Assembly (NCBI RefSeq): GCF_034087045.1 | Contig: NZ_CP139247.1 | Coordinates: 4,118,001-4,182,000, forward strand | Direction of reading: 5' to 3' | Source of the DNA: Chitinophaga sancti | Lineage (GTDB): Bacteria > Bacteroidota > Bacteroidia > Chitinophagales > Chitinophagaceae | Length of the DNA stretch: 64,000 bases | Shown: one piece after another, positions 1 to 64,000 of the stretch | How the letters are laid out: every line of letters begins with the position of its first letter | How positions within the stretch are numbered: the first letter of the stretch is position 1 | Notes under the pieces: model-generated | The model's input: the letters and a program-made list of their open reading frames with translations, nothing else | Databases searched by the model: none | What the model was told of the DNA's origin: nothing | Translations under genes and position numbers: made by a program

Positions 1-73
1 AGAAATAATCATCCTGGTAACCTGAAATTTTATCTGCACATCAATCCAAACTTCAAAATATCAAACTCATTAT

Positions 74-1495
74 ATGCAATTGTCTAAAAATCACGTAGCC
101 CTCCCGGAGCTTCCTGAAAGGGTGCTGCAATTTGGTACCGGCGTGCTTCTCCGTGGTCTCCCTGATTATTTCATAGATAAAGCTAATAAAGCCGGCATTT
201 TCAATGGCCGCATTGTCGTGATCAAATCAACTGACAAAGGTGGTACAGATGCCTTTGCTGCACAGGATAATCTCTATACACAATGTATACAAGGGATCCA
301 TGCCGGACAGCCTGTTTCAGAACATGTTATTAATACTTCCATCAGCCGGGTGCTCTCCGCAGCATCGCAATGGTCAGAGATACTTGCCTGCGCAGAGAAC
401 CCTGATATGGAGATCATTATATCCAATACAACCGAAGTCGGTATCAGTCTAACTGACGATGATATTCATGCAGATCCACCATCATCTTTCCCCGGAAAAT
501 TGCTCGCGTTCTTACTGAAACGCTATCAGTTTAAACAGAAAGGAATGGTCATCATCCCTACAGAACTCATTCCTGACAATGGTACGAAACTGAAAAATAT
601 CGTCCTTGAACAGGCGAAACGACACCATTTGGAGCAACCATTTATCCACTGGCTGGAAACGGAAAATCACTTCTGTAACTCGCTCGTAGATCGCATTGTA
701 CCCGGTGCTTTGCCAAAAGAAGAACAGGCGGCGACAGAAAAACAACTTGGTTACGAAGACCAACTCATGATCATGTCTGAAGTCTATCGCCTATGGGCGA
801 TAGAAACAGCAAGCGAAAAAGTAAAAAAGATACTATCTTTTGCTAAAGCAGATGAAGGTGTGGTACTCGCACCAGACATCAATGTATTCCGTGAATTGAA
901 GTTGCGCTTATTGAATGGTACGCACACGCTCACCTGTGGTTTAGCACAGCTGGCCGGATTTGAAACGGTGCGCGAGGCAATGGAAGATACCGCTTTTGAA
1001 GCAGTGATTGCTGCCCTCATGCAACATGAAATCGTGCCTGCTATTACTGATATCAATATCCGTGAAGATGCTGCGCATCGCTTTGCTATCAGCGTATTGG
1101 ACCGCTTCCGCAATCCCTTCATCCAGCATCGCTGGCTCAGTATCACCATGCAGTATACGAGCAAAATGAAGATGCGTGTCATTCCCATTCTGAAGAAATA
1201 CTATCAGCATGTACATGAAGTACCTGCGTTACTGGCCATGGGTTTTGCTGCTTATCTGCTCACCATGAAGCAGGATATACAGGATGATCATGCTGCATAC
1301 TTCAAAGAGAAATGGGCGCAACTATCTCCTGAAGCGCTCGTACAGGAAGTACTGAAAAATGAAGCCTTATGGGGCGAAGACTTAACCAGGTACAAAGGTT
1401 TCGCTCAGGCTGTTACCGTCATGTTGAATAATTTAATCAATGAAGGAGCTGCTACCCTGATCAAACGGGTCGCTGCAGAAACAACCGTGATATGA
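74..1495 (+). CDS. uxaB: Tagaturonate reductase (altronate oxidoreductase)
   Basis: NAD-dependent reduction of D-tagaturonate to D-altronate in galacturonate catabolism, cytoplasmic. The 473-residue protein has the layout of the mannitol dehydrogenase/UxaB family: an N-terminal Rossmann region opening with QFGTGVLLRG (residues about 20-29) and a C-terminal helical domain with the family motif RELKLRLLNGTHT near residue 275. Length is normal for UxaB. It is first in a tight operon: its TGA overlaps the ATG of the altronate dehydratase gene by four bases (ATGA), and uxaC follows. The 73 bases upstream are AT-rich without a recognisable promoter, so transcription may start outside the window. 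No regulator gene is visible. Family call is secure; a fructuronate reductase (UxuB) role is less likely because uxaA and uxaC are partners. Confidence 0.93.
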   Translation: MQLSKNHVALPELPERVLQFGTGVLLRGLPDYFIDKANKAGIFNGRIVVIKSTDKGGTDAFAAQDNLYTQCIQGIHAGQPVSEHVINTSISRVLSAASQWSEILACAENPDMEIIISNTTEVGISLTDDDIHADPPSSFPGKLLAFLLKRYQFKQKGMVIIPTELIPDNGTKLKNIVLEQAKRHHLEQPFIHWLETENHFCNSLVDRIVPGALPKEEQAATEKQLGYEDQLMIMSEVYRLWAIETASEKVKKILSFAKADEGVVLAPDINVFRELKLRLLNGTHTLTCGLAQLAGFETVREAMEDTAFEAVIAALMQHEIVPAITDINIREDAAHRFAISVLDRFRNPFIQHRWLSITMQYTSKMKMRVIPILKKYYQHVHEVPALLAMGFAAYLLTMKQDIQDDHAAYFKEKWAQLSPEALVQEVLKNEALWGEDLTRYKGFAQAVTVMLNNLINEGAATLIKRVAAETTVI

Positions 1496-3147
1496 AAAGA
1501 AGTATTTTAAAAGTCCACCCGCACGACAATGTAGTGGTGGCATTAACCGACCTGAAAAAAGGAGAGACCGTACAGGATAATGGTCAGTCGTACACGCTGT
1601 ATGATGACGTGCCAGCCAAACATAAATTTACAGAAGCAGCCCTCAAAACAGGGGATCCTATCACCATGTATGGTGTACTCGTAGGCAGGGCAAAACAAGA
1701 TCTGCCTGCCGGTGCGAGGATAGGCACCAACAATGTACAACATGCTGCCAGTGATTTTCAGCTGGCAGCACAGCGCAAGACTGCCTGGCATCAGCCTGAT
1801 ATTGCGCATTGGAAAGACCGTACTTTCCAGGGGTATCATCGTGCAGATGGTAGCGTGGGCACAGGCAATTACTGGCTCGTGATACCCATGGTATTCTGCG
1901 AAAACAGGAATGTGGAAGTGCTGAAAGAAGCCCTCACAGATGCTTTGGGCTATGGCCGTCCTAAAAAATACGCCGCCTTTGCAAAACAACTGGCTACACA
2001 ATTCCAACAGGGCGCCAGCAAAGAAAGTATTATCGAAACCATCTACACAGAAAACGAAACTGCTTACCAGCAACCAAAGGTTTTCCCAAATGTGGATGGC
2101 ATTAAATTCCTCACACACGAAGGTGGTTGCGGTGGTATCCGCCAGGATGCACAAACCCTTTGTGGCCTGCTGGCAGGGTACATCACCCATGCAAATGTAG
2201 CAGGTGCCACCGTATTAAGTCTGGGGTGCCAGAATGCACAGATCACCATGCTGCAGGATGAGATCAATAAACGTTCTCCGGACTTTAGTAAACCTTTATA
2301 CATCCTCGATCAGCAAACCATTGGTACAGAACAGGCATTGGTATCCGCTGCCATTAAACAAACCTTTGCAGGTTTGATAGAAGCAAATACAATCGAAAGA
2401 AAGCCGGCGCCTTTAAGCAAACTAACCATCGGTCTTGAATGCGGTGGGTCCGATGGCTTCTCGGGTATTTCTGCGAATCCTGCCATTGGCTATACTTCCG
2501 ATCTGCTGGTTGCCTTAGGTGGTAGTGTGATTCTGTCAGAGTTCCCTGAGCTTTGTGGGGTAGAGCAGGAAATGAGTGATCGTTGTGTGCAGGAAGCAGA
2601 TGCACTGCGCTTTATAGACCTGATGCGTACTTACGAACGCAGGGCAGAAGATGCCGGTTCTGGTTTTGACATGAACCCTTCACCCGGCAATATCAAGGAT
2701 GGCCTCATCACCGATGCTATCAAGAGTGCAGGCGCCGCTAAGAAAGGCGGTACATCGCCTGTGGTAGAAGTACTGGATTATCCCAAACAGGTAAAGAAAC
2801 CCGGCCTCAACCTCTTATGCACCCCCGGCAATGACGTAGAATCTACCACTGCCGAAGTAGGTGCCGGTGCTACCATCGTTTTGTTCACCACAGGTTTGGG
2901 TACGCCTACCGGCAACCCTGTCACCCCTGTTATCAAATTGAGTAGCAATACAAAGCTGTTTGAGAAAATGCCGGACATCATAGACATCAATACCGGTACG
3001 ATCATAGATGGGGAAGAGACGATCCAGCAGGCCGGGGAGCGGATACTGGAACATGTGATACAGGTGGCCAGCGGTACATTGCCCGCAAAATCAGTCCTGA
3101 ACGGACAGGATGATTTCATTCCCTGGAAGAGAGGAGTCTCATTATAA
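1492..3147 (+). CDS. uxaA: Altronate dehydratase
   Basis: Dehydrates D-altronate to 2-keto-3-deoxygluconate, the step after UxaB. The 551-residue protein has an N-terminal SAF-like domain (about residues 1-85) followed by the UxaA catalytic region with conserved Cys and Gly stretches such as HEGGCGG (about residue 205) and ECGGSDGFSG (about 317). Length suits a single-chain UxaA. The start overlaps the uxaB stop by four bases, so translation is probably coupled. uxaC follows after 22 bases. The KDG kinase and aldolase needed to complete the pathway are not in the window. Confidence 0.93.
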   Translation: MKRSILKVHPHDNVVVALTDLKKGETVQDNGQSYTLYDDVPAKHKFTEAALKTGDPITMYGVLVGRAKQDLPAGARIGTNNVQHAASDFQLAAQRKTAWHQPDIAHWKDRTFQGYHRADGSVGTGNYWLVIPMVFCENRNVEVLKEALTDALGYGRPKKYAAFAKQLATQFQQGASKESIIETIYTENETAYQQPKVFPNVDGIKFLTHEGGCGGIRQDAQTLCGLLAGYITHANVAGATVLSLGCQNAQITMLQDEINKRSPDFSKPLYILDQQTIGTEQALVSAAIKQTFAGLIEANTIERKPAPLSKLTIGLECGGSDGFSGISANPAIGYTSDLLVALGGSVILSEFPELCGVEQEMSDRCVQEADALRFIDLMRTYERRAEDAGSGFDMNPSPGNIKDGLITDAIKSAGAAKKGGTSPVVEVLDYPKQVKKPGLNLLCTPGNDVESTTAEVGAGATIVLFTTGLGTPTGNPVTPVIKLSSNTKLFEKMPDIIDINTGTIIDGEETIQQAGERILEHVIQVASGTLPAKSVLNGQDDFIPWKRGVSL

Positions 3148-3169
3148 AAAAACATTTTAATCAGTAATA

Positions 3170-4573
3170 ATGAAGCAGTTTTTAGATGAACATTTCCTGT
3201 TGAATACTGCCACATCCAGGAAGTTGTATCATGACTATGCAAAGGAGATGCCCGTGATTGATTATCATTGTCACCTGCCACCGGCGCAAATTGCAGCCGA
3301 TACCGCCTTTGAAAATATTACACAGGCATGGCTGTATGGCGATCACTATAAGTGGAGGGCCATGCGTACAAATGGCGTACATGAGAGCTATTGTACAGGT
3401 GATCGTTCGGACTGGGAGAAATTTGAAAAGTGGGCGGCGACAGTGCCTTATACCTTACGTAACCCCCTGTACCACTGGACGCACCTTGAGTTACAACGTT
3501 ATTTCGGCGTCAATGAAATATTGAATGCATCATCAGCACCAGCTATTTATGCTACCTGCAATGAGCTGTTGCAATCAAAAGAATATACCACCCGCAACCT
3601 GCTGCGCAAAATGAAAGTAGCGTTGGTATGTACCACAGATGATCCTGCAGATTCATTGGAATATCACAGACAACTAAAAGAGGAAGGTTTTGAAATTCCT
3701 ATTCTGCCTGCGTTCCGCCCGGATCAGGCTATGAATGTAGATGATCCTGCAAAATACAACGCGTATCTCCAAAAGCTGGAACAGGCTGCGAATACAAGCA
3801 TTTCCACTTACCAGGATCTGCTTACAGCGCTTAAAAACCGGCACGATTTCTTTGCAGGGATGGGGTGTGCTGTATCAGACCATGGTATAGAGGAAATCTA
3901 TGCAGATGATTATTCAGATACAGAGATCAATAACATCTTTACGAAAGTAAGAAGTGGTCAACAACTGACGCAGACAGAGATCCGTCAGATCAAATCTGCC
4001 TTATTGGTACAACTGGCTATCTGGGATTGGGAGAAAGGATGGGTACAGCAATATCATCTCGGTGCGTTGCGCAATAACAATTCACGCATGATGCGCCAGT
4101 TAGGTCCTGATACAGGCTGGGATTCCATCGGCGATTTCTCCCAGGCCAGGGCGTTGGCTAAATTCCTGGATAGATTGGATAGCCAGGATCAGTTGGCAAA
4201 AACGATTCTCTACAACCTGAATCCTTCAGATAATGAATTGCTGGCGACCATGATTGGAAACTTCAATGATGGGTCAGTAGCAGGAAAGGTGCAGTTTGGT
4301 TCTGCATGGTGGTTCTTAGATCAGAAAGATGGAATGATTAAGCAGATCAATGCATTGTCCAATATGGGGTTACTAAGCCGTTTTGTGGGGATGTTAACAG
4401 ATTCCAGGAGTTTCCTTTCTTATCCAAGACATGAATATTTCCGCCGTATTGTTTGTGAGTTATTTGGCCAGGAGATAGAGAATGGAGAATTACCGAACGA
4501 TGTGGAGTGGGTAGGGAAGGTGATACAGGATATTTGTTTTTATAATGCACAGCAGTATTTCAACTGGAAATAA
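3170..4573 (+). CDS. uxaC: Uronate (glucuronate/galacturonate) isomerase
   Basis: Isomerises D-glucuronate to D-fructuronate and D-galacturonate to D-tagaturonate; member of the amidohydrolase-like UxaC family. The 467-residue protein carries the metal-site motif DYHCHLPP (about residues 30-37) and the late catalytic segment RFVGMLTDSRSF typical of UxaC. Last gene of the uxaB-uxaA-uxaC operon and closed by a strong hairpin at 4579-4611. Together the three genes turn galacturonate into 2-keto-3-deoxygluconate, which fits a plant-polymer degrader. Confidence 0.94.
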   Translation: MKQFLDEHFLLNTATSRKLYHDYAKEMPVIDYHCHLPPAQIAADTAFENITQAWLYGDHYKWRAMRTNGVHESYCTGDRSDWEKFEKWAATVPYTLRNPLYHWTHLELQRYFGVNEILNASSAPAIYATCNELLQSKEYTTRNLLRKMKVALVCTTDDPADSLEYHRQLKEEGFEIPILPAFRPDQAMNVDDPAKYNAYLQKLEQAANTSISTYQDLLTALKNRHDFFAGMGCAVSDHGIEEIYADDYSDTEINNIFTKVRSGQQLTQTEIRQIKSALLVQLAIWDWEKGWVQQYHLGALRNNNSRMMRQLGPDTGWDSIGDFSQARALAKFLDRLDSQDQLAKTILYNLNPSDNELLATMIGNFNDGSVAGKVQFGSAWWFLDQKDGMIKQINALSNMGLLSRFVGMLTDSRSFLSYPRHEYFRRIVCELFGQEIENGELPNDVEWVGKVIQDICFYNAQQYFNWK

Positions 4574-4578
4574 AAAAA

Positions 4579-4611
4579 CACATCCCGGTGACAACAGGGC
4601 GTCACCGGGAT
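4579..4611 (+). terminator. Hairpin after uxaC
   Basis: Stem ATCCCGGTGAC / GTCACCGGGAT around a short loop, immediately after the uxaC stop. There is no long T-run after it, but the position suits transcript-end formation for the uxa operon. Confidence 0.6.
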
Positions 4612-4632
4612 TCTCCTTCGCTGCAAGCAATC

Positions 4633-4900
4633 TTATTTTATGATAAACAATCCGCGTTTATATCCGCGGACCGGGCAATTTAAACCCCCGCCATTACAGC
4701 GGGTCGTTCATCCTGACTAACCACAACCCAAACATTATTTATGATAAACAATCCGCGCTCATATCCGCGGACCGGGTAATTTAACCCCGCCATTACAGCG
4801 GGTCGTTCATCCTGACTAACCACAACACCCCAAACATTATTTATGATAAACAATCCGCGATCATCCGCGGACCGGACAATTTTACCCCGCTGGTACAAGG
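4633..4900. repeat. Tandem array of about 101-bp units, including the 3' end of the OYE gene
   Basis: Three units. The anchor ATGATAAACAATCCGCG occurs at 4640, 4741 and 4843, giving periods of 101 and 102 bases. Units 1 and 2 are nearly identical and each carries an inverted CCCGC/GCGGG pair and a CCGCGG core. Unit 3 is partial and is also the last 50-odd bases and stop codon of the minus-strand OYE gene, so the array lies directly downstream of that gene. An apparent 72-residue minus-strand reading frame at 4680-4898 is only the repeat being translated. Confidence 0.9.
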
Positions 4901-5854
4901 TTGTTCAAATGCAACAAAATCCGCTAACCCACTCCGCAAAGTATCCTCTGCTTTCAGTGCATCGAAATTCCCATTTAGTATCAGCGGGCCATTAAACCTC
5001 GCCCTGATTCCTGCCAGCAGAATCGCTGGTATTTCCGGCTCTCCTGAACTATGCCCATCTACTATGTGTATATATGAAAGTGAAAACGTATCCAACGCAT
5101 CCACTAAGTATTCATAAGTCGCATTGATCTGCCCGTGATGTTGCAGGTCATTCACCTTACTATAAGGAGACAACCTGATACCTGTTCTGTCTTTTCCAAT
5201 CGCTGCACTCACCGCAGCCACCGTTTCAAGAATAAACCGTACCCTGTTCGGAATAGTCCCACCATACTTATCGGTACGCTGGTTCGTATCAGGATGAAGG
5301 AACTGCTCCATCAGGTATCCATTCGCCGCATGTAGTTCCACCCCATCAAACCCTGCTTCGATGGCCTGTTTCGCTGCCTTTACATGTAACTGCACCATCT
5401 CCTGCACTTCAGCTGTACTCATTGCCCTTGGCGTACCATAAGGTTGATAACCTGCCGCTGTCCAGATCTGCCCATTGGCAGCAATTGCCGAAGGTGCTAC
5501 GATCCTCGTTTTCGCAGGCATATTTGCAGGATGAGAGATCCTGCCCGTATGCATGATTTGCAGGAAGATCTTACCACCATTTGCATGCACGGCTTCCGTT
5601 ACCTTTTTCCAACCTGCTACCTGTGCTTTGCTATAAATGCCTGGCATATGTGCATGCCCCATTCCGCTTTCCACAGGACTGGTGCCCTCTGCTATAATCA
5701 ATCCGGCGCCTGCCCGATGGCTGTAATACTCCACCATCAGCTCATTTGGTACCCCATCACTGACACGGCGTTTGGTTACAGTCGGAGCCATTACGACTTT
5801 GTTAGAAAGGGCGTATTTGCCTATAGTTGCTTGTGTTAATAATGCTGGATACAT
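4841..5854 (-). CDS. Old Yellow Enzyme family NADH:flavin oxidoreductase with altered C-terminus
   Basis: FMN-dependent ene-reductase of the OYE/NemA family, cytoplasmic. The 337-residue protein shows the family landmarks: NKVVMAPTVTKRR near the N-terminus, IMHTGRISHP (about residue 100), ELHAANGYLMEQFLHP (about 175) and the phosphate-binding LNGNFD (about 293). Family members usually run about 355-370 residues and continue with a GRP.(I/L)ANPDL-type segment that completes the FMN phosphate site. Here the sequence after FVAFEQP changes to residues encoded by the repeat array and stops about 25-30 residues early, so activity is doubtful. It lies 36 bases downstream of a TetR gene on the same strand, with an operator-like palindrome at 5858-5871 just before the start. 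Confidence 0.85.
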   Translation of the reverse strand: MYPALLTQATIGKYALSNKVVMAPTVTKRRVSDGVPNELMVEYYSHRAGAGLIIAEGTSPVESGMGHAHMPGIYSKAQVAGWKKVTEAVHANGGKIFLQIMHTGRISHPANMPAKTRIVAPSAIAANGQIWTAAGYQPYGTPRAMSTAEVQEMVQLHVKAAKQAIEAGFDGVELHAANGYLMEQFLHPDTNQRTDKYGGTIPNRVRFILETVAAVSAAIGKDRTGIRLSPYSKVNDLQHHGQINATYEYLVDALDTFSLSYIHIVDGHSSGEPEIPAILLAGIRARFNGPLILNGNFDALKAEDTLRSGLADFVAFEQPCTSGVKLSGPRMIADCLS

Positions 5855-5857
5855 ATT

Positions 5858-5871
5858 AGAATGATCGTTCT
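5858..5871. promoter_or_regulatory. Candidate TetR operator upstream of the OYE gene
   Basis: AGAATGATCGTTCT is a near-perfect 14-base inverted repeat between the tetR stop and the OYE start. A close relative (AGAATGAATGTTCC) lies in the tetR promoter at 6486-6499. The shared sequence and placement make it the likely binding site of the adjacent TetR protein. Confidence 0.6.
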
Positions 5872-5890
5872 GGAAATGGTCAAAAATTTT

Positions 5891-6463
5891 TTACTTTCTA
5901 ATGCTACTTAAAATATGATCAGTCAACTGATCAACCAACTGTTTATCATTGAATAATACATCCATCATCCACAGTGAGCTAAAGCTGCTGTACAGGAAGC
6001 GGGCCATTACACCCGGGTCTTTATCCGCAGGAATTTCTCCCACCTGTTTTGCCTTTTCAAGCAGTTCCTGCAATACACAGATCAGTTCCAATGCCTGGTT
6101 CTTAACAAGATCTTTGATACCCTCGTCCATAGATGCCAGTTCAAAGGAAGTCTTTACCATCAGGCAGGTCTGGCCTTCTTTTCTGTTTGCAATGGCTTTT
6201 CGTACAATGTGTTCAACAGCGGCAACCGGGGAGCATACCTGGCAGCATTGTTTGTAATCTTTCAGCGCCTGTTTGGCATAGTTAGAAAGACATTGCTGGA
6301 ACAGCGCATGCTTGTCGCCATAAGTATCATATATAGAGGCCCTGTTCAGTTGCATGCCATCCACAAGGTCCTGCATAGAAGTCGCGTTGTACCCCTTTTG
6401 CCAAAAGAGGTCTCTTGCTTTTTCCAGCCTTTCTTCAGGATCGAATGCTTTGTTACGTGCCAT
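5891..6463 (-). CDS. TetR/AcrR family transcriptional regulator
   Basis: One-component repressor of 190 residues. The N-terminal helix-turn-helix is clear (FWQKGYNATSMQDLV...GMQLNRASIYDTYGDKHALF, about residues 19-55); the rest is a helical ligand-binding domain. It is transcribed toward the OYE gene, an arrangement known from NemR/NemA-type systems in which a TetR repressor senses electrophiles and controls an ene-reductase. Two Cys pairs around residues 70-80 (CCQVC) could sense thiol-reactive compounds, but this is inference. A near-leaderless promoter at 6471-6502 contains an operator copy, implying autoregulation. Confidence 0.88.
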   Translation of the reverse strand: MARNKAFDPEERLEKARDLFWQKGYNATSMQDLVDGMQLNRASIYDTYGDKHALFQQCLSNYAKQALKDYKQCCQVCSPVAAVEHIVRKAIANRKEGQTCLMVKTSFELASMDEGIKDLVKNQALELICVLQELLEKAKQVGEIPADKDPGVMARFLYSSFSSLWMMDVLFNDKQLVDQLTDHILSSIRK

Positions 6464-6470
6464 GATAGTG

Positions 6471-6502
6471 CAAAAATATAATTTCAGAATGAATGTTCCA
6501 AA
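6471..6502 (-). promoter_or_regulatory. tetR promoter with embedded operator
   Basis: Minus strand: -33 TTTG (6499-6502), 20-base spacer, -7 TATTTTTG followed by C (6471-6478), fitting the Bacteroidota TTTG/TAnnTTTG promoter. The spacer holds AGAATGAATGTTCC (6486-6499), related to the site at 5858. The -7 element ends only about 8 bases before the tetR ATG, so the leader is very short. Confidence 0.6.
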
Positions 6503-6794
6503 TAAAAATGACGAGGTTGTATATCATTTTGAATTTAGTCGGGCCGGCCGCAGGCCCATTCCGATCTTCGGGTAATTTTGATTTAAAAAATTGAAATTGA
6601 TACACTACCAAAGGCGACTGTTCCTTTTTTGTAGAAACACGTCTACAATTGTTTGAAAATCATTATAGTAGAGGTTGGATTATGAAAATCCGCTCCCAAC
6701 AAAGCATTGGAGTGGTAAATAGCAACTCGTGTCCGCAGTGGCCCCTTTTTTGCCTCTTCCCATGTTATAATTGTTGAACCTAAAAAAGTTAGAC
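6503..6794. other. Intergenic region between tetR and the DUF4142 gene
   Basis: No convincing gene. It holds a GC-rich inverted repeat GGGCC/GGCCC at 6541-6557 and a small hairpin TTGTAGA/TCTACAA at 6629-6648. An in-frame ATG at 6771 upstream of the DUF4142 lipoprotein start is not used in my call because it would put eight residues before the signal peptide. Confidence 0.5.
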
Positions 6795-7370
6795 ATGAAA
6801 AGACTAAGTTATGTAGCCGCCACGTTGATGACCGTTTGGATGTTACAATCCTGCGGTGGAGGAAACACAGGAGCAAAGCACGATGATGCTGTAGACAGCG
6901 CAAATGCGGTAAACAAAGAAGCAGCTCCGGTAGACCAGAATTCCTCTGAATTCGCTGTAAAAGCTGCCGATGCGGGAATGAAAGAAATCCAGCTTGGCAA
7001 GATTGCACAGGAAAAAGGTGTAAACCCTCAGGTAAAAGCTTTTGGCGAGCAGATGGTAGCAGACCACTCTAAAGCTGCTGATGAATTGAAAGCGATTGCA
7101 GCTTCCAAGAACATTACACTGCCTGATAGTGTAGGAGAAGATTATTCTAAGGATATTATGGATATCAGCAAGAAAACCGGTAGGGATTTCGACAAGGCTT
7201 ATGTAGATGAGATGGTAAAAGACCATAACGATGCAGTGGACCTGTTCCAGAAAGCAAGCAATGATGTAACTGATCCTGAGTTGAAAGCATTCGCTGCTAA
7301 GACACTGCCTACGCTGCAGGCGCATCAGGCGCATGTGAAGACGCTGGATAGTTTGCTGAAGAAAAAATAA
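6795..7370 (+). CDS. DUF4142 lipoprotein
   Basis: Exported lipoprotein of 191 residues. The chosen start gives a signal peptide ending in the lipobox MLQSC (Cys at about residue 20). The rest is a helical DUF4142 domain with SEFAVKAADAGMKEIQLGKIAQEKG (about residues 48-72) followed by a region dominated by Lys, Asp and Ala. The domain is ferritin-like in predicted fold and common in Bacteroidota and Proteobacteria; its biochemical role is not established. Stand-alone gene followed by a hairpin and T-run. Confidence 0.85.
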   Translation: MKRLSYVAATLMTVWMLQSCGGGNTGAKHDDAVDSANAVNKEAAPVDQNSSEFAVKAADAGMKEIQLGKIAQEKGVNPQVKAFGEQMVADHSKAADELKAIAASKNITLPDSVGEDYSKDIMDISKKTGRDFDKAYVDEMVKDHNDAVDLFQKASNDVTDPELKAFAAKTLPTLQAHQAHVKTLDSLLKKK

Positions 7371-7382
7371 TCAGAATTTTGT

Positions 7383-7458
7383 AGTTGTTAGTTGCCAGGA
7401 AGGTTTCATTGTGAATTGGATTCGGGAATGTCGATCTGGTGACTAACAACTCTTTTTT
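7383..7458 (+). terminator. Hairpin and T-run after the DUF4142 gene
   Basis: AGTTGTTAGT (7383-7392) pairs with ACTAACAACT (7442-7451), extended by CCAG/CTGG inside, then a run of six T. The loop is long (about 50 bases), so it is a plausible but not classical terminator. Confidence 0.45.
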
Positions 7459-7476
7459 ATATTGCTGCACACCCCC

Positions 7477-7484
7477 TATCTTTG
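7477..7484 (+). promoter_or_regulatory. -7 element of the exonuclease gene
   Basis: TATCTTTG followed by C matches TAnnTTTG and lies 19 bases before the ATG at 7504. It falls inside the longer open frame that begins at 7462, which argues for the later start. Confidence 0.5.
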
Positions 7485-7503
7485 CTTTCGGAGTAAGGGA
7501 GTT

Positions 7504-8874
7504 ATGTACGCAATTGTTGATATCGAAACCACAGGTGGGCACGCCAGTGCCAATGGCATCACCGAAATAGCCATTTTTATTTATGATGGATCTCAAATTG
7601 TTCAGCAATACGAATCGCTGATCAATCCCGGCGTACCTATTCCCCGTTACATCCAGTCGCTTACCGGCATTACTGACCAGATGGTAGCCACTGCTCCCAA
7701 ATTTGCAGATGTTGCAGGCGAAGTATTTGCCTTGCTAAAAGACAAGATCTTCGTCGCTCACAACGTCAACTTCGACTATTCATTTTTACAATATCATTTG
7801 CTGCAGGCAGGTTACGACCTCCGCACCAAAAAACTGTGTACCGTACGCCTGGGTCGTAAAATCGTTCCCGGTTTACCCAGTTACAGTCTCGGTAACCTTT
7901 GCCGCTCTCTGCAAATCAATGTAGAACAGCGTCACCGTGCTGCCGGCGATGCTGCTGCCACCGTTCGTCTTATGGGCCTCTACCTGAGCCTTGATACGAA
8001 CAACGCTATCTCAGCTGCACTCAAAACCACCAGCAAGGAACAGTTCCTGCCACCGCACCTTCCTCCTGACCAGGTAAAGAAATTACCTGCCTCCCCGGGT
8101 GTATATTATTTCCATGATCAGAAAGGGAAGGTTATCTATGTCGGCAAAGCCAAGGACATAAAAAAGCGTGTCAATAGCCATTTTACCGGCAATAATCCCA
8201 GCCGCCAGCGGCAGGAGTTTTTGCGCAACATCTATAGTGTCTCTCACGAAGTGACAGGTACGGAACTGATGGCCAATATTCTCGAAAGCATTGAGATCAA
8301 ACGGCTGTGGCCAAAATATAACAGGAGTCAGAAGAACGTAGAATTCAAATACGGCTTCTACACTTTTGAAGACCAGCTGGGCTACCTGCGCCTCGTGATC
8401 GAACGCCGCCGCAAGTATACCCGGCCACTTCACTCATTCCCTTTACTGGTACAAGGCCATACCATGCTTAAAGGGCTGATCCGTGAATTCGATCTCTGCC
8501 CCCGTCTCTGCTTCCTGCAGAAAGGCGATGGCGCCTGCAAACCGTTGACAGGCCACAAGTGTAAAGGTGCCTGCGATAAGAAGGAAGGACCGGAATACTA
8601 TAACCTCCGGGTACAAGCCGCCATCATCCACATGCAAATGCAGCAGCCGAGCTTTATCATCGTCGATACCGGGCGCGATGCAGGTGAACAGAGCTATATT
8701 CTGATGGAAAAAGGGAAGTTCTACGGCATGGGCTACATCCCCCGCGATACTGCCATCACAATGGAAGAAGACGTGAAGGACCGGCTTACTCAGTACCCTG
8801 AGAATGAATACATTTTAAACCTGATCCACCAGTTTGCCGGTGCGAATAATTCCCGGCTTTTAAAGTTTTCTTAG
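7504..8874 (+). CDS. DEDD exonuclease fused to a UvrC-type GIY-YIG nuclease (Cho-like)
   Basis: Two-nuclease protein of 456 residues. Residues 1-165 are a DnaQ/Pol III epsilon-like 3'-5' exonuclease: VDIETTGG (Exo I), HNVNFDYSFL (Exo II, about 85) and HRAAGDAAAT (Exo III with the catalytic His, about 145-155). Residues about 190-275 are a UvrC N-terminal GIY-YIG domain (SPGVYYF, VIYVGKAKDIKKRV). The C-terminal 180 residues resemble the rest of the Cho-type architecture and hold a Cys cluster (CPRLCFLQKGDGACKP, GHKCKGACDKKEG). Presumed role is DNA repair, incision coupled to trimming; the fusion is known in several phyla but poorly studied. Start chosen because it begins directly at the exonuclease motif and lies downstream of the -7 element. 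Confidence 0.85.
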   Translation: MYAIVDIETTGGHASANGITEIAIFIYDGSQIVQQYESLINPGVPIPRYIQSLTGITDQMVATAPKFADVAGEVFALLKDKIFVAHNVNFDYSFLQYHLLQAGYDLRTKKLCTVRLGRKIVPGLPSYSLGNLCRSLQINVEQRHRAAGDAAATVRLMGLYLSLDTNNAISAALKTTSKEQFLPPHLPPDQVKKLPASPGVYYFHDQKGKVIYVGKAKDIKKRVNSHFTGNNPSRQRQEFLRNIYSVSHEVTGTELMANILESIEIKRLWPKYNRSQKNVEFKYGFYTFEDQLGYLRLVIERRRKYTRPLHSFPLLVQGHTMLKGLIREFDLCPRLCFLQKGDGACKPLTGHKCKGACDKKEGPEYYNLRVQAAIIHMQMQQPSFIIVDTGRDAGEQSYILMEKGKFYGMGYIPRDTAITMEEDVKDRLTQYPENEYILNLIHQFAGANNSRLLKFS

Positions 8875-8883
8875 TTAATTAAG

Positions 8884-8891
8884 TACTTTTG
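8884..8891 (+). promoter_or_regulatory. -7 element upstream of purC
   Basis: TACTTTTG followed by C matches TAnnTTTG; it lies 79 bases before the purC ATG. No good -33 partner is visible. Confidence 0.45.
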
Positions 8892-8970
8892 CGCATCTGA
8901 ATGCATAACAGGCAATATTTGCCGGGTGAATAAAGGATATTCGTTAATTGTTTTAATAAGGTAATAATTC

Positions 8971-9900
8971 ATGTTAGAGCCAAAGTTTAAATTTCCAAAG
9001 CAAACGGCTTTTTACAAAGGAAAGGTAAGAGACGTATACACCATCGATGACAAAGAGATGGTAATGGTAGCCAGTGATCGTATCTCCGCATTCGATGTGG
9101 TACTGCCCCGTCCTATTCCTTACAAAGGTCAGGTGCTGAACCAGGTAGCCGCAATCATGCTGGAAGCTACCAAGGACATCGTGCCTAACTGGGTAAAGGC
9201 TGTGCCCTTGCCAAATGTAACCATCGGCTTAAAATGTGAAACTTTCCCTGTAGAAATGGTGGTTCGTGGTAACCTTACCGGCCATGCCTGGAGAACTTAC
9301 AAAAGCGGTAAACGCGAACTGTGCGGCGTAACTATGCCGGAAGGTCTGAAGGAGAACGACTACTTCCCAACGCCTATCATTACCCCTACGACCAAGGCAC
9401 ACGAAGGTCATGATGAAGATATCTCCCGCGAGGATATCATTGCAAAGGGCCTGGTAAGTAAAGAAGATTACGAAAGACTCGAAAAATACACACTCGCCCT
9501 TTTTGCACGTGGTAAGGAACTGGCTGCTAAACGTGGTTTGATCCTTGTAGATACCAAATATGAATTTGGTAAAATTGGAGACACCATCTATGTGATCGAT
9601 GAGATCCATACACCGGATTCTTCCCGTTACTTCTATGCAGAAGGCTACGAAGAAAAACAAAAAGCGGGCGAACCACAGAAACAGCTCTCAAAAGAATTTG
9701 TACGCGAATGGCTGATGGCAAATGGATTCCAGGGTAAAGAAGGCCAACAGGTGCCTGAAATGACCGATGAATTCGTCAACACCGTGAGCGAACGTTATAT
9801 CGAACTGTTCGAAAATATCACAGGTCAGAAATTCGTGAAGCAAAACATAAGTGAAGCCGATAGCGAAAAAAAGATCATAGAAACACTGAACAGTTTATAA
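8971..9900 (+). CDS. purC: Phosphoribosylaminoimidazole-succinocarboxamide synthase
   Basis: ATP-dependent ligation of aspartate to CAIR, forming SAICAR in de novo purine synthesis. The 309-residue protein shows the SAICAR synthetase signatures YKGKVRDVY (residues about 15-23), [12 protein letters not shown] (about 35-46), [17 protein letters not shown] (about 95) and LVDTKYEFG (about 190). Length matches the longer, yeast-like SAICAR synthetase type found in Bacteroidota. Monocistronic by appearance, with its own -7 element and a GC-rich terminator. Confidence 0.96.
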
Positions 9901-9903
9901 GAG

Positions 9904-9932
9904 AAAGGGGGAGGGGAACCTCTCCCTTTTTT
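9904..9932 (+). terminator. Terminator of purC
   Basis: Stem AAAGGG(G)GAGG / CCTC(T)CCCTTT with loop GGAA, followed by six T. Confidence 0.8.
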
Positions 9933-10004
9933 AATATATTTTGTAGCGCACCTGCTGGCATAAAACGGGAATTTGCTAAACGGATATTTACGAAAGATAG
10001 ACCA

Positions 10005-11801
10005 ATGAAACACCTCGCCGTACTGAATAAATACTTTCTTCGCTATAAATGGCGCTTCCTGCTTGGATTAGTCTGCACAGTCATCTCCATTGTATTCAGT
10101 GTGTTTCAACCTATCATGGTCCGCCAGATCTTCGATTTACTGGCCCAGAACCTCAACAACTATCACCTGATCAGTGATACCAATCTTAAAACCATCTTCC
10201 ACTCAGACTTCTCCAAAGTCCTCGCCTTCTACGGTGTCATGCTGCTCATCTTCGCATTACTGAGTGGTTTCTTCTTATACCTTCAGCGGCAGTCGCTCAT
10301 CGTGATGAGCCGCCACATTGAATTTGACCTCAAGAACGAAATTTACCAGCACTACCAGTTGCTGGATCTCAACTTCTTTAAGATGCACCGTACCGGTGAC
10401 CTCATGAGCCGCATCACGGAAGACGTATCCCGTGTACGTATGTATGTAGGCCCGGCTATCATGTATGCCACCCGCACCATCTTCATGCTTGTGATCGTCG
10501 TATATCTCATGATAGACGTGAACCCTTTGCTTACGCTGTATACCTTGTCACCACTGCCTTTTCTGGCACTTACTATATATTATGTGAACCATATCATTCA
10601 CCGCAAGAGTGAAAAGATACAGGCACAATTATCCAATATCACTTCCATTGCACAGGAGTCTTATTCCGGTATCCGTGTGATCAAATCATATGTACAGGAA
10701 GAAGGGATGATCGGGCATTTTGAAAAAGCCAGCGAAGACTACAAGATCAGCTCAGTCAGTCTTGCAAAGACAGATGCCCTCTTCCAACCCAGCATGGCAC
10801 TGATGATTGGCCTGAGTGTACTCCTCACTATTTTTATCGGTGGTATACAGGTCATCCATGGCAACATCACGGTAGGTAACCTCGCTGAATTTGTGATTTA
10901 TGTAAACATGCTCATGTTTCCATTCCTCTCTATCGGGATGGTGGCAAGTATGATACAACGTGCATCTGCCAGTCAGAAACGTCTGAATGAGTTCCTGGAT
11001 ATCAAGCCGGAAATTTACAACAGACCCGATGCAAGATCCATCGATGTAAAAGGTGAAGTGGTCTTCAAAAATGTCTCTTTCACCTACCCACATACAGGTA
11101 TACAGGCGATCCAAAACTTTAACCTGATGGTAAAACCAGGAGAGAAAGTAGCGGTGATTGGCCGTACCGGTTCCGGCAAGTCTACCCTGGCGCAGTTGCT
11201 GATTCGTATGTATGATCCGCAGGAAGGGGAGGTGATGCTGGATGGTATGGATCTTAGAACCCTGAAACTGGAAGACTTACGTACACAGATCAGTTATGTA
11301 CCACAGGATGTATTCCTGTTTTCAGATACGATCACCAACAATATCCGTTTCGGTACACCTGAAGCCAATGAAGAAACCGTACGCCGTGCAGCCCGCCAGG
11401 CATCGGTGGAGAAGGATATACTGGGATTTCCCGAAGGCTTCAATACAGTAGTAGGGGAGCGGGGTGTGACATTGAGTGGTGGTCAGAAACAACGTATCTC
11501 CATCGCCCGTGGGTTGATCAAAGATCCGAATCTGTTGGTGTTTGATGACTGTCTGTCTGCTGTAGATGCCCGTACGGAGAAAGAGATCATTGGCAATCTG
11601 TATGCATACCTGAAAGACAAAACCGCTATAATTATTACCCATAGGATATTTGCTCTTTTTGAGTTTGATAAGATCATAGTTCTGGATGATGGACGTATCG
11701 TTGAAACCGGCACCCATGAAGAATTATTGTCATTAAACGGGCACTATGCAGAATTATACGCCCGGCAGCAATCTGGTGAAGATGAATCTATAATGGAATA
11801 A
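10005..11801 (+). CDS. ABC exporter, fused permease and ATPase (MsbA/MdlB type)
   Basis: Half-transporter of 598 residues working as a dimer in the inner membrane. Residues 1-330 are a type-1 exporter membrane domain with about six helices (first at about 18-38); residues 345-590 are the nucleotide-binding domain with Walker A GRTGSGKST (about 385), signature LSGGQ (about 489), Walker B LLVFDDCLSAVD (about 508-519) and the switch His in ITHR. The substrate cannot be told from sequence; drug or lipid export is typical. It stands alone between purC and the DUF3276 gene. Walker B ends FDDC rather than the usual DEA: the catalytic Glu after the Walker B Asp is Asp here, seen also in some heterodimeric half-transporters with a degenerate site. 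Confidence 0.9.
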   Translation: MKHLAVLNKYFLRYKWRFLLGLVCTVISIVFSVFQPIMVRQIFDLLAQNLNNYHLISDTNLKTIFHSDFSKVLAFYGVMLLIFALLSGFFLYLQRQSLIVMSRHIEFDLKNEIYQHYQLLDLNFFKMHRTGDLMSRITEDVSRVRMYVGPAIMYATRTIFMLVIVVYLMIDVNPLLTLYTLSPLPFLALTIYYVNHIIHRKSEKIQAQLSNITSIAQESYSGIRVIKSYVQEEGMIGHFEKASEDYKISSVSLAKTDALFQPSMALMIGLSVLLTIFIGGIQVIHGNITVGNLAEFVIYVNMLMFPFLSIGMVASMIQRASASQKRLNEFLDIKPEIYNRPDARSIDVKGEVVFKNVSFTYPHTGIQAIQNFNLMVKPGEKVAVIGRTGSGKSTLAQLLIRMYDPQEGEVMLDGMDLRTLKLEDLRTQISYVPQDVFLFSDTITNNIRFGTPEANEETVRRAARQASVEKDILGFPEGFNTVVGERGVTLSGGQKQRISIARGLIKDPNLLVFDDCLSAVDARTEKEIIGNLYAYLKDKTAIIITHRIFALFEFDKIIVLDDGRIVETGTHEELLSLNGHYAELYARQQSGEDESIME

Positions 11802-11878
11802 GGATCAAAATCTTATACATGCCTGAAAACCAGTACCTAAGCTGAGTTTCTATCATTTTTCAAAATCATTTAAAATTA

Positions 11879-11909
11879 TTTTGATATTTGTAAAACAATA
11901 GTATATTTG
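11879..11909 (+). promoter_or_regulatory. Promoter of the DUF3276 gene
   Basis: -33 TTTTG (11879-11883), 18-base spacer, -7 TATATTTG followed by T (11902-11909). This is one of the best complete Bacteroidota-type promoters here, giving a leader of roughly 47 bases. Confidence 0.65.
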
Positions 11910-11960
11910 TTGCTTATTGGAAAAAGGATTTGATTCGTTAACAACTTAAATCTATCAACT

Positions 11961-12401
11961 GTGGCGTACGAAAATACCAATCAGCAGGAAAGAAATAATG
12001 ACAGTATCTTTTCTAAACGATTGAAAGCGGGCAAAAGAAGAACATACTTCTTTGATGTAAAGACCACTCGGGGAAATGATTACTTTCTGACCATTACAGA
12101 AAGCAAAAAGCGCTTTAATGACAATGGTTATGACAGGCACAAAGTGTTCCTGTACAAGGAGGACTTCAACAAGTTCCTGAATGCATTAACAGAGACCATC
12201 AACTACGTGAAGACTGAGTTGATGCCCGACTTCGATTTTGATGCCTACAATCACGACTATGTGCGTGATGATGAAGATGGAGAAGGCGCAGAAGGAACTT
12301 CTTCTTCTGATGCTGCTGTGGAAGCCGCTGTCGAAGCTGCTGCTGCACCTGCCGCTACTGCATCTGCTACTTCACATAGTGAAGATGTAGATAAGTGGTA
12401 A
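11961..12401 (+). CDS. DUF3276 PUR-alpha-like nucleic-acid-binding protein
   Basis: Small protein (146 residues) with one PUR-type repeat: IFSKRLKAGKRRTYFFDVKTTRGNDYFLTITES (about 17-50) followed by a helix (KVFLYKEDFNKFLNALTETINYV). Relatives (the bacterial PUR family, such as Borrelia BpuR) bind single-stranded DNA or RNA. The last 45 residues are an acidic, Ala-rich, low-complexity tail (DEDGEGAEG then Ala/Glu-rich), probably disordered. The start is GTG. It is nearly universal in Bacteroidota, and a strong promoter and terminator frame it. Confidence 0.85.
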   Translation: MAYENTNQQERNNDSIFSKRLKAGKRRTYFFDVKTTRGNDYFLTITESKKRFNDNGYDRHKVFLYKEDFNKFLNALTETINYVKTELMPDFDFDAYNHDYVRDDEDGEGAEGTSSSDAAVEAAVEAAAAPAATASATSHSEDVDKW

Positions 12402-12436
12402 GGAAGGCTAAAATTGACTTCTTAAACTTCTTATAC

Positions 12437-12468
12437 GACCTCTGGATTTTTCCAGAGGTCTTTTTTTT
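12437..12468 (+). terminator. Terminator of the DUF3276 gene
   Basis: Perfect nine-pair stem GACCTCTGG / CCAGAGGTC with a six-base loop, followed by eight T. Confidence 0.9.
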
Positions 12469-12470
12469 AT

Positions 12471-12511
12471 AATAAGAGAGGGGTTGGCTATAGGCCAACC
12501 CCTCTCTTATT
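12471..12511. terminator. Long palindrome between convergent genes
   Basis: Eighteen-base arms (AATAAGAGAGGGGTTGGC and its complement) around the loop TATAG, between the DUF3276 terminator and the pgi stop. Likely blocks read-through from pgi, although no T-run follows on the minus strand. Confidence 0.6.
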
Positions 12512-12529
12512 ATTGTTTCAAATTGAAGC

Positions 12530-14182
12530 TTACTTTTTCATCTTCTTCCACTCATTGATCAATCCATTTGTTGAACTATCATGACTGGATATTGCTGCAT
12601 CACTCACCAACTCAGGCAGGATCTTATTCGCCAGCTGCTTACCTAATTCAACACCCCACTGATCAAAGCTATAGATATTCCAGATCACACCCTGCACAAA
12701 GATCTTATGCTCATACAGTGCCACCAGTGAACCTAACGTTCTTGGATCAATCTCTTTCACCAGGAATGAATTCGTAGGTCTGTTACCGGTAAACACTTTA
12801 TAAGGCGTCAACTGTGCAATCTCTTCTTCTTTCAATCCCTGTTTCACTAATTCCGCTTTCACTTCTTCTTCACTCTTACCATTCATCAATGCTTCTGTTT
12901 GCGCAAAGAAGTTAGACAACAGTTTTACATGATGATCACCAATCGGGTTATGACTGATAGCAGGTGCGATAAAGTCAGCCGGAATAATACGTGTACCCTG
13001 ATGGATCAGCTGGTAAAACGCATGCTGTCCATTTGTACCTGGCTCACCCCATACAATCGGACCGGTTTCGTAATTTACTGCATTACCATTGCGATCTACA
13101 TACTTACCATTGCTCTCCATATTACCCTGTTGGAAATAAGCAGCAAAACGATGCATATATTGATCATAAGCTAAGATAGCTTCAGTGGCAGTGCCAAAGA
13201 AGTTACCATACCACAGACCCACCAGTGCCATGATAGCCGGAATATTCTTCTCTAACGGCGTATGCTGGAAATGCTTATCCACTGCATGTGCACCTTCCAG
13301 CAATTGTTTGAAATTATCAAATCCTACAGTCAGCGCAATGCTCAATCCAATAGCGGACCACAGTGAATAACGTCCACCTACCCAATCCCAGAACTCGAAC
13401 ATGTTCGCTGGATCGATACCAAACTCCTTCACAGCTTTTTCATTGGTAGACAATGCAGCAAAATGTTTTGCTACAAACTTTTCATCCTTCGCATGCTCAA
13501 GGAACCAGCTGCGCGCAGTCAGCGCATTAGTCATCGTCTCCTGCGTAGTGAAAGTCTTGGAAGCAACTAAGAACAGGGTCTCTTCCGGATTTACTTTCTT
13601 CAGTGTCTCTGCGATATGAGTACCATCTACATTAGACACGAAGTAAGGTTGCATATCTTTTTTCCAGTAAGGCTTCAGTGCTTCAGTCACCATTACCGGA
13701 CCTAAATCAGAACCACCAATACCAATATTCACGATATAACGTATAGGTTTGCCAGTATATCCTTTCCATTCACCACTGTGCACGCGCTCGCAAAACTCTT
13801 CCATCTTCTTCTGCACCGCCTTTACATCCGGCATTACATCTTTACCATCCAGCAGCACAGGATCGCCAGAGAAATTGCGCAATGCAGTATGCAGCACTGC
13901 TCTGTTCTCAGTAGCATTTATTTTTTCAGCGCTGAACATTGCTTTAATGCCATCTTCCACACCACACTCTTTCGCCAGTGCAAACAGCTTCGTCAGCGTT
14001 TCTTCTGTAATGATGTTCTTTGAATAGTCGAACAGGATATTTTCAAAACGCAGATTAAATTTTTTAAATCTTTCGCCATCTTCCGCAAACAAAGTGCGCA
14101 TGTGCGTTTGTTTCATCTTGTCTGCGTGTTTCAGCAGCTCCTGCCAGGCTTGTGTTGTTTCAGGATTTGTCGTTGGGAACAT
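12530..14182 (-). CDS. pgi: Glucose-6-phosphate isomerase
   Basis: Interconverts glucose-6-phosphate and fructose-6-phosphate in glycolysis and gluconeogenesis. The 550-residue protein is of the long bacterial/eukaryotic PGI type, with [15 protein letters not shown] (about residue 152), the PGI signature region [15 protein letters not shown] (about 265) and the late [19 protein letters not shown] (about 500). All expected regions are present with no truncation. Its -7 element is at 14202-14209, 20 bases before the ATG. It faces the DUF3276 gene convergently. Confidence 0.97.
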
Positions 14183-14201
14183 GAGTTGATTTTTTAGTCT
14201 C

Positions 14202-14209
14202 CAAATGTA
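14202..14209 (-). promoter_or_regulatory. -7 element of pgi
   Basis: Minus-strand TACATTTG, matching TAnnTTTG, in the short gap between the TspO-like stop and the pgi start, so pgi can be transcribed separately from the upstream gene. Confidence 0.45.
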
Positions 14210-14214
14210 ATAAA

Positions 14215-15015
14215 TTATTTAACGGCCTTTTTATGAAATGCCTCCCTAACGCCTGCAATCAGCACAACGCCGATCGCCGTCAGGCAACATACGATCACTG
14301 GCAGGGCCATGGTCGTTACCTCACTCTGCCGTTTGGCAATGATACCATAAAATGCCCAGATAGCTACCATTCCTGCTACGATATTATGTCGCTTTACTAC
14401 CAGCAGGGTAGCGCCTACACAGGCTACCAGGATGAGTATAGCCGTAATAGGAACGCTCATGCCATCAAAGCCGGTATACACCATCAGGGCTGCAATATTG
14501 GCCATCGTAGCTACACAGATCCAGCCCAGGTACAGGCTGAAGGGAACGTGTATCAGCCATTGCACGGAACGGCTGGCGCCCGGCGCAGCAATATTAAAAT
14601 TTAAATGGATAGCCAGCAATGATATTAATAAGGTGAGCATCAGTAATATCGCCAATGGAATTAGTTCATAGTGCCAGGCAAATAGCCAGCAACAGTTTGC
14701 CATACAACTGATCAACCACCAACCGCGCATCCTTTCCATAAATCGTTCCAGTATTTCCTCATATCCGGGCGCAAACGCCAGCCAAAGCTGGTAGATAATA
14801 AACCCCAGCAATGCCAGGTAAATCACGCCCCATATTGAAAAGGTAAAACCCGCAGGCACAAAGAGGTTATCGTACTTTTCCGACACCTGTGCGGTGGTAT
14901 GGCCGTTGATCATGCCCAAAGCGGCAAGTGCATTCACACCAATGACCATCAGATACCCTATAGTGTTAAAAATCGCGCTGTTCTTGTAATAAAGGGTTTC
15001 ATGGGAGTCTTTCAT
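14215..15015 (-). CDS. TspO/MBR-like tryptophan-rich membrane protein
   Basis: Integral membrane protein of 266 residues with seven or eight hydrophobic segments. [22 protein letters not shown] (about residues 51-72) resembles the TspO F.P.G..F...W signature, and many Trp residues follow ([19 protein letters not shown], about 110-128). The fit is to the longer Bacteroidota tryptophan-rich sensory protein family, about 100 residues longer than classical TspO. Ligand and role are unknown; porphyrin or light-stress roles are known only for short TspO. It lies upstream of pgi on the same strand and diverges from prfB. Confidence 0.7.
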
Positions 15016-15088
15016 GGATAGTTAAAAATTTTAATTTAAGGGCGAAGAATAATGTCAGAGTGCAACAAATATTGTTCCCCTTTTTCCT

Positions 15089-15096
15089 TACATTTG
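15089..15096 (+). promoter_or_regulatory. -7 element of prfB
   Basis: TACATTTG followed by C, ending nine bases before the prfB ATG at 15105. If used, the transcript is almost leaderless. Confidence 0.5.
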
Positions 15097-15104
15097 CCAC
15101 CATT

Positions 15105-16194
15105 ATGACAGCAGAACAACTCAAAGCTATGAGGGACCGTCTCCATGTCCTGGGAGGTTTTCTTTAACGTCCAGGACCGCATAGCCAAAATCGAAAATGA
15201 CAAACAATTATCGTTAGCCCCCGGCTTCTGGGACGACAATGCCCGGGCTACGTCAATTCTGAAAGAGATCAAAGTCAACAAGTTCTGGGTCGATCTTTAC
15301 GAGCAGGTGAAAACCTCTATTGAAGATAGCGCGGTACTGCTGGACTTCCAGAAAGAGGGTGAAGCCTCTGAAGAAGAAGTAGCAGCTGCATACCAGGGAG
15401 CAGTGGCCGCTTTGGATGAATTGGAATTCAAGTCTACCTTGAACGAACCGGAAGACGAGATGCCGGCAGTACTCACCATCAACTCAGGTGCCGGTGGTAC
15501 CGAGAGCCAGGATTGGGCCGAGATGCTGTTGCGTATGTATCGTATGTACGGTGAAAAACAAGGCTGGAAAGTATCTGAAATCGACGTGCAATACGGGGAT
15601 GGTGCTGGTATCAAATCAGCTTCCCTGGAGTTCGACGGTAGCTTTGCCTATGGATTGCTGAAAGCTGAAAGCGGGGTACACCGTCTGGTACGTATATCTC
15701 CGTTTGACGCGAATGCCCGCAGGCATACTTCATTTGCTTCAGTCTATGTGTATCCGTTGGTGGACGATACCATCGAAATTGCCGTGAACCCGGCCGACCT
15801 GGAATGGGAATTCTACCGTTCCGGTGGTAAGGGCGGACAGAACGTCAATAAGGTGGAAACAGCCGTGCGACTCAAGCACATTCCTACAGGCATCATCGTA
15901 GAATGCCAGCAGGCCCGTACACAGGGTGAAAACCGTGAGAAGGCATTGACCATGTTGAAATCACGCCTGTATGAGGAAGAGCTGCGCAAGCGCGAAGAGC
16001 TGAAAAATGCCGCTAACGCCAATAAGCGTAAAATCGAATGGGGCTCACAGATCCGTTCCTATGTATTCCATCCGTACAAGATGATCAAAGATCACCGTAC
16101 AGATTTTGAAGTAGGTAACGTTGGGCCTGTAATGGACGGAGAACTGGAAGGCTTTATTAAAGCTTACCTGATGATGTCCAAAGAAAATAATTGA
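15105..16194 (+). CDS. prfB: Peptide chain release factor 2, expressed by programmed +1 frameshift
   Basis: RF2 ends translation at UGA and UAA. The gene is in two frames. The first (15105-15164) encodes [20 protein letters not shown] and meets TAA at 15165-15167. A +1 shift at CTT TAA C continues as [12 protein letters not shown] and on to 16194, giving about 363 residues, the normal RF2 length. The second frame contains the SPF tripeptide that recognises UGA/UAA ([18 protein letters not shown]) and the catalytic GGQ loop ([19 protein letters not shown]). An internal ATG at 15145 opens the long frame but lacks the N-terminus, so it is not the true start. Expression should be autoregulated through RF2 level. 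Confidence 0.93.
15153..15168 (+). promoter_or_regulatory. RF2 autoregulatory +1 frameshift site
   Basis: Slippery CTT followed by the in-frame stop TAA and C (15162-15168), preceded by the internal Shine-Dalgarno-like GGGAGG about four bases upstream of CTT. The layout is that of the classical RF2 site, but the classical stop is TGA and here it is TAA. Confidence 0.88.
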
Positions 16195-16209
16195 TGTTTT
16201 TAATGTGAA

Positions 16210-16238
16210 AAGGCCCTTCCAGCAGGAGGGGCTTTTTT
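16210..16238 (+). terminator. Terminator of prfB
   Basis: Eleven-pair stem around loop AGCA (two G-T pairs) followed by a T-run. Confidence 0.8.
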
Positions 16239-16286
16239 GATTTAGGGAATTGTTTTTTGACCACCTGCCTGGTGTGTTTTTTTTTC

Positions 16287-16340
16287 TGAAAATGGTTTTC
16301 ATCCCCGTTGGTGAATAACCGCTTTTCATGAATGTTTTAT
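16287..16340. repeat. Dispersed intergenic repeat, copy A
   Basis: About 54 bases beginning TGAAAATGGTTTTCATCC and ending in TCATGAATGTTTTA. It matches 41418-41471 with roughly 85 percent identity by eye. Lies between prfB and pruA, inside an open frame upstream of pruA that I do not consider coding. Confidence 0.75.
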
Positions 16341-16480
16341 TTTGGCAGAATGGAATACATCCCCATCCGGCCCTAGGCCATTCAAACCCCGCGGGAAGTC
16401 CCGGTGTTGAAGACATCCGTGATTTGTCGCGCAAAGACACTAATTTTACTTATTATCGTTACAACAAAAACTCTTTGAGA

Positions 16481-18112
16481 ATGCACAACGCTTATTTTCA
16501 TTTTGCTGCACCGGCAAATGAACCGGTTTACAGCTATGCACCCGGATCGCCAGAAAAGGTTGCATTGAAAAAGCAACTATCTGCCTTTAAGGCGCAACAG
16601 GCGGATATTCCTATGTACATCAACAACCAGGAAATCCGCACAGGAAAAACCGTTGACCTGCGCCCTCCACACGAAATCAAGCACAAACTGGGTCATTTCC
16701 ACATGGGCGATGCCTCCCATATCAATGATGCCATCGCAGCAGCATTGGCCGCTAAAGAACAGTGGGCTGCTACTACATGGGAACAACGCGCTGCTATCTT
16801 CCTGAAAGCCGCTGAACTGATTGCTACTAAATATCGCTATCACATGAATGCTGCGACCATGCTCGGTCAAAGCAAAAATGCCTACCAGGCCGAGATCGAT
16901 AGCGCCTGCGAACTGATCGACTTCCTGCGTTATAATGTGCATTTCCTCTCTGAGATCTATAAACAACAACCTGTCAGCTCCCCAGGGGTTCACAACCGTA
17001 CCGAATACCGTCCGCTGGAAGGTTTCGTACTGGCAGTGACACCGTTCAACTTCACAGCGATTGCAGGCAACCTGCCTACATCTGCTGCGATGTGTGGGAA
17101 TGTAGTCGTATGGAAACCAGCAGATACCCAGGTATTCGCTGCACATGTGTTCATGCAGATCATGATCGAAGCCGGCTTACCTGCTGGTGTGATCAACCTC
17201 GTATATGTGGATGGTCCTAAACTGGGTGATATCTGTTTTAGTCATCCTGAATTTGCAGGTATTCACTTCACCGGTTCTACTGCTGTGTTCCAGCATATGT
17301 GGCAGACGATCGGTCAGAACATCAATAAATACAAAGCATACCCACGCATTGTAGGCGAAACGGGTGGTAAAGATTTCGTACTGGCACATGCATCTGCAGA
17401 TGTGGATGTAACTGCGATTGCACTGGCACGTGGTGCATTTGAATACCAGGGTCAGAAATGCTCTGCAGCGAGTCGCGCTTACCTGCCTTCTAACATTGCC
17501 GAAGCGGTAAAAACCCGTCTGCTGGCAGAACTGAAGACCATGAAAATGGGTACAGTAGAAGACTTCAGCAACTTTATCAATGCAGTGATCGACGAGCGTT
17601 CATTCAATAAGATCACCAACTATATTGAGAATGCAAAGAAAGATCCTGCTGCAAAGATCATTGCTGGGGGTAACTATAATAAGACAGAAGGTTACTTTAT
17701 CGAACCCACTGTGATCGAAGTAACAGATCCGAAATACATAACGATGTGCGAAGAGATCTTCGGCCCCGTATTGACGATCTACACTTATGATGCAGATAAA
17801 TTTGAGGAAATTATCGGGGTGGTAGATAGCAGCTCTGCATATGCATTGACTGGTTCTATCATTGCACAGGATCGTTATGCAATTGACCTGGCTACAAAGA
17901 AGCTGGTAAATGCTGCGGGTAATTTCTATATTAATGATAAACCGACAGGTGCGGTGGTAGGACAACAGCCTTTTGGTGGTGCGAGAGCTTCTGGTACGAA
18001 TGATAAGGCGGGGTCTATGCTGAACCTGTACAGGTGGTTGAGTGCAAGGACGATTAAGGAGACGCTGGTACCGCCTACGGAGTATGGGTATCCGTTTGTG
18101 AAAGAAGCGTAA
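16481..18112 (+). CDS. pruA: 1-pyrroline-5-carboxylate dehydrogenase
   Basis: Oxidises glutamate-gamma-semialdehyde to glutamate with NAD+, the second step of proline degradation. The 543-residue protein is an aldehyde dehydrogenase of the P5CDH group: TPFNFTAIAGNLPTSAAMCGN (about 188-208), the Glu motif GETGGKDF (about 307) and the catalytic Cys in FEYQGQKCSAASRAY (about 339). The open frame extends 51 codons upstream, but that part overlaps the dispersed repeat and looks non-coding; MHNAYFHFAAP is the family-like start. The proline dehydrogenase partner is not adjacent. Confidence 0.94.
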   Translation: MHNAYFHFAAPANEPVYSYAPGSPEKVALKKQLSAFKAQQADIPMYINNQEIRTGKTVDLRPPHEIKHKLGHFHMGDASHINDAIAAALAAKEQWAATTWEQRAAIFLKAAELIATKYRYHMNAATMLGQSKNAYQAEIDSACELIDFLRYNVHFLSEIYKQQPVSSPGVHNRTEYRPLEGFVLAVTPFNFTAIAGNLPTSAAMCGNVVVWKPADTQVFAAHVFMQIMIEAGLPAGVINLVYVDGPKLGDICFSHPEFAGIHFTGSTAVFQHMWQTIGQNINKYKAYPRIVGETGGKDFVLAHASADVDVTAIALARGAFEYQGQKCSAASRAYLPSNIAEAVKTRLLAELKTMKMGTVEDFSNFINAVIDERSFNKITNYIENAKKDPAAKIIAGGNYNKTEGYFIEPTVIEVTDPKYITMCEEIFGPVLTIYTYDADKFEEIIGVVDSSSAYALTGSIIAQDRYAIDLATKKLVNAAGNFYINDKPTGAVVGQQPFGGARASGTNDKAGSMLNLYRWLSARTIKETLVPPTEYGYPFVKEA

Positions 18113-18118
18113 GTTATA

Positions 18119-18148
18119 ATAAGGGCACTTCGAAAGAAGTGCCCTTAT
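18119..18148. terminator. Bidirectional terminator between pruA and the peroxiredoxin gene
   Basis: Perfect 13-pair stem ATAAGGGCACTTC / GAAGTGCCCTTAT with GAAA loop between two convergent genes. Confidence 0.85.
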
Positions 18149-18151
18149 ACA

Positions 18152-18661
18152 TTATTTAATCCCCTTCAACGCCGCCAGCGACTCCGTCACATGCTTCTCC
18201 CCATCTTTCATACTATTAAAAGTATGCACCACTACTCCCTGCTTATCCACCACATAAGTCACCCTCCCCGGAATCACAAACGTCTTCGGCACCCCAAATA
18301 ACTTCCGCACACTATTAGACGTATCGGCCAATAACGTAAATGGCAGATTATGATGCTGCGCAAACTTTTTATGCGAAGCCACCCCATCAGAACTAATCCC
18401 AATCACCTTCGCCCCATACTGGGAAAATGCCGTATAAGAATCCCTGAAAGAACACGCCTCTTTCGTACACACACTGGTCTCATCCTTTGGATAAAAATAG
18501 ATCACCAATGGCTGTTTTCCCAGCACAGAATTGATATCAAACGTATTACCATCCTGGTCCTTGAGCTGAAAAGCCGGTACTTTATCACCTACTTTCAGCT
18601 GGGATTTGGAATTACATGCAAAAACAAAGAAGGACAATGAAAACATAAGAAGCTGCTTCAT
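18152..18661 (-). CDS. Exported PrxQ/BCP-type peroxiredoxin lipoprotein
   Basis: Thiol peroxidase of the AhpC/TSA superfamily, 169 residues. The chosen start gives a short signal peptide with lipobox FVFAC (Cys at about 16), so it is probably membrane-anchored outside the cytoplasm. The thioredoxin-fold domain has the peroxidatic Cys and a second Cys five residues later in TSVCTKEACSF (about 64-74), the PrxQ arrangement. It starts close to, and divergent from, pyrR. A start ten codons earlier exists but would spoil the signal peptide. Confidence 0.88.
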   Translation of the reverse strand: MKQLLMFSLSFFVFACNSKSQLKVGDKVPAFQLKDQDGNTFDINSVLGKQPLVIYFYPKDETSVCTKEACSFRDSYTAFSQYGAKVIGISSDGVASHKKFAQHHNLPFTLLADTSNSVRKLFGVPKTFVIPGRVTYVVDKQGVVVHTFNSMKDGEKHVTESLAALKGIK

Positions 18662-18758
18662 ATAATTTATGATTAAGTTAACCGTATGCAAGATATACGT
18701 ATTTTTTGGCCCCCGGTATTTTCATATTCCTTATTTTTACCCCCTAAAACTGCATACT

Positions 18759-19286
18759 TTGAAGACCATACTGAGTGGTACACAAGTGGCCATCACTGTT
18801 GACAGACTCTGTCACCAGCTTATCGAAAATCATGGAGACTTCTCCAAAACTGCGCTGATCGGACTTCAGCCCAGAGGCATTTATCTGGCAGACAGAATCT
18901 ATAATACCCTGCAGAAGCTGCTGCCAGGCGTAAAAATCCAATATGGAAGAATTGACATCACCTTTTATCGTGATGACTTCAATAAAGGGAAAGCACTCCA
19001 TGTGCCTAACGAAACCGCTATCGATTTTTCAATTGAAAATAAGAAAGTAGTATTGATCGATGACGTGCTGTACACCGGCCGTACCACCCGCTCCGCACTG
19101 GATGCAATGCTGGATTTCGGCAGACCTTCTGAGGTGGAACTGCTTGTATTGATAGATCGCCGGTTTACCCGCGAACTACCTATTCAGGCTGACTATGTAG
19201 GGCGTACCATTGATGCGGTCAATTCGGAAATGGTGAAAGTGCGCTGGAAGGATCGTGACGGGCATGATGATGTTATTATTGAGTAG
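18759..19286 (+). CDS. pyrR: PyrR: pyrimidine regulator / uracil phosphoribosyltransferase
   Basis: Phosphoribosyltransferase-fold protein of 175 residues. It has the PRPP loop VVLIDDVLYTGRTTRSALDA (about 88-107) and PyrR-type motifs RGIYLADRI and LIDRRFTRELPIQADYVGR. In Bacillus PyrR binds pyr mRNA and causes attenuation; in other groups it may act mainly as a uracil phosphoribosyltransferase. The open frame begins at an ATG at 18669, but its first 30 residues are unlike any PyrR; a TTG at 18759 gives the usual MKTILSGTQV start. pyrB follows after 118 bases, supporting a pyrimidine role. Confidence 0.88.
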   Translation: MKTILSGTQVAITVDRLCHQLIENHGDFSKTALIGLQPRGIYLADRIYNTLQKLLPGVKIQYGRIDITFYRDDFNKGKALHVPNETAIDFSIENKKVVLIDDVLYTGRTTRSALDAMLDFGRPSEVELLVLIDRRFTRELPIQADYVGRTIDAVNSEMVKVRWKDRDGHDDVIIE

Positions 19287-19363
19287 CAGCATAACGTCTG
19301 GTCGGGAATGAGGGAGGTGTAACATCAATTTCGAATAATTTTACCACACCGTCCGGATATTGA

Positions 19364-19396
19364 TTTTGGGTTTTGTATTCAGGTCATTTATATTTG
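19364..19396 (+). promoter_or_regulatory. Promoter of pyrB
   Basis: -33 TTTTG (19364-19368), 20-base spacer, -7 TATATTTG followed by C (19389-19396). The -7 ends eight bases before the pyrB ATG, so pyrB can be transcribed apart from pyrR with almost no leader. Confidence 0.65.
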
Positions 19397-19404
19397 CATC
19401 TTAA

Positions 19405-20334
19405 ATGTCATTATCAGTAAATCATCTCCTCGGAATTCGCGGTCTGAAGCGTCAGGATATAGAACTTATCTTTCAAACGGCTGATCAGTTCAAAGAGGTT
19501 TTACAGAGACCTATCAAAAAAGTTCCTACGCTCAGGGATACTACCATCGTTAATTTATTTTTTGAAAATTCCACCCGCACCCGTATCTCCTTCGAACTGG
19601 CGGAGAAACGCCTCGGTGCCGACGTAGTGAATTTTTCAGCATCAGGATCTTCGGTATCAAAAGGTGAAACCCTCATCGATACTGTAAACAATATCCTTTC
19701 CATGAAAGTGGACATGGTAGTCATGCGACACTCAGCCAGCGGTGCGCCACACTTCTTATCCAAACACATTGATGTACCTATCGTAAACGCCGGTGACGGG
19801 ATCAACGAACACCCGACCCAGGCGCTGCTCGATGCCTTCTCTATCAGGGAAAAGCTGGGTACCGTAACAGGAAAGAAAATCGCCATCTGCGGCGATATCA
19901 TGCACTCCCGCGTAGCACTGTCCAACATCTACTGCCTGAAGCAACTGGGCGCAGAGGTAACGGTTGTCGGTCCGCCTACACTCATCCCTAAGCACATGCA
20001 GGAAGCTCTGGGTGTAAACGTCAGCTACGACATCCGCGAAACACTGGAATGGTGCGATGTGGCAAACGTACTGCGTATACAACTGGAAAGACAAAATACA
20101 CCGCTCTTCTCTTCTCTGCGAGAATACTCACTGGCTTACGGTGTAAACCGCCAGCTGCTGGATAGTCTGAAGAAAGAAATCGTGATCATGCACCCTGGCC
20201 CGATTAATCGCGGCGTAGAGTTAAGCTCTGATGTAGCTGACTCCGGACATTCTATTATCCTGAACCAGGTGGAGAATGGGGTAGCAGTTCGTATGGCGGT
20301 TTTGTACCTGCTGGCAGGGAAAAAAGAACACTAG
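19405..20334 (+). CDS. pyrB: Aspartate carbamoyltransferase catalytic subunit
   Basis: Condenses carbamoyl phosphate with aspartate in pyrimidine synthesis. The 309-residue protein has the carbamoyl-phosphate motif FFENSTRTRISFE (about 53-65), HPTQALLDAFSIRE (about 137) and the late HPGPINRGVE (about 265). Length is normal for PyrB. No pyrI regulatory subunit is adjacent. The nearly leaderless promoter leaves little room for a PyrR attenuator in front of pyrB. Confidence 0.96.
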   Translation: MSLSVNHLLGIRGLKRQDIELIFQTADQFKEVLQRPIKKVPTLRDTTIVNLFFENSTRTRISFELAEKRLGADVVNFSASGSSVSKGETLIDTVNNILSMKVDMVVMRHSASGAPHFLSKHIDVPIVNAGDGINEHPTQALLDAFSIREKLGTVTGKKIAICGDIMHSRVALSNIYCLKQLGAEVTVVGPPTLIPKHMQEALGVNVSYDIRETLEWCDVANVLRIQLERQNTPLFSSLREYSLAYGVNRQLLDSLKKEIVIMHPGPINRGVELSSDVADSGHSIILNQVENGVAVRMAVLYLLAGKKEH

Positions 20335-20360
20335 ACAATACTAACAAACCCAATAAATAG

Positions 20361-20395
20361 AAACGCTTTTACCGTTTGGTAAATGCGTTTTTTTT
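20361..20395 (+). terminator. Terminator of pyrB
   Basis: Stem AAACGC(T)TTTACC / GGTAAA(T)GCGTTT with a four-base loop, running into eight T. Separates pyrB from the convergent SusC-like gene. Confidence 0.9.
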
Positions 20396-20411
20396 ATACT
20401 TCCACCCCTCT

Positions 20412-23400
20412 CTAAAATATCGCATTCATCCCCAACGTAAACGACCTGAAAAACGGATACTGATACCCCGTATTCGCCGCCTGCTCGGGGTCATAATACC
20501 TGATCTTCATCTTATTGATCTCCCACAGATCCTGCCCTGAAAAATACACCCTCAAACTACTGATCAATGGTTGCCCATGTGTAAATCTGAACGTATACCC
20601 TAACTGCAAATTCTTCAATCGTATATAGGCCGCATTCATCACCCAAAAAGAACCAGGCACCAGGTTCTGACTATACCCATTATATAACCTCGGAAACGCC
20701 GCATTTGTATTCTCCGCCGTCCAGTAATCCGCATGTATCTGCCATGGCTGCTGCCACCCTTCTACAAATGGCATACTATACTTCGCCGGCACTATCACCT
20801 TCCGCTCCCCAATCCCCTGGAAGAACACTGAAAAATCCAACCCCTTCCACGAAAATCCCGCATCAAACCCGTATGAATACCTCGGCTGTGAACTACCTAA
20901 ATACACCAGATCCCCATGATCTGCTTTCGTATTGGTACCACCATTAATGATCCCATCATTATTCTGATCCACATATTTCAGATCTCCCGCAGCTGTAGCC
21001 GTACTCTGAAATGCATGTGCATTTACTTCATCATTACGCTGGAAATATCCCTCCGCTTTATACCCTAAGATCGCATTATAAGGCAATCCTTCCAGTCCTT
21101 TATTATTCCCTGGCAGCCATGCTGTATTCCCATTCGATTGTAAGATCTTATTCTGGTCGTCAAAAAGATTCGCATTCACCCAATAACTAAACGGTCCCCT
21201 GTTATCTCTCCACCCAATATTCAATTCCCATCCCCATGACCGCATACTGGCAATAAAGAAAGAAGGATAAGCATAATTATAAGGTGGTAAAGTCTGTTCT
21301 GCTATTTGTATACGCGGATTGTGCTTCTCAAAATAATCCGCTGTCACGGTCAGGCGGCCTTTGAGGAATGCCATGTCTAACCCTGCATTCGTCGTATTGA
21401 TCGTCTCCCAGTTATTATTCCCCGGCATATACCTATCCGTATAATCCTCGTTCAACAATGGATACGCCTGCGGATATTTCAGCTGATCACGATAGTTATA
21501 ATCGTTCAATCCGGACCGCCAGTTAAAGTTCCCTAATAGCCCCCATGAAGCCCTCAGTTTAAACTCATCAAAGATGCGGAAGGTGTGGTTAAACCACTTC
21601 TCATTATTCAATCGCCAGCCCGCAGAGAAAGACGGGAATATATGCTGGCGGGTGATTGAATTCATGGTAGAACTGTTGTAATACAGCCTTGCTGCCACCA
21701 CATTCGCTTCCACCAGGTACCGGTCATTAAAATTATAATTCAGCCTTGCAAACAGGGATCCCTGTGAGCCGGAAGCTTTGTACCAGCGAATATCTGCCCA
21801 TGTAGGCTGGTTAAATTCCAGTGTAGCAATCTCATTGTCCGATACATTGTAGAGAGAAGAGATCTTCTGGCGCTGATAATGACTCTCGTAAGCATAGCCT
21901 CCAAGAATGTGGATGGTATTCAGTTTGCCGGCAGGAATATCATAATCTGCCAGTAACTGCAGGCTATGCTGTACTTCCAGCTGATCGCCTCTTTTCAGAG
22001 AGTTCGGATCATTGATGCTGTTTACATACCCATTCCCGTTATAGTAATTGATCGTTTGCTTGCCAAGCCCATCGTAGTAATGCGTGATCTGCGGACTGTA
22101 CACTGCTTTCAGCGTAAGCCCCTTCACAGGATTCTCTGCTTTCAGGCTAAAGGTCGCATCAGCAAAAGATGTTTGTTCATCCCGTTTACCTCCATCCTTT
22201 AAGAGCGAAATAGGGTTGTAACCGCTTGTATAATTGCTTGTATTGGGCACATAAGTCGGAACATTGCCCGGTGCCTGGTATAAATAATTCAATAAACCAT
22301 TGTACCCATCCACACGATAGCCGGGTGATTGCGTATGACTCTTCGCATACTGCAAACTCGTTTCCAGGCTGATCATATCGCTGAAACGGTTATTGATATT
22401 CAGTTGAACGTTATTCCTGTTAGTATTATCAGGCCCGGTATTAAACAAGCCCTGGCGGGAAAACTGTCCTAATGACAACATATATTGGTGATCTGCAGAA
22501 CCACCACGTGCACTGATATTAAAATTGGAAACGGAACTATTCTGACGGGTCACGTTTTCCAGCTGATCATTGTCGAAATAATATTTATAATCTCCGTTGC
22601 CATCAGCAATTGCTCCAACAGCAGGGTCTTTCAGGTAACCGATTTCCTGGTCTGTCCAGATGGGATCCATGCCGGCATTAGCCGCTGCCTGGTTTTGCAA
22701 AGTCGCTGCCTGCCAGGAGTGCATGCGTTTGGGTAAGTTGATGGGATGCTCTATACCAAAGAGGCTATTGTATTCAACACTGATCTTCCCTGGTTTCCCT
22801 CTCTTGGTTGTTACGAGTACCACGCCACCAGCGGCCTGCGGTCCATATATACTCGCAGCGGCAGCATCTTTCAGTACGGAGATAGATTCAATATCGTTGG
22901 GATTGAGTAAGGTGATGGAACCGGGTGCACCATCTACAAGCACGAGTGGATCGCTGTTATTGCCGGAGGAGAGGCCCCGGATCTGGAGATTAAATCCTTC
23001 TTTGCCGGGTTGTCCATTCAGACGGGTTACGAGCAGGCCGGGTGCTGTGCCTTGCAGGGCGGCGAGTACATTCGTTACAGGACGGCTTTTGAGGCGGCGT
23101 CCTTCTACTTTGGCAATAGACCCGGTGATGTTTGCTTTGGTCTGTATACCATATCCTATAATGACGAGATCATTCAGAATTTTGGTATCGCCTGCCAGCA
23201 ATATATCCAGGTTTCTTCTTTGTTTGAGTGGTATTTCCTGTGGCTCGTATCCGATGAGTGAAATCTGTAAAACAGCATCTCCATTATTCACCGTCAGTTT
23301 GAACCGACCTGTTTCATTGCTGCTCACGCCATTTCGCGTCCCCTTTTCCCTGATAGAAGCTCCTGCCAGTGGCTTTTCTCCATCGGAAATGACACCTGAT

Positions 23401-23822
23401 ACCGTGAATACTTCAGGTTCCGGTTTGGTCTGAATTTTCTGTATTCCGCTCACAGGGGCGGATTGCAGGATCGGGTAGACGATAATTTGTTTATTCCTGA
23501 CTTCAAATGCGTATTTGCTACCTGAGAATAACTGTTGCAGCACGGTATTCAATGGCTGATGATCAGCATTGATGGTGATGCTCCTGGAATTTTCTATGAC
23601 GGTGGAGGAAATTGCGAAGGTAAGGCCGGTTTGTTTTTCGATGAGGCGTAGTACCTGGCGGAGGGGAGTGCGGGTTACTTTCACGGATACGTGAATCGTG
23701 TCAGCATCCTGGGCCTTCACTAATGGGCATGCCAAAAGAAGCCCTATACATGCACAAAAAAGTGCGATGTACCAGCGCTTAGTAAAAGCGGCCTTCCGGA
23801 GTGCCTTATGAGTTTCCTGCAT
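20412..23822 (-). CDS. SusC-like TonB-dependent outer-membrane receptor with STN domain
   Basis: Large transporter (1136 residues) importing an oligosaccharide or other ligand across the outer membrane. Order: signal peptide (1-38), secretin/TonB N-terminal STN domain (about 44-117), carboxypeptidase-like beta-sandwich (about 138-215, with GEKPLAGASIREKGT), TonB-dependent plug (about 222-335, GSIAKVEGRRLKSRPVTNVLAALQG and VLVDGAPGS) and a 22-strand barrel ending in the aromatic FTLGMNAIF. The STN domain marks a transducer signalling to the FecR protein encoded 15 bases upstream. No SusD lipoprotein gene follows; the next gene is convergent pyrB. The substrate cannot be predicted. Confidence 0.9.
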   Translation of the reverse strand: MQETHKALRKAAFTKRWYIALFCACIGLLLACPLVKAQDADTIHVSVKVTRTPLRQVLRLIEKQTGLTFAISSTVIENSRSITINADHQPLNTVLQQLFSGSKYAFEVRNKQIIVYPILQSAPVSGIQKIQTKPEPEVFTVSGVISDGEKPLAGASIREKGTRNGVSSNETGRFKLTVNNGDAVLQISLIGYEPQEIPLKQRRNLDILLAGDTKILNDLVIIGYGIQTKANITGSIAKVEGRRLKSRPVTNVLAALQGTAPGLLVTRLNGQPGKEGFNLQIRGLSSGNNSDPLVLVDGAPGSITLLNPNDIESISVLKDAAAASIYGPQAAGGVVLVTTKRGKPGKISVEYNSLFGIEHPINLPKRMHSWQAATLQNQAAANAGMDPIWTDQEIGYLKDPAVGAIADGNGDYKYYFDNDQLENVTRQNSSVSNFNISARGGSADHQYMLSLGQFSRQGLFNTGPDNTNRNNVQLNINNRFSDMISLETSLQYAKSHTQSPGYRVDGYNGLLNYLYQAPGNVPTYVPNTSNYTSGYNPISLLKDGGKRDEQTSFADATFSLKAENPVKGLTLKAVYSPQITHYYDGLGKQTINYYNGNGYVNSINDPNSLKRGDQLEVQHSLQLLADYDIPAGKLNTIHILGGYAYESHYQRQKISSLYNVSDNEIATLEFNQPTWADIRWYKASGSQGSLFARLNYNFNDRYLVEANVVAARLYYNSSTMNSITRQHIFPSFSAGWRLNNEKWFNHTFRIFDEFKLRASWGLLGNFNWRSGLNDYNYRDQLKYPQAYPLLNEDYTDRYMPGNNNWETINTTNAGLDMAFLKGRLTVTADYFEKHNPRIQIAEQTLPPYNYAYPSFFIASMRSWGWELNIGWRDNRGPFSYWVNANLFDDQNKILQSNGNTAWLPGNNKGLEGLPYNAILGYKAEGYFQRNDEVNAHAFQSTATAAGDLKYVDQNNDGIINGGTNTKADHGDLVYLGSSQPRYSYGFDAGFSWKGLDFSVFFQGIGERKVIVPAKYSMPFVEGWQQPWQIHADYWTAENTNAAFPRLYNGYSQNLVPGSFWVMNAAYIRLKNLQLGYTFRFTHGQPLISSLRVYFSGQDLWEINKMKIRYYDPEQAANTGYQYPFFRSFTLGMNAIF

Positions 23823-23837
23823 TTTCTCCGGAAGTAC

Positions 23838-24848
23838 TTAATAAATTTCTACGAGGCTATCTTTCTGTACGGTATGTACCTGCAGTGTTTTTGACAGGAT
23901 GTCCAGTACTTCAGAAAGGGATTCCTTATGGAAGGTAGCGATCAGCTTTTTATCGGCCAGCTCATCACCTTTTAGTACGATGTGTACTTTATAATAATCT
24001 TCGAGTATGTCGGCCACTTCTGACAATGAGGCATCGTCAAAGGTGAGCTGACCAGTTTTCCATGCGATTGGATTATTATTTCTATGGTGACGGGTGGTGA
24101 TGCTTTCGCTGGCTAGTAGCATATCGGCTTCCTGGCCAGGGATGAGGATCACAGATTTGTTCCTGTTCTTGTAAATAGCTCTTACTTTACCACTCTGTAC
24201 AAAGACTTTTACTCCTTGTTTGGTTTCTTTCACATCGAAGGAGGTACCGAGTACTTCAATGTCCACATTTTTCAGGTGAACGGTGAATGGTTTTTCAGGC
24301 ATATGCTTTACATCTACGAATACTTCCCCTTGTTGTACGTATACTTCGCGGGTATCACCTTTGAAGTGGCGGGGGTATTTGACAGAAGTATGTGCATTCA
24401 GATAGAGCCTGGTACCGTCTGGCAGCAACAGGCTATCTTTATTTTGTGCGGTTTGTTGGGTCGTATACATTGGCTGACGGACCAGGAGGTAAGTTCCTGC
24501 CATCAGCAACACGGAGGCTGCTGCTGCCCACCAGTAACGGTGTACAGGTTTCCGCATCTTTATAACGGGAGTTGAATTGGATGTGACTGGGGTAAGGGTA
24601 CTGTTGCCGGAGAGGACTTCTTCCGTAGCTAACAGGGTTTCAAACCTTTGCCATTGTTGCGTGGTATTGTAGGTAGCTGCTGTAGGCAACAGATCGTCGC
24701 CCTGCCATAAGGCTTTGGTTTCTAAGAAGATATCCAAATTGGCAGCATCCATCTGCAACCATTCATCCAGTGAACGTTTGTGCTCCTCATGTCCTGGTTC
24801 TTCCAGGTAGCGGATAACGACATCGATATCAGGTTGCTGTAGTTTCAT
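23838..24848 (-). CDS. FecR-type anti-sigma factor
   Basis: Inner-membrane signalling protein of 336 residues. N-terminal cytoplasmic part (about 1-85, DUF4880-like) binds the sigma factor, one membrane helix at about 100-116 (WWAAAASVLLMAGTYLLV), then the periplasmic FecR domain (LLPDGTRLYLNAHTSVKYPR, about 142-161) and a C-terminal DUF4974-like domain (LTFDDASLSEVADILEDYYKV, about 262). It sits between the ECF sigma gene and the SusC-like receptor, the usual cell-surface signalling triad. The start lies 30 bases downstream (minus strand) of the shared motif at 24878-24891. Confidence 0.92.
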   Translation of the reverse strand: MKLQQPDIDVVIRYLEEPGHEEHKRSLDEWLQMDAANLDIFLETKALWQGDDLLPTAATYNTTQQWQRFETLLATEEVLSGNSTLTPVTSNSTPVIKMRKPVHRYWWAAAASVLLMAGTYLLVRQPMYTTQQTAQNKDSLLLPDGTRLYLNAHTSVKYPRHFKGDTREVYVQQGEVFVDVKHMPEKPFTVHLKNVDIEVLGTSFDVKETKQGVKVFVQSGKVRAIYKNRNKSVILIPGQEADMLLASESITTRHHRNNNPIAWKTGQLTFDDASLSEVADILEDYYKVHIVLKGDELADKKLIATFHKESLSEVLDILSKTLQVHTVQKDSLVEIY

Positions 24849-24877
24849 CTCTTACTATTAATACAATCAAAAATAAA

Positions 24878-24891
24878 CTTACCATTAGTCC
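24878..24891 (-). promoter_or_regulatory. Motif shared with 25720-25733, upstream of fecR-like gene
   Basis: Minus-strand GGACTAATGGTAAG, 30 bases before the fecR-like ATG. The identical 14-mer occurs on the plus strand at 25720-25733, on the far side of the sigma gene. Function unknown; could be a transcript-start or sigma-dependent element. Confidence 0.4.
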
Positions 24892-24950
24892 CCGGGGAAA
24901 AATTTTAACATTTTCTTGGGCGCCTATATATATATTATATGTATGCCCCT

Positions 24951-25493
24951 CTACTGCTGATTGAGCAGTCCCAACCTAATTTTTTTGAGTGCGGTGGTAA
25001 GGTGTGTGTATACCGTATTGATGGAAATATTTAACTGCTGCGATATCTCTGCGGGTGACAATCCTTTAATGCGACTCATCTCAAAGACCCGTCTGCACTG
25101 TTCGGGCAGTTTTTCTAAAATGGAGAGATACTGGGCTTCCAGTTCTTTATGTTCCAGCAGGAGGTGCTCAATGGTGCCCGGTTCCTGCGTTTGTTGCTGT
25201 TCTTTTGCGTATGCCTGCTGCCTTTGGGTCTTTTTGATACGGTTCAGGCAGGTATTTACTGTAGCTCTGGCCAGATAGTGCTGAATAGGAGCGCGCTCAT
25301 CCAGGTTTTCGGCAGTGCGCCACAGGTTCAGAAATACATCCTGCACAATGTCCTGCGCCTCTTCCTGATCTTTCAGGTAGCGCAAGGCAATGTTGAACAT
25401 GGATGGCGAAAACTGATTGAATATAATTTCAAAAACTTGTTTATCCCTGTTCCGAACCCCGGTAACTATATCTGTATTGTTGAGCGGCAGCAT
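24951..25493 (-). CDS. ECF RNA polymerase sigma factor of the FecI/SusC-associated type
   Basis: Sigma-70 family member of 180 residues. Region 2 is FNIALRYLKDQEEAQDIVQDVFLNLWR (about 34-60); region 4 is LPEQCRRVFEMSRIKGLSPAEISQQLNISINTVYTHLTTALKKIR (about 128-172). Such sigma factors are held by a FecR protein and released when the TonB receptor with an STN domain binds substrate, then transcribe the transport operon. First gene of the cluster, with 102 bases before the fecR-like gene. Confidence 0.92.
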   Translation of the reverse strand: MLPLNNTDIVTGVRNRDKQVFEIIFNQFSPSMFNIALRYLKDQEEAQDIVQDVFLNLWRTAENLDERAPIQHYLARATVNTCLNRIKKTQRQQAYAKEQQQTQEPGTIEHLLLEHKELEAQYLSILEKLPEQCRRVFEMSRIKGLSPAEISQQLNISINTVYTHLTTALKKIRLGLLNQQ

Positions 25494-25719
25494 CCTGTAA
25501 CTATCTTTTCATTCCATTTTTAAAATAAACTAAAATCGGCATTCAAAAACAGAATATAGCAAAATTATGGTTATTCTATCAATTATCCGGCTAATTGGGG
25601 GGATCAGCGGTCAGACAAAAAAAGCTAATAATTTTTTTATGCTTGTAAATGAGCCACTATGGCTGATCTTTTGGTTTTAAGCCCCCTTTTTTTAAAAAAA
25701 GGCAAGTTTTTTTTAAAAC

Positions 25720-25733
25720 GGACTAATGGTAAG
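25720..25733 (+). promoter_or_regulatory. Second copy of the GGACTAATGGTAAG motif
   Basis: Identical 14-mer to the minus-strand copy upstream of the fecR-like gene, here on the plus strand and pointing into the gene-free region with the candidate RNA. Confidence 0.4.
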
Positions 25734-25782
25734 GATATTAACGGTTGTATTATATATGTAGACAGTGAATAAGAAGCCGGCA

Positions 25783-25802
25783 TTTAGCAGGCGCCTGCTA
25801 AA
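25783..25802. repeat. Perfect 20-base palindrome
   Basis: TTTAGCAGGCGCCTGCTAAA reads identically on both strands. Possible protein-binding site or tiny cruciform; no gene starts nearby. Confidence 0.7.
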
Positions 25803-26029
25803 AATTATTTAAAGAGTAACCATTCTTTATTGAGGAAAGACAGAGTGGTATTGACAAATTGGGGAGGAAACCACTGCCTGAGGGCAGGGGAGATCGGAAG
25901 GCATGGATTTGCCAGTGATACGAGAGCGATCTGTATATATAATATATAGGTAAGCAGTCATACCACATTAATACCTGCAAAAGGCAGGTGCCTATACCTT
26001 AGATTATTACCAGAGATCATTATATATGA

Positions 26030-26146
26030 TGCACGAAGGGTACAAGTCCCCTTTTCGCACTCTGAAAACTTACAACTCCTAAGCATGATAGGAAAGTTGA
26101 GACCTGTAACAACCGGCCGGCTCTTTTGGGCCGGTTTATTTTTTTT
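26030..26146 (+). ncRNA. Candidate small RNA ending in a strong terminator
   Basis: Three predicted hairpins in a row: AAGGG/CCCTT (26036-26053), TCCTA/TAGGA (about 26077-26093) and the terminator AACCGGCC/GGCCGGTT (26111-26136) followed by T-rich sequence. A terminator with no protein gene before it suggests an independent transcript. No TAnnTTTG element is visible upstream, and no known RNA family is recognised. Confidence 0.3.
26111..26146 (+). terminator. Strong orphan terminator
   Basis: Eight-pair stem AACCGGCC / GGCCGGTT with a ten-base loop, followed by TA and a run of eight T. No recognised gene lies upstream on this strand. Confidence 0.75.
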
Positions 26147-26351
26147 ATCTATTTTGCTAAAAGGAAAAGATACCATACCCTGTCCCGCTATGCTTGCCAA
26201 TTTTAACGGGCGGGTATTTGGCCTCCTGATAACCTTCTATTTACAAACTGCATCCGTTCATTTTAGGGGTACGACTCTGAAATGAGCGGATTTTTTTTAT
26301 AAACTCCCCCCATACATTTCAGCGGGAATAACCCTAAAACCAGATTTTTCT

Positions 26352-26410
26352 TTTTACAACCAGCCGTTCACTCACTCCTCCTCTTTTACAACCAGCCGTT
26401 CACTCACTCC
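26352..26410. repeat. Two-copy direct repeat, period 32
   Basis: A 27-base unit starting TTTTACAACCAGCCG and ending in CACTCACTCC occurs at 26352-26378 and 26384-26410 with no mismatch seen. Confidence 0.85.
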
Positions 26411-26528
26411 AGCTCTACAGTTCATAAACTATCGGATTATTCTATTTACAAACTTCCCCCAATTATACCTGTTTCACAATCCCGGGAAGGCCGTATTTTT
26501 CTTTTACAAAACGCTGTAAATTCGCAGC

Positions 26529-26858
26529 ATGCGTACCATTATCTTTCTTATCATCTCCAACACGTTCATGACCTTCGCCTGGTATGGTCATCTGAAATTT
26601 ACAAATGTTGCTCTCTGGAAAGTTATCCTTGTCAGCTGGGGCATCGCCTTTTTTGAATACTGTTTCCAGGTCCCCGCAAACCGCCTGGGTGAACAGGAAG
26701 GCTTTTCCGGCTTCCAGCTCAAAACCATCCAGGAAGTCATTACCCTCTCCGTATTCGCCGTCTTTGCCATTTTCTACCTGAAAGAACCAATCAGGTGGAA
26801 TTATCTCGTGTCTTTTGCCCTCATCCTGGGCGCCGTGTACTTTATGTTTAAGAAATAG
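26529..26858 (+). CDS. DMT-superfamily membrane protein (DUF486)
   Basis: Small hydrophobic protein of 109 residues with four membrane segments (about 5-20, 28-45, 69-85, 90-107). MRTIIFLIISNTFMTFAWYGHLKF and PANRLGE..GFS..QLKTIQEVITL match the DUF486 family, which is related to small multidrug-resistance/DMT transporters. The transported substrate is not known. Isolated gene flanked by repeat-rich DNA on both sides. Confidence 0.82.
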   Translation: MRTIIFLIISNTFMTFAWYGHLKFTNVALWKVILVSWGIAFFEYCFQVPANRLGEQEGFSGFQLKTIQEVITLSVFAVFAIFYLKEPIRWNYLVSFALILGAVYFMFKK

Positions 26859-26865
26859 CCGCTCC

Positions 26866-27020
26866 GGCTATAGCAAAGCTTCGGTATAGTTTAGTTAAAA
26901 CTTTGGTCAAGCTCCGGGATAACTCCGGTTTAGTTTCGGTTAAGCTCTGGCATAACTCCGGCCAAGCTCCCGTCTAACTCCGGCATAACTCCGGTCTGGC
27001 TTCGGCATAGCTTCGATACA
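26866..27020. repeat. Degenerate short-period array
   Basis: About a dozen diverged copies of an 11-12 base motif of the kind AGCTCCGGNATA or AACTCCGGTNTA run from just after the DUF486 stop. The last copies form the left arm of the inverted repeat at 27001-27127. Confidence 0.75.
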
Positions 27021-27127
27021 ACTTCGTCACCAATCCAACATCAAAAGGGCACCTCAATATCCCCGGGATATACAAGTGCCCTTTTAGTGCCCTTATAGTA
27101 CCGAAGTTGTATCGAAGCTATACCGAA
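27001..27127. repeat. Nested inverted repeat (large hairpin)
   Basis: Outer arms of 26 bases at 27001-27026 and 27102-27127 are complementary at 25 of 26 positions. Inside them AAAAGGGCAC (27043-27052) pairs with GTGCCCTTTT (27076-27085), and ATATCCC/GGGATAT sits in the centre (27057-27071). It can fold as one long hairpin and lies just upstream of the PIG-L operon. Confidence 0.85.
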
Positions 27128-27194
27128 CCTTTACTATAGTTTCCCCCTCCCATTTCCTTTTATCACATTTTCATAAACACCTCCTTATTATCAC

Positions 27195-27202
27195 TATTTT
27201 TG
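27195..27202 (+). promoter_or_regulatory. -7 element of the PIG-L operon
   Basis: TATTTTTG matches TAnnTTTG and ends 24 bases before the ATG at 27227. It overlaps an upstream TTG codon that could otherwise be taken as the start. Confidence 0.5.
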
Positions 27203-27226
27203 AGCCTGTTTAAATCCTCGAAAGTA

Positions 27227-29704
27227 ATGGTAAAGAGCATCTGTTTAGCATTCGCAACAGGCATGCTGGCGGCCATCACGGCCCTGGGACAACCCTCGCC
27301 CGTGAACAACTCTGCCGACATTGCCCTGAAGTTGAAAAAGTTGGATACGCTGGGAAGTGTTTTATATATGGCCGCTCATCCTGATGATGAAAATACCCGC
27401 CTGCTGGGTTATCTGGCAAATGAAAAATTATATCGTACCGGGTACCTCTCCCTCACCCGCGGTGATGGTGGACAAAACCTGATCGGCAATGAACAGGGTG
27501 AACTCCTGGGACTGATCCGTACCCAGGAACTCCTCGCTGCCCGCCGTACTGATGGTGCTGAACAATTCTTTACCCGTGCACTGGATTTCGGTTTCTCCAA
27601 GAATCCAACCGAAACCTTCACTATCTGGAACCGGGAACAGATCCTTGCAGACGCTGTCTGGATCATCCGTAAATTCCAGCCCGACGTTATCGTATGTCGC
27701 TTTCCTGCCGATAGCCGTGCCGGTCATGGCCACCATACCGCTTCCGCCATGATCGCCGCCGAAGCCTTCGATGCCGCCGCCGATCCAAAAAGATTTCCTG
27801 AACAATTACAATATGTAAAACCCTGGAAGGTAAAACGCCTGCTCTGGAATACTTTCAACTTCGGTGGATTTAATACCACCAGCGAAGACCAGTTCAAACT
27901 GGATGTAGGTGCCTTCAACTACCTCCTGGGTAAAGGTTATGGCGAAATCGCCGCTGAAAGTCGCTCTCAGCACAAGAGCCAGGGCTTTGGCGTAGCCGCT
28001 GCCCGTGGTAGCTCCTTTGAATATTTTACCACTATCAAAGGCGATCCCCCCCGCGAAAGTCTGCTGGATGGCATCAATACTACCTGGTCACGTATCGAAG
28101 GCGGTAAAGCCATCGGTATGATGATCGACAAAGCCAGGGCTGCCTATAATTTAGAAAACCCTGCTGCCACCGTGCCTGCGCTGGTAGCCATCAGAAAAGC
28201 TATTCAGGCCCTGCCGGAAGGTTACTGGCGCAACCAGAAACTGAAGGAGACCGAAAACCTCATCCTGGCCTGTGCCGGCATATGGGCAGAGGCTTACAGT
28301 AACAACGAAATCGTTGTACCGGGTCAGGCTATGCAGGGCAGCGTACAGGTGATCTGCAACAGCCACATCCCTGTGCAGATCCAGTCCCTCAGCTTTGGCA
28401 GCAAGGATACGACCCTCGCACAAAACAAACTGGACTTCAACCAGCTAAAAAATATCCCGGTTACCCTACAGGTGCCGGATAATACGCCGATCTCTGAACC
28501 GTATTATCTGCGAGAGCCACATGGTGTAGGAGAATACAAAATACAGGACCCGCTGCTCGTGGGTAACCCTGAAAACATTCCAGCTATTCAGGCCACCCTT
28601 CATTTAAAAATTAATGGCGAAGACCTGACCATCTCCCGCCCTGTTCAATACAAACATACCGATCCTGTGAAAGGTGAAGTATACGCGCCCCTCATCATCG
28701 CACCTCCTGTGGTGGCGAACCTGGCAAACAGCGTATTTGTATTTACCAGCACCACGGCTCAACCTGTACAGGTTAAACTGCGCAATATGGGCAATGCTAC
28801 CAAAGGCAAGGTGAGATTACAACTACCTGCGGGCTTCAGCAGCCAGGAGGCCTCCCTGCCTTTTGAGCTCAGTGGCAAAGGCGACGAGACCAGCCTGCTC
28901 TTTCACATTGCACCTTCCAAAGTAGCGGAAAGTAATCGTACCGATACTTTCAAAGTGATCATTGAAGACGAAGGCCATAGCTATGCACAGGGTATCCAGA
29001 CCATCAGCTATGACCATATCCCTACCATTACTTTATTCCCGGATGCCGCCGGCCGCCTGGTGACAGTCGACCTGCAACACAATGGCCGCAAACTGGGCTA
29101 TATCGATGGGGCAGGAGACCTGGTAGCAGCGAGTCTGCAACAGGTAGGTTATGAAGTCACTCACATCACCGAAAAAGATATTATGAACGGAGACCTGAGC
29201 CAGTACGATGCTATCATCACTGGTGTAAGGGTATATAATATTAATCCACGTATCAAATACTGGCAGCCCCACCTCATGGAGTATGTAAAGAATGGAGGTA
29301 CCCTGCTGGTACAGTATAATGTGAACGGACCTTTGCAAATCACAGATATGGGTCCTTATCCGTTTTCACTGAGCCGTGACCGTGTGACCGACGAAAAAGC
29401 GGAGGTCTCTTTCCTGCGTCCTGATGATGAGATCATGAATTATCCGAACAAGCTTTCTCAGAAAGACTTTGACGGATGGATACAGGAACGCGGTTTGTAC
29501 TTTACTACCAATGCAGATGCAAAGTATCAGTCGCTCTTCTCCATGCATGATCAGGGAGATCCGGCGCTGGAAGGTTCTACCATTGTAGCAAAGTATGGCA
29601 AAGGCAGGTATGTATACACCTCACTGGCGTTCTTCAGGGAACTGCCTGCAGGTGTACCCGGTGCTTACCGCATATTTGTGAACCTGATTTCAACAAAGAA
29701 ATAA
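27227..29704 (+). CDS. Secreted PIG-L family deacetylase with C-terminal ThuA-like domain
   Basis: Exported protein of about 825 residues. A signal peptide (about 1-22, ending ITALGQ) precedes a PIG-L/LmbE zinc-dependent deacetylase domain (about 45-300) with the metal motif AAHPDDE (about 48-54) and the distal GHGHH (about 168). A middle region (300-620) looks like beta-sandwich material, and the C-terminal 200 residues (KLGYIDGAGDLVAASLQQVGY...YDAIITGVRVYN) resemble a ThuA-like glutamine-amidotransferase fold. PIG-L enzymes remove N-acetyl groups from sugars such as GlcNAc conjugates. Two membrane microproteins and a sodium:solute symporter are coupled downstream, suggesting uptake of the product. 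A TTG nine codons upstream is a less likely start because it overlaps the -7 element. Confidence 0.85.
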   Translation: MVKSICLAFATGMLAAITALGQPSPVNNSADIALKLKKLDTLGSVLYMAAHPDDENTRLLGYLANEKLYRTGYLSLTRGDGGQNLIGNEQGELLGLIRTQELLAARRTDGAEQFFTRALDFGFSKNPTETFTIWNREQILADAVWIIRKFQPDVIVCRFPADSRAGHGHHTASAMIAAEAFDAAADPKRFPEQLQYVKPWKVKRLLWNTFNFGGFNTTSEDQFKLDVGAFNYLLGKGYGEIAAESRSQHKSQGFGVAAARGSSFEYFTTIKGDPPRESLLDGINTTWSRIEGGKAIGMMIDKARAAYNLENPAATVPALVAIRKAIQALPEGYWRNQKLKETENLILACAGIWAEAYSNNEIVVPGQAMQGSVQVICNSHIPVQIQSLSFGSKDTTLAQNKLDFNQLKNIPVTLQVPDNTPISEPYYLREPHGVGEYKIQDPLLVGNPENIPAIQATLHLKINGEDLTISRPVQYKHTDPVKGEVYAPLIIAPPVVANLANSVFVFTSTTAQPVQVKLRNMGNATKGKVRLQLPAGFSSQEASLPFELSGKGDETSLLFHIAPSKVAESNRTDTFKVIIEDEGHSYAQGIQTISYDHIPTITLFPDAAGRLVTVDLQHNGRKLGYIDGAGDLVAASLQQVGYEVTHITEKDIMNGDLSQYDAIITGVRVYNINPRIKYWQPHLMEYVKNGGTLLVQYNVNGPLQITDMGPYPFSLSRDRVTDEKAEVSFLRPDDEIMNYPNKLSQKDFDGWIQERGLYFTTNADAKYQSLFSMHDQGDPALEGSTIVAKYGKGRYVYTSLAFFRELPAGVPGAYRIFVNLISTKK

Positions 29705-29871
29705 TGGCGACACAAAAACAGCCAAACCGGTCAAGACTGAGTATGGCAGCAATTGTCTGCATTATCCTTGGGCTGGTCATAGGAATTGAAATCAAGCGGG
29801 TACATATCGGACTAATGATAGGACTCGTATTGGGCCTATTGAGCGGAAACATGCTAAGTAGAAGAAAGTAA
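29704..29871 (+). CDS. Membrane microprotein (55 residues)
   Basis: MATQKQPNRSRLSMAAIVC begins a short basic tail; two hydrophobic segments follow (about 14-28 and 35-49), then a basic end (MLSRRK). The ATG overlaps the deacetylase stop (TAATG), implying translational coupling. I do not recognise a family. The tight coupling and coding-like composition make it a real gene. Confidence 0.7.
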   Translation: MATQKQPNRSRLSMAAIVCIILGLVIGIEIKRVHIGLMIGLVLGLLSGNMLSRRK

Positions 29872-29893
29872 TCAAAGCTAAAGGAAGTATCTT

Positions 29894-30010
29894 ATGAAAG
29901 AAGATAAACCGCCATTACTGCCGCAGTGGTGGCAGTGGTATTCTGTTGTAGTCGGCTGGCTGTTGCTGCTGATCGGCGCGTTTTATTTATTCACTAAAGT
30001 TTATTCATGA
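29894..30010 (+). CDS. Single-span membrane microprotein (38 residues)
   Basis: MKEDKPPLLPQWWQWYSVVV opens with an acidic/Pro stretch and a Trp-rich interface, then one membrane helix (about 17-34) ending FTKVYS. The TGA overlaps the symporter ATG (ATGA). Small Trp-rich partners encoded directly before solute symporters are known in other operons, so it may be an accessory subunit; that is inference. Confidence 0.65.
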   Translation: MKEDKPPLLPQWWQWYSVVVGWLLLLIGAFYLFTKVYS

Positions 30011-31686
30011 GTGTAGCGGATTGGATTGTACTGGGGGGTACATTAATCGGAATTATATTATACGGTATCTGGAAGAGCCGTGGCCAGAAAGATATGGCCA
30101 GCTACTTCCTGGATAACCAGTCTATGCCCTGGTACATCGTACTATTGTCGATCATCGGTACACAGGCGAGTGCCGTTACGTTTCTTTCTGCACCGGGTCA
30201 GGCGTATACTGACGGGATGCGGTTTGTACAATATTATTTTGGCTTGCCGCTGGCGATGGTGGTGATCTGTATTGCGTTTGTACCTATTTACCATAAGCTG
30301 AAAGTGTTCACGGCGTACGAATACCTGGAAGGCCGGTTTGACTGTAAGACCCGGACCTTTACGGCGATATTATTTCTCATACAACGTGCATTGTCTACGG
30401 GCATCAGTATTTATGCCCCGGCTATCATTCTCTCGTCTTTACTGGGCTGGAACATATACTGGACCAATGTGATCATGGGCGGACTCCTTATTATTTATAC
30501 GGTATCCGGGGGTACACGTGCGGTGAGTTATACGCAGACATTGCAACTGGTAATCATTTTTGTGGGGATGTTCCTGGCTGGTTATATGGTGGTTCATTTG
30601 TTGCCGGCGGGTGTTGGATTTAATGATGCGCTGAAGGTAGCGGGCAAGATGAATAAGCTGAATGTGATAGTGACTGATTTTGACTGGAAGGATAAATATA
30701 ACATATGGAGTGGGTTGATAGGAGGGTTCTTTTTAGCGCTCTCTTATTTTGGTACGGATCAGTCGCAGGTAGGCAGGTACCTGACTGCGCGGAGTGTGAC
30801 GGAATCCCGTCTTGGGTTGCTGATGAATGGGTTGGTGAAAGTGCCGATGCAGTTCCTGATCCTGTTATTAGGTTCGCTTGTATTTGTGTTTTACCTGTAT
30901 TTCAGGGCGCCGATATTTTTTAATGAGGCGCAGCTGAATAAGGTAGATGGGCCTACATTGCAGGTATTGCAAAGCCAATATGACGGATTTAATAAGATAA
31001 AGCAAGAGCAGGCAATAGCGCTTTCAAATGCGTTTCATAACAAGGACAATGCAGCCGTAGAAGTGGCCCGTCAAAAACTACAGGCCGCAGATGCAGATGC
31101 ATTCAAGGTACGTACTACCGCGATCGATTATATTAAAAAAGCAGATCCAGGAGCGGATACGAACGATACGAATTATATCTTCCTGGATTTCGTGGTACAC
31201 AATCTTCCGAAAGGCCTTGTGGGTTTGTTGATAGCCATTATATTCCTGGCTGCCTGGGGCAGTATTGCCGCGGCATTAAACTCCCTTGCCTCTACGACAG
31301 TGATCGATATTTACAAAAGACAGTTTAAACCAACAGCCCCGGACGAACATTACTTTAAAGCATCCCGGTGGTGGACGTTCATCTGGGGACTGTTTTGTAT
31401 AGTGGTAGCACAGTTTGCCAGCAAACTGGGTAGCCTGATAGAAGCGGTGAATGTACTGGGATCGCTGTTTTACGGCGTTATCCTTGGTATATTCCTTGTA
31501 GCGTTTTATTGTAAGCGGATCGGTGGTACGGCTGTATTCTGGGCGGCAATAGTGGCGGAGATCCTGGTGATCATCGTATTTATTACCAATATTGTATCAT
31601 TCCTGTGGCTCAATGCGATCGGGTGTATACTTGTGATCGTTCTGGCCTGGATAATACAATTATTGCAGCCTTCACATGACAAATAA
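30007..31686 (+). CDS. Sodium:solute symporter (SSS family)
   Basis: Inner-membrane transporter of 559 residues with about 13 membrane segments. Family marks include ASYFLDNQSMPWYIVLLSIIGTQASAVTF (about 28-57), YEYLEGRFDCKTR (about 101-113) and GTDQSQVGRYLTARS (about 244-258). A hydrophilic insert rich in Ala, Asp and Lys lies at about 305-385, larger than in many SSS members. Last gene of the PIG-L operon and translationally coupled to the microprotein before it. The likely substrate is a product of the deacetylase (amino sugar or related), but this is inference from context. Confidence 0.9.
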   Translation: MSVADWIVLGGTLIGIILYGIWKSRGQKDMASYFLDNQSMPWYIVLLSIIGTQASAVTFLSAPGQAYTDGMRFVQYYFGLPLAMVVICIAFVPIYHKLKVFTAYEYLEGRFDCKTRTFTAILFLIQRALSTGISIYAPAIILSSLLGWNIYWTNVIMGGLLIIYTVSGGTRAVSYTQTLQLVIIFVGMFLAGYMVVHLLPAGVGFNDALKVAGKMNKLNVIVTDFDWKDKYNIWSGLIGGFFLALSYFGTDQSQVGRYLTARSVTESRLGLLMNGLVKVPMQFLILLLGSLVFVFYLYFRAPIFFNEAQLNKVDGPTLQVLQSQYDGFNKIKQEQAIALSNAFHNKDNAAVEVARQKLQAADADAFKVRTTAIDYIKKADPGADTNDTNYIFLDFVVHNLPKGLVGLLIAIIFLAAWGSIAAALNSLASTTVIDIYKRQFKPTAPDEHYFKASRWWTFIWGLFCIVVAQFASKLGSLIEAVNVLGSLFYGVILGIFLVAFYCKRIGGTAVFWAAIVAEILVIIVFITNIVSFLWLNAIGCILVIVLAWIIQLLQPSHDK

Positions 31687-31910
31687 CAGCAGGCTCATTT
31701 TAAATGAATACAGCTTTTCACATGACAAAATTCAACCTGTTCTATCAGGTTTATTCTAATAAATGCAGCCGTTCACATGACTTGAAACAGCCTGTATACA
31801 ATCAGGTATATTCTGATGATTGAAACCTTTACATTACGAACAATAGCCTGATCTACCAGGCTTTTACTAAAGGATTGCAGTCTATTCTATCAGACCGTTT
31901 CTAAATGCAT
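31665..31910. repeat. Tandem array joining the 3' ends of the symporter and response-regulator genes
   Basis: The symporter end (TTCACATGAC at 31671) recurs at 31717, 31772 and, diverged, at 31828 (periods 46, 55, 56). Each unit continues with a CCTG..TATCAGG hairpin and TTTATTCTAATAAATGC, matching the minus-strand 3' end of the response regulator at 31882-31910 (CTATTCTATCAG..TTTCTAAATGC). The whole 195-base gap between these convergent genes is therefore repeat. Confidence 0.75.
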
Positions 31911-32541
31911 ACATCACGAGGCCGACAATGTTTTTGGCCCCGGTTTTTTCCAGTAGTTTCTGGCGTAGCCCTTCCACTGTTCTCGGACTCAAAAAGATCT
32001 TTTCAGAGATCTGTTGTGTAGTCAGCTCTTCACAGATCAGGCGCAGTACTTCCAGTTCGCGTTCGGTAAGGGGCACCTCGTGGCGGAAAGTAGGCTTGAA
32101 CTGTTGTTTTGTTTTGTGCATGACCTTCTTGAGGAGGGCCAGGTTCACATTTTCATTGAAATAAAAACCTTTCTCGTAGGTAGTACAAATAGCCTCGTAA
32201 ATCTCACCTGGTTCTGCATTTTTAAGCAGGTAAGCATTCGCGCCCATTTCGATAAGATGCACGATAAAGTTGTCATCTTCATACATGGTGAGTACGATCA
32301 CTTTTACGTGTGCATATTTTTCCCTAACTTTTTTGGTAGCTTCTATGCCATCCATGTTGGGCATTTTCAGATCCATGAGAATCACATCTGGTTGTTGTGT
32401 TTCCATGATTTCTAATAAATGAACCCCATCTTCAGCTTCAAACACCACACTGATGTTTTCATAGGGCGTGAGGGTATTGATCACCCCACTCCGGAAGATT
32501 TTATGGTCGTCGGCAATAGCTACCTTAATGTTGTTTGTCAT
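31882..32541 (-). CDS. NarL/FixJ-type response regulator
   Basis: Cytoplasmic regulator of 219 residues. Receiver domain (about 5-122) with acidic pair DD (11-12), phospho-acceptor Asp in VILMDLKMP (about 56) and Lys in YLLKNAEPGEI (about 106). A LuxR/GerE helix-turn-helix follows (LTERELEVLRLICEELTTQQISEKIFLSPRTVEGLRQKLLEKTG, about 152-195). It is the last gene of an operon with a histidine kinase and two further proteins. Its 3' end takes part in the repeat array shared with the symporter. Confidence 0.93.
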   Translation of the reverse strand: MTNNIKVAIADDHKIFRSGVINTLTPYENISVVFEAEDGVHLLEIMETQQPDVILMDLKMPNMDGIEATKKVREKYAHVKVIVLTMYEDDNFIVHLIEMGANAYLLKNAEPGEIYEAICTTYEKGFYFNENVNLALLKKVMHKTKQQFKPTFRHEVPLTERELEVLRLICEELTTQQISEKIFLSPRTVEGLRQKLLEKTGAKNIVGLVMYAFRNGLIE

Positions 32542-32635
32542 AGAGGGAGCCAGTTTATATTGGTTGCGTTAATTGTCCCGATTTTCATCTCACGTGTCAT
32601 TGCTCAGGGGACAAAGCTAGAATAAAATAATATGA

Positions 32636-33436
32636 TTACTCAGCGCGCTGGTAATTTTCTACTTTGATTTCGGCAATGGTACCGGCAGGTTGCCCGGCAG
32701 TGTAGCTGATAGTACCGCCTATGATGTTGAGGCGGCTTTCAATATTCTTAAGACCCAGGCTGCCTGTTTTATGACGGGCAAGTTCCAGGGAGTTGAGCAG
32801 CAGGCCATTTCCATTGTCTGCAACGTGGATGCTGAGCAGGGTAGGTGTAGTGTGATAGTTGATCTGCACCTGGGAGGCTTGTGCGTGTTTCAGAATATTG
32901 TTGATGAGTTCCTGTACGACGCGGTAGATATTTAGTGCTTTTTCGGGTTCCACAACGTGGTGGTTACTTTCTTCGGTGAATTGGATCTGCACCTGTTTAT
33001 TACGGTTCATCATATTACAGAAGGAATCCAGCGCCCGGCTCAGTCCCAGGTTTTCAAGAGCCTGTGGGTGCAGGCTTTGTGAGATGAAGCGGAGGTGCTG
33101 GATGATCGTATCTGTAAATTCTTTGGTCTCTTTAAGTTGTTCCTGTTCGCCATTGCCTGTTTTGAGCAATGGCTGCAACTGGTTGAGGTTGAGTTTGAGT
33201 ACGGAAAGTTGTGCGCCAACTTCATCGTGCAGGTCTTCTGCGATGCGTTTGCGTTCCAGTTCCTGGCCCTGGAGAATGGCTACCAATCGTTCTTTTTGCA
33301 ATTGCAGGTCCTTGTCCCGGATCAGGAGTTTGTGTTTAATAACCTGTTTCTGCTGAAAGATAACGAGTACGATGACAAGGATGCCCATGGTGAGCATCAC
33401 AGCCGTACCGATGATAACTACTTCGTAACTGTTCAT
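32636..33436 (-). CDS. Membrane histidine kinase of the HisKA_3 (NarX-like) type
   Basis: Sensor kinase of 266 residues with one N-terminal membrane helix (about 8-27), a coiled-coil-like linker (about 30-60), the HisKA_3 box ERKRIAEDLHDEVGAQLS (about 61-78, phospho-His in LHDE) and an HATPase domain (VVQELINNILKHAQAS, about 168; DNGNGL, about 211; GSLGLKNIESR, about 226). There is no extracellular sensing domain, so sensing probably comes from the membrane segment or a partner. The preceding gene, a multi-span membrane protein overlapping it by four bases, is the obvious candidate partner. Confidence 0.92.
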   Translation of the reverse strand: MNSYEVVIIGTAVMLTMGILVIVLVIFQQKQVIKHKLLIRDKDLQLQKERLVAILQGQELERKRIAEDLHDEVGAQLSVLKLNLNQLQPLLKTGNGEQEQLKETKEFTDTIIQHLRFISQSLHPQALENLGLSRALDSFCNMMNRNKQVQIQFTEESNHHVVEPEKALNIYRVVQELINNILKHAQASQVQINYHTTPTLLSIHVADNGNGLLLNSLELARHKTGSLGLKNIESRLNIIGGTISYTAGQPAGTIAEIKVENYQRAE

Positions 33437-34098
33437 GACCTGAATTTTTGAGCTTTGAGGAGGCCGATGTAGATCAGTACTACTTCTGCAAAGCCGCCGA
33501 TAAAGGTAATAGAAAGCGTGGCATTTTGTATACCTCTGTCAAAATGGGCATGCTGCAAAAAGTTATAAGCCAGGGACAACATAAAGTTGGAGCAATGGAA
33601 AATAAACAGCCCACTATTATACCAGAAGCTGGGTAGGTAATTGACAAAGATGGATTGTTTGACCAGGTCCTCGTCGCGCATGAGTTCCCAGAAATAAATG
33701 ACGCTATACAGTAACAGAAAGAGATTTTCAACGGAAAGGGCATAGGAGTTATAGGCCATTGGCCCCTCCAGGAAAAAGTAGTCAGTTATCGCAAAACAGG
33801 TGACGAGTCCAAAAACAATGAGTATAATTTTCTTGAGTAGTTGGTTTTTAATTACATGGTGAAAGAAGATGGTAAGAATGAGGAATTGGATGAGTGACAT
33901 GGGACTAAAAAACCACATGTTATTTCTCGAAACATGAGCAATCAGGTGCGAGCCGCTTGCGAAAACAGCACTGCTGATAAGATAGTAAAAGATCCATCTG
34001 CCACCTTTATCGAGAATTTTGAATTTCATGATAAAGGGGATCAAAAGTAAAAATTCGACCCCCTCCATGATGTAGAAAAAAATCAGAAATGAATTCAC
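33433..34098 (-). CDS. Multi-span membrane protein coupled to the histidine kinase
   Basis: Hydrophobic protein of 221 residues with about seven predicted membrane segments (for example 4-23, 36-54, 66-84, 88-106, 117-136, 153-172, 190-212). I recognise no named family. Its stop overlaps the kinase start by four bases (ATGA), implying stoichiometric expression. A seven-helix protein encoded immediately before a kinase that lacks its own sensor domain suggests a sensory partner; this is inference. Confidence 0.7.
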   Translation of the reverse strand: MNSFLIFFYIMEGVEFLLLIPFIMKFKILDKGGRWIFYYLISSAVFASGSHLIAHVSRNNMWFFSPMSLIQFLILTIFFHHVIKNQLLKKIILIVFGLVTCFAITDYFFLEGPMAYNSYALSVENLFLLLYSVIYFWELMRDEDLVKQSIFVNYLPSFWYNSGLFIFHCSNFMLSLAYNFLQHAHFDRGIQNATLSITFIGGFAEVVLIYIGLLKAQKFRS

Positions 34099-34110
34099 CT
34101 GCCTTTTGGT

Positions 34111-34527
34111 TTAAACGGTTCCTGTATCAGGGCAATTGGTCGGACATGGTAAGCCCTGGTCCAGTGCTGCGAATTGGATAGGAGCTTCTGCGCCAACCTG
34201 AAGATTCATCTGTTTTGCTGCGGTTGAATCTTTGAAATGTACATTGTGGCCTTCGTTATTTACGGCATAAATAACCATCTTCTTCAGTTCCTTTTCAGGA
34301 TGATCATGGTCGTCCCCGAAATAAATACGTAGCCCGATAATGTCTTCCTGACAATCAAGGAGTTGCTGTAGTTTTTCTTTTCCGAAGAAGTATGCCTGAA
34401 TGAAGTCAGGATTGTGTGGTTCTTTCTGACGTTTTTTGTTGCAATAGTTGTCTCTTAAACGTCTCGCTTCGTCATGGTGAATGAATCCCCCTGCATCTGG
34501 GGTGAAGTTAGGTTTAGTTGTACTCAT
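34111..34527 (-). CDS. Hypothetical protein, first gene of the two-component operon
   Basis: Soluble 138-residue protein without signal peptide or membrane segment. It is hydrophilic, with a His/Asp-rich stretch (YFGDDHDHPEKE, about 79-90) and a C-terminal CPTNCP (about 128-133) that could bind a metal or form a disulfide. Family not recognised. Twelve bases separate it from the membrane protein gene, so it belongs to the same operon. Confidence 0.65.
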   Translation of the reverse strand: MSTTKPNFTPDAGGFIHHDEARRLRDNYCNKKRQKEPHNPDFIQAYFFGKEKLQQLLDCQEDIIGLRIYFGDDHDHPEKELKKMVIYAVNNEGHNVHFKDSTAAKQMNLQVGAEAPIQFAALDQGLPCPTNCPDTGTV

Positions 34528-34933
34528 ACGAATGCTGTTGTTTTAATTGGCGGTAAAATTATTATAAATAATCGCTTTTCAAAGCTGTGCCTGGTATCCC
34601 ATTTTAGTGCCATAAGGTGATGGTGAATGAATTTATCTTGTTTGTGGTCAGGTAGTTATGTGTTAAAAAATGGATGCTTTTATATATAATCTAACGTATG
34701 GTTCCCTAAAAAATGCGTAGAACTACGTATTCTGAAAACAACGTATTCTAACGCTTGTTTAAAAAAAGATACTTCATAATCTTTGCATTGTGGGGTATGG
34801 CTATCCTCACAATGCGGGCAAGCATCGGCAGGGCCTTTCTACCCAAAGTTTGTTCATTCCAAATAGACATGCAGAGAAACCACAACAAAATTTGAGGTTA
34901 ACCGGGTTGGCCCCAATTTTTAAACTTACGACT
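34528..34933. other. Divergent regulatory region
   Basis: Between the two-component operon (minus strand) and the gene at 34934 (plus strand). It holds three ACGTAT-type sites (34693-34749). TAATCTTTG at about 34777-34785 resembles a -7 element with one extra base. The remaining 150 bases before the ATG form a long leader with no recognised riboswitch. An open frame extends upstream of 34934 through this leader but looks non-coding. Confidence 0.55.
34693..34749. promoter_or_regulatory. Cluster of ACGTAT operator-like sites
   Basis: AACGTAT at 34693, the inverted repeat TGCGTAG-AA-CTACGTA at 34714-34729 and the direct repeats ACGTATTCT at 34725-34733 and 34741-34749. NarL/LuxR-type response regulators bind short inverted or direct repeats of this size, and such a regulator is encoded by the divergent operon. 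Confidence 0.5.
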
Positions 34934-35728
34934 ATGTGTTACCTATTAATTGGAAACATTTCTGCGTTGATCTCAGCTGACAGTACTGAACCGTTGGTAA
35001 ATGCCCGGATCAGGGTTTATTTGCCGGATGGGCATTTATCAAATCGTTACCCCAATAAAAATACATTTAGTGGCCCCAGACAGTTAACCCCATCAGAGGT
35101 GTTGAATAAGCACGATCGGTTATTGGCTGAAGGCGCCCTGGATCATCACGGCAATTTCAATCTTAGCTGGGAACAATTGCACTTATTCACGGAACCTTTA
35201 GAGTTAGATATCTGTTTGCAGGGCATGCCCGAGGAGGCAGGTGAGCGGAAGGAAACACATTTCCAACTGAGTCGGCTGGTACCTCAATGGAAGCATTCAT
35301 TGCAGCGGTATGTAGCAGCTTATGCTTATGTAATACCTGCTGAAAGCTGGGCACAGATCCGAGCCAGCTATGGTACATGGGTGATCGCCGGAATAGTTAG
35401 GCGTACCCAGGATAAACAGGGACAATCACAATTACGGGTAGAAGCGTACAATGCAGGTGACCACCGTATGCTGGCTTATAGCAGCACAGACGATCGGGGG
35501 CGTTACCAGATCAGATTCAGTAGAAAGCAACTGTCCGGCGGGCAGTTGCTTGGCCCTGATGTTTATTTTAAAGTGTATAGAGATAAGCAGTTGCTGTGGG
35601 AAGAGCAGGCGGAAGTGGCGACATTGCCTGGGAGGAGAGCGGTGGATGCATGTAGTGTGATGAATATTACGATGCAGGGTGGGGTGGTGAAGAAGGCGAT
35701 GAGTTGGTTGAATAAGTTAGTAGGGTAA
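34934..35728 (+). CDS. Hypothetical protein with beta-sandwich-like repeats
   Basis: Protein of 264 residues starting MCYLLIGNISALIS. Two segments resemble carboxypeptidase-regulatory or transthyretin-like modules: LIGNISALISADSTEPLVNARIRVYLPDG (about 4-32) and WVIAGIVRRTQDKQGQSQLRVEAYNAGDH (about 150-178), the latter followed by STDDRGRYQIRF, the usual closing strand. No signal peptide is evident and the family is not recognised. The upstream operator cluster suggests control by the divergent two-component system. The start was chosen because the 48 codons before it look non-coding. Confidence 0.65.
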   Translation: MCYLLIGNISALISADSTEPLVNARIRVYLPDGHLSNRYPNKNTFSGPRQLTPSEVLNKHDRLLAEGALDHHGNFNLSWEQLHLFTEPLELDICLQGMPEEAGERKETHFQLSRLVPQWKHSLQRYVAAYAYVIPAESWAQIRASYGTWVIAGIVRRTQDKQGQSQLRVEAYNAGDHRMLAYSSTDDRGRYQIRFSRKQLSGGQLLGPDVYFKVYRDKQLLWEEQAEVATLPGRRAVDACSVMNITMQGGVVKKAMSWLNKLVG

Positions 35729-35735
35729 AATAATT

Positions 35736-35776
35736 GTGTGAATTATAAAACGCCTTTGGCGTTTTATAATTCACAC
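35736..35776. terminator. Perfect 19-pair hairpin I
   Basis: Arms GTGTGAATTATAAAACGCC and its exact complement around TTT, directly after the gene ending at 35728. First of two adjacent hairpins between convergent genes. Confidence 0.75.
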
Positions 35777-35779
35777 CCG

Positions 35780-35820
35780 ATTGCAAAGGGGCACTGCTTT
35801 CAGCAGTGCCCCTTTGCAAT
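35780..35820. terminator. Perfect 19-pair hairpin II
   Basis: Arms ATTGCAAAGGGGCACTGCT and its exact complement around TTC, ending one base before the stop codon of the PI-PLC gene. Confidence 0.75.
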
Positions 35821-36789
35821 TTAGAAGTTTGTATTCAGAATAGCCGTGGATCTTGTAGCATTTGCAAAATCCATAGGTACGATCCCATACCTGCCTGCCG
35901 TATGCGTCGAAAAATAAGTGTCAATCTGTGGATTGATAGTGCCTGATACAGTAGTGATACTTGGAATACCGAAAATCAAAGGTTTGTAACCACTGGTATA
36001 ATTAATATACAGGGTACTGTTACTCGTCGTGCTGGATTCAGTAAATAATGCAGTCACATTACTCCACTTGGACGCGTTGTCATTTACAATATAATTATCC
36101 TGAATTTTCAAACTGGCATTACCGTTATTAATGCTAAAAGTAGTGTTGTCAGCCCAGCTGGTGGCATCGATGCCTTTGGGTGTAGTGGTGGCCGCAAAGC
36201 GACGGAGCAATACGATTTTGCCTCTCACCTCTCCTAAATCAGGCACAGTAGCATTCAGAACGATGTTGCCATATTTTGAAACATAGGTATCAAAAGTCTG
36301 TTCGAATGTACGGGTGTTGTTGCTTGCATCATATTCTTCCTTTACACTCATCACAATCACTTCTTTTGGATGATTGGTCAGGAAGGTCTTGCAGGCAGTC
36401 AGTACATCATCGAAGTTCAGGTTCTGATAGATGGCCCCGTGGTGAATGGCAAAGGCATTGTCAATGTGTCTGCAGCGGATGTCGAGGTAGCGGATACCGG
36501 CTTCCAGCTGATCTGCAATAGAGAGATCCTGGCATTTGGCGGTACCTGATACTGGTTCTACACGTGCCCCGCTGTCGTGCGTACCGGGAATAGAAATGGC
36601 TGCAATATTGGTGTTGTCTGCTAACACCGTCATCCAGCTATTGGATGCAACACTTACTGCTGCTACAGTGCTGCTAGCGGCTACGGTGTTGTCTAAACGG
36701 GGTGCAGGAATGTCCTGTTTCGAACAGCTGAACAGGACAAGGGATAACAGCATGGTAGTAGGTACATGTAGGAGCGATGACGCTTTCAT
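35821..36789 (-). CDS. PI-PLC X-domain lipoprotein
   Basis: Exported protein of 322 residues resembling bacterial phosphatidylinositol-specific phospholipase C. The chosen start gives a signal peptide with lipobox LVLFSC (Cys at about 22). The X-domain shows IPGTHDSGA (about 66, first catalytic His), IRYLDIRCR (about 99) and FAIHHGAIYQN (about 113, second His), so both catalytic His are present. Substrate is probably an exogenous phosphoinositide or its glycan form. Transcribed alone, convergent with the previous gene. A start nine codons upstream is possible but weakens the signal peptide. Confidence 0.87.
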   Translation of the reverse strand: MKASSLLHVPTTMLLSLVLFSCSKQDIPAPRLDNTVAASSTVAAVSVASNSWMTVLADNTNIAAISIPGTHDSGARVEPVSGTAKCQDLSIADQLEAGIRYLDIRCRHIDNAFAIHHGAIYQNLNFDDVLTACKTFLTNHPKEVIVMSVKEEYDASNNTRTFEQTFDTYVSKYGNIVLNATVPDLGEVRGKIVLLRRFAATTTPKGIDATSWADNTTFSINNGNASLKIQDNYIVNDNASKWSNVTALFTESSTTSNSTLYINYTSGYKPLIFGIPSITTVSGTINPQIDTYFSTHTAGRYGIVPMDFANATRSTAILNTNF

Positions 36790-37049
36790 TTGGTTTATGC
36801 GTTTAATTTCAGGCAATAGGAAATGTTAACGCATTCATTGTACAGCTATAGGTAGCTTGACAGTGTAAACGTGTAACAGGTTGTAGGTTTGAATTTTCAG
36901 GTGCAAAATAATAAGGGAATTGATAAGTTGGTTATGGGTGGGGAATCATTAACAAAAGGGTAATAATTGTAAGGGGATGTCTTAATTAACCACTATTCAT
37001 TTGCTGAAAAAGAAAGGATTTTTCTTTTATTAAACCAGATCGTTTGGTT

Positions 37050-37077
37050 TCAAAACGTATTACTCAAAACGTATTAC
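37050..37077. repeat. Two 14-base tandem units directly after the xerD stop
   Basis: On the minus strand the xerD end TTTTGA (with stop TGA) is followed by GTAATACGTTTTGA twice (37064-37077 and 37050-37063). Each unit ends with a copy of the last codon-and-stop sequence. Confidence 0.85.
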
Positions 37078-37974
37078 TCAAAATCTTGGATGGAACCTTT
37101 GTAATGTATCTCTTAAATACTCTCTATCCAGATGCGTATAGATCTCCGTCGTAGTAATACTTTCATGCCCCAGCATTTCCTGCACTGCTCTTAGATCCGC
37201 CCCACCTTCTACCAGGTGCGTAGCAAATGAATGCCTGAATGTATGCGGTGACACCTGTTTCTCAATACCCGCCATTGCTGTCAACTCTTTTATCACTAAA
37301 AAGATCATCACACGGGTCAGTGCACTTCCTCTGCGATTTAAAAAAAGAATATCTTCCTGTCCGGGTTTACAAGGCATATGTACCCGCACTTCATCCTTAT
37401 ATATGTTGATGTACTTAATGGCATCTCTTCCGATAGGGATCAATCTTTCCTTATCTCCCTTACCAATAACCCGAATATACCCCGCATCAAAGTGTAACTG
37501 TGATATTTGTAAGCCAGTCACCTCGCTCACACGCAACCCGCAGCTGTACATGGTTTCCAGTATAGCACGGTTACGTGCACCTTCAGGTGTACCTGTTTTG
37601 ACCTGTGTAATGATGAGCTCTATTTCTTCAAAACTCAATACATCGGGAAGTTGTCGCTTTGTTTTTGGTGCTTCTAATAATTGAGTAGGATCCTGTTTGA
37701 CGATGTCTTCCAATAAGAGGTATTTATAAAAGGCTTTGATGCCGGAGATGATACGTGCCTGTGAGGTGGCTGTCATACCCAGTGTAGCGATCCACTGTAC
37801 ACAGGATTGTAAGTGTGTGAGTTCAACCTGATGGGGTGGGAGGGGGAGATTGGCGGACTGCAGGTATTGCACCAGTTTCTCTACATCACGAAGATAGGCT
37901 TCAATAGAGTTGCCGGAGAGGGAACGTTCGAGTTGTAAATAAGCCTTAAATCCTTTCAGATAGATATCCCACAT
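37078..37974 (-). CDS. xerD: Site-specific tyrosine recombinase XerD
   Basis: Resolves chromosome dimers at dif together with XerC. The 298-residue protein has an N-terminal SAM-like DNA-binding domain (about 1-90) and a catalytic domain with the tyrosine-recombinase set: Arg in SCGLRVSEV (about 147), HTFRHSFATHL (about 242-252), LGHESITTTEIYTH (about 267-280, nucleophile Tyr 278). Length is typical of XerC/XerD rather than of an integrase; no mobile element is adjacent. Calling XerD rather than XerC is by general similarity. Confidence 0.88.
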   Translation of the reverse strand: MWDIYLKGFKAYLQLERSLSGNSIEAYLRDVEKLVQYLQSANLPLPPHQVELTHLQSCVQWIATLGMTATSQARIISGIKAFYKYLLLEDIVKQDPTQLLEAPKTKRQLPDVLSFEEIELIITQVKTGTPEGARNRAILETMYSCGLRVSEVTGLQISQLHFDAGYIRVIGKGDKERLIPIGRDAIKYINIYKDEVRVHMPCKPGQEDILFLNRRGSALTRVMIFLVIKELTAMAGIEKQVSPHTFRHSFATHLVEGGADLRAVQEMLGHESITTTEIYTHLDREYLRDTLQRFHPRF

Positions 37975-37987
37975 GCCCGCAAGTTAA

Positions 37988-38024
37988 TAAAAAAAGCGCC
38001 CTGTAAATTTACAGGACGCTCTTT
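37988..38024 (-). terminator. Terminator of ndk
   Basis: AGCG(C)CCTGTAAA / TTTACAGG(A)CGCT followed on the minus strand by a run of seven T. Ends the ndk transcript before xerD. Confidence 0.8.
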
Positions 38025-38042
38025 TGGAATATCTGAAATGGC

Positions 38043-38462
38043 TTAGAATTTCTCCAGGCCAGAGAAGAAGAAGTTACCTTCGATCTCAGCATTCTCGTCA
38101 GAATCAGAGCCGTGAACAGCGTTACGACCGATTGACTCAGCATAAATTTTACGGATAGTACCTTCTTCAGCATTTGCTGGGTTGGTAGCACCGATCAGTT
38201 TGCGGAATTCTTCAACAGCGTTATCTTTTTCCAGGATTGCTGCTACGATATGACCACTGCTCATGAAATCAACCAGTTCACCATAGAAAGGTCTTTCTTT
38301 GTGTACTGCATAGAATTCACCTGCTTTCTGAGCAGACAGTCTGGTCATCTTCATCGCTACGATGCGGAAACCAGCTTCGTTGATCTTGTTCAGGATACCA
38401 CCGATATGACCGTTTTCTACGGCATCCGGCTTGATCATTGTAAAGGTTCTGTTGTTAGCCAT
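38043..38462 (-). CDS. ndk: Nucleoside diphosphate kinase
   Basis: Transfers gamma-phosphate between nucleoside triphosphates and diphosphates. The 139-residue protein shows [12 protein letters not shown] (about 7-18), [14 protein letters not shown] (about 56-69) and the active-site His in [11 protein letters not shown] (about 110-120). Length is normal. Transcribed from a -7 element at 38498-38505 and ended by its own terminator. Confidence 0.97.
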
Positions 38463-38497
38463 AATATATTGAGTAACTAATTAGCGGATTTTGCGCG

Positions 38498-38505
38498 CAA
38501 ATGTA
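38498..38505 (-). promoter_or_regulatory. -7 element of ndk
   Basis: Minus-strand TACATTTG followed by C, matching TAnnTTTG, 36 bases before the ndk ATG. Confidence 0.5.
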
Positions 38506-38725
38506 ACCAGATTTTGGGCAATCAGAAAAAAAAAGCGCCTGATACTCCTCACCGACAGAAAAAAAGAGCGAATTCTACTGTAAAAACAGGCATTTAGCCT
38601 ACATTTTTGATCTTCTATAGGGAATTTTAAATCCTGCGACCAAAAATTTTGAAATTCTGTGCTAAATAGAGAACTTCGCACTTCATTTTTCGGTAAAAAC
38701 AGTTACATTATATTATTAATATAAA

Positions 38726-39730
38726 ATGAAGAGGATCGAGGAAATTAAGCCTTTGCTGGAAACCCCTAAAAGAGTGGTCATAACAATGCATCAGAAACCG
38801 GATGCAGATGCAATGGGAAGTTCTCTGGCCTTGTACCATTATTTGAAGCAGAAAGGACACGACGTAACTGTTATTTCGCCTACCAATTTCCCGGATTTCT
38901 TAAATTGGATGCCGGGTTCACAGGAAGTGCTGGATTTCGAATCTTCGCAGGATAAAGCGATGAAGGCATTGGAGGGAGTAGAATTGTTGTTTTGCCTGGA
39001 TTTCAATGCTTTGTACAGAACCAAGAACATGGAGCCATACCTGGCGGCACTGAAATGTCTAAAGATTCTGATTGACCATCACCTGGAGCCTCAGCCCGTA
39101 TTTGAATATGGGGTGAGCGACACTACAGCGGCTTCCACGGCATTATTAGTGTATGAGACAATACACAAGATGGGAGAAGAGCGTTATATTAATGATGCAA
39201 TGGCACAATGCATCTATGCAGGTACCATGACAGACACCGGTTCTTTCCGTTTTGCCTCTACATCATCCCGTGTACACCGTATGGTGGCTGATTTGCTGGA
39301 TCATGGTCTGAACCACGAGCTTATTCACCAGGCGATTTATGATAATTTCCTTGAAAACCGTCTCCGCTTCCTGGGCCATAGCCTGCTGAACCGGATGGAG
39401 GTTTATTATGAGTACAACACCGCCATGATCGCTATACCATATACTGATCTGAAGCGTTTTGACCTGCAGACGGGCGATACTGAAGGTGTGGTCAACTTCC
39501 TGCTCTCTATCCAGGGCATCAAGATGGCGGCGCTGATCATAGACCGTCACCAGGAGGTAAAGCTGTCGTTCCGTTCCAAAGGTGACTTTGACGTGAATAC
39601 CTTTGCCCGGAAGTACTTTGACGGCGGCGGCCATTTCCATGCATCGGGTGGTCATAGTTCAGACTCCCTCGAAAGGACCGTACAGCGTTTTGTAGACGCG
39701 ATCGCCGAAAATGAAGAAGCATTACAATAA
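38726..39730 (+). CDS. nrnA: DHH/DHHA1 phosphoesterase (NrnA-like)
   Basis: Mn2+-dependent phosphoesterase of 334 residues. DHH domain: HQKPDADAMGSSLAL (about 22-36), CLDFN (about 92), LIDHHLEPQ (about 112-120); DHHA1 domain with DGGGHFHASGGH (about 300-311). NrnA-type enzymes degrade short RNA oligomers and pAp, and related GdpP/DhhP proteins hydrolyse c-di-AMP. A diadenylate cyclase gene (41493-42308) lies 1.8 kb away, so a role in c-di-AMP or pApA turnover is plausible. The FKBP lipoprotein gene follows after 27 bases. Confidence 0.87.
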   Translation: MKRIEEIKPLLETPKRVVITMHQKPDADAMGSSLALYHYLKQKGHDVTVISPTNFPDFLNWMPGSQEVLDFESSQDKAMKALEGVELLFCLDFNALYRTKNMEPYLAALKCLKILIDHHLEPQPVFEYGVSDTTAASTALLVYETIHKMGEERYINDAMAQCIYAGTMTDTGSFRFASTSSRVHRMVADLLDHGLNHELIHQAIYDNFLENRLRFLGHSLLNRMEVYYEYNTAMIAIPYTDLKRFDLQTGDTEGVVNFLLSIQGIKMAALIIDRHQEVKLSFRSKGDFDVNTFARKYFDGGGHFHASGGHSSDSLERTVQRFVDAIAENEEALQ

Positions 39731-39757
39731 GTCATTCAATCCTACTAATACAGTCAA

Positions 39758-40633
39758 ATGAAAAAGAACAATCAGTTGTTAGTTGCAGCATTAGGCCTGT
39801 TAATGGCCAGCTGCGGTGCCGGCGGTCAAAAAAAGACGCCCGGTGGCGTAGATTATATCGTTCATAAATCAGGTAGCGGTGCGCAGCTTAAAGTGGGTGA
39901 CACTGTGCTGATGAACATATACCAGAAGCTGAATGATTCCCTCCTGGCTAAATCTGCTGATAGAAGCAATGGTGCGCCAGTTCCTGTACTGATCCAGAAG
40001 TCTCAGCAGAAATGGGACCTGATGGACGGTCTGGCTTCTCTGAAAGAAGGTGATAGCGCTACTTTTGCTATTCCTGTAGATTCCCTGCCTCAGCCACGTC
40101 CTCCTTTTGCTAAGAAAGGTGACAAGCTGAACGTTACTTTCGTAGTAGTGAGCAAATATTCTGCTGCTAAACAACTGGCGGAAGATCAGAAACTGATCAA
40201 GGAATATACTGCTAAAAACAACCTGCAGGTTACTCCTACAGCTGAAGGTGTGTATGTAGCTACCCAGGTAGCTGGTGGTGGCGAACAGCCTCAGCCAGGT
40301 GATACCGTTGTGGTAAACTACACTGGTAAACTGCTGAATGGTAAAGTTTTCGATTCTTCTGTTGATTCTACAATCAACCCAGGTAGAAAACTGGAACCTA
40401 TCCGTTTCCCAATTGGTAAAGGGTATGTAATTAAAGGTTGGGATGCTGGTATCGCTTCTCTGAAAAAAGGTTCAAAAGCTATCCTGATCCTGCCTTCTGG
40501 TCTGGGTTATGGTTTACAGCCTACTCCGATGATCCCTTCTAACTCCGTACTGGTGTTTGATGTGGAACTGCTGGATATCAAGAAACCAACTGCTGCGCCT
40601 GCGGTTCCGGCTGCACCAGCTAAGAAGAAATAG
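39758..40633 (+). CDS. FKBP-type peptidyl-prolyl isomerase lipoprotein
   Basis: Exported folding factor of 291 residues. Signal peptide with lipobox LMASC (Cys about 19). Two tandem FKBP-like domains: a degenerate one (about 35-135, with KVGDTVLMNIYQKLND) and a canonical one (about 160-275) with GDTVVVNYTGKLLNGKVFDSS, FPIGKGYVIKGWDAGIASLKKG and ILPSGLGYG. The tail is Ala/Pro-rich ending in Lys. Probably works on periplasmic or outer-membrane proteins. Downstream of nrnA and closed by a strong terminator. Confidence 0.92.
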   Translation: MKKNNQLLVAALGLLMASCGAGGQKKTPGGVDYIVHKSGSGAQLKVGDTVLMNIYQKLNDSLLAKSADRSNGAPVPVLIQKSQQKWDLMDGLASLKEGDSATFAIPVDSLPQPRPPFAKKGDKLNVTFVVVSKYSAAKQLAEDQKLIKEYTAKNNLQVTPTAEGVYVATQVAGGGEQPQPGDTVVVNYTGKLLNGKVFDSSVDSTINPGRKLEPIRFPIGKGYVIKGWDAGIASLKKGSKAILILPSGLGYGLQPTPMIPSNSVLVFDVELLDIKKPTAAPAVPAAPAKKK

Positions 40634-40654
40634 TAATTAGCTTCTTATAGAAAA

Positions 40655-40700
40655 AAAAAGACGAGGCCGTATCTTAAGTAAGATACGGCCTCGTCTTTTT
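40655..40700 (+). terminator. Terminator of the nrnA-FKBP operon
   Basis: Perfect stem of 22 pairs including GACGAGGCCGTATCTTA with a two-base loop, ending in five T. Confidence 0.9.
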
Positions 40701-40838
40701 CGGGTACCTAATGGAAATAGGTTGCCCTTTATGCACTTCTGAGGAGGTTTATTTATTTTTGATACACGCTCGTTTTTTATTACAATCTGTTGCCGTTATC
40801 CTTGCGTTGTGCTGATGTGTGTAGTGCAGCTTTTGCCT

Positions 40839-40846
40839 TACTTTTG
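40839..40846 (+). promoter_or_regulatory. -7 element of the VOC protein gene
   Basis: TACTTTTG followed by T, 34 bases before the ATG at 40881. It lies inside the longer open frame, arguing for the later start. Confidence 0.45.
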
Positions 40847-40880
40847 TCTACCTCTTCCTTATCAACTAAAAATGAAAATC

Positions 40881-41315
40881 ATGAGAGCAATTAATCCCTG
40901 GATCAACTTCAATGGCAATGCCGAAGAAGCATTCACTTTTTACAAATCAGTTTTTGGCGGCGAGTTTACAAAAATCACCCGCTTTAAAGACTTATCAGGT
41001 CCCGACTTTCAGGTAGCAGAAGATGAGGCAAATAAAATAATGTACATCAGCTTGCCGCTTGGCAAAAACAATATGTTAATAGCTAACGATGTTCCCGGTT
41101 TTCTGGGGCGGGTAAGCGAAAATGAAAACCGGTCTAAAATACACGTGAATGCCGAAAGCCGGGTAGAAGCAGAAAAAATATTTAATGGATTATCAGCAGG
41201 TGGAGAAGTGGAAGGGCCTATTGGCGACAGTCCATGGGGTACCTATGCGGGAATGTTCAGGGATAAATATGGTATTGAATGGATTGTAGAGTTTGACCCT
41301 GGTTATAACGGGTAA
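40881..41315 (+). CDS. VOC superfamily (PhnB/glyoxalase-like) protein
   Basis: Small 144-residue protein of the vicinal-oxygen-chelate fold, PhnB/3-demethylubiquinone-like subgroup. It shows MRAINPWINFNGNAEEAFTFY near the start, NMLIANDVP, and the closing PWGTYAGMFRDKYGIEWIVEF. Such proteins are often annotated as glyoxalase or bleomycin-resistance-like; the substrate is unknown. Two in-frame ATGs three codons apart (40872, 40881) are both possible; the second matches the family N-terminus. Confidence 0.82.
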   Translation: MRAINPWINFNGNAEEAFTFYKSVFGGEFTKITRFKDLSGPDFQVAEDEANKIMYISLPLGKNNMLIANDVPGFLGRVSENENRSKIHVNAESRVEAEKIFNGLSAGGEVEGPIGDSPWGTYAGMFRDKYGIEWIVEFDPGYNG

Positions 41316-41370
41316 GGTTAAAAGTGTCCTGCTGCTGGCGCACGCGTGCCTTGACTGTAGAGACTGTAAC

Positions 41371-41418
41371 AACGAACCAAAGAGGCTGCTCCTTTTGGAA
41401 CAGCCTCTTTGGTTCGTT
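41371..41418 (+). terminator. Long hairpin after the VOC gene
   Basis: Twenty-two-base arms beginning AACGAACCAAAGAGGCTG with one mismatch, loop TTTT. No T-run follows; it abuts the dispersed repeat at 41418. Confidence 0.7.
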
Positions 41419-41496
41419 GAAAATGGGTTTCATCCACGTTGATGAATCACCGCTATCATGAATGTTTTTATTGAAAATGGGTTTTATTCCCGTTAT
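41418..41496. repeat. Dispersed intergenic repeat, copy B plus partial copy
   Basis: 41418-41471 matches 16287-16340. A further partial unit (TGAAAATGGGTTTTATTCCCG, at 41473-41493) follows and reaches the stop codon of cdaA on the minus strand. Confidence 0.75.
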
Positions 41497-42308
41497 CCCG
41501 CATAGCCATCTACCAGCACCTCATACAACTTACTCTTCAGATCTTCCAGCGACACATCCTGTACTAAGTTTCCATCTTCGGCATAAGAGATCGTTCCTCT
41601 TTCTTCCGAAACCACAATAGCGAGGTTATCACTGTGCTCCGTAATCCCAACAGCAGAGCGGTGTCGTAACCCAACCTGCATGGGAAGGTTCGGATTTTCT
41701 GACACCGGAAGAATCACCTTGGCCGCCAGGATCTTGTTTCCCACGATGATGAGCGCGCCATCATGCAACGGACTGCCTTTGCAGAAGATGCTTTCCAGCA
41801 GTTTTGCATTGATATTACTATCGAGAGAGACGCTGGAAGCAGTATCAAATTTTACACGATAAGAGTTGGACAATACGATCAGGGCGCCTGTAGAGGTGGC
41901 AGCCATGCGGCTCACAGCAGTTACTACTTCGTCGATGATGTTTTCTTCTTCTTTATAGCTTTTGAATTTATCAGGTAAGAAGAGCTTCGTAAAGAAACTA
42001 TCCTTGCTCAGCGGTGCTTTTTTACCTAACACCAGCAGGAACTTGCGGATTTCAGGTTGAAAGATGATGATAATAGCGATCAGACCGATATTGATAAAGT
42101 TCTGCAGGATCAGGGTGAGGATTGGCATGTGCAGGAGCTCCACCATGAAATAGGCGAAGTACACCATGAGCAGGCCAACGAATATATTGAAAGCCAGACT
42201 GCCTTTGAGCAGGCGATAGAGCTGTATCACAAGGAAGATTACAATCGCCAGGTCAAGGACATTTAACCAGTTGTAACGGTATCCGTAAAATTGAAACAAG
42301 TCATCCAT
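41493..42308 (-). CDS. cdaA: Diadenylate cyclase
   Basis: Makes cyclic di-AMP from two ATP. The 271-residue protein has three N-terminal membrane helices (about 14-32, 38-55, 61-80) and a DisA_N cyclase domain with the catalytic motifs DGA (PLHDGALII, about 180) and RHR (GLRHRSAVG, about 213). This is the CdaA layout; CdaR and GlmM are not adjacent. folP lies upstream on the same strand 126 bases away. An NrnA-like DHH phosphoesterase gene nearby could turn over its product. Confidence 0.93.
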   Translation of the reverse strand: MDDLFQFYGYRYNWLNVLDLAIVIFLVIQLYRLLKGSLAFNIFVGLLMVYFAYFMVELLHMPILTLILQNFINIGLIAIIIIFQPEIRKFLLVLGKKAPLSKDSFFTKLFLPDKFKSYKEEENIIDEVVTAVSRMAATSTGALIVLSNSYRVKFDTASSVSLDSNINAKLLESIFCKGSPLHDGALIIVGNKILAAKVILPVSENPNLPMQVGLRHRSAVGITEHSDNLAIVVSEERGTISYAEDGNLVQDVSLEDLKSKLYEVLVDGYAG

Positions 42309-42434
42309 AGATTGTAAAAATAGTGAATATTAAATAGATATGGTTTAAATAGGCAATTCATTCCCAGGTATGAAATGTTAAAAATTGCATGTTTTTAAAG
42401 TGGGTTTATGCCAGGCATTTTAAGCAGAGACCAT

Positions 42435-43265
42435 TTAGAGACCTTTCATGTACTGGTGTATCTTCACTGCTTCTACTGCAGCCTTCACATCATGTACCCG
42501 TAATATATGCGCGCCTGCCTGTAAGGAAAGTGTATTCAAAACCGTAGTCCCGTTCAGCGCTTCCGCTGGTGTATTTTCCAGCAATTTATAAATCATCGAT
42601 TTTCTGGAAATGCCAATCAATAAAGGACAATCCAATATATGAAAAGCATTCGTGTTTTTCAAAAGAGTATAATTGTGTGCAATGGTTTTTCCAAAACCAA
42701 ATCCCGGGTCAATGATCAGGTCATTGATCCCTGCCTGTATGCATTCCGCTTTTTTTTGTATAAAATAATCCAGTACTTCCCTTGTCACATCTTCATACTG
42801 TGGCTGGTGCTGCATGCTGGCGGGTGTTCCCTGCATGTGCATGGCGATATAGGGTGCCTTTGTAGCTGCCGCCACAGCGATCATATCCGGGTCCATATCT
42901 CCGGCACTGATATCATTGATGATGGCCGCACCTGCAGCCATACATTGTTCAGCCACCTTTGCATAGTAGGTGTCGATAGAGATAATGACGTCCGGAAACT
43001 GTGCTACCAGTGCCCCGATAGCCGGTATCAGTCTGTCAATTTCCGTTTGTTCTCCTACGGTCAATGATCCTGGTCGGGTACTTTGAGCCCCTATATCCAG
43101 TATTTTAGCGCCTTCTGCCAGGTGCTGCGCTGCCTTTTCCAGTATCGCATCCAGTTGTTTGGTACGGCTATCAGCAAAAAAAGAGTCATCAGTGATATTG
43201 ATGATCCCCATCACCACCGGGGTTGACAGATCCAGTAATTTGCCTTTACAGTTAATTGTACTCAT
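42435..43265 (-). CDS. folP: Dihydropteroate synthase
   Basis: Condenses p-aminobenzoate with dihydropterin pyrophosphate in folate synthesis. The 276-residue protein has both DHPS signatures: MGIINITDDSFFADSR (about 19-34) and ILDIGAQSTRPGS (about 55-67), then DPGFGFGKT (about 186) and GISRKSMIYKLL (about 217). The open frame allows a start seven codons earlier; the chosen start gives a typical N-terminus. It diverges from the BT_3928-like gene. Confidence 0.95.
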   Translation of the reverse strand: MSTINCKGKLLDLSTPVVMGIINITDDSFFADSRTKQLDAILEKAAQHLAEGAKILDIGAQSTRPGSLTVGEQTEIDRLIPAIGALVAQFPDVIISIDTYYAKVAEQCMAAGAAIINDISAGDMDPDMIAVAAATKAPYIAMHMQGTPASMQHQPQYEDVTREVLDYFIQKKAECIQAGINDLIIDPGFGFGKTIAHNYTLLKNTNAFHILDCPLLIGISRKSMIYKLLENTPAEALNGTTVLNTLSLQAGAHILRVHDVKAAVEAVKIHQYMKGL

Positions 43266-43385
43266 ATTGCCATTCCTCCTTTCCATTTATCCTGTTTGCG
43301 TATTATTGATTATTTTGCCTTGCAAATTTAGCTATAATGTGTTGATGTGCCGATAGGTAAACTGACACAATAAATTAAATTATCC

Positions 43386-44474
43386 ATGAAATTTCTCCTT
43401 AACCTATTAAGAATCATTGTAGGGGTGTTGTTCATCTTCTCCGGTCTGATCAAAGCGAACGATCCGCTGGGCCTGAGTTATAAAATGGACGAGTTTTTTG
43501 AAGTATTGCACCTGGGCTTTATGTCGCACTACTCGCTGGTATACTCAGTGGCCATGAATACATTTGAAATTGTGTGTGGCGTGGCGATATTAATCGGGTA
43601 TAGAATGCGGCTGTTTTCGTGGCTTATATTGCTGCTTATTGCGTTCTTTACGTTCCTCACGGCGTATGCGCTGTTTAGCGGTACAGTGCGCGAGTGTGGT
43701 TGTTTTGGGGATTGTATCAAGTTGTCTCCGGCAGAAACTTTCTGGAAAGATGTGGCTTTGCTGGTGATGATTCTTGTCATCTTCCTGTATAGAAATAAGA
43801 TCGGACCATTGTTCGGTACAAAGGTCAATGGGGCGTTGATGCTGTTGTCACTGGTCTTTTCATTAGGTGTTCAGTGGTATACGCTGGCGCATTTGCCAGT
43901 GGTGGATTGCCTTGGATATAAGGTGGGTAATAATATTCCTGAGAAGATGAAATTGCCGCCGGGTTCACATCCGGATGTATTTGAGACGGTGCTGATCTAT
44001 AAAAAGGATGGTAAGGAGAAGGAGTTTACGACAGAGGATTTCCCATGGAATGACAGTACCTGGGTATATGTAGACAGAAAGGACAAATTGGTAAAGGAAG
44101 GGGATGGTGAGCCACCGATCAAGGATTTTATACTCACAGATTTTGATGGGGGGAACCAGACGGAGGCGATTTTGTCTGAGGCCATGCCGGTGTATTTGTT
44201 CCTGGTGAAGGATGTGAATGAGGCAGGAAAAGGCTGGGATGAGAAAATACATGCGTTGCAACAGCAACAGGCGCAGGGTAAATGTTATATTTATGGAGTA
44301 ACAGCTTCTACGAAGGATCAGGTGGATGGTTTTGTGAAGGCCCATGGGTTGCAGTTCCAGTTTTTGAATATGGATGGAACGGCGATCAAGACGGCAGGTA
44401 GGTCAAATCCTTGTTTGATCCTTTTGGAAAAAGGGACGATTAAGGGGAAGTGGCATTATCATGATATTCCGTAA
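43386..44474 (+). CDS. DoxX/MauE-like membrane protein (BT_3928 family)
   Basis: Protein of 362 residues. The N-terminal 150 residues are a four-helix DoxX/MauE-like membrane domain (NLLRIIVGVLFIFSGLIKANDPLG, about 5-28; TAYALFSGTVRECGCFGDCIKLSP, with paired Cys, about 96-119), a fifth helix lies at about 142-160, and the rest is extracytoplasmic with a thioredoxin-like feel (FLVKDVNEAGKGWDEKI; YGVTASTKDQVDGFVKAHGLQF). CGCFGDC resembles the redox Cys of MauE/VKOR-like proteins, so a role in disulfide chemistry is possible but unproven. Its last 50-odd bases recur in decayed form downstream. Confidence 0.8.
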   Translation: MKFLLNLLRIIVGVLFIFSGLIKANDPLGLSYKMDEFFEVLHLGFMSHYSLVYSVAMNTFEIVCGVAILIGYRMRLFSWLILLLIAFFTFLTAYALFSGTVRECGCFGDCIKLSPAETFWKDVALLVMILVIFLYRNKIGPLFGTKVNGALMLLSLVFSLGVQWYTLAHLPVVDCLGYKVGNNIPEKMKLPPGSHPDVFETVLIYKKDGKEKEFTTEDFPWNDSTWVYVDRKDKLVKEGDGEPPIKDFILTDFDGGNQTEAILSEAMPVYLFLVKDVNEAGKGWDEKIHALQQQQAQGKCYIYGVTASTKDQVDGFVKAHGLQFQFLNMDGTAIKTAGRSNPCLILLEKGTIKGKWHYHDIP

Positions 44475-44520
44475 AGAGAGTGATTGTTCTTTCCTGAAAA
44501 GGATGTAAGCCTGCGGGATA

Positions 44521-44575
44521 TTTGATATTGCCGGAGAAAGGGTCGGTTAAAGGAATGTGGAGGTATTGCCATTTG
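44521..44575 (+). repeat. Decayed copy of the BT_3928-like gene 3' end
   Basis: 44521-44570 aligns with 44414-44460 inside the gene end: shared TTTGAT, GGA.AAAGGG.CG.TTAA, GTGG and TAT blocks, about 70 percent identity by eye, period about 107. The first codons of an overlong reading frame into the next gene come from this copy. Confidence 0.65.
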
Positions 44576-44595
44576 CCATTTGCTATAGACAGAAT

Positions 44596-45645
44596 ATGCT
44601 GAGATTTCTCTTACGGAAAATAACTTACGGAATACTGGTGCTACTCGGAGTAGTGGCACTGGTATTTTTTTTATTTAATGTGTTGCCGGGCGATCCTGCG
44701 AGATTGACCCTTGGTCAGCGGGCAGATGTGGCGTCGTTGGAGAATGTGCGGAAGGAGTTGCATCTGGATAAGCCTGTAGCTGTACAGTTTCTCCTGTACC
44801 TGAATGACTTATCGCCCATTTCGGTGCATGCCCGGGAAGAGGCAGTTAATTTACATTATATAAGTCTCCTGCATTTAAGTGGGGATCGACTGCTGGTATT
44901 GAAAACACCTTATTTAAGAAGATCCTACCAGGGAAAGAAGGATGTGTGGGAAATGCTTACAGAAGCGCTGCCAGGTACATTGGTCTTGTCCATAGCGGCC
45001 ATCCTGTTTGCAACAGTAGCGGGGATTGGGTTAGGCATTTTATCAGCCGTAAAAAAGGATACCTGGATGGATACGGGGGCGGTGTTTGGCAGTGTGGTCG
45101 GGATCTCGGCGCCGTCGTTTTTTATGGGGATAGTGCTGGCATATCTGTTTGGCTTTGTACTAAGTGATTATACAGGGTTGCATATGACGGGGAGTTTGTT
45201 TGATTATGACGCCTTTTCCGGCAGAACGCTGACATTAAAGAATCTGATCTTACCTGCTATAACATTGGGTATCCGGCCATTGGCGATCATCGTGCAGTTG
45301 ACCAGGGGGGCGATGCTGGATGTATTGCACCAGGATTATATCCGTACGGCCTATGCCAAAGGTCTGCAGAAAAGGACGGTGATTTTCAGGCATGCTTTGC
45401 GAAATGCCCTGAACCCGGTGGTGACGGCAATTACTGGGTGGTTTGCAGAGTTATTGGCCGGGGCGTTTTTTGTGGAGTATATATTTGGATGGAAGGGGAT
45501 CGGGAAAATGACGGTGGATGCGTTGGAGAAGTTTGATTTTCCTGTGCTGATGGGGGCAGTGTTGTTTACGGCGGGGATATTTGTGGTAATAAATTTATTG
45601 GCAGATGTGTTGTATAGTGTGATAGATCCTAGAATTAAATTATAA
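44596..45645 (+). CDS. ABC transporter permease of the DppB/OppB type
   Basis: Inner-membrane permease of 349 residues with an N-terminal helix (MLRFLLRKITYGILVLLGVVALVFFLF) and about five more, including the binding-protein-dependent transport motif AYAKGLQKRTVIFRHALRNALNPVVTAI (about 256-283). It belongs to the peptide/nickel permease family; the conserved tail is GIFVVINLLADVLYSVIDPRIKL. An insert at about 80-115 separates helix 1 from the permease core. No partner permease (DppC), ATPase or binding protein is adjacent, so it is an orphan here. Start chosen at the second ATG, because the first 13 codons of the open frame derive from the duplicated 3' end of the previous gene. Confidence 0.88.
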   Translation: MLRFLLRKITYGILVLLGVVALVFFLFNVLPGDPARLTLGQRADVASLENVRKELHLDKPVAVQFLLYLNDLSPISVHAREEAVNLHYISLLHLSGDRLLVLKTPYLRRSYQGKKDVWEMLTEALPGTLVLSIAAILFATVAGIGLGILSAVKKDTWMDTGAVFGSVVGISAPSFFMGIVLAYLFGFVLSDYTGLHMTGSLFDYDAFSGRTLTLKNLILPAITLGIRPLAIIVQLTRGAMLDVLHQDYIRTAYAKGLQKRTVIFRHALRNALNPVVTAITGWFAELLAGAFFVEYIFGWKGIGKMTVDALEKFDFPVLMGAVLFTAGIFVVINLLADVLYSVIDPRIKL

Positions 45646-45721
45646 ATTGTATTGTAAATCAAGGCCCTAAGGGGCTTTTTTTATTTTAATCCACTTTTTT
45701 TAAAAAAAATTGGCATCATTT

Positions 45722-45747
45722 GTAACAAACCCTTCCACGAGTCGTCT
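45722..45747 (+). promoter_or_regulatory. ECF-type promoter of the sigma factor gene
   Basis: GTAACA (45722-45727), 15-base spacer, CGTCT (45743-45747), 28 bases before the sigma ATG. The spacing and CGTC-like -10 match the usual ECF promoter design and suggest autoregulation. Confidence 0.55.
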
Positions 45748-45775
45748 TCCTTATATAAACGCACTGGTATAACAT

Positions 45776-46291
45776 ATGTCTCTTGCAATATTTGAATCAC
45801 AAGTCGTCCCGGTCAGGCAAAAGCTCTATCGCTTTGCTTACCACCTGCTGGGAAACGAAGAAGACGCAAGGGACATTACCCAGGATGCGATGGTGAAGGT
45901 CTGGCAACAGAAAGACCGTATGGCCGAGTTGCAGAACATGGAAGCATGGTGCATGCGAATAGTCAGAAACCTGGCTTTGGATAAATTAAAATCCAAAAAG
46001 CACCGTAGATCAGAAGAGCTGGACAAGGCTGTTGAAATAGCTGTTACACATCAGGACAATCCGCATGAAGCAGCTGCGAAGCAGGATGTCATGAACAGCG
46101 TTCACCGGATCATGCGTGCGTTGCCGGAAAAATACCGTACTATTATGCAACTGCGTGATATAGAGGGTCATACTTATCAGGAAATCGCTGATATTCTGGA
46201 ACTTGACCTGAGCGACGTGAAAGTGAATTTACATCGTGCCCGTAAATCAGTACGTGAACAATTACAAAAACTGCAAGTGTATGGAGTATAA
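45776..46291 (+). CDS. ECF RNA polymerase sigma factor
   Basis: Sigma-70 family protein of 171 residues. Region 2: YRFAYHLLGNEEDARDITQDAMVKVWQ (about 18-44); region 4: LPEKYRTIMQLRDIEGHTYQEIADILELDLSDVKVNLHRARKSVREQL (about 114-161). Differs from the FecI-type factor at 24951 in lacking a SusC/FecR partner. The anti-sigma gene starts inside its last codons, and two DUF4252 genes follow, a conserved grouping in Bacteroidota. Confidence 0.93.
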   Translation: MSLAIFESQVVPVRQKLYRFAYHLLGNEEDARDITQDAMVKVWQQKDRMAELQNMEAWCMRIVRNLALDKLKSKKHRRSEELDKAVEIAVTHQDNPHEAAAKQDVMNSVHRIMRALPEKYRTIMQLRDIEGHTYQEIADILELDLSDVKVNLHRARKSVREQLQKLQVYGV

Positions 46292-46934
46292 TGAGATCAG
46301 AGGATTGCTAACCCGGTATTGGGAAGGAGAAACTTCGCTGGAAGAAGAGGACCTGTTGCGCAGTTTTTTTGCTGAGAATCGACAGGGATTGCCTGCGGAT
46401 TTGCAGGAGGCAGCGCCGCTGTTCGGGTATTTTGCTGCGGAAGCAGGGAGGGAGGTGCCGGAGTTGGGATGGGAGATGTTGGAGGAAATGAAGGAGGAGG
46501 AGCTGAAGGTAGGAGGTGAGATGCAGGAAGCAGGGAGGGAAGGGTTGAAGGTAGCAGGTGAGATGTCGGAAACCGTGAGGGAGGTGCCGAAGGTGAATGG
46601 TGAAGTTGTGGAGGGAAATACATCCCGGTCTACGGTAGTGGTTTCTATGCCTCGTCCTTACCAGCACTGGATGAAATATGCGGCGGTATTGCTTTTAGGA
46701 GTAGGATTGGTATATGGTGGCCGTCAGTTCAAAACAAAACAGGAGGAAGGTAGTAATCCAGACAGGATGGCGCAGGCCCTGAACCAGGCAGATACCTATG
46801 AAGATTCGAAAGAAGCATATGCTGCGACAAAAAAAGCGTTGGAGTTGTTGGCGAAGAACCTGAATAAGGGGACGACGCAGGCGAAGAAGATCGCTTATTT
46901 TAATGAGGCGACAGAGTATATAAAGGCGGATTAG
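46281..46934 (+). CDS. Single-span anti-sigma-factor-like protein with internal repeats
   Basis: Protein of 217 residues overlapping the sigma gene by 11 bases. The N-terminal part (MEYNEIRGLLTRYWEGETSLEEEDLLRSFF, about 1-30) resembles anti-sigma cytoplasmic domains; one membrane helix lies at about 132-147 and a helical extracytoplasmic tail at 150-217. Between them (about 53-112) is a run of diverged 14-residue repeats of the form LKVxGEMxExxREx, encoded by G/A-rich 42-base units that probably vary in number. Role inferred from position and architecture. Confidence 0.75.
   Translation: MEYNEIRGLLTRYWEGETSLEEEDLLRSFFAENRQGLPADLQEAAPLFGYFAAEAGREVPELGWEMLEEMKEEELKVGGEMQEAGREGLKVAGEMSETVREVPKVNGEVVEGNTSRSTVVVSMPRPYQHWMKYAAVLLLGVGLVYGGRQFKTKQEEGSNPDRMAQALNQADTYEDSKEAYAATKKALELLAKNLNKGTTQAKKIAYFNEATEYIKAD
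46440..46616 (+). repeat. In-frame 42-base repeats within the anti-sigma gene
   Basis: Units around residues 54-66, 75-88, 89-102 and 103-112 share REVPEL/LKV.GEM patterns; the two central units are the most alike. Being a multiple of three, copy-number change would keep the frame. Confidence 0.65.
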
Positions 46935-47062
46935 GGGAAGTAAATGAAGTAGTTAGCTGAAATTGAAGCGGAGGAAAATAATGATGTCGCTGCTTATATA
47001 ATATAAAAACTCGTTAAAACCCTGAAAAGTCAGGCGATTAATGATTTGAGAGCACTTGAAAC

Positions 47063-47088
47063 GTAACAAATACAAATCTGGCCATTCT
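47063..47088 (+). promoter_or_regulatory. ECF-type promoter candidate of the DUF4252 gene
   Basis: GTAACA (47063-47068), 15-base spacer, ATTCT (47084-47088), 26 bases before the ATG. GTAACAAA and the spacer length are the same as in the sigma-gene promoter at 45722. Confidence 0.5.
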
Positions 47089-47114
47089 AATTCCTTTAAT
47101 ATAAAATTTAAACA

Positions 47115-47636
47115 ATGAAACGGTTATGTTTATTGCTGTTGCTAATAACAGCAGGTACGGGTCTTTTTGCCCAACAAGTAAGTGTGATCGACCGCTTTTT
47201 TCAAAAGTATGAAAACGACCAGAGCTTTACCCTGGTCAGCGTCACACCTAAAATGTTCTCCATGTTCAGCAAATTTGATATCAATTCTGCTGAAGGAAAA
47301 AGCTTCATGACGATCGTCAAAAAGCTCAAAGGACTGAGAATCCTTGTAAAAGAAAACGCCAAAGAAGGAAGTAAACTTTACCAGGAAGCGGCTTCCATGC
47401 TCACGAAAGAGTATGAAGAATTAATGACTGTACGTAGTGACGGAGAGCTTGTAAAATTCATGGTAAAAGAAAACACTAAGGGGAATATTGCGGAATTAGT
47501 CATGCTAGTGGGTGGCAAGGATGAATTCGTTGCAATGAGTCTCTTAGGTGATATCGACCTGAACGAAATCAGCCAGATTGCCAATGATGTGAATATTGAT
47601 GGTATGGATAAGCTGAAAGCGTTGAATAAAAAGTAA
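47115..47636 (+). CDS. DUF4252 protein, copy 1
   Basis: Exported protein of 173 residues with a signal peptide (about 1-19, ending GLFAQQ) and the DUF4252 fold: FFQKYENDQSFTLVSVTPKMFSMF (about 26-50), a KLKGLRILV strand and a C-terminal IDLNEISQIANDVNIDGMDKLKAL. DUF4252 proteins are common in Bacteroidota and typically follow an ECF sigma/anti-sigma pair, as here; molecular role unknown. A promoter-like match to the sigma promoter lies just upstream. The last bases of the gene are the source of the array that follows. Confidence 0.87.
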   Translation: MKRLCLLLLLITAGTGLFAQQVSVIDRFFQKYENDQSFTLVSVTPKMFSMFSKFDINSAEGKSFMTIVKKLKGLRILVKENAKEGSKLYQEAASMLTKEYEELMTVRSDGELVKFMVKENTKGNIAELVMLVGGKDEFVAMSLLGDIDLNEISQIANDVNIDGMDKLKALNKK

Positions 47637-47880
47637 GTATTAAACAGGAAAAGTGCGCGGCAACGAAGTGCAGAAAATGAAGTGCTCCGTAACGAAAAGC
47701 ACCGAATGAGAAAGTGCTCCGTAACGAAAAGCACTGAATGAGATGGTGTTCAATAGCTAAAGCACAGAATGAGAAAGTGCTCCGTAACGAAAGCACTAAA
47801 AAGAGAAGGTGTTCAATAGCTAAAGCACAGAATGAGAAAGTGTTTAGAAACGAAAAAGCACTGAGTTAAAAAAAACATTT
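47616..47880 (+). repeat. Tandem array of 29-33-base units derived from the DUF4252 gene 3' end
   Basis: About seven units after the gene of the form GTGCTCCGTAACGAAAAGCAC plus GAATGAGAAA, with variants GTGTTCAATAGCTAAAGCAC. The block AAAGCNNTGAATNANAAAGT matches the last 20 bases of the DUF4252 gene (47616-47635). Each unit holds a small GTGCT/AGCAC inverted pair. Confidence 0.8.
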
Positions 47881-47912
47881 CCTAATTCGCTCTGAATTAA
47901 AAAACAACCCTT

Positions 47913-48443
47913 ATGAAACATTGCCTTGTATTATCAATCGTATGCTGCTTATTGCTGGGTACAAGTACTACACACGCACAGGATCGCCTGCTCACACAAT
48001 TTTACAATGCCCATAGAGGCGTAGCCCTGACTTTAAAAATGGGTATTGGCAGATTGCCACTTCGCATAGTACGAGGCTTTATTCCAAATGAGGAGGGTGA
48101 AGACGGCGTAAATGCAAAGAAACTTTTCTCAAAGATCCGCAAGATGAAGGTCTATATCATGCAGGGATATGACGGGCCTATTCCGGGCAGTGACCTGACC
48201 AACCTGAAACAAAAGCTGATCGACAAAGAAAACTTTGATTTACTGATGGAAGTAAGGGATCATGGAAATATTGTGCATGTACTGAATAAAGGGACGGAGG
48301 AAAACCTGGGGAATGTGGTGTTGTTAATTCAGGATGAGAAAGATATGATCATGGTGCATTTACATACCAGCTTGCGTTTTGAGGATATCAATGGGTTGAT
48401 TAAGGAGTTTAATAAGAAGCCAAAGGCAATGGCTAGTTTATAG
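47913..48443 (+). CDS. DUF4252 protein, copy 2
   Basis: Second DUF4252 gene, 176 residues, with signal peptide (about 1-22, ending TTHAQD). It shares the fold with copy 1: LLTQFYNAHRGVALTLKMGIGRLPLRIV (about 25-52), KIRKMKVYIMQG and the C-terminal FEDINGLIKEFNKK. Identity with copy 1 is low, so the duplication is old, unlike the repeat between them. Probably controlled by the ECF sigma factor upstream; no ECF-like promoter is visible directly before it, so it may be read through from copy 1. Confidence 0.85.
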   Translation: MKHCLVLSIVCCLLLGTSTTHAQDRLLTQFYNAHRGVALTLKMGIGRLPLRIVRGFIPNEEGEDGVNAKKLFSKIRKMKVYIMQGYDGPIPGSDLTNLKQKLIDKENFDLLMEVRDHGNIVHVLNKGTEENLGNVVLLIQDEKDMIMVHLHTSLRFEDINGLIKEFNKKPKAMASL

Positions 48444-48515
48444 TCCACAACCGGTAGAGGGCATTAGCTGCAGCTAATGTTTTCGCCGTTTAAAGATGAT
48501 GGTAAATCAGAAAAA

Positions 48516-48680
48516 AAATGACCCTAACGGATCATCACATTGTTTGCCAGAGATTCGCTCAGGAACTTATACAAGAAAAAAAAATGATCCTAACGGATCA
48601 TCACTTTCTTAACCATGGATTCGCTCATGACAATTCATCCTTACCGGATCACCACCTCCCTCACGACCTGCTCACCCAGC
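48516..48680. repeat. Tandem array containing the 3' end of the DciA-like gene
   Basis: TAACGGATCATCAC occurs at 48525-48538 and 48591-48604; the gene-end version TACCGGATCACCAC is at 48642-48655. Units also share GATTCGCTCA (48552, 48618). Spacing 66 and 51. The array lies downstream of the minus-strand stop at 48641. Confidence 0.75.
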
Positions 48681-48928
48681 ATCTCATTCACCAACTTAAT
48701 AATCTTATCTTTTGAATAGGAGAGTTCCTGCTTCAATGGCGCTACACTGGTAGAGATCAACAACTTCCCATCTATCAGCTGAATACTTTCGGTATACCTG
48801 GAGATCGTCTTACCCATAATTTGTTCCCAGTTCTCCCTGATCCGTACTTCTGTAAGCCGTGGTTTCATCCGGCTTTTGTCCATAAAATCTCTGAGGGCAT
48901 CTCCCATTGTCGTAATACCGTAGCGCAT
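48641..48928 (-). CDS. DciA-like (DUF721) protein
   Basis: Small basic protein of 95 residues of the DUF721 family, whose members include the DnaB loader DciA. It has TMGDALRDFMDKSRMKPRLTEVRIRENWEQIMG (about 7-40), the domain core, then TSVAPLKQELSYSKDKIIKLVNEMLGE. It sits 16 bases downstream of recF on the same strand, a neighbourhood often seen for DUF721 genes. Replication role is inferred from the family; the Bacteroidota member is shorter than experimentally studied DciA. The last codons belong to a repeat unit. Confidence 0.82.
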   Translation of the reverse strand: MRYGITTMGDALRDFMDKSRMKPRLTEVRIRENWEQIMGKTISRYTESIQLIDGKLLISTSVAPLKQELSYSKDKIIKLVNEMLGEQVVREVVIR

Positions 48929-48944
48929 GTCGCAAAGATACGGA

Positions 48945-50021
48945 TTACTCCATCTCTACCAATTGAAAACCTGCTTCTTTTTCATTAAATGCATCGAGTA
49001 ATCTTGTAGCATGTGTATCAGTGATAAAAACCTGTCCATACTCAGTACCGCTTACCAGTTGTATAAGCCGTGAAACACGCTCCTGGTCCAGTTTTTCAAA
49101 CACATCATCGAGCAACAGTAATGGTGCAAAGCCTTTATGTTTTCTAATCACTTCATACTGCGCCAGTTTCAGTGCAAATAAAAAACTTTTACGCTGTCCC
49201 TGCGATGCGCTTGTTTTCATAGCATGGTCATCCAGCAGAAACAGCAGATCATCTCTGTGAATACCCCCTGTAGTACGCTGCATCATTGTATCCTTATAGC
49301 GATTCGCATGCAGCAGTTGTGCAAAAGACTGCTCATGAAGGCCGCAGAGATATTGAATGTTCACCACTTCATGCTGGCCGGCGATATAATCATATAATGA
49401 TTGTACCTGTTGTATGAATGCCGGCAAAAAATTTCTACGCCATTCATATATAGGTGTACCATGTTGGATCAGCTGATCGTCAAAAACATCGAGCAGGAGG
49501 TCCTGTCCGGCGGCAGGGGGGGCTTTGAGCAGACTGTTGCGCTGCTGTATTATCTTTTGATAGGAAATGAGGTGATCGAGGTAGCCGGGGTGTAACTGAC
49601 AGAGCAGGGCATCCAGCCACTTCCGGCGTTCTTCGCTACCTCCCAGGATGATTTCGGCATCGTCGGGGGCGATCATGACAGCGGGAAATTTCCCGATATG
49701 CATGGAAAAGCGTTCATACGATTCGTCATTGAGTACAATGTCCTTTTTGCCGTCTTTGACGGTGCATATGATATGTTCTTCATGGCCTTCCTTGTCTAGC
49801 AGGGCGTCGATACGGAAGCCATTGGTGTTGTATTGGGTGTTCTGGGCTTCGCTGCTGGTAAAGTAGCTTTTGGTGAAGCAGAGGTAGTAAATGGCGTCCA
49901 GGAGGTTCGTCTTGCCGGAACCGTTGCGTCCGGTAATGCCCACGATCCTTTGGGTAAACCGGTGATCGGCCCGGGTATAGTTCTTAAATTGTACTAATGT
50001 TATCTTTTTGAGCGACAGCAA
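48945..50021 (-). CDS. recF: DNA replication and repair protein RecF
   Basis: SMC-like ATPase of 358 residues that loads RecA at single-strand gaps. Walker A GRNGSGKTNLLDAIYYL (about 32-48), the signature region TSASQGQRKSFLFALKLAQY (about 271-290) and Walker B PLLLLDDVFEKLD (about 302-314) are present, as is the typical start LVQFKNYTRAD. The start codon is TTG; no ATG gives a better N-terminus. Operon with the DciA-like gene. Confidence 0.94.
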   Translation of the reverse strand: MLSLKKITLVQFKNYTRADHRFTQRIVGITGRNGSGKTNLLDAIYYLCFTKSYFTSSEAQNTQYNTNGFRIDALLDKEGHEEHIICTVKDGKKDIVLNDESYERFSMHIGKFPAVMIAPDDAEIILGGSEERRKWLDALLCQLHPGYLDHLISYQKIIQQRNSLLKAPPAAGQDLLLDVFDDQLIQHGTPIYEWRRNFLPAFIQQVQSLYDYIAGQHEVVNIQYLCGLHEQSFAQLLHANRYKDTMMQRTTGGIHRDDLLFLLDDHAMKTSASQGQRKSFLFALKLAQYEVIRKHKGFAPLLLLDDVFEKLDQERVSRLIQLVSGTEYGQVFITDTHATRLLDAFNEKEAGFQLVEME

Positions 50022-50123
50022 ATTATATTTTTTTTAACCCCTGTATGGCAGGTGTCTATTATATTATTATGGTATGTATTTCCAGCAAAGTTGCAAAGTA
50101 TTTAGTTTTTAGGATTTTCCTGT

Positions 50124-50131
50124 TATATTTG
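50124..50131 (+). promoter_or_regulatory. -7 element of pdhA
   Basis: TATATTTG followed by C, 18 bases before the GTG start. Confidence 0.55.
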
Positions 50132-50149
50132 CGGACAAATTAAGAAACA

Positions 50150-51160
50150 GTGGCTACAAAAACAGACGTAAAGACGAAGTTCACCAAAGAGACGTATTTG
50201 TACTGGTATGAATTGATGCTCTTGCTGCGCCGCTTTGAGGAAAAAGCCGGCCAATTATATGGAATGCAGAAGATTCGTGGTTTTTGCCACCTGTACATTG
50301 GACAGGAAGCTATTGCTGCGGGTTGTATGACTGCAACTAAACCGGAGGATAAATTCATCACTGCTTACCGTGACCACGCTCTGGCGATTGCCAAAGGTAT
50401 GTCTCCGGATGCTTGTATGGCTGAACTGTATGGTAAGGCTACGGGCTGTTCTAAGGGTAAGGGTGGAAGTATGCACTTTTTCTCTTTAGAGCATAACTTT
50501 TTCGGCGGACATGGTATCGTGGGCGCTCAGATTGGTACCGGTGCGGGCCTGGCATTTGCTGAGAAATACAAAGGTACTGACAATGTAGCAGTTGTCTTCT
50601 TCGGAGATGGTGCTGCCCGTCAGGGTATGCTGCATGAGACATTCAATATGGCCATGCTGTGGAAACTGCCAGTAATTTTCATTTGCGAAAATAATATGTA
50701 CGCGATGGGTACTTCAGTAGAACGTACTTCCAACGTACTGGACATCTATAAGTTAGCTAACGCTTACGACATGCCGAGCGATACCATCGACGGTATGAGC
50801 TGCGAAGCGGTACATGAAGGTATGGAAAGAGCTGTAAAGCGTGCGCGCACCGGCGAAGGTCCATCTTTACTGGAAATCAAGACTTACCGCTACCGTGGTC
50901 ACTCCATGAGTGATCCTGCTAAGTATCGTACCAAAGAAGAAGTAGAAGAATACAAAGAAAGAGATCCACTGACTGTAGTACTGAAGACCATTCAGAAAAA
51001 CAAATGGGCGACAGATGCAGAAATCGAAGCAATCACCGAGAAGGTTAAACAACAGGTTGAACATTGCGTAGAATTTGCAGAAAATTCTCCATGGCCTTCT
51101 GACGATGAACTGCTGAAAGATGTATACACACAACAGGATTATCCTTTCATTGTTGACTAA
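50150..51160 (+). CDS. pdhA: Pyruvate dehydrogenase E1 component, alpha subunit
   Basis: Thiamine-diphosphate-dependent decarboxylation of pyruvate as part of the PDH complex. The 336-residue protein has the E1-alpha pattern: RRFEEKAGQLYGMQKIRGFCHLYIGQEA (about 24-51), the GDG..N ThDP motif (VFFGDGAARQGMLHETFNMA, about 148-167) and the phospho-loop-like RYRGHSMSDPAKYR (about 246-259). Start is GTG. E1-beta (pdhB) and E2 are not adjacent, as is common in Bacteroidota. Ends with a large stem-loop and T-run. Confidence 0.95.
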   Translation: MATKTDVKTKFTKETYLYWYELMLLLRRFEEKAGQLYGMQKIRGFCHLYIGQEAIAAGCMTATKPEDKFITAYRDHALAIAKGMSPDACMAELYGKATGCSKGKGGSMHFFSLEHNFFGGHGIVGAQIGTGAGLAFAEKYKGTDNVAVVFFGDGAARQGMLHETFNMAMLWKLPVIFICENNMYAMGTSVERTSNVLDIYKLANAYDMPSDTIDGMSCEAVHEGMERAVKRARTGEGPSLLEIKTYRYRGHSMSDPAKYRTKEEVEEYKERDPLTVVLKTIQKNKWATDAEIEAITEKVKQQVEHCVEFAENSPWPSDDELLKDVYTQQDYPFIVD

Positions 51161-51172
51161 GTGATATTTAAT

Positions 51173-51228
51173 AGGTTAGCGGTCGCGTCCGTGCATGAAA
51201 TGGCATGGGAGATTCGCTAACCTTTTTT
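51173..51228 (+). terminator. Terminator of pdhA
   Basis: AGGTTAGCG (51173-51181) pairs with CGCTAACCT (51215-51223), then six T. The loop of about 33 bases carries a smaller inverted GCATG pair. Confidence 0.7.
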
Positions 51229-51235
51229 ATATTTG
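51228..51235 (+). promoter_or_regulatory. -7 element upstream of the TPR gene
   Basis: TATATTTG followed by C directly after the pdhA terminator; 67 bases before the ATG at 51303. Confidence 0.5.
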
Positions 51236-51302
51236 CGGGAATATGGCAATCAGGCCGTACCTGTACCCTAACAAGAAATACTTTTAAACGATCACATTTA
51301 CA

Positions 51303-52004
51303 ATGACCGAAACAAAAAATAAGGCCGCTGAAACTGCTCCTGTAACCAAGGACTTCGACTTGCAAGGCTCTGTACACAAGGCTGAAGATTTCTATTACAA
51401 GAACAAGAACGTCATCAACATCGCCGTAATCGTTATCCTGGTGGTGATAGGCGGTACTTTTGCCTACAACAGGTTCATTAAAGCACCGAACGAGAAGAAA
51501 GCAGCGGACATGGTATTCCACGCACAGAAAGCTTTTGAAAAGGATTCATTTAACCTGGCCCTGAACGGAGACGGTAACAACGACGGCTTCTTACAGGTCA
51601 TTAAAAAATATGGCAGTACCAAAACTGGTCAACTGTCAAAATACTATGCTGGCATTTGCTATGTAAGAACAGGCAAATTCCAGGAAGGTATCGATATGCT
51701 GAAAGATTTCAATGCAGGTGATCAACTGGTACAGGCTATGGCTTATGGCGTAACCGGTGATGCTTACATGGAACTGAAGAATACTGAAGAAGGTATCAAA
51801 TACTACAAAAAAGCTGGTCAGTACAGCGACAACGATTTTACCGGTCCAACTTACCTGTTTCGTGCAGGTGTAGCCCTGGAACTGGCTGGTAAAAACGATG
51901 AAGCGATCTCCATCTACAAAGAGATCCGCGAAAAATATCCTCAGTCAAACGAAGGTCGCGAGATGGATAAATATCTGGCGAGACTGGGTGTAGTTAGAGA
52001 ATAA
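51303..52004 (+). CDS. Membrane-anchored tetratricopeptide-repeat protein (YfgM-like)
   Basis: Protein of 233 residues with an N-terminal cytoplasmic tail, one membrane helix (NVINIAVIVILVVIGGTFAYNRF, about 38-60) and a periplasmic helical part with two or three TPR-like repeats (LSKYYAGICYVRTGKFQEGIDML, about 104-126; AYGVTGDAYMELKNTEEGIKYYKKA; LFRAGVALELAGKNDEAISIYKEI). The architecture resembles YfgM, an ancillary chaperone of the secretion system; function here is inferred. Precedes ribH by 63 bases and may be in an operon with it. Confidence 0.82.
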   Translation: MTETKNKAAETAPVTKDFDLQGSVHKAEDFYYKNKNVINIAVIVILVVIGGTFAYNRFIKAPNEKKAADMVFHAQKAFEKDSFNLALNGDGNNDGFLQVIKKYGSTKTGQLSKYYAGICYVRTGKFQEGIDMLKDFNAGDQLVQAMAYGVTGDAYMELKNTEEGIKYYKKAGQYSDNDFTGPTYLFRAGVALELAGKNDEAISIYKEIREKYPQSNEGREMDKYLARLGVVRE

Positions 52005-52067
52005 TTTCGGAAGAGGAGGATGCAACATTGAATGGTGTATTCTTACTCCCGGTAGAATATATTCAAC

Positions 52068-52571
52068 ATGTCAATACATAATCAAAGTTTATTGGACGAT
52101 ACTGGCATTCTCGGAATAGAGGATGCCAGTGTTGTTATAGTGTATACCGAATGGAATGATACTGTCATCAATGAGTTGGTGGCTGGCTGTGATAAGACAC
52201 TTGCCGGATATAATGTATCTAAAATTGCTAAAGTAAAAGTACCGGGGGCATTTGAACTGCCTTTCGCTGCGAAACAATATTGGGAGCATACCCAGCGCAC
52301 AGGTGCTCAGCCTGGCGCTATTATTGCATTTGGTTGTGTGATCCGTGGAGAAACGCCACATTTCGATTACGTTTGTAAAGGGGTGACGGAAGGATTGATG
52401 CAGCTGAACCTGGAATTGCCTGTACCTGTTATCTTCGGGATTTTGACGGTGGATAACATGGAGCAGGCGACGGACAGATTGGGTGGTAAACACGGACATA
52501 AAGGTGAAGAGGCTGCGCTGACTGCATTGAAGATGATCAGTATGATGCGGAAGTTGCAGCAGGGTAAGTAA
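52068..52571 (+). CDS. ribH: 6,7-dimethyl-8-ribityllumazine synthase
   Basis: Penultimate step of riboflavin synthesis: joins the pyrimidine intermediate with dihydroxybutanone phosphate. The 167-residue protein shows VPGAFELPFAAKQ (about 59-71), CVIRGETPHFDYVCKG (about 90-105, catalytic His within) and PVIFGILTVDNMEQATDR (about 119-136). Length is normal. No FMN riboswitch is visible upstream. Its last 30 bases before the final codons are repeated exactly 135 bases downstream. Confidence 0.95.
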   Translation: MSIHNQSLLDDTGILGIEDASVVIVYTEWNDTVINELVAGCDKTLAGYNVSKIAKVKVPGAFELPFAAKQYWEHTQRTGAQPGAIIAFGCVIRGETPHFDYVCKGVTEGLMQLNLELPVPVIFGILTVDNMEQATDRLGGKHGHKGEEAALTALKMISMMRKLQQGK

Positions 52572-52697
52572 GGCTTTGGTGGCCAGACTTGCGGTTGGGT
52601 GAATGACCGGCATGATATAAAAGATGTAAAGAGGATGTAAATTTCCTGGTGCCTGGGGACAGGTGTAATGATCAGTATGATGCGGAAGTTGCAGCAG
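52533..52697 (+). repeat. Exact 30-base copy of the ribH 3' end
   Basis: ATGATCAGTATGATGCGGAA and the next ten bases occur at 52533-52562 (inside ribH) and 52668-52697 (intergenic) with no mismatch seen. Separation is 135 bases; the DNA between is non-coding. Confidence 0.9.
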
Positions 52698-52756
52698 ACA
52701 ATTTAAATTTTCAAGTAGCTAGCAGGTTATATATGCTACACATAAAGACTAACTCG

Positions 52757-53476
52757 ATGAACGTTCAGCTTTTTATCCCCTGCTTTGTAGATCAGTTATT
52801 TCCCGAAACAGCCTTCAATATGGTCAAAGTATTGGAGAAACTGGGTTGTAACGTCAGTTACAATGCAAACCAAACCTGCTGTGGGCAACCTGCTTTTAAT
52901 GCAGGGTATTGGGATGAGGCGAGAGCTGTGGCGACCAAGTTTGTAAAGGATTTTCACACTTTTGACTACATCGTGGCACCCAGTGGCTCCTGCACTGGGT
53001 TTGTACGCAATTACTATGGGAAGCTGTTCGACAATTCTGCCGCTCACAATGATGTAAAACTGTTGCGCAAGCAGCTGTATGAATTTACAGAATTTCTGAC
53101 GGAGGTACTGCATGTAACTGATTTAGGCGCTACGCTGAATGGGCTGGCTACCTATCATGATTCCTGTGCAGCGCTGAGGGAATGTCATATCAAACAGGGG
53201 CCAAGAAATCTCCTGAGTAAGGTGAAGGGACTGGAACTGACGGAGATGAATGATTGTGAGACCTGTTGTGGTTTTGGAGGTACTTTTGCCGTAAAATACG
53301 AACCTATTTCGATTGGAATGGGTGAGCAGAAGGTACACAATGCAATAGCTACAGGGGCGGAATACCTGATATCTACGGATCTTTCCTGCCTGATGCACCT
53401 GGATGGGTATATCAAAAAACATAACCTGAATATTAAGACCATGCATATTGCCGATGTATTGGCGAGTGGCTGGTAA
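52757..53476 (+). CDS. LutA/YkgE-like CCG-domain oxidoreductase subunit
   Basis: Protein of 239 residues with two cysteine-rich CCG domains: NQTCCGQPAFNAG (about 40-52) and CETCCGFGGTFAVKYE (about 168-183), with partner motifs APSGSC and YHDSCAALRE. It matches LutA/YkgE, a subunit of the lactate-utilisation (LutABC) complex, part of the heterodisulfide-reductase-like family. LutB and LutC are not adjacent. The open frame extends 36 codons upstream, but that part is made of the ribH duplicate; MNVQLFIPCFVDQL is the family-like start. Confidence 0.88.
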   Translation: MNVQLFIPCFVDQLFPETAFNMVKVLEKLGCNVSYNANQTCCGQPAFNAGYWDEARAVATKFVKDFHTFDYIVAPSGSCTGFVRNYYGKLFDNSAAHNDVKLLRKQLYEFTEFLTEVLHVTDLGATLNGLATYHDSCAALRECHIKQGPRNLLSKVKGLELTEMNDCETCCGFGGTFAVKYEPISIGMGEQKVHNAIATGAEYLISTDLSCLMHLDGYIKKHNLNIKTMHIADVLASGW

Positions 53477-53590
53477 AAGGATATGAACTGATAGCTAAAT
53501 CCTGCCAACGTACTGGCAAGTGATTGGTAACTCAGTATCCATGACTTGAATATTAATACCGTGCTTACTGCTGATGTAGTGGCTGGTAAT
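53420..53590 (+). repeat. Decayed tandem copies of the LutA-like gene 3' end
   Basis: The gene end TTGGCGAGTGGCTGGTAA (53459-53476) recurs as CTGGCAAGTGATTGGTAA (53513-53530) and, shortened, as GTGGCTGGTAA (to 53589). The last unit also carries CATGACTTGAATATTAATACC, matching the CATAACCTGAATATTAAGACC of the gene. Periods are 54 and 59. Confidence 0.8.
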
Positions 53591-53604
53591 TTTAAAACTT
53601 TCTT

Positions 53605-54021
53605 TTGATGAATTATTGGTTAGTTAAATCGGAGCCGTTTAAGTATTCCTGGGAGCAGTTTGTAAAAGATGGAAAAACATTTTGGGATGGGGTGAGAAAC
53701 TACCAGGCCAGGAATAATATGAAGGCAATGAAGAAGGGTGACCAGGTATTGTTTTACCATAGTAATGAAGGACTGGCAGTAGTAGGGATTGCAAAAGTGG
53801 CGAAAGAGTCTTACCAGGATCCGACCACACCTGATCCGAATTGGGTGGTGGTAGAGCTTCAACCGGTAAAGCCGTTTAAAGAACATGTGACACTGGCGCA
53901 GATGAAGGCGGAGAAGCGATTGGAGAATTTTCAGCTGATCAGGCAGGGAAGGCTTTCAGTATGTGCCGTGACGGAAGATGAATACAATACAATCCTCGAA
54001 ATGGGAGGGATGAAGAAATAG
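53605..54021 (+). CDS. EVE-domain protein
   Basis: Small protein of 138 residues with one EVE domain, a PUA-like fold binding modified bases or RNA. It begins MNYWLVKSEPFKYSWEQFVKDG and continues FWDGVRNYQARNNMKAMKKGDQVLFYHS, the family core. EVE proteins are widespread, often stand-alone housekeeping genes; some act in defence with nucleases, but no nuclease partner is adjacent. Starts 15 bases after the repeat that follows the LutA-like gene. Confidence 0.9.
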   Translation: MMNYWLVKSEPFKYSWEQFVKDGKTFWDGVRNYQARNNMKAMKKGDQVLFYHSNEGLAVVGIAKVAKESYQDPTTPDPNWVVVELQPVKPFKEHVTLAQMKAEKRLENFQLIRQGRLSVCAVTEDEYNTILEMGGMKK

Positions 54022-54240
54022 TTCGAAGGTGGCCTGCGGCAGCAGGGGAATACTCAAATACATAGCCAACAATAAGTTCAGCGAGATAGTTAACTTCTAA
54101 ATACCAGGAGAAATTATGGTACAAAATCCTTTATGATAAAGGATGCTGACTTATTTCTCTTAATAACTACTCACTAACTTTTTAATGTTACCCTAATTTT
54201 GTATCAACCGGGCACCAGCTTCAAAAACAGTTGTTTAAAG

Positions 54241-54531
54241 ATGAAATTGTTTTTATCGACGATGAAAAAACATTGTTCGCAGGAATTGACTGTTGCTAAG
54301 TTGCATTGTAAGGAATAATTTGTAAATTGAATAACATATACCTTATCACTTCCAATACTTAAATGTTACCCATTGGAGGCAGAGACCGAAGCTATCATAT
54401 ACAAGGACTATGCGTATGAACCTATTTATGCTTCTACAGGTATCGTGGTCAGCTACTTTCAGAACCCATTATTATTTAAGAGTAATAATAGTTCGTTAAC
54501 TCAGTATTTCAACACGCTCGCCGCTTTGTAG
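54241..54531 (+). pseudogene. Possible decayed small gene
   Basis: A promoter-like -7 element (54196), a short frame MKLFLSTMKKHCSQELTVAK (54241-54318, stopped), and then an open frame 54331-54531 reading ...ETEAIIYKDYAYEPIYASTG... and ending TLAAL, followed by a terminator-like stem. The second part has protein-like composition but no start codon. Together they look like one gene broken by a stop and a frameshift; family not recognised. Confidence 0.35.
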
Positions 54532-54580
54532 GTTTTTCCATGCACATCTGAGCGTTTTTTAAAACCCTAATAAAAAAAAT

Positions 54581-54637
54581 ATGAAAAAGTTATTGTCCCC
54601 TATCCTGATTTCATTTGGCTTATATGCAGCAAATTAG
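54581..54637 (+). pseudogene. Truncated signal-peptide fragment
   Basis: Encodes MKKLLSPILISFGLYAAN and then TAG. It looks like the first half of a secreted-protein gene that has lost the rest; a random 18-codon frame of this composition, right after an A-rich stretch typical of Bacteroidota starts, is less likely. Could also be a small peptide gene. Confidence 0.35.
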
Positions 54638-54708
54638 GTCATGCTGCAGATTAGTTTAATTTTACAAGTGTCTTTCATAGCAAAAGGTGCTTGTCTAATT
54701 CCATTGGA

Positions 54709-57354
54709 ATGAGTTTTTATAAGCACGTATTTGTTTACCTGATATTATTTGCCTCCTTTACAGTGCACGCCCAACAAACCGGCAAAATATATGGCCAGCT
54801 GTCTGATACTGTTACCCATCAACAGCTCAAAAACGCATTTATTACTATCACACAGGATAATATTATCAGGCAATCCATCTTCTCAGATCATACAGGTGGT
54901 TTCAGCGCTGACAATATTCCTTTTGGGCAGTACATCCTTAACATTTCGTTTCAGGGCCTCGCCCCTATACAAAAAGCTTTTACCATAAACGGCAATCAAA
55001 AGGAAGTAAACATGGATACCATCTATATGTTCATCCGGGTAAAAGAACTGGATACCATTGTAGTACAGGAACCTCCCATCGTGATGAAGAATGATACCCT
55101 TGAATATAATTCCAGTCGCTTCAAAACAAAAGAATATGCTGCACTTGTAGAACTGCTTAAAATGCTTCCAGGCATACAGATCCGGAATGATGGCACTATT
55201 ACTATCAATGGTCAGCCTGTAGACCAGATCACAGTAGATGGTGAGCCCTTTTTCTCAGGGGAACCTTCTAAAGCACTTGAACACCTGCCCGCAGAGATTG
55301 TAAAAAAGATCCAGGTATATGCTACCAACATCCACAACAATATGCCCGGCCCACCGCCCCCACCGGGTTTCCCGGGTAGCAAAACCCTGAACATCGTATT
55401 GAAGGCGGACAAAAGAAAAGGTAACTTCGGTAAAGCTGGTTCAGGTGCCGGTACAGGAGATACCTACATGCTGAGTGGTGACCTGAACCATATGAATGGC
55501 GGTCAGCAGCTTTCTATCATTGCAGATGCAGGTAATGTAGACAAAGAGAAAACCGGCACTGATCCCATACAACAAAGCAATGGGATCAGACGGGTGATGA
55601 ACGGCGGTGTGAACTACCGCGACAGCCGTAATGCTTTATTTAAGTTTAACGGCAACTACCTGGCCAATGACACCCGCAGCGAAGTTGAATCCAGATCACA
55701 GATACTCCACATATTTCCAGGTGACTCCTCTACTTCCCTGAGCCAGTTTACCAACGGAGTAAATAATATACGCTCACACCGCTTTAATGGTAAGATAGAT
55801 ATTAATCCGGATGAGCGGACTACCCTCAGCATCATACCGATGGTAAACCTGCAAATTTCGGATAATACCAGTGTGCAACAAAGTATGCAACATTATGCAA
55901 GTTCAGGTGAGCGGCTCTATCAATCATCCGGTACAAGCAATTCTAATAGTAATAACACACAGCTAAGTTCAAATTTCCAACTCACCCATCGTGCTAAAAA
56001 GATGGGTGAACTGCTCATGGCAAACCTGAACATACGCAATTATGAAAACAAGCGCAGCTCTTTGAACGAAACCCTGACGGAATATGCATCCTACAGCAAA
56101 AATATTCATCAGCTGACGGACAATAAAAGCGGTAGCTTCAATGTCGGTGCCAATATGATGTATACCATACCACTGGGTGAAAAATATAATTTCACAGCAC
56201 AGGGTAGTTATGGTTTTAACAGGGACAATAACATCTACGACACCTACAAATTCAATGATGCCAACCAACACTATGATCAGCTGGATTCCAGCCAGAGTAA
56301 TAACTTCGTCAGCAACTATCACAGCGGGGTAGCACAGGCTTCCATCAGGAGGCAGGCAGGCAAACTAAATATCACTTTAGGTGGAGGCCTGCAAGGCGAT
56401 TGGCTGCTGACAGACAATGTGAGTGAACACACACAACTTTCCCGTCGCTTTATCAACGTGCTACCACAGGCGATGGTGAGTATTAGCCCGAAAGGTGGAA
56501 AAACATTGATGTTGGGTTATAACGGCAGGCCGATGGCGATATCTATACAGCAATTACAACCCGTGACCGTAACATCAGATTCTCTCTTCATACAGGAAGG
56601 CAATCCTGGTCTGAAACAACCATATACCCACACCCTTAACCTGAGTTACAATGCCATTAAGACGGGCACTATGCAGCTCTTTACCATCAGCATGGGTGCC
56701 AGTGTCACAAAACATAGCATTGCGCAGTCTACCACCTTACTCGATAATGGTGGCCAGCTAACTAAACCAGTGAACCTGGAAGGTGCGCAAAGTGCTAACA
56801 TCACCCTCAATTACTCAACTTCTGCACTGGAGGGCAGGTTGGCCTTCAATATGATGGGAACTGCTGCATATTCAAAGAGTCCTGTGTTGAGCAATGGAGC
56901 ACGGAATGACAGCCGTACCTTCACAACCAATAGTGATTTGACCTGTACCTACAATGACCAGAAAGGCTGGGACCTGAGCCTCAGCGTTGGCCCGGGGTAT
57001 AATATCATGACGACAGGTAGTGGCGTAACGACCAACTATTTCCAAACTGGTATCACCGGTAAAGGATGCTATTCATGGAAGAACCTGGAAAGCGGGTTAA
57101 CCTGGTATTATAACTTCAACAGCAGTCTGCCCTCAAATTACCAGCCCGATTTCCCCATTCTTTCACCAGTGGTACGCTACCGGTTTTTAAAAAACAGGGC
57201 GTTGCAGGCGAGTATGACGTGTGTAGATCTGTTGAATCAGCAGTCTGGTGCCAGCAGGAGTGTGAGTGCTTCGATGGTTGCTGATTCATGGACAAGGACG
57301 AGGGGACGTTACTTACTAATCAGTTTGACATACAATTTTAGGCATTTCAAATAA
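54709..57354 (+). CDS. Outer-membrane beta-barrel protein with carboxypeptidase-like and plug domains
   Basis: Secreted 881-residue protein. Signal peptide (about 1-21, ending TVHAQ), a CarboxypepD_reg-like domain (about 22-105, GKIYGQLSDTVTHQQLKNAFITI), a plug-like region (about 106-225, LDTIVVQEPPIVMKNDTLEYNSS; GTITINGQPVDQITVDGEPFFSG), a proline-rich stretch (PGPPPPPGFPG, about 210-220) and a long barrel of the OMP_b-brl_3 type ending ...ISLTYNFRHF. It resembles TonB-dependent receptors but lacks a SusD partner. The open frame starts with TTG six codons earlier; ATG gives a clean signal peptide. Confidence 0.85.
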   Translation: MSFYKHVFVYLILFASFTVHAQQTGKIYGQLSDTVTHQQLKNAFITITQDNIIRQSIFSDHTGGFSADNIPFGQYILNISFQGLAPIQKAFTINGNQKEVNMDTIYMFIRVKELDTIVVQEPPIVMKNDTLEYNSSRFKTKEYAALVELLKMLPGIQIRNDGTITINGQPVDQITVDGEPFFSGEPSKALEHLPAEIVKKIQVYATNIHNNMPGPPPPPGFPGSKTLNIVLKADKRKGNFGKAGSGAGTGDTYMLSGDLNHMNGGQQLSIIADAGNVDKEKTGTDPIQQSNGIRRVMNGGVNYRDSRNALFKFNGNYLANDTRSEVESRSQILHIFPGDSSTSLSQFTNGVNNIRSHRFNGKIDINPDERTTLSIIPMVNLQISDNTSVQQSMQHYASSGERLYQSSGTSNSNSNNTQLSSNFQLTHRAKKMGELLMANLNIRNYENKRSSLNETLTEYASYSKNIHQLTDNKSGSFNVGANMMYTIPLGEKYNFTAQGSYGFNRDNNIYDTYKFNDANQHYDQLDSSQSNNFVSNYHSGVAQASIRRQAGKLNITLGGGLQGDWLLTDNVSEHTQLSRRFINVLPQAMVSISPKGGKTLMLGYNGRPMAISIQQLQPVTVTSDSLFIQEGNPGLKQPYTHTLNLSYNAIKTGTMQLFTISMGASVTKHSIAQSTTLLDNGGQLTKPVNLEGAQSANITLNYSTSALEGRLAFNMMGTAAYSKSPVLSNGARNDSRTFTTNSDLTCTYNDQKGWDLSLSVGPGYNIMTTGSGVTTNYFQTGITGKGCYSWKNLESGLTWYYNFNSSLPSNYQPDFPILSPVVRYRFLKNRALQASMTCVDLLNQQSGASRSVSASMVADSWTRTRGRYLLISLTYNFRHFK

Positions 57355-57389
57355 CCATAAAATTTTTTTATAACCCAAAAATCCCTCAC

Positions 57390-57923
57390 ATGAAAAAAAC
57401 AATCATTTTCCTGTTGCTTTGTGCCTGTTCCATGATTGCCAAAGCAGATCCCCCTACCAAGTATTACATTGTATCAGCCAGTAATGGGGTAGGCTACGTT
57501 GTAATCCAGACGACTAATATTGGTATTACGACTTCGCAGACCACCTCACCGGGTGTGACGGAAAGCTGGACCAATACTGCACCAGGTGGTTACTACACCA
57601 ATCCTTCCGGACAGTTTTCTTATGGTGCATATTGGTCTGATCCAACCTTGTTTACGCCTGTGACGATACAGGTATTGTCAGGTTACACTGCGACTGTTTA
57701 TAATGCTAATTCTGGATCTCAATCAGTGCGGATTGGCCTTGCATTTACAAAGCCTAATGGCACAGAGACGTTCTTTTATGGGCCTTCTGTGACAGTGGGA
57801 TATGGGCAGACCGCAACGGCAAGTGTTCCGGCGGGAGCTTATACCTATACGGCGGCATTGCCCATTGCTTCAGGGGAGATTTATCCTACGCCGATGAGGA
57901 TATTCCTGACTTATGGTGATTAA
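57390..57923 (+). CDS. Secreted protein of unknown function
   Basis: Protein of 177 residues with a signal peptide (about 1-19, ending MIAKA). The mature part is rich in Thr, Ser, Gly and Tyr and probably all beta (YYIVSASNGVGYVVIQTTNIGITTSQTTSPG..., later TETFFYGPSVTVGYGQTATASVP). One cysteine pair only in the signal peptide. Family not recognised. It starts 35 bases after the barrel gene and is followed by a terminator, so the two are probably co-transcribed. Confidence 0.7.
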   Translation: MKKTIIFLLLCACSMIAKADPPTKYYIVSASNGVGYVVIQTTNIGITTSQTTSPGVTESWTNTAPGGYYTNPSGQFSYGAYWSDPTLFTPVTIQVLSGYTATVYNANSGSQSVRIGLAFTKPNGTETFFYGPSVTVGYGQTATASVPAGAYTYTAALPIASGEIYPTPMRIFLTYGD

Positions 57924-57927
57924 AAAA

Positions 57928-57961
57928 AATAAGGTTGCAGCCTATTGGCTGCAACCTTATT
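57928..57961. terminator. Bidirectional terminator
   Basis: Perfect 15-pair stem AATAAGGTTGCAGCC and complement with loop TATT, between convergent genes, preceded by A-run and followed by TT. Confidence 0.85.
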
Positions 57962-57984
57962 CATAAGATTTTATCAATCACTTT

Positions 57985-58863
57985 TTACATCGCGGCTGCT
58001 CTCGCTGCCAATGCCTTCTTCCGTTCCATTTCCCGCTGATGCCGGAATATACTCTTCGTCACAAAATACCCGAGCGAAGCGCCTACCCATACATCACTAC
58101 TCCAATGCCTGATCTGGTACATTCTCGTTGCTCCTGTCGCAATCGCAATACTATACGTCACCCACGGTACCCACGGATGCTTCTCCCCATAAATCTCCGC
58201 CAGTGCGGTCGCCACCGTAGTCACCGTATTCATATGTCCTGAAGGGAAGGACGTATGTTCCTTATTCATAGTAAACGGCCGGTTGTAGTCAAACGGAGAA
58301 TCAAAATAGGTAGGTCGTCCACGGCGAATAACAGACTTGGCAGTGGTATAGAGCAGTGTTGAAATCAACAAGGATTTTGCTGACATGAGCCCCGCATTCT
58401 CGAGTTTCCGGTCTTTTGCGATCACGCCAGCCAGGTACATTCCACCAATCAGGTAAGGGGAATACGCATTCCCAAATGGCTCGATTTGCCCGGTAATAGC
58501 ATTCCATCCACTGGTATGATTGCGCAGCAGGAACTGCTTCACTTCATAATCGGCTGCGGTCATCAATATACCTGCACCACCCACGACTATACCTAAACGT
58601 ATAAAGTCGCGCTTCTCCCAATGAGCAGGGCGGGACACCGTATATTTTAAATCTGTCCATATACTCTTCAGGTATACTCCATTGATGCGGTAACTGATGG
58701 CAGTATCTTCTTCCGTCAAGGGTTTATTATGCTGTATACTATCCAGTTGTTCTTTAGCGCTAGCGCTGTCTGCTGGTACATGGGTCGTATCATTCTGAGC
58801 ACTGGCTGTTGTATGTAATAAAATAATCAGCGAACAGAAAATAAGCGTATAAATGATCTTCAA
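57985..58863 (-). CDS. PAP2 family phosphatase
   Basis: Exported/membrane lipid phosphatase of 292 residues. Signal peptide (about 1-22). The acid-phosphatase motifs are in place: KSVIRRGRPTYFD (motif 1, about 187-199), PSGHMNTVTT (motif 2, about 223-232) and RMYQIRHWSSDVWVGASLG (motif 3, about 258-276). Hydrophobic segments around 87-102 and 150-170 fit a membrane-associated type-2 phosphatidic acid phosphatase. Possible role in undecaprenyl-pyrophosphate or phosphatidate dephosphorylation; substrate not determined. Alone on its strand. Confidence 0.9.
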   Translation of the reverse strand: MKIIYTLIFCSLIILLHTTASAQNDTTHVPADSASAKEQLDSIQHNKPLTEEDTAISYRINGVYLKSIWTDLKYTVSRPAHWEKRDFIRLGIVVGGAGILMTAADYEVKQFLLRNHTSGWNAITGQIEPFGNAYSPYLIGGMYLAGVIAKDRKLENAGLMSAKSLLISTLLYTTAKSVIRRGRPTYFDSPFDYNRPFTMNKEHTSFPSGHMNTVTTVATALAEIYGEKHPWVPWVTYSIAIATGATRMYQIRHWSSDVWVGASLGYFVTKSIFRHQREMERKKALAARAAAM

Positions 58864-58954
58864 GGCTGGTCCATTTAGAAAATAATATATAAAGTTACGT
58901 TAAATGTTAAAACCAGTATATTCGAATCAGAAAATCATAAAAAACATTCATTGT

Positions 58955-59650
58955 ATGAAACTGCGGATGGTTGTATTAACAGGAGCGGGCGTTAGTGCAG
59001 AGAGCGGCTTAAGAACGTTTCGTGACAGCGATGGACTGTGGGAAGGTTATAATGTATACGAAGTGGCCTCTCCGGATGGCTGGAAGAAGGATCCCCAGCT
59101 GGTGCTGGACTTTTATAATATGCGCAGACAGGATATACTGAAGGCGCAACCCAATGCTGCGCATACAGGACTGGCGGACCTTCAGGCGCATTTTGACCTG
59201 CATATCATTACCCAGAATATCGATGACCTGCATGAAAGAGGCGGTGCCAGGCAGGTTTGGCATTTACATGGGGAGATCACTAAAATGAGGAGTGTATTGG
59301 ATACAGAACGTACTTACCCTTATAATGACGATATCCGATTGGGCGATCTGGCAGCAGATGGTGGGCAGTTACGACCTTTCATTGTATGGTTTGGAGAGGA
59401 AGTACCTATGATAGAACAGGCGGTTACGCTGGTAAGACAGGCGGATATTTTCGTGGTGATTGGTACGTCGTTGCTGGTGTATCCGGCAGCAGGATTACTG
59501 GATATTGTGCCGCGACATGTACCCGTGTACGTGATAGATAAAAATCTGCCGCAGGTAAAGCAGCGGCCATATTTGCATTTGATAGAGAAGTCTGCTACAG
59601 AAGGGGTGGCGGAACTGAAAGAATTATTGCAAACATATATTAAAGGCTGA
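58955..59650 (+). CDS. cobB: Sir2-family NAD-dependent protein deacylase (CobB-like) without zinc cysteines
   Basis: Protein of 231 residues with the sirtuin motifs GAGVSAESGLRTFRDSDGLWE (about 10-30), the class III YxxR pair in DFYNMRRQD (about 62-70), TQNIDDLHERGG (about 94-105), the catalytic His in HLHGEI (about 110-115) and GTSLLVYPAAGL (about 168-179). The class III signature predicts desuccinylase/deacylase activity. Unlike CobB and most sirtuins, the segment after the catalytic His that normally holds four zinc-binding Cys has none; the whole protein has no Cys after the chosen start. A start 17 codons upstream is possible but unlike the family. Confidence 0.88.
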   Translation: MKLRMVVLTGAGVSAESGLRTFRDSDGLWEGYNVYEVASPDGWKKDPQLVLDFYNMRRQDILKAQPNAAHTGLADLQAHFDLHIITQNIDDLHERGGARQVWHLHGEITKMRSVLDTERTYPYNDDIRLGDLAADGGQLRPFIVWFGEEVPMIEQAVTLVRQADIFVVIGTSLLVYPAAGLLDIVPRHVPVYVIDKNLPQVKQRPYLHLIEKSATEGVAELKELLQTYIKG

Positions 59651-59669
59651 CCATTTGGTCAGCCTTTTT
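59642..59669 (+). terminator. Terminator overlapping the sirtuin stop
   Basis: Perfect stem AAAGGCTGACC / GGTCAGCCTTT with loop ATTT and five T; the sirtuin TGA lies in the left arm. Confidence 0.9.
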
Positions 59670-59707
59670 CTTTGAATGAGGGTCATTTACCATAGGAAAA
59701 TATTATT

Positions 59708-61033
59708 CTATTCGAAACTCTCCTCAAATCGAATATTATACTCTTCCAGTTCTTTCAGAACAGGATTATAAATATCAGGTGTGACAGGTATCTGCAAACC
59801 AGTGAGGTTCACTTTACCCTGCAAAATCATCTTTGCCATAATGCCTAAAGGCAGCCCCACAGTCTTTGCCATGGCGGTACGCAGGTGATCTTCACCCTGT
59901 ACTATCATGTAACTATGCAACCGTGTCGTGATACCTCTGCGTTCAAATTCTATCTCATGGATCATCACGATCATATCCTTGTCAGTCGGTTCCATGGCCA
60001 GTTTGGACTCTACGATATTCTGCAGCACGCCGGCGTTTGTAAGTGTTCCCTGGTGGATCTTTTCCCCATTCAGTAAACCTAAAAACTTCAGCTGCCGAAT
60101 GATCTTTGACTTGGCAGAGATACCCAGGAAATGAGCGATGTTTTCTTCATTACTCAGGTCCTTCGCAGGTTTCAGGTTCTGACTGGCCCATTGGTAATAG
60201 GTCATATCATCTGTCTGGATCTTCGTGGTATCGTCCGTAAGTCCCAGTTTTACGAGTGTACTCCATCCCTCGCAGAAGTCAGGATACCGCAGGGTAGCGC
60301 GCATGAAGGTCTGGATATCTTCCAGCTTATAAGCTTTCATATACGCCAGTGAATCCCTGTTAGGGTACCATGCGAGTTTGCCCAGGGTAGGGATCTGAAT
60401 AGTTTTGCTCTGATCAAACAGGTGCAGATAATCTGTTTCTTTGACCTTTCCTTTCTCCTTATAGATAGCGCCTGAACTACCCGCCATCACGATATTGCGG
60501 GCATTCCACGAGATCTTGTACTGCCATGGATTATCATTACTCTCGGGAGAAATGAGTCCGCCGCAATAAGATTTAAACGAGGAAATTTGTCCGCCTTTCT
60601 TTTCGATAGAATGGATCAGTTTCATGGCGCTCATGTGATCGATACCGGGATCCAGCCCCATCTCGTACATGAACAGAAGACCGGCGTTTTCAATTTCTTT
60701 TTCCAGCGCTTTTATTTCCGGATCGATATAAGATGCGGTGAGCAGATTTTTGCCAAATTTCAGGCAGTCCTTTGCTACAATAATATGTAGGGGCGGAGGG
60801 AGCAGAGATATTACAAGATCAGTTTCCTGTATGAGCTGCTGTCTGGCTGCTTCATCCTGGATGTTGATGGCTGCCGGGGTTACATAGTATGACTTGCCGG
60901 TTTTCGACTTGATCAGCATCAGGTCATGATCCGCTACGGTCACATGCCACTTCTGCCGGGGAGCATTTACCAGCAGATAATCGATCAGGCAGGTGGCCGA
61001 TTTACCGGCACCAAACAATAAAATATTCTTCAT
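59708..61033 (-). CDS. Saccharopine dehydrogenase-like protein
   Basis: NAD(P)-dependent protein of 441 residues with an N-terminal Rossmann fold (ILLFGAGKSATCLIDYLL, about 4-21; VISLLPPPLH, about 73-82) and a saccharopine dehydrogenase C-terminal domain (GLDPGIDHMSAMKLIH, about 125-140; FKSYCGGLISPESN, about 153-166). It probably acts in lysine breakdown or synthesis through saccharopine, or on a related opine; the partner LKR domain is absent, as in free-standing SDH. Convergent with the sirtuin gene. Confidence 0.9.
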   Translation of the reverse strand: MKNILLFGAGKSATCLIDYLLVNAPRQKWHVTVADHDLMLIKSKTGKSYYVTPAAINIQDEAARQQLIQETDLVISLLPPPLHIIVAKDCLKFGKNLLTASYIDPEIKALEKEIENAGLLFMYEMGLDPGIDHMSAMKLIHSIEKKGGQISSFKSYCGGLISPESNDNPWQYKISWNARNIVMAGSSGAIYKEKGKVKETDYLHLFDQSKTIQIPTLGKLAWYPNRDSLAYMKAYKLEDIQTFMRATLRYPDFCEGWSTLVKLGLTDDTTKIQTDDMTYYQWASQNLKPAKDLSNEENIAHFLGISAKSKIIRQLKFLGLLNGEKIHQGTLTNAGVLQNIVESKLAMEPTDKDMIVMIHEIEFERRGITTRLHSYMIVQGEDHLRTAMAKTVGLPLGIMAKMILQGKVNLTGLQIPVTPDIYNPVLKELEEYNIRFEESFE

Positions 61034-61434
61034 GTTACCTAAATATATTCTTTACTATGGTTTACGGAACAGGGATTTAACATCAGTGGTAATAGTAATG
61101 TTCAAAATTTTAGCAAATTTCGAATTTATATTTGACTCTTAAACTGCGCTTTGTCCCATGAGACTCTGATTTTCATAGGGTTAAAAACAAATTGTTTGCC
61201 AATATTTCATTTCTTCCATATAGTAATTATTTATGATATAGAATAAATATTGGCAGTGAGTGCAATTTAAAAGATTATTCAGACTCAGCTACAAAAAATA
61301 TTTATTATCGCATTGTGTTTTAGCACTATATGACAATCCCTTTTTTATTCACATTTAATGTCAAAATGGCCGTATTTCGGCCTGAAATGGCTATATTTGC
61401 GCTCATTTGTTTTTAAAGCAAAACAACCATCTAA
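61034..61434. other. Region upstream of gyrA
   Basis: About 400 AT-rich bases between the divergent saccharopine-dehydrogenase-like gene and gyrA. No gene or strong hairpin is seen apart from the gyrA -7 element at 61392-61399. Confidence 0.6.
61392..61399 (+). promoter_or_regulatory. -7 element of gyrA
   Basis: TATATTTG followed by C, 35 bases before the ATG. No clear -33 TTTG at the usual distance. Confidence 0.5.
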
Positions 61435-64000
61435 ATGTCAGAAAATACTGAAAATTCTCAGGACGGAAGGATTGTCCAGATTAACATCGAGGAGCAGATG
61501 AAAACGGCTTACATCGATTACTCAATGTCAGTAATCGTAGGTCGTGCGCTTCCCGATGTAAGGGACGGTTTGAAACCCGTGCACCGCAGGGTGTTGTTTG
61601 GTATGAGTGAGCTGGGTAACAACAGCAATAAACCCTACAAGAAATCAGCCCGTATTGTGGGTGAGGTAATGGGTAAATACCATCCTCACGGCGATGCTTC
61701 CATTTATGACACCATTGTACGTCTTGCACAGCCCTGGACATTGCGCTACATTCTTGTAGACGGTCAGGGTAACTTCGGCTCCGTGGATGGTGACGCGCCA
61801 GCGGCCATGCGTTATACGGAGATCCGTCTGCAAAAAATTGCAGAAGCTATGCTGGAAGATATCGATAAAGAAACAGTGGATTTCTCCCTGAACTTTGACG
61901 ATACGCTCGAAGAACCTACTGTATTGCCAACCCGCATCCCCAACCTGCTGGTGAATGGTGCATCTGGTATCGCTGTAGGTATGGCTACGAACATCATGCC
62001 CCACAACCTGAGCGAGGTCGTGGATGGTCTGATCGCTTATATTGAAAATAAAGAGATCACCAGTGAAGAGCTGATTAAATATGTGAAGGCGCCTGACTTC
62101 CCAACCGGTGGTATCATCTACGGTTATGAAGGTGTAAAACAGGGTTTTGAAACTGGTCGTGGTCGCGTGGTAGTACGTGGTAAAGTCAATGTAGAAACTA
62201 CCAAAGCCGGTCGTGAGCGCCTGGTGATCTATGAACTGCCTTACCAGATTAACAAGGCGGTACTGCACCAGAAGATTGCACAACTGGCCGATGATAAGAT
62301 CATAGAAGGTATCGCTGAAGTACGCGATGAAAGTGACCGTGAAGGTATGCGCCTGGTAATCGATCTGAAACGTGAAGCGATTGCAAACGTTGTGATCAAC
62401 CAGCTGTATAAATATTCTGAGCTGCAGACTTCTTATGGTATCAACAACGTGGCGCTTGTAAAAGGCCGTCCACGCGTATTGGCACTGAAAGACCTGCTGG
62501 CTGAATTCGTAGACTTCCGCCATGAAGTTGTGGTGAGAAGAACACGTTTCGACCTGCGTAAAGCGGAAGAAAAAGCACACATCTTACAGGGTTACCTGAT
62601 CGCTTTGGATCACCTGGATGAAGTGATTGCTTTGATCCGTGGTTCACGCACTCCTGAAGAAGCAAAAGACGGATTGATGAGTCAGTTCGGCCTGAGCGAG
62701 CTTCAGTCAAAAGCTATCCTGGAACTGCGTTTACAACGTCTGACAGGTATGGAGCGTGATAAGATCAAGGAAGAATATGAGGAGATCATGAAACTGATCA
62801 GCCACCTGAAAGATATATTGAATGACGAAGGGCTGCGTTTCAAAATTATCCGTGAAGAACTGGAAGATGTGAAGAAACGTTTCGGCGACGAGCGTAAAAC
62901 TGAAATTCAGTACCTGGCCAGCGAAATGAGAATGGAAGATATCATCGCCGAAGAAGATGTGGTGATCACCATTTCACACCTGGGATATATCAAACGTACT
63001 TCTGCATACGACTACCGTCAGCAGAAACGCGGTGGCCGTGGTGCACTGGGTGGCAAGACCCGTGAAGAAGATTATATCGAGCACCTGTTCGTTGCTTCTA
63101 CCCACCATACTATGTTGTTCTTTACAGAAAAAGGACGTTGTTACTGGCTGAAAGTATACGAAATTCCTGAAGGAGAGAAGAGCGGCAAGGGTAGAGCGAT
63201 TCAGAACCTGATCAACCTGCCTACCGACGATAAGATCCGTGCGATCATTGATATCAAGGACCTGGGTGATAAAGACTTTATCAACAGCAATTATATCGTA
63301 CTCTGTACAGCAAATGGTATCATCAAGAAAACCCTGCTGGAAGAGTTCTCCCGCCCACGGCAGAACGGTGTAAATGCAATTACCATTAATGAAGGTGACC
63401 AGTTGCTGGAAGCTAAGCTCACAAATGGTAACAGCGAAATCATGATGGCGATTAAGAGTGGCCGTGCCATCCGCTTCCCTGAAAACACAGTACGTGATAC
63501 AGGTCGTGGTGCGATCGGTGTAAGAGGTATCGAAGTGGACAATGATAAGGACGAGGTAGTTGGTATGATTTGTGTAAATAAGGACGAAAATCGTACGGTA
63601 CTGGTGGTTTCTGAAAACGGTTTTGGTAAGCGTACAGATATAGAAGAGTATAGGGTTACCAACCGTGGCGGTAAGGGGGTAAAAACCATTAACGTAACGG
63701 AGAAAACAGGCCGTCTGATTGCTATCCTGGACGTAACTGAAAAGGATGACCTGATGATCACCTGTAAATCCGGTATCACGATCCGTATGGCAGTAGGCGA
63801 TATCCGCGAAGCGGGCAGAGCTACCCAGGGTGTGAGACTGATCCGCCTGGATGATACTGATCAGATTGCGGCAGTAGCCCGTCTGGATGAGCAGGAAGAA
63901 CAGGAGGTAGCGCAGGAGCTGGAAAACGTTGAGCAGGAGATCGCTCAGCAGGAAATCAGTGATGCTGCAGCTACCAGCGGTGAAGAGGCAACTGATGAAG
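61435..64000 (+). CDS. gyrA: DNA gyrase subunit A (3' end beyond the window)
   Basis: Type II topoisomerase subunit; 855 codons are present and the frame is open at the window edge. N-terminal breakage-reunion domain: [26 protein letters not shown] (about 27-52), [22 protein letters not shown] (about 79-100, quinolone-pocket region) and the active-site Tyr in [11 protein letters not shown] (about 122-132). The C-terminal domain carries the GyrA-box [11 protein letters not shown] (about 528-538), which marks gyrase rather than ParC. The visible end becomes rich in Glu and Gln ([15 protein letters not shown]), a usual GyrA tail. Confidence 0.97.

Follow-up and report, generated by a model that had tools for sequence, protein, structure and literature searches.

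The window, a 64,000-nucleotide stretch of the Chitinophaga sancti genome, contains eight loci at which the first-pass annotation reported that the last bases of a gene are repeated just downstream of it. No Rfam family matched at gathering scores in the window, and no tRNA or tmRNA was found there. We compared each putative copy with 17,114 random pairings of gene ends and downstream sequences, and a gene-end origin held at five of the eight loci. The match was clear at three of them (0/17,114 random pairings each). At 4633–4900, the last 67 nt (4841–4907; score 41) of the minus-strand gene 4841–5854 are followed by two downstream copies of gene end plus spacer with a period of ~101 bp (4628–4809, minus strand). 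At 52533–52697, a 30-nt segment close to the 3′ end of the plus-strand gene 52068–52571 (52533–52562) recurs as an exact copy 96 nt beyond the stop (52668–52697, plus strand), and this copy is diverged in loci L042 and L043 (C. silvisoli). At 53420–53590, the 3′ part of the plus-strand gene 52757–53476 (53366–53463; score 33) has a diverged downstream copy on the same strand (53488–53583), which was found in L042, was weaker in L043 and was absent in L044 and L045.

Two further loci are decayed yet above chance. The end of the plus-strand gene 43386–44474 (44414–44453) has a decayed copy at 44521–44560 (score 18; 6/17,114) within the reported locus 44414–44575, and the gap after this gene is 121 bp in C. 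sancti versus 3–5 bp in eight outgroup loci. At 31665–31910, the end of the plus-strand gene 30007–31686 (31639–31680) is followed by a decayed copy (31739–31781; score 17; 18/17,114), with weaker copies to ~31910 that were seen by eye only. At the remaining three loci the repeats are real but a gene-end origin could not be demonstrated. A perfect 14-bp tandem repeat of 2.4 copies (37050–37083, minus strand; annotated as 37050–37084) overlaps the last 6 nt of the minus-strand gene 37078–37974, with a gene-end score of 14 (221/17,114). The locus at 47616–47880 is an intergenic minisatellite with a period of 32/63 bp (47680–47861, plus strand) lying 3′ of gene 47115–47636, and its gene-end match is at chance level (score 12; 1454/17,114). 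The one at 48516–48680 is a 66-bp direct repeat (48511–48630, minus strand) downstream of the minus-strand gene 48641–48928, with a weak match (score 11; 3404/17,114).

The copies lie on the coding strand and adjoin the gene, as would be expected if they were remains of longer genes whose C-terminal coding repeats had been severed by an early stop. However, the genes corresponding to those ending at 52571 and 53476 stop at or close to the same codon in the outgroups L044 and L045, where the gaps are shorter and lack a gene-end copy, and the repeat units include non-coding spacer. We therefore regard severed genes as a very improbable source.

To extend the comparison, we sampled 1.26 Mb (15%) of the C. 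sancti genome (8.32 Mb). The last 120 nt of each gene were locally aligned with the next 400 nt at a threshold score of ≥18, with the random pairings as null. Genes were called with a purpose-made dicodon caller (coding fraction ~0.81), which misses genes and places starts approximately; genes shorter than 450 nt or within 400 nt of the end of a stretch were left out of the 3′ and 5′ tests. Adjacent downstream DNA was matched by 22/719 gene ends, compared with 1/719 gene starts matching upstream DNA, 4–6/682 internal positions and 6/17,114 random pairings. The first-pass annotation had proposed such a genome-wide comparison, holding that equal repeat frequencies at 5′ flanks or in random sequence would speak against it; the 3′ excess is strong.

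The arrays are built of head-to-tail units, each consisting of the tail of the gene and spacer and mostly measuring some 20–140 bp. At L004, the ends of two convergent genes lie inside one 100-bp unit. Where gaps are short (L026, and L178 and L189 in the relative G014 described below), the unit comprises the end of one gene and the start of the next. The earlier assertion that copies always begin at the gene end was too strong, since in C. sancti the array starts 3–27 nt beyond the stop at 12 of the 40 array-bearing 3′ ends, and at two loci or more the C-terminal ends of the genes are not the same in C. sancti and G014. With gaps above 1500 bp excluded, here and in the count of gap events below, C. 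sancti arrays were found in 16/134 convergent, 41/576 co-directional and 2/124 divergent gaps.

Several known systems place repeats behind genes. Bacterial minisatellites or VNTRs consist of head-to-tail units of tens of base pairs that diverge unequally and vary in copy number between close relatives. The C. sancti arrays resemble them in all of these respects: the repeats are head to tail with units of roughly 10–100 bp, divergence is unequal, and copy number differs between C. sancti and G014. They differ in that dozens of mostly unrelated units are involved, many overlapping or abutting stops, with a concentration in one lineage. The MIRU-type repeats of mycobacteria are tandem units of ~40–100 bp at gene junctions, some overlapping stops, but they form one dispersed homologous family, whereas each array here derives from local sequence, often the tail of the adjacent gene. 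REP/BIME elements, associated with RAYT transposases, are likewise repeats behind genes in intergenic DNA; most C. sancti arrays, in contrast, share no sequence.

A repeat family, mobile or dispersed, that had inserted itself behind genes is ruled out for most arrays and scarcely credible as a general explanation; the first-pass annotation had counted one dispersed family occurring away from gene ends among the findings that would undo its proposal. A ~55-bp dispersed element does occur behind terminators in the same clade and explains a few arrays. However, no match elsewhere in the 1.26-Mb sample was obtained for 70 of the 86 non-genic arrays; of the remaining 16, 10 have their listed matches within the same 20-kb stretch. 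In addition, the units contain the tail of the very gene that they follow, and Y1 transposase (PF01797) gave no match in either C. sancti or G014. A gene-end-restoring integrative element, with an integrase beside a duplicated gene end and one displaced copy, is unlikely because the arrays are multi-copy and short.

The relative G014 has ~95% identity to C. sancti; both genomes are complete, and they are not strains of one population. In a first set of G014 stretches (L172–L191), 13/206 gene ends scored, a value that is biased upward because these stretches were picked around array-bearing C. sancti stretches. The second set (L254–L273) was picked by expected synteny to ten C. sancti stretches and not by arrays, and gave 5/209 3′ ends versus 1/209 5′ ends. 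Among 46 other loci (one syntenic region per genome, mostly Chitinophaga, including some MAGs and one record under another genus name), 1/643 gene ends scored. Gene-end arrays thus belong to one Chitinophaga lineage and are seldom seen in the broader set of relatives that were sampled. Only for C. sancti and G014 is the strong form established, since the related members G065 (1/67) and G046 (1/74) and the outgroup G057 (1/30) show one case each; L042 (2/16) probably also carries it.

The arrays also turn over between the two genomes. At 167 orthologous 3′ ends, a repeat was common to both in four cases, restricted to C. sancti in three and restricted to G014 in three. Of 729 genes, 159 could be aligned between the genomes; for these we found 18 indels of ≥9 bp in 20.7 kb just downstream, 8 in 22.7 kb upstream and 3 in 192 kb of gene interiors. 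None of the interior indels was a simple tandem duplication, in agreement with the earlier remark that internal gene duplication is lacking. Simple adjacent tandem insertions made up 5 of 138 gap events, most gap changes being compound. At 4633–4900, the region measures 412 bp in G014 versus 267 bp in C. sancti. This turnover, together with the asymmetry between 3′ and 5′ ends, bears out the suggestion of a continuing local duplication focused on 3′ ends.

Building on the observed 3′ excess, unit anatomy, lineage restriction and turnover, and on the stop focus and terminator shortage described below, we favour, at slightly less than an even chance, local tandem duplication seeded in transcribed, untranslated DNA past stops, with selection as a filter. 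Stretches of mostly some 20–140 bp spanning or just past stops would duplicate head to tail, repeatedly, and then expand, diverge and get lost as minisatellites do. The process would begin with ordinary slippage or with illegitimate recombination in a zone that is still being transcribed after the ribosomes have left. This zone would lie past the stop of genes whose transcripts are not ended by a hairpin terminator, and R-loops or unterminated transcription may provide the route. Duplications at stops would persist because a stop-spanning tandem duplication keeps the upstream gene intact, and those in genes or promoters would be removed.

It is possible, if doubtful, that selection alone is at work: short tandem duplications would arise everywhere at a raised rate in the lineage, those in genes and promoters would be purged, and stop-spanning duplications would stay. 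That stop-spanning units leave the gene whole fits this explanation, as do the distribution of indels over downstream, upstream and interior DNA and the units that join a gene end to the next start in short gaps. Moreover, co-directional arrays overlap the stop in equal shares in C. sancti (14/49) and at control loci (4/14), which counts against seeding past stops, as does the finding that divergent gaps were not spared (4/44) in array-rich G014 stretches. Overlap with the start was seen in 2/49 versus 3/14 co-directional arrays, of which the total number differs too.

However, selection alone predicts deep intergenic arrays to be as frequent as gene-end arrays. Under random placement with the 100 nt upstream of starts barred (gaps above 2500 bp excluded), 9 C. 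sancti arrays occupied divergent gaps or DNA distant from stops, against an expectation of 33.9, and 37 of 60 lay at or ≤30 nt from a stop where 18.2 were expected, although genes or promoters hidden in deep intergenic DNA could lower its tolerance. Arrays of other Chitinophaga fitted this null (near a stop, 7/20 versus 7.8; far, 8 versus 9.1), and the excess over them is mostly stop-proximal. The ratio of near to far arrays was 43:11 in C. sancti and G014 together and 7:8 elsewhere (P=0.02, Fisher test), a contrast that rests on a control of 20 arrays and fades with gaps ≤400 bp (P=0.08). The stop-proximal excess beyond promoter avoidance in C. sancti is strong against the null and modest against the control genomes. 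A further point against selection alone is that repeats within genes show no increase (23 in 1.264 Mb versus 22 in 0.935 Mb).

A shortage of terminators, also not predicted by selection alone, was found with a crude terminator finder in gaps of up to 1000 bp. At gaps of ≥100 bp, intrinsic terminators followed 3/38 array ends versus 108/300 other ends in C. sancti (P=0.00035) and 4/22 versus 89/215 in G014 (P=0.04). Part of the association stems from the scarcity of terminators in short co-directional gaps, but its direction was the same in several strata (co-directional gaps of 100–200 bp, 0/13 versus 21/86; convergent gaps of 40–100 bp, 0/5 versus 29/69). The first-pass annotation had suggested a mechanism acting near stops together with selection; placement and terminators favour a mechanistic component, neither being final.

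Arrays at ends without intrinsic terminators might instead be useful spacers, favoured for lengthening or insulating the 3′ untranslated region, for example as Rho loading zones. The five window gaps checked are all longer in C. sancti than in C. silvisoli, and three are longer than every mapped further outgroup locus; the gap at 48443 is shorter than in two of three such loci, and none was mapped for the gap at 47636. Nevertheless, the array sequence is not conserved and arrays come and go, and array gaps are richer in G than in C (C/(C+G)=0.46), a composition unlike that of Rho sites. We consider useful spacers improbable.

For the favoured seeding past stops, slippage or illegitimate recombination is likely the underlying chemistry, but we know of no genome-wide focus of such short tandem duplication on gene 3′ ends. 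Among the papers listed by literature searches for the pattern and its parts, no title or abstract opening described it. A bolder version, which we judge unlikely, is that the lineage acquired an activity duplicating DNA specifically where translation ends but transcription continues, so that own-tail minisatellites lengthen gaps and sometimes rewrite C-termini. No duplicating factor came to light, which counts against the favoured seeding: loss of RecJ, MutS or the large subunit of ExoVII (XseA) was not seen, each being present in 10/10 genomes checked. A burst of reverse transcriptases was rejected: RVT_1 matches numbered 9 in C. sancti, 18 in G014, 12 in G065, 4 in G046 and 11 in G007, and their number is not diagnostic because G007 has 0/85 gene ends scoring ≥18. 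Excerpts of PMC6379681 describe enrichment of gyrase cleavage over ~2–5 kb downstream of active transcription units, a zone too broad for a 30-nt focus, and we rejected this candidate as well. Excerpts of PMC9352719 on R-loops do not mention stop codons; the R-loop step is one that we infer.

The origin of bacterial minisatellites and of new intergenic DNA is rarely caught in the act. In C. sancti and G014, arrays are gained and lost at gene ends, and outgroups retain shorter gaps without copies. A 3′ focus of mechanistic origin would tie spontaneous tandem duplication to the place where ribosomes leave the transcript, which is directly testable. It would also offer a route for change of gene tails and C-termini.

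The genome that holds the window (G000) is a single contig of 8,320,843 bp. A conserved protein from the window found its best matches in [Flexibacter] sp. ATCC 35208 (98 %) and Chitinophaga silvisoli (97 %), and was about 90 % identical or less to many further Chitinophaga. The nearest complete genome among those compared, G014 (8.67 Mb), was ~95 % identical to G000 across most aligned DNA (pieces ranged from 83 to 97 %). At a 2.4-kb test locus, identity to G000 was 98 % in G014, 92 % in G046, 91 % in G065 and at most ~80 % in eight further genomes.

Genes were called with a dicodon model, and the terminal 120 nt of every gene were aligned to the 400 nt that follow. Across the window and 40 other stretches of G000, a local alignment score of ≥18 was reached at 17/485 gene ends, compared with 1/485 gene starts, 5/456 internal positions and none of 485 random or 485 reverse-complement pairings. 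The 3′ excess stood against the 5′-flank control in the enlarged sample (window plus 60 stretches, 1.264 Mb; 22/719 ends versus 1/719 starts), in which four or six of 682 internal positions scored, depending on the random draw; a larger random-pairing null gave 6/17,114. The first-pass annotation had read eight loci of the window as duplicated gene ends. Three of these are certain and two are decayed yet above chance, whereas the other three, genuine local repeats all the same, lack a demonstrable gene-end origin.

As plain sequence objects the arrays are minisatellites. A single dispersed family was considered as an alternative, but most arrays belong to no dispersed repeat family, and, unlike in RAYT systems, no RAYT-type transposase was matched. 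Narrow search terms in open-licence literature returned no description of a genome-wide minisatellite burst at gene 3′ ends, which is weak evidence that none exists.

The excess was concentrated around G000. In G014, 13/206 gene ends scored ≥18 in stretches picked around array regions and 5/209 in stretches not so picked. The counts were 2/16 in [Flexibacter] sp. ATCC 35208 (L042), 0/17 in C. silvisoli (L043), 1/67 in G065, 1/74 in G046, 0/32 in G062 and 1/30 in G057, with none in G007 (0/85), G008 (0/67) or G001 (0/40). Forty-six control loci, mostly Chitinophaga, gave 1/643 ends and 2/643 starts. A further 32 loci, whose titles place them in other Chitinophagales or among unplaced Bacteroidetes (the name of another phylum's family appears on one record), gave 0/365 for both. 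Searches for individual candidate genes found no lineage-specific cause.

Sixteen examples showed a common anatomy: ~18–77 nt of gene tail, stop codon included, together with a spacer (1–61 nt in clear arrays), repeated head to tail. Tail and spacer measured 77+23 nt in L004, 58+5 in L037, 41+21 in L026 and 18+1 in L027. Tandem duplication across the stop codon would produce such a gene-plus-spacer unit; it would also explain why arrays run away from the gene, occur on both strands and are each unique, and why the gene survives. A 100-bp unit in L004 contains both ends of a convergent gene pair, as a single tandem duplication across their overlapping 3′ ends would leave it. Lone displaced copies also occur, such as a 30-bp copy 96 nt beyond the stop at 52571. 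Divergence among copies runs from exact to barely alignable, as first claimed. In G000 the 30-bp copy at 52668–52697 matches the gene end exactly, but it is diverged in L042 and L043, which suggests that an older copy was overwritten by the gene end (conversion).

Arrays occupied 16/134 convergent, 41/576 co-directional and 2/124 divergent gaps sampled in G000; one divergent gap holds an array of 11/33-bp units (26876–27026). In co-directional gaps of G000, 39/49 arrays lay nearer the upstream stop and 9/49 nearer the downstream start; 14/49 overlapped the stop and 2/49 the start. The control loci gave 8/14 and 6/14 for proximity, and 4/14 and 3/14 for overlap. The two sets thus have an equal share overlapping a stop and differ in array numbers, starts and distance.

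To test whether promoter avoidance suffices, we reduced every array to a single unit, which was placed at random, permitting overlap with gene ends and barring the 100 nt upstream of starts. In G000, 37/60 arrays overlapped a stop or fell no more than 30 nt from one (18.2 expected), and 9/60 were distant from stops or sat in divergent gaps (33.9 expected). The G014 stretches not picked for arrays gave 6/10 (expected 3.0) and 2/10 (expected 5.7), and other Chitinophaga 7/20 (expected 7.8) and 8/20 (expected 9.1). The near:far ratio was 43:11 in G000 plus the unpicked G014 set versus 7:8 in the controls (Fisher P=0.02; restricting gaps to ≤600 bp gave P=0.005, and to ≤400 bp P=0.08). Removing whole arrays gave densities of 1.68/kb within 50 nt of stops versus 0.10/kb deep in gaps, but this cruder estimate over-collapses, so the one-unit collapse is preferred.

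Array-bearing ends also carried fewer terminator-like hairpins when only gaps ≥100 bp were considered: 3/38 versus 108/300 other ends in G000 (P=0.00035) and 4/22 versus 89/215 in G014 with array-rich stretches included (P=0.04). The control loci, with too few array-bearing ends for a comparison, gave 0/4 versus 92/338 (P=0.58).

Gene interiors held three indels ≥9 bp in 192 kb, so selection surely removes duplications inside genes. Selection alone, however, does not readily account for the spared deep intergenic DNA, the mostly stop-proximal lineage excess or the avoidance of hairpin-terminator ends. Because of these three patterns, we lean towards duplication starting in transcribed yet untranslated DNA, with an R-loop or unterminated transcription as a conceivable trigger.

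Among 167 orthologous gene ends, arrays were present in both G000 and G014 at four, in G000 only at three and in G014 only at three. Gap length had shifted by ≥10 bp in 33/121 co-directional, 13/24 convergent and 3/23 divergent gaps. Two cases are clear: behind the gene at 18669–19286, tandem gene-end copies in G014 face a single one in G000; at L039 4573, the gap measures 34 bp in G000, whereas in G014 it measures 187 bp and contains diverged copies of the gene end. Exact collapse of an old array would mimic birth in the other genome, so the direction of single cases is not fixed. For the window, outgroups are informative: behind 44474, G000 and L042 have a gap of 121 bp, L043 one of 15 bp and eight outgroup loci one of 3–5 bp; the gap behind 53476 is 131 bp in G000 versus 79 bp in L043 and 23–36 bp in 16 others.

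The G014 counterpart of 59600–59708 has ~140 bp of repeat-containing DNA ahead of the terminator and a different C-terminal gene end; from this difference, array growth may alter protein C-termini. Dense related arrays over several gaps and small genes at L037 6320–7732 differ in G014, and the counterpart of 40633–40872 in G014:C1 has a 235-bp gap insertion that matches only itself within the sample.

The data show two ways in which 3′ flanks of this clade acquire sequence, as separate observations: through arrays and through a dispersed ~55-bp element directly behind intrinsic terminators. A T-rich stretch lies just upstream in 40/45 profile matches from the sampled stretches, and 34/39 known neighbouring genes read toward the element. 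Several of the 45 matches sit in tandem, so that the T run ahead of them is part of the preceding copy. The element was found in 5/60 genus genomes (G000, G014, G065, G046 and, by a single 21-bp match, G003); copy numbers are lower bounds, only some candidates having been scored. A Y1 transposase had no match in G000 or G014. The ~55-bp element resembles a small insertion element targeted to terminators: at 16280–16341 and 41417–41494, and in L214–L233, it follows the terminator T tract in one orientation, sometimes in tandem.
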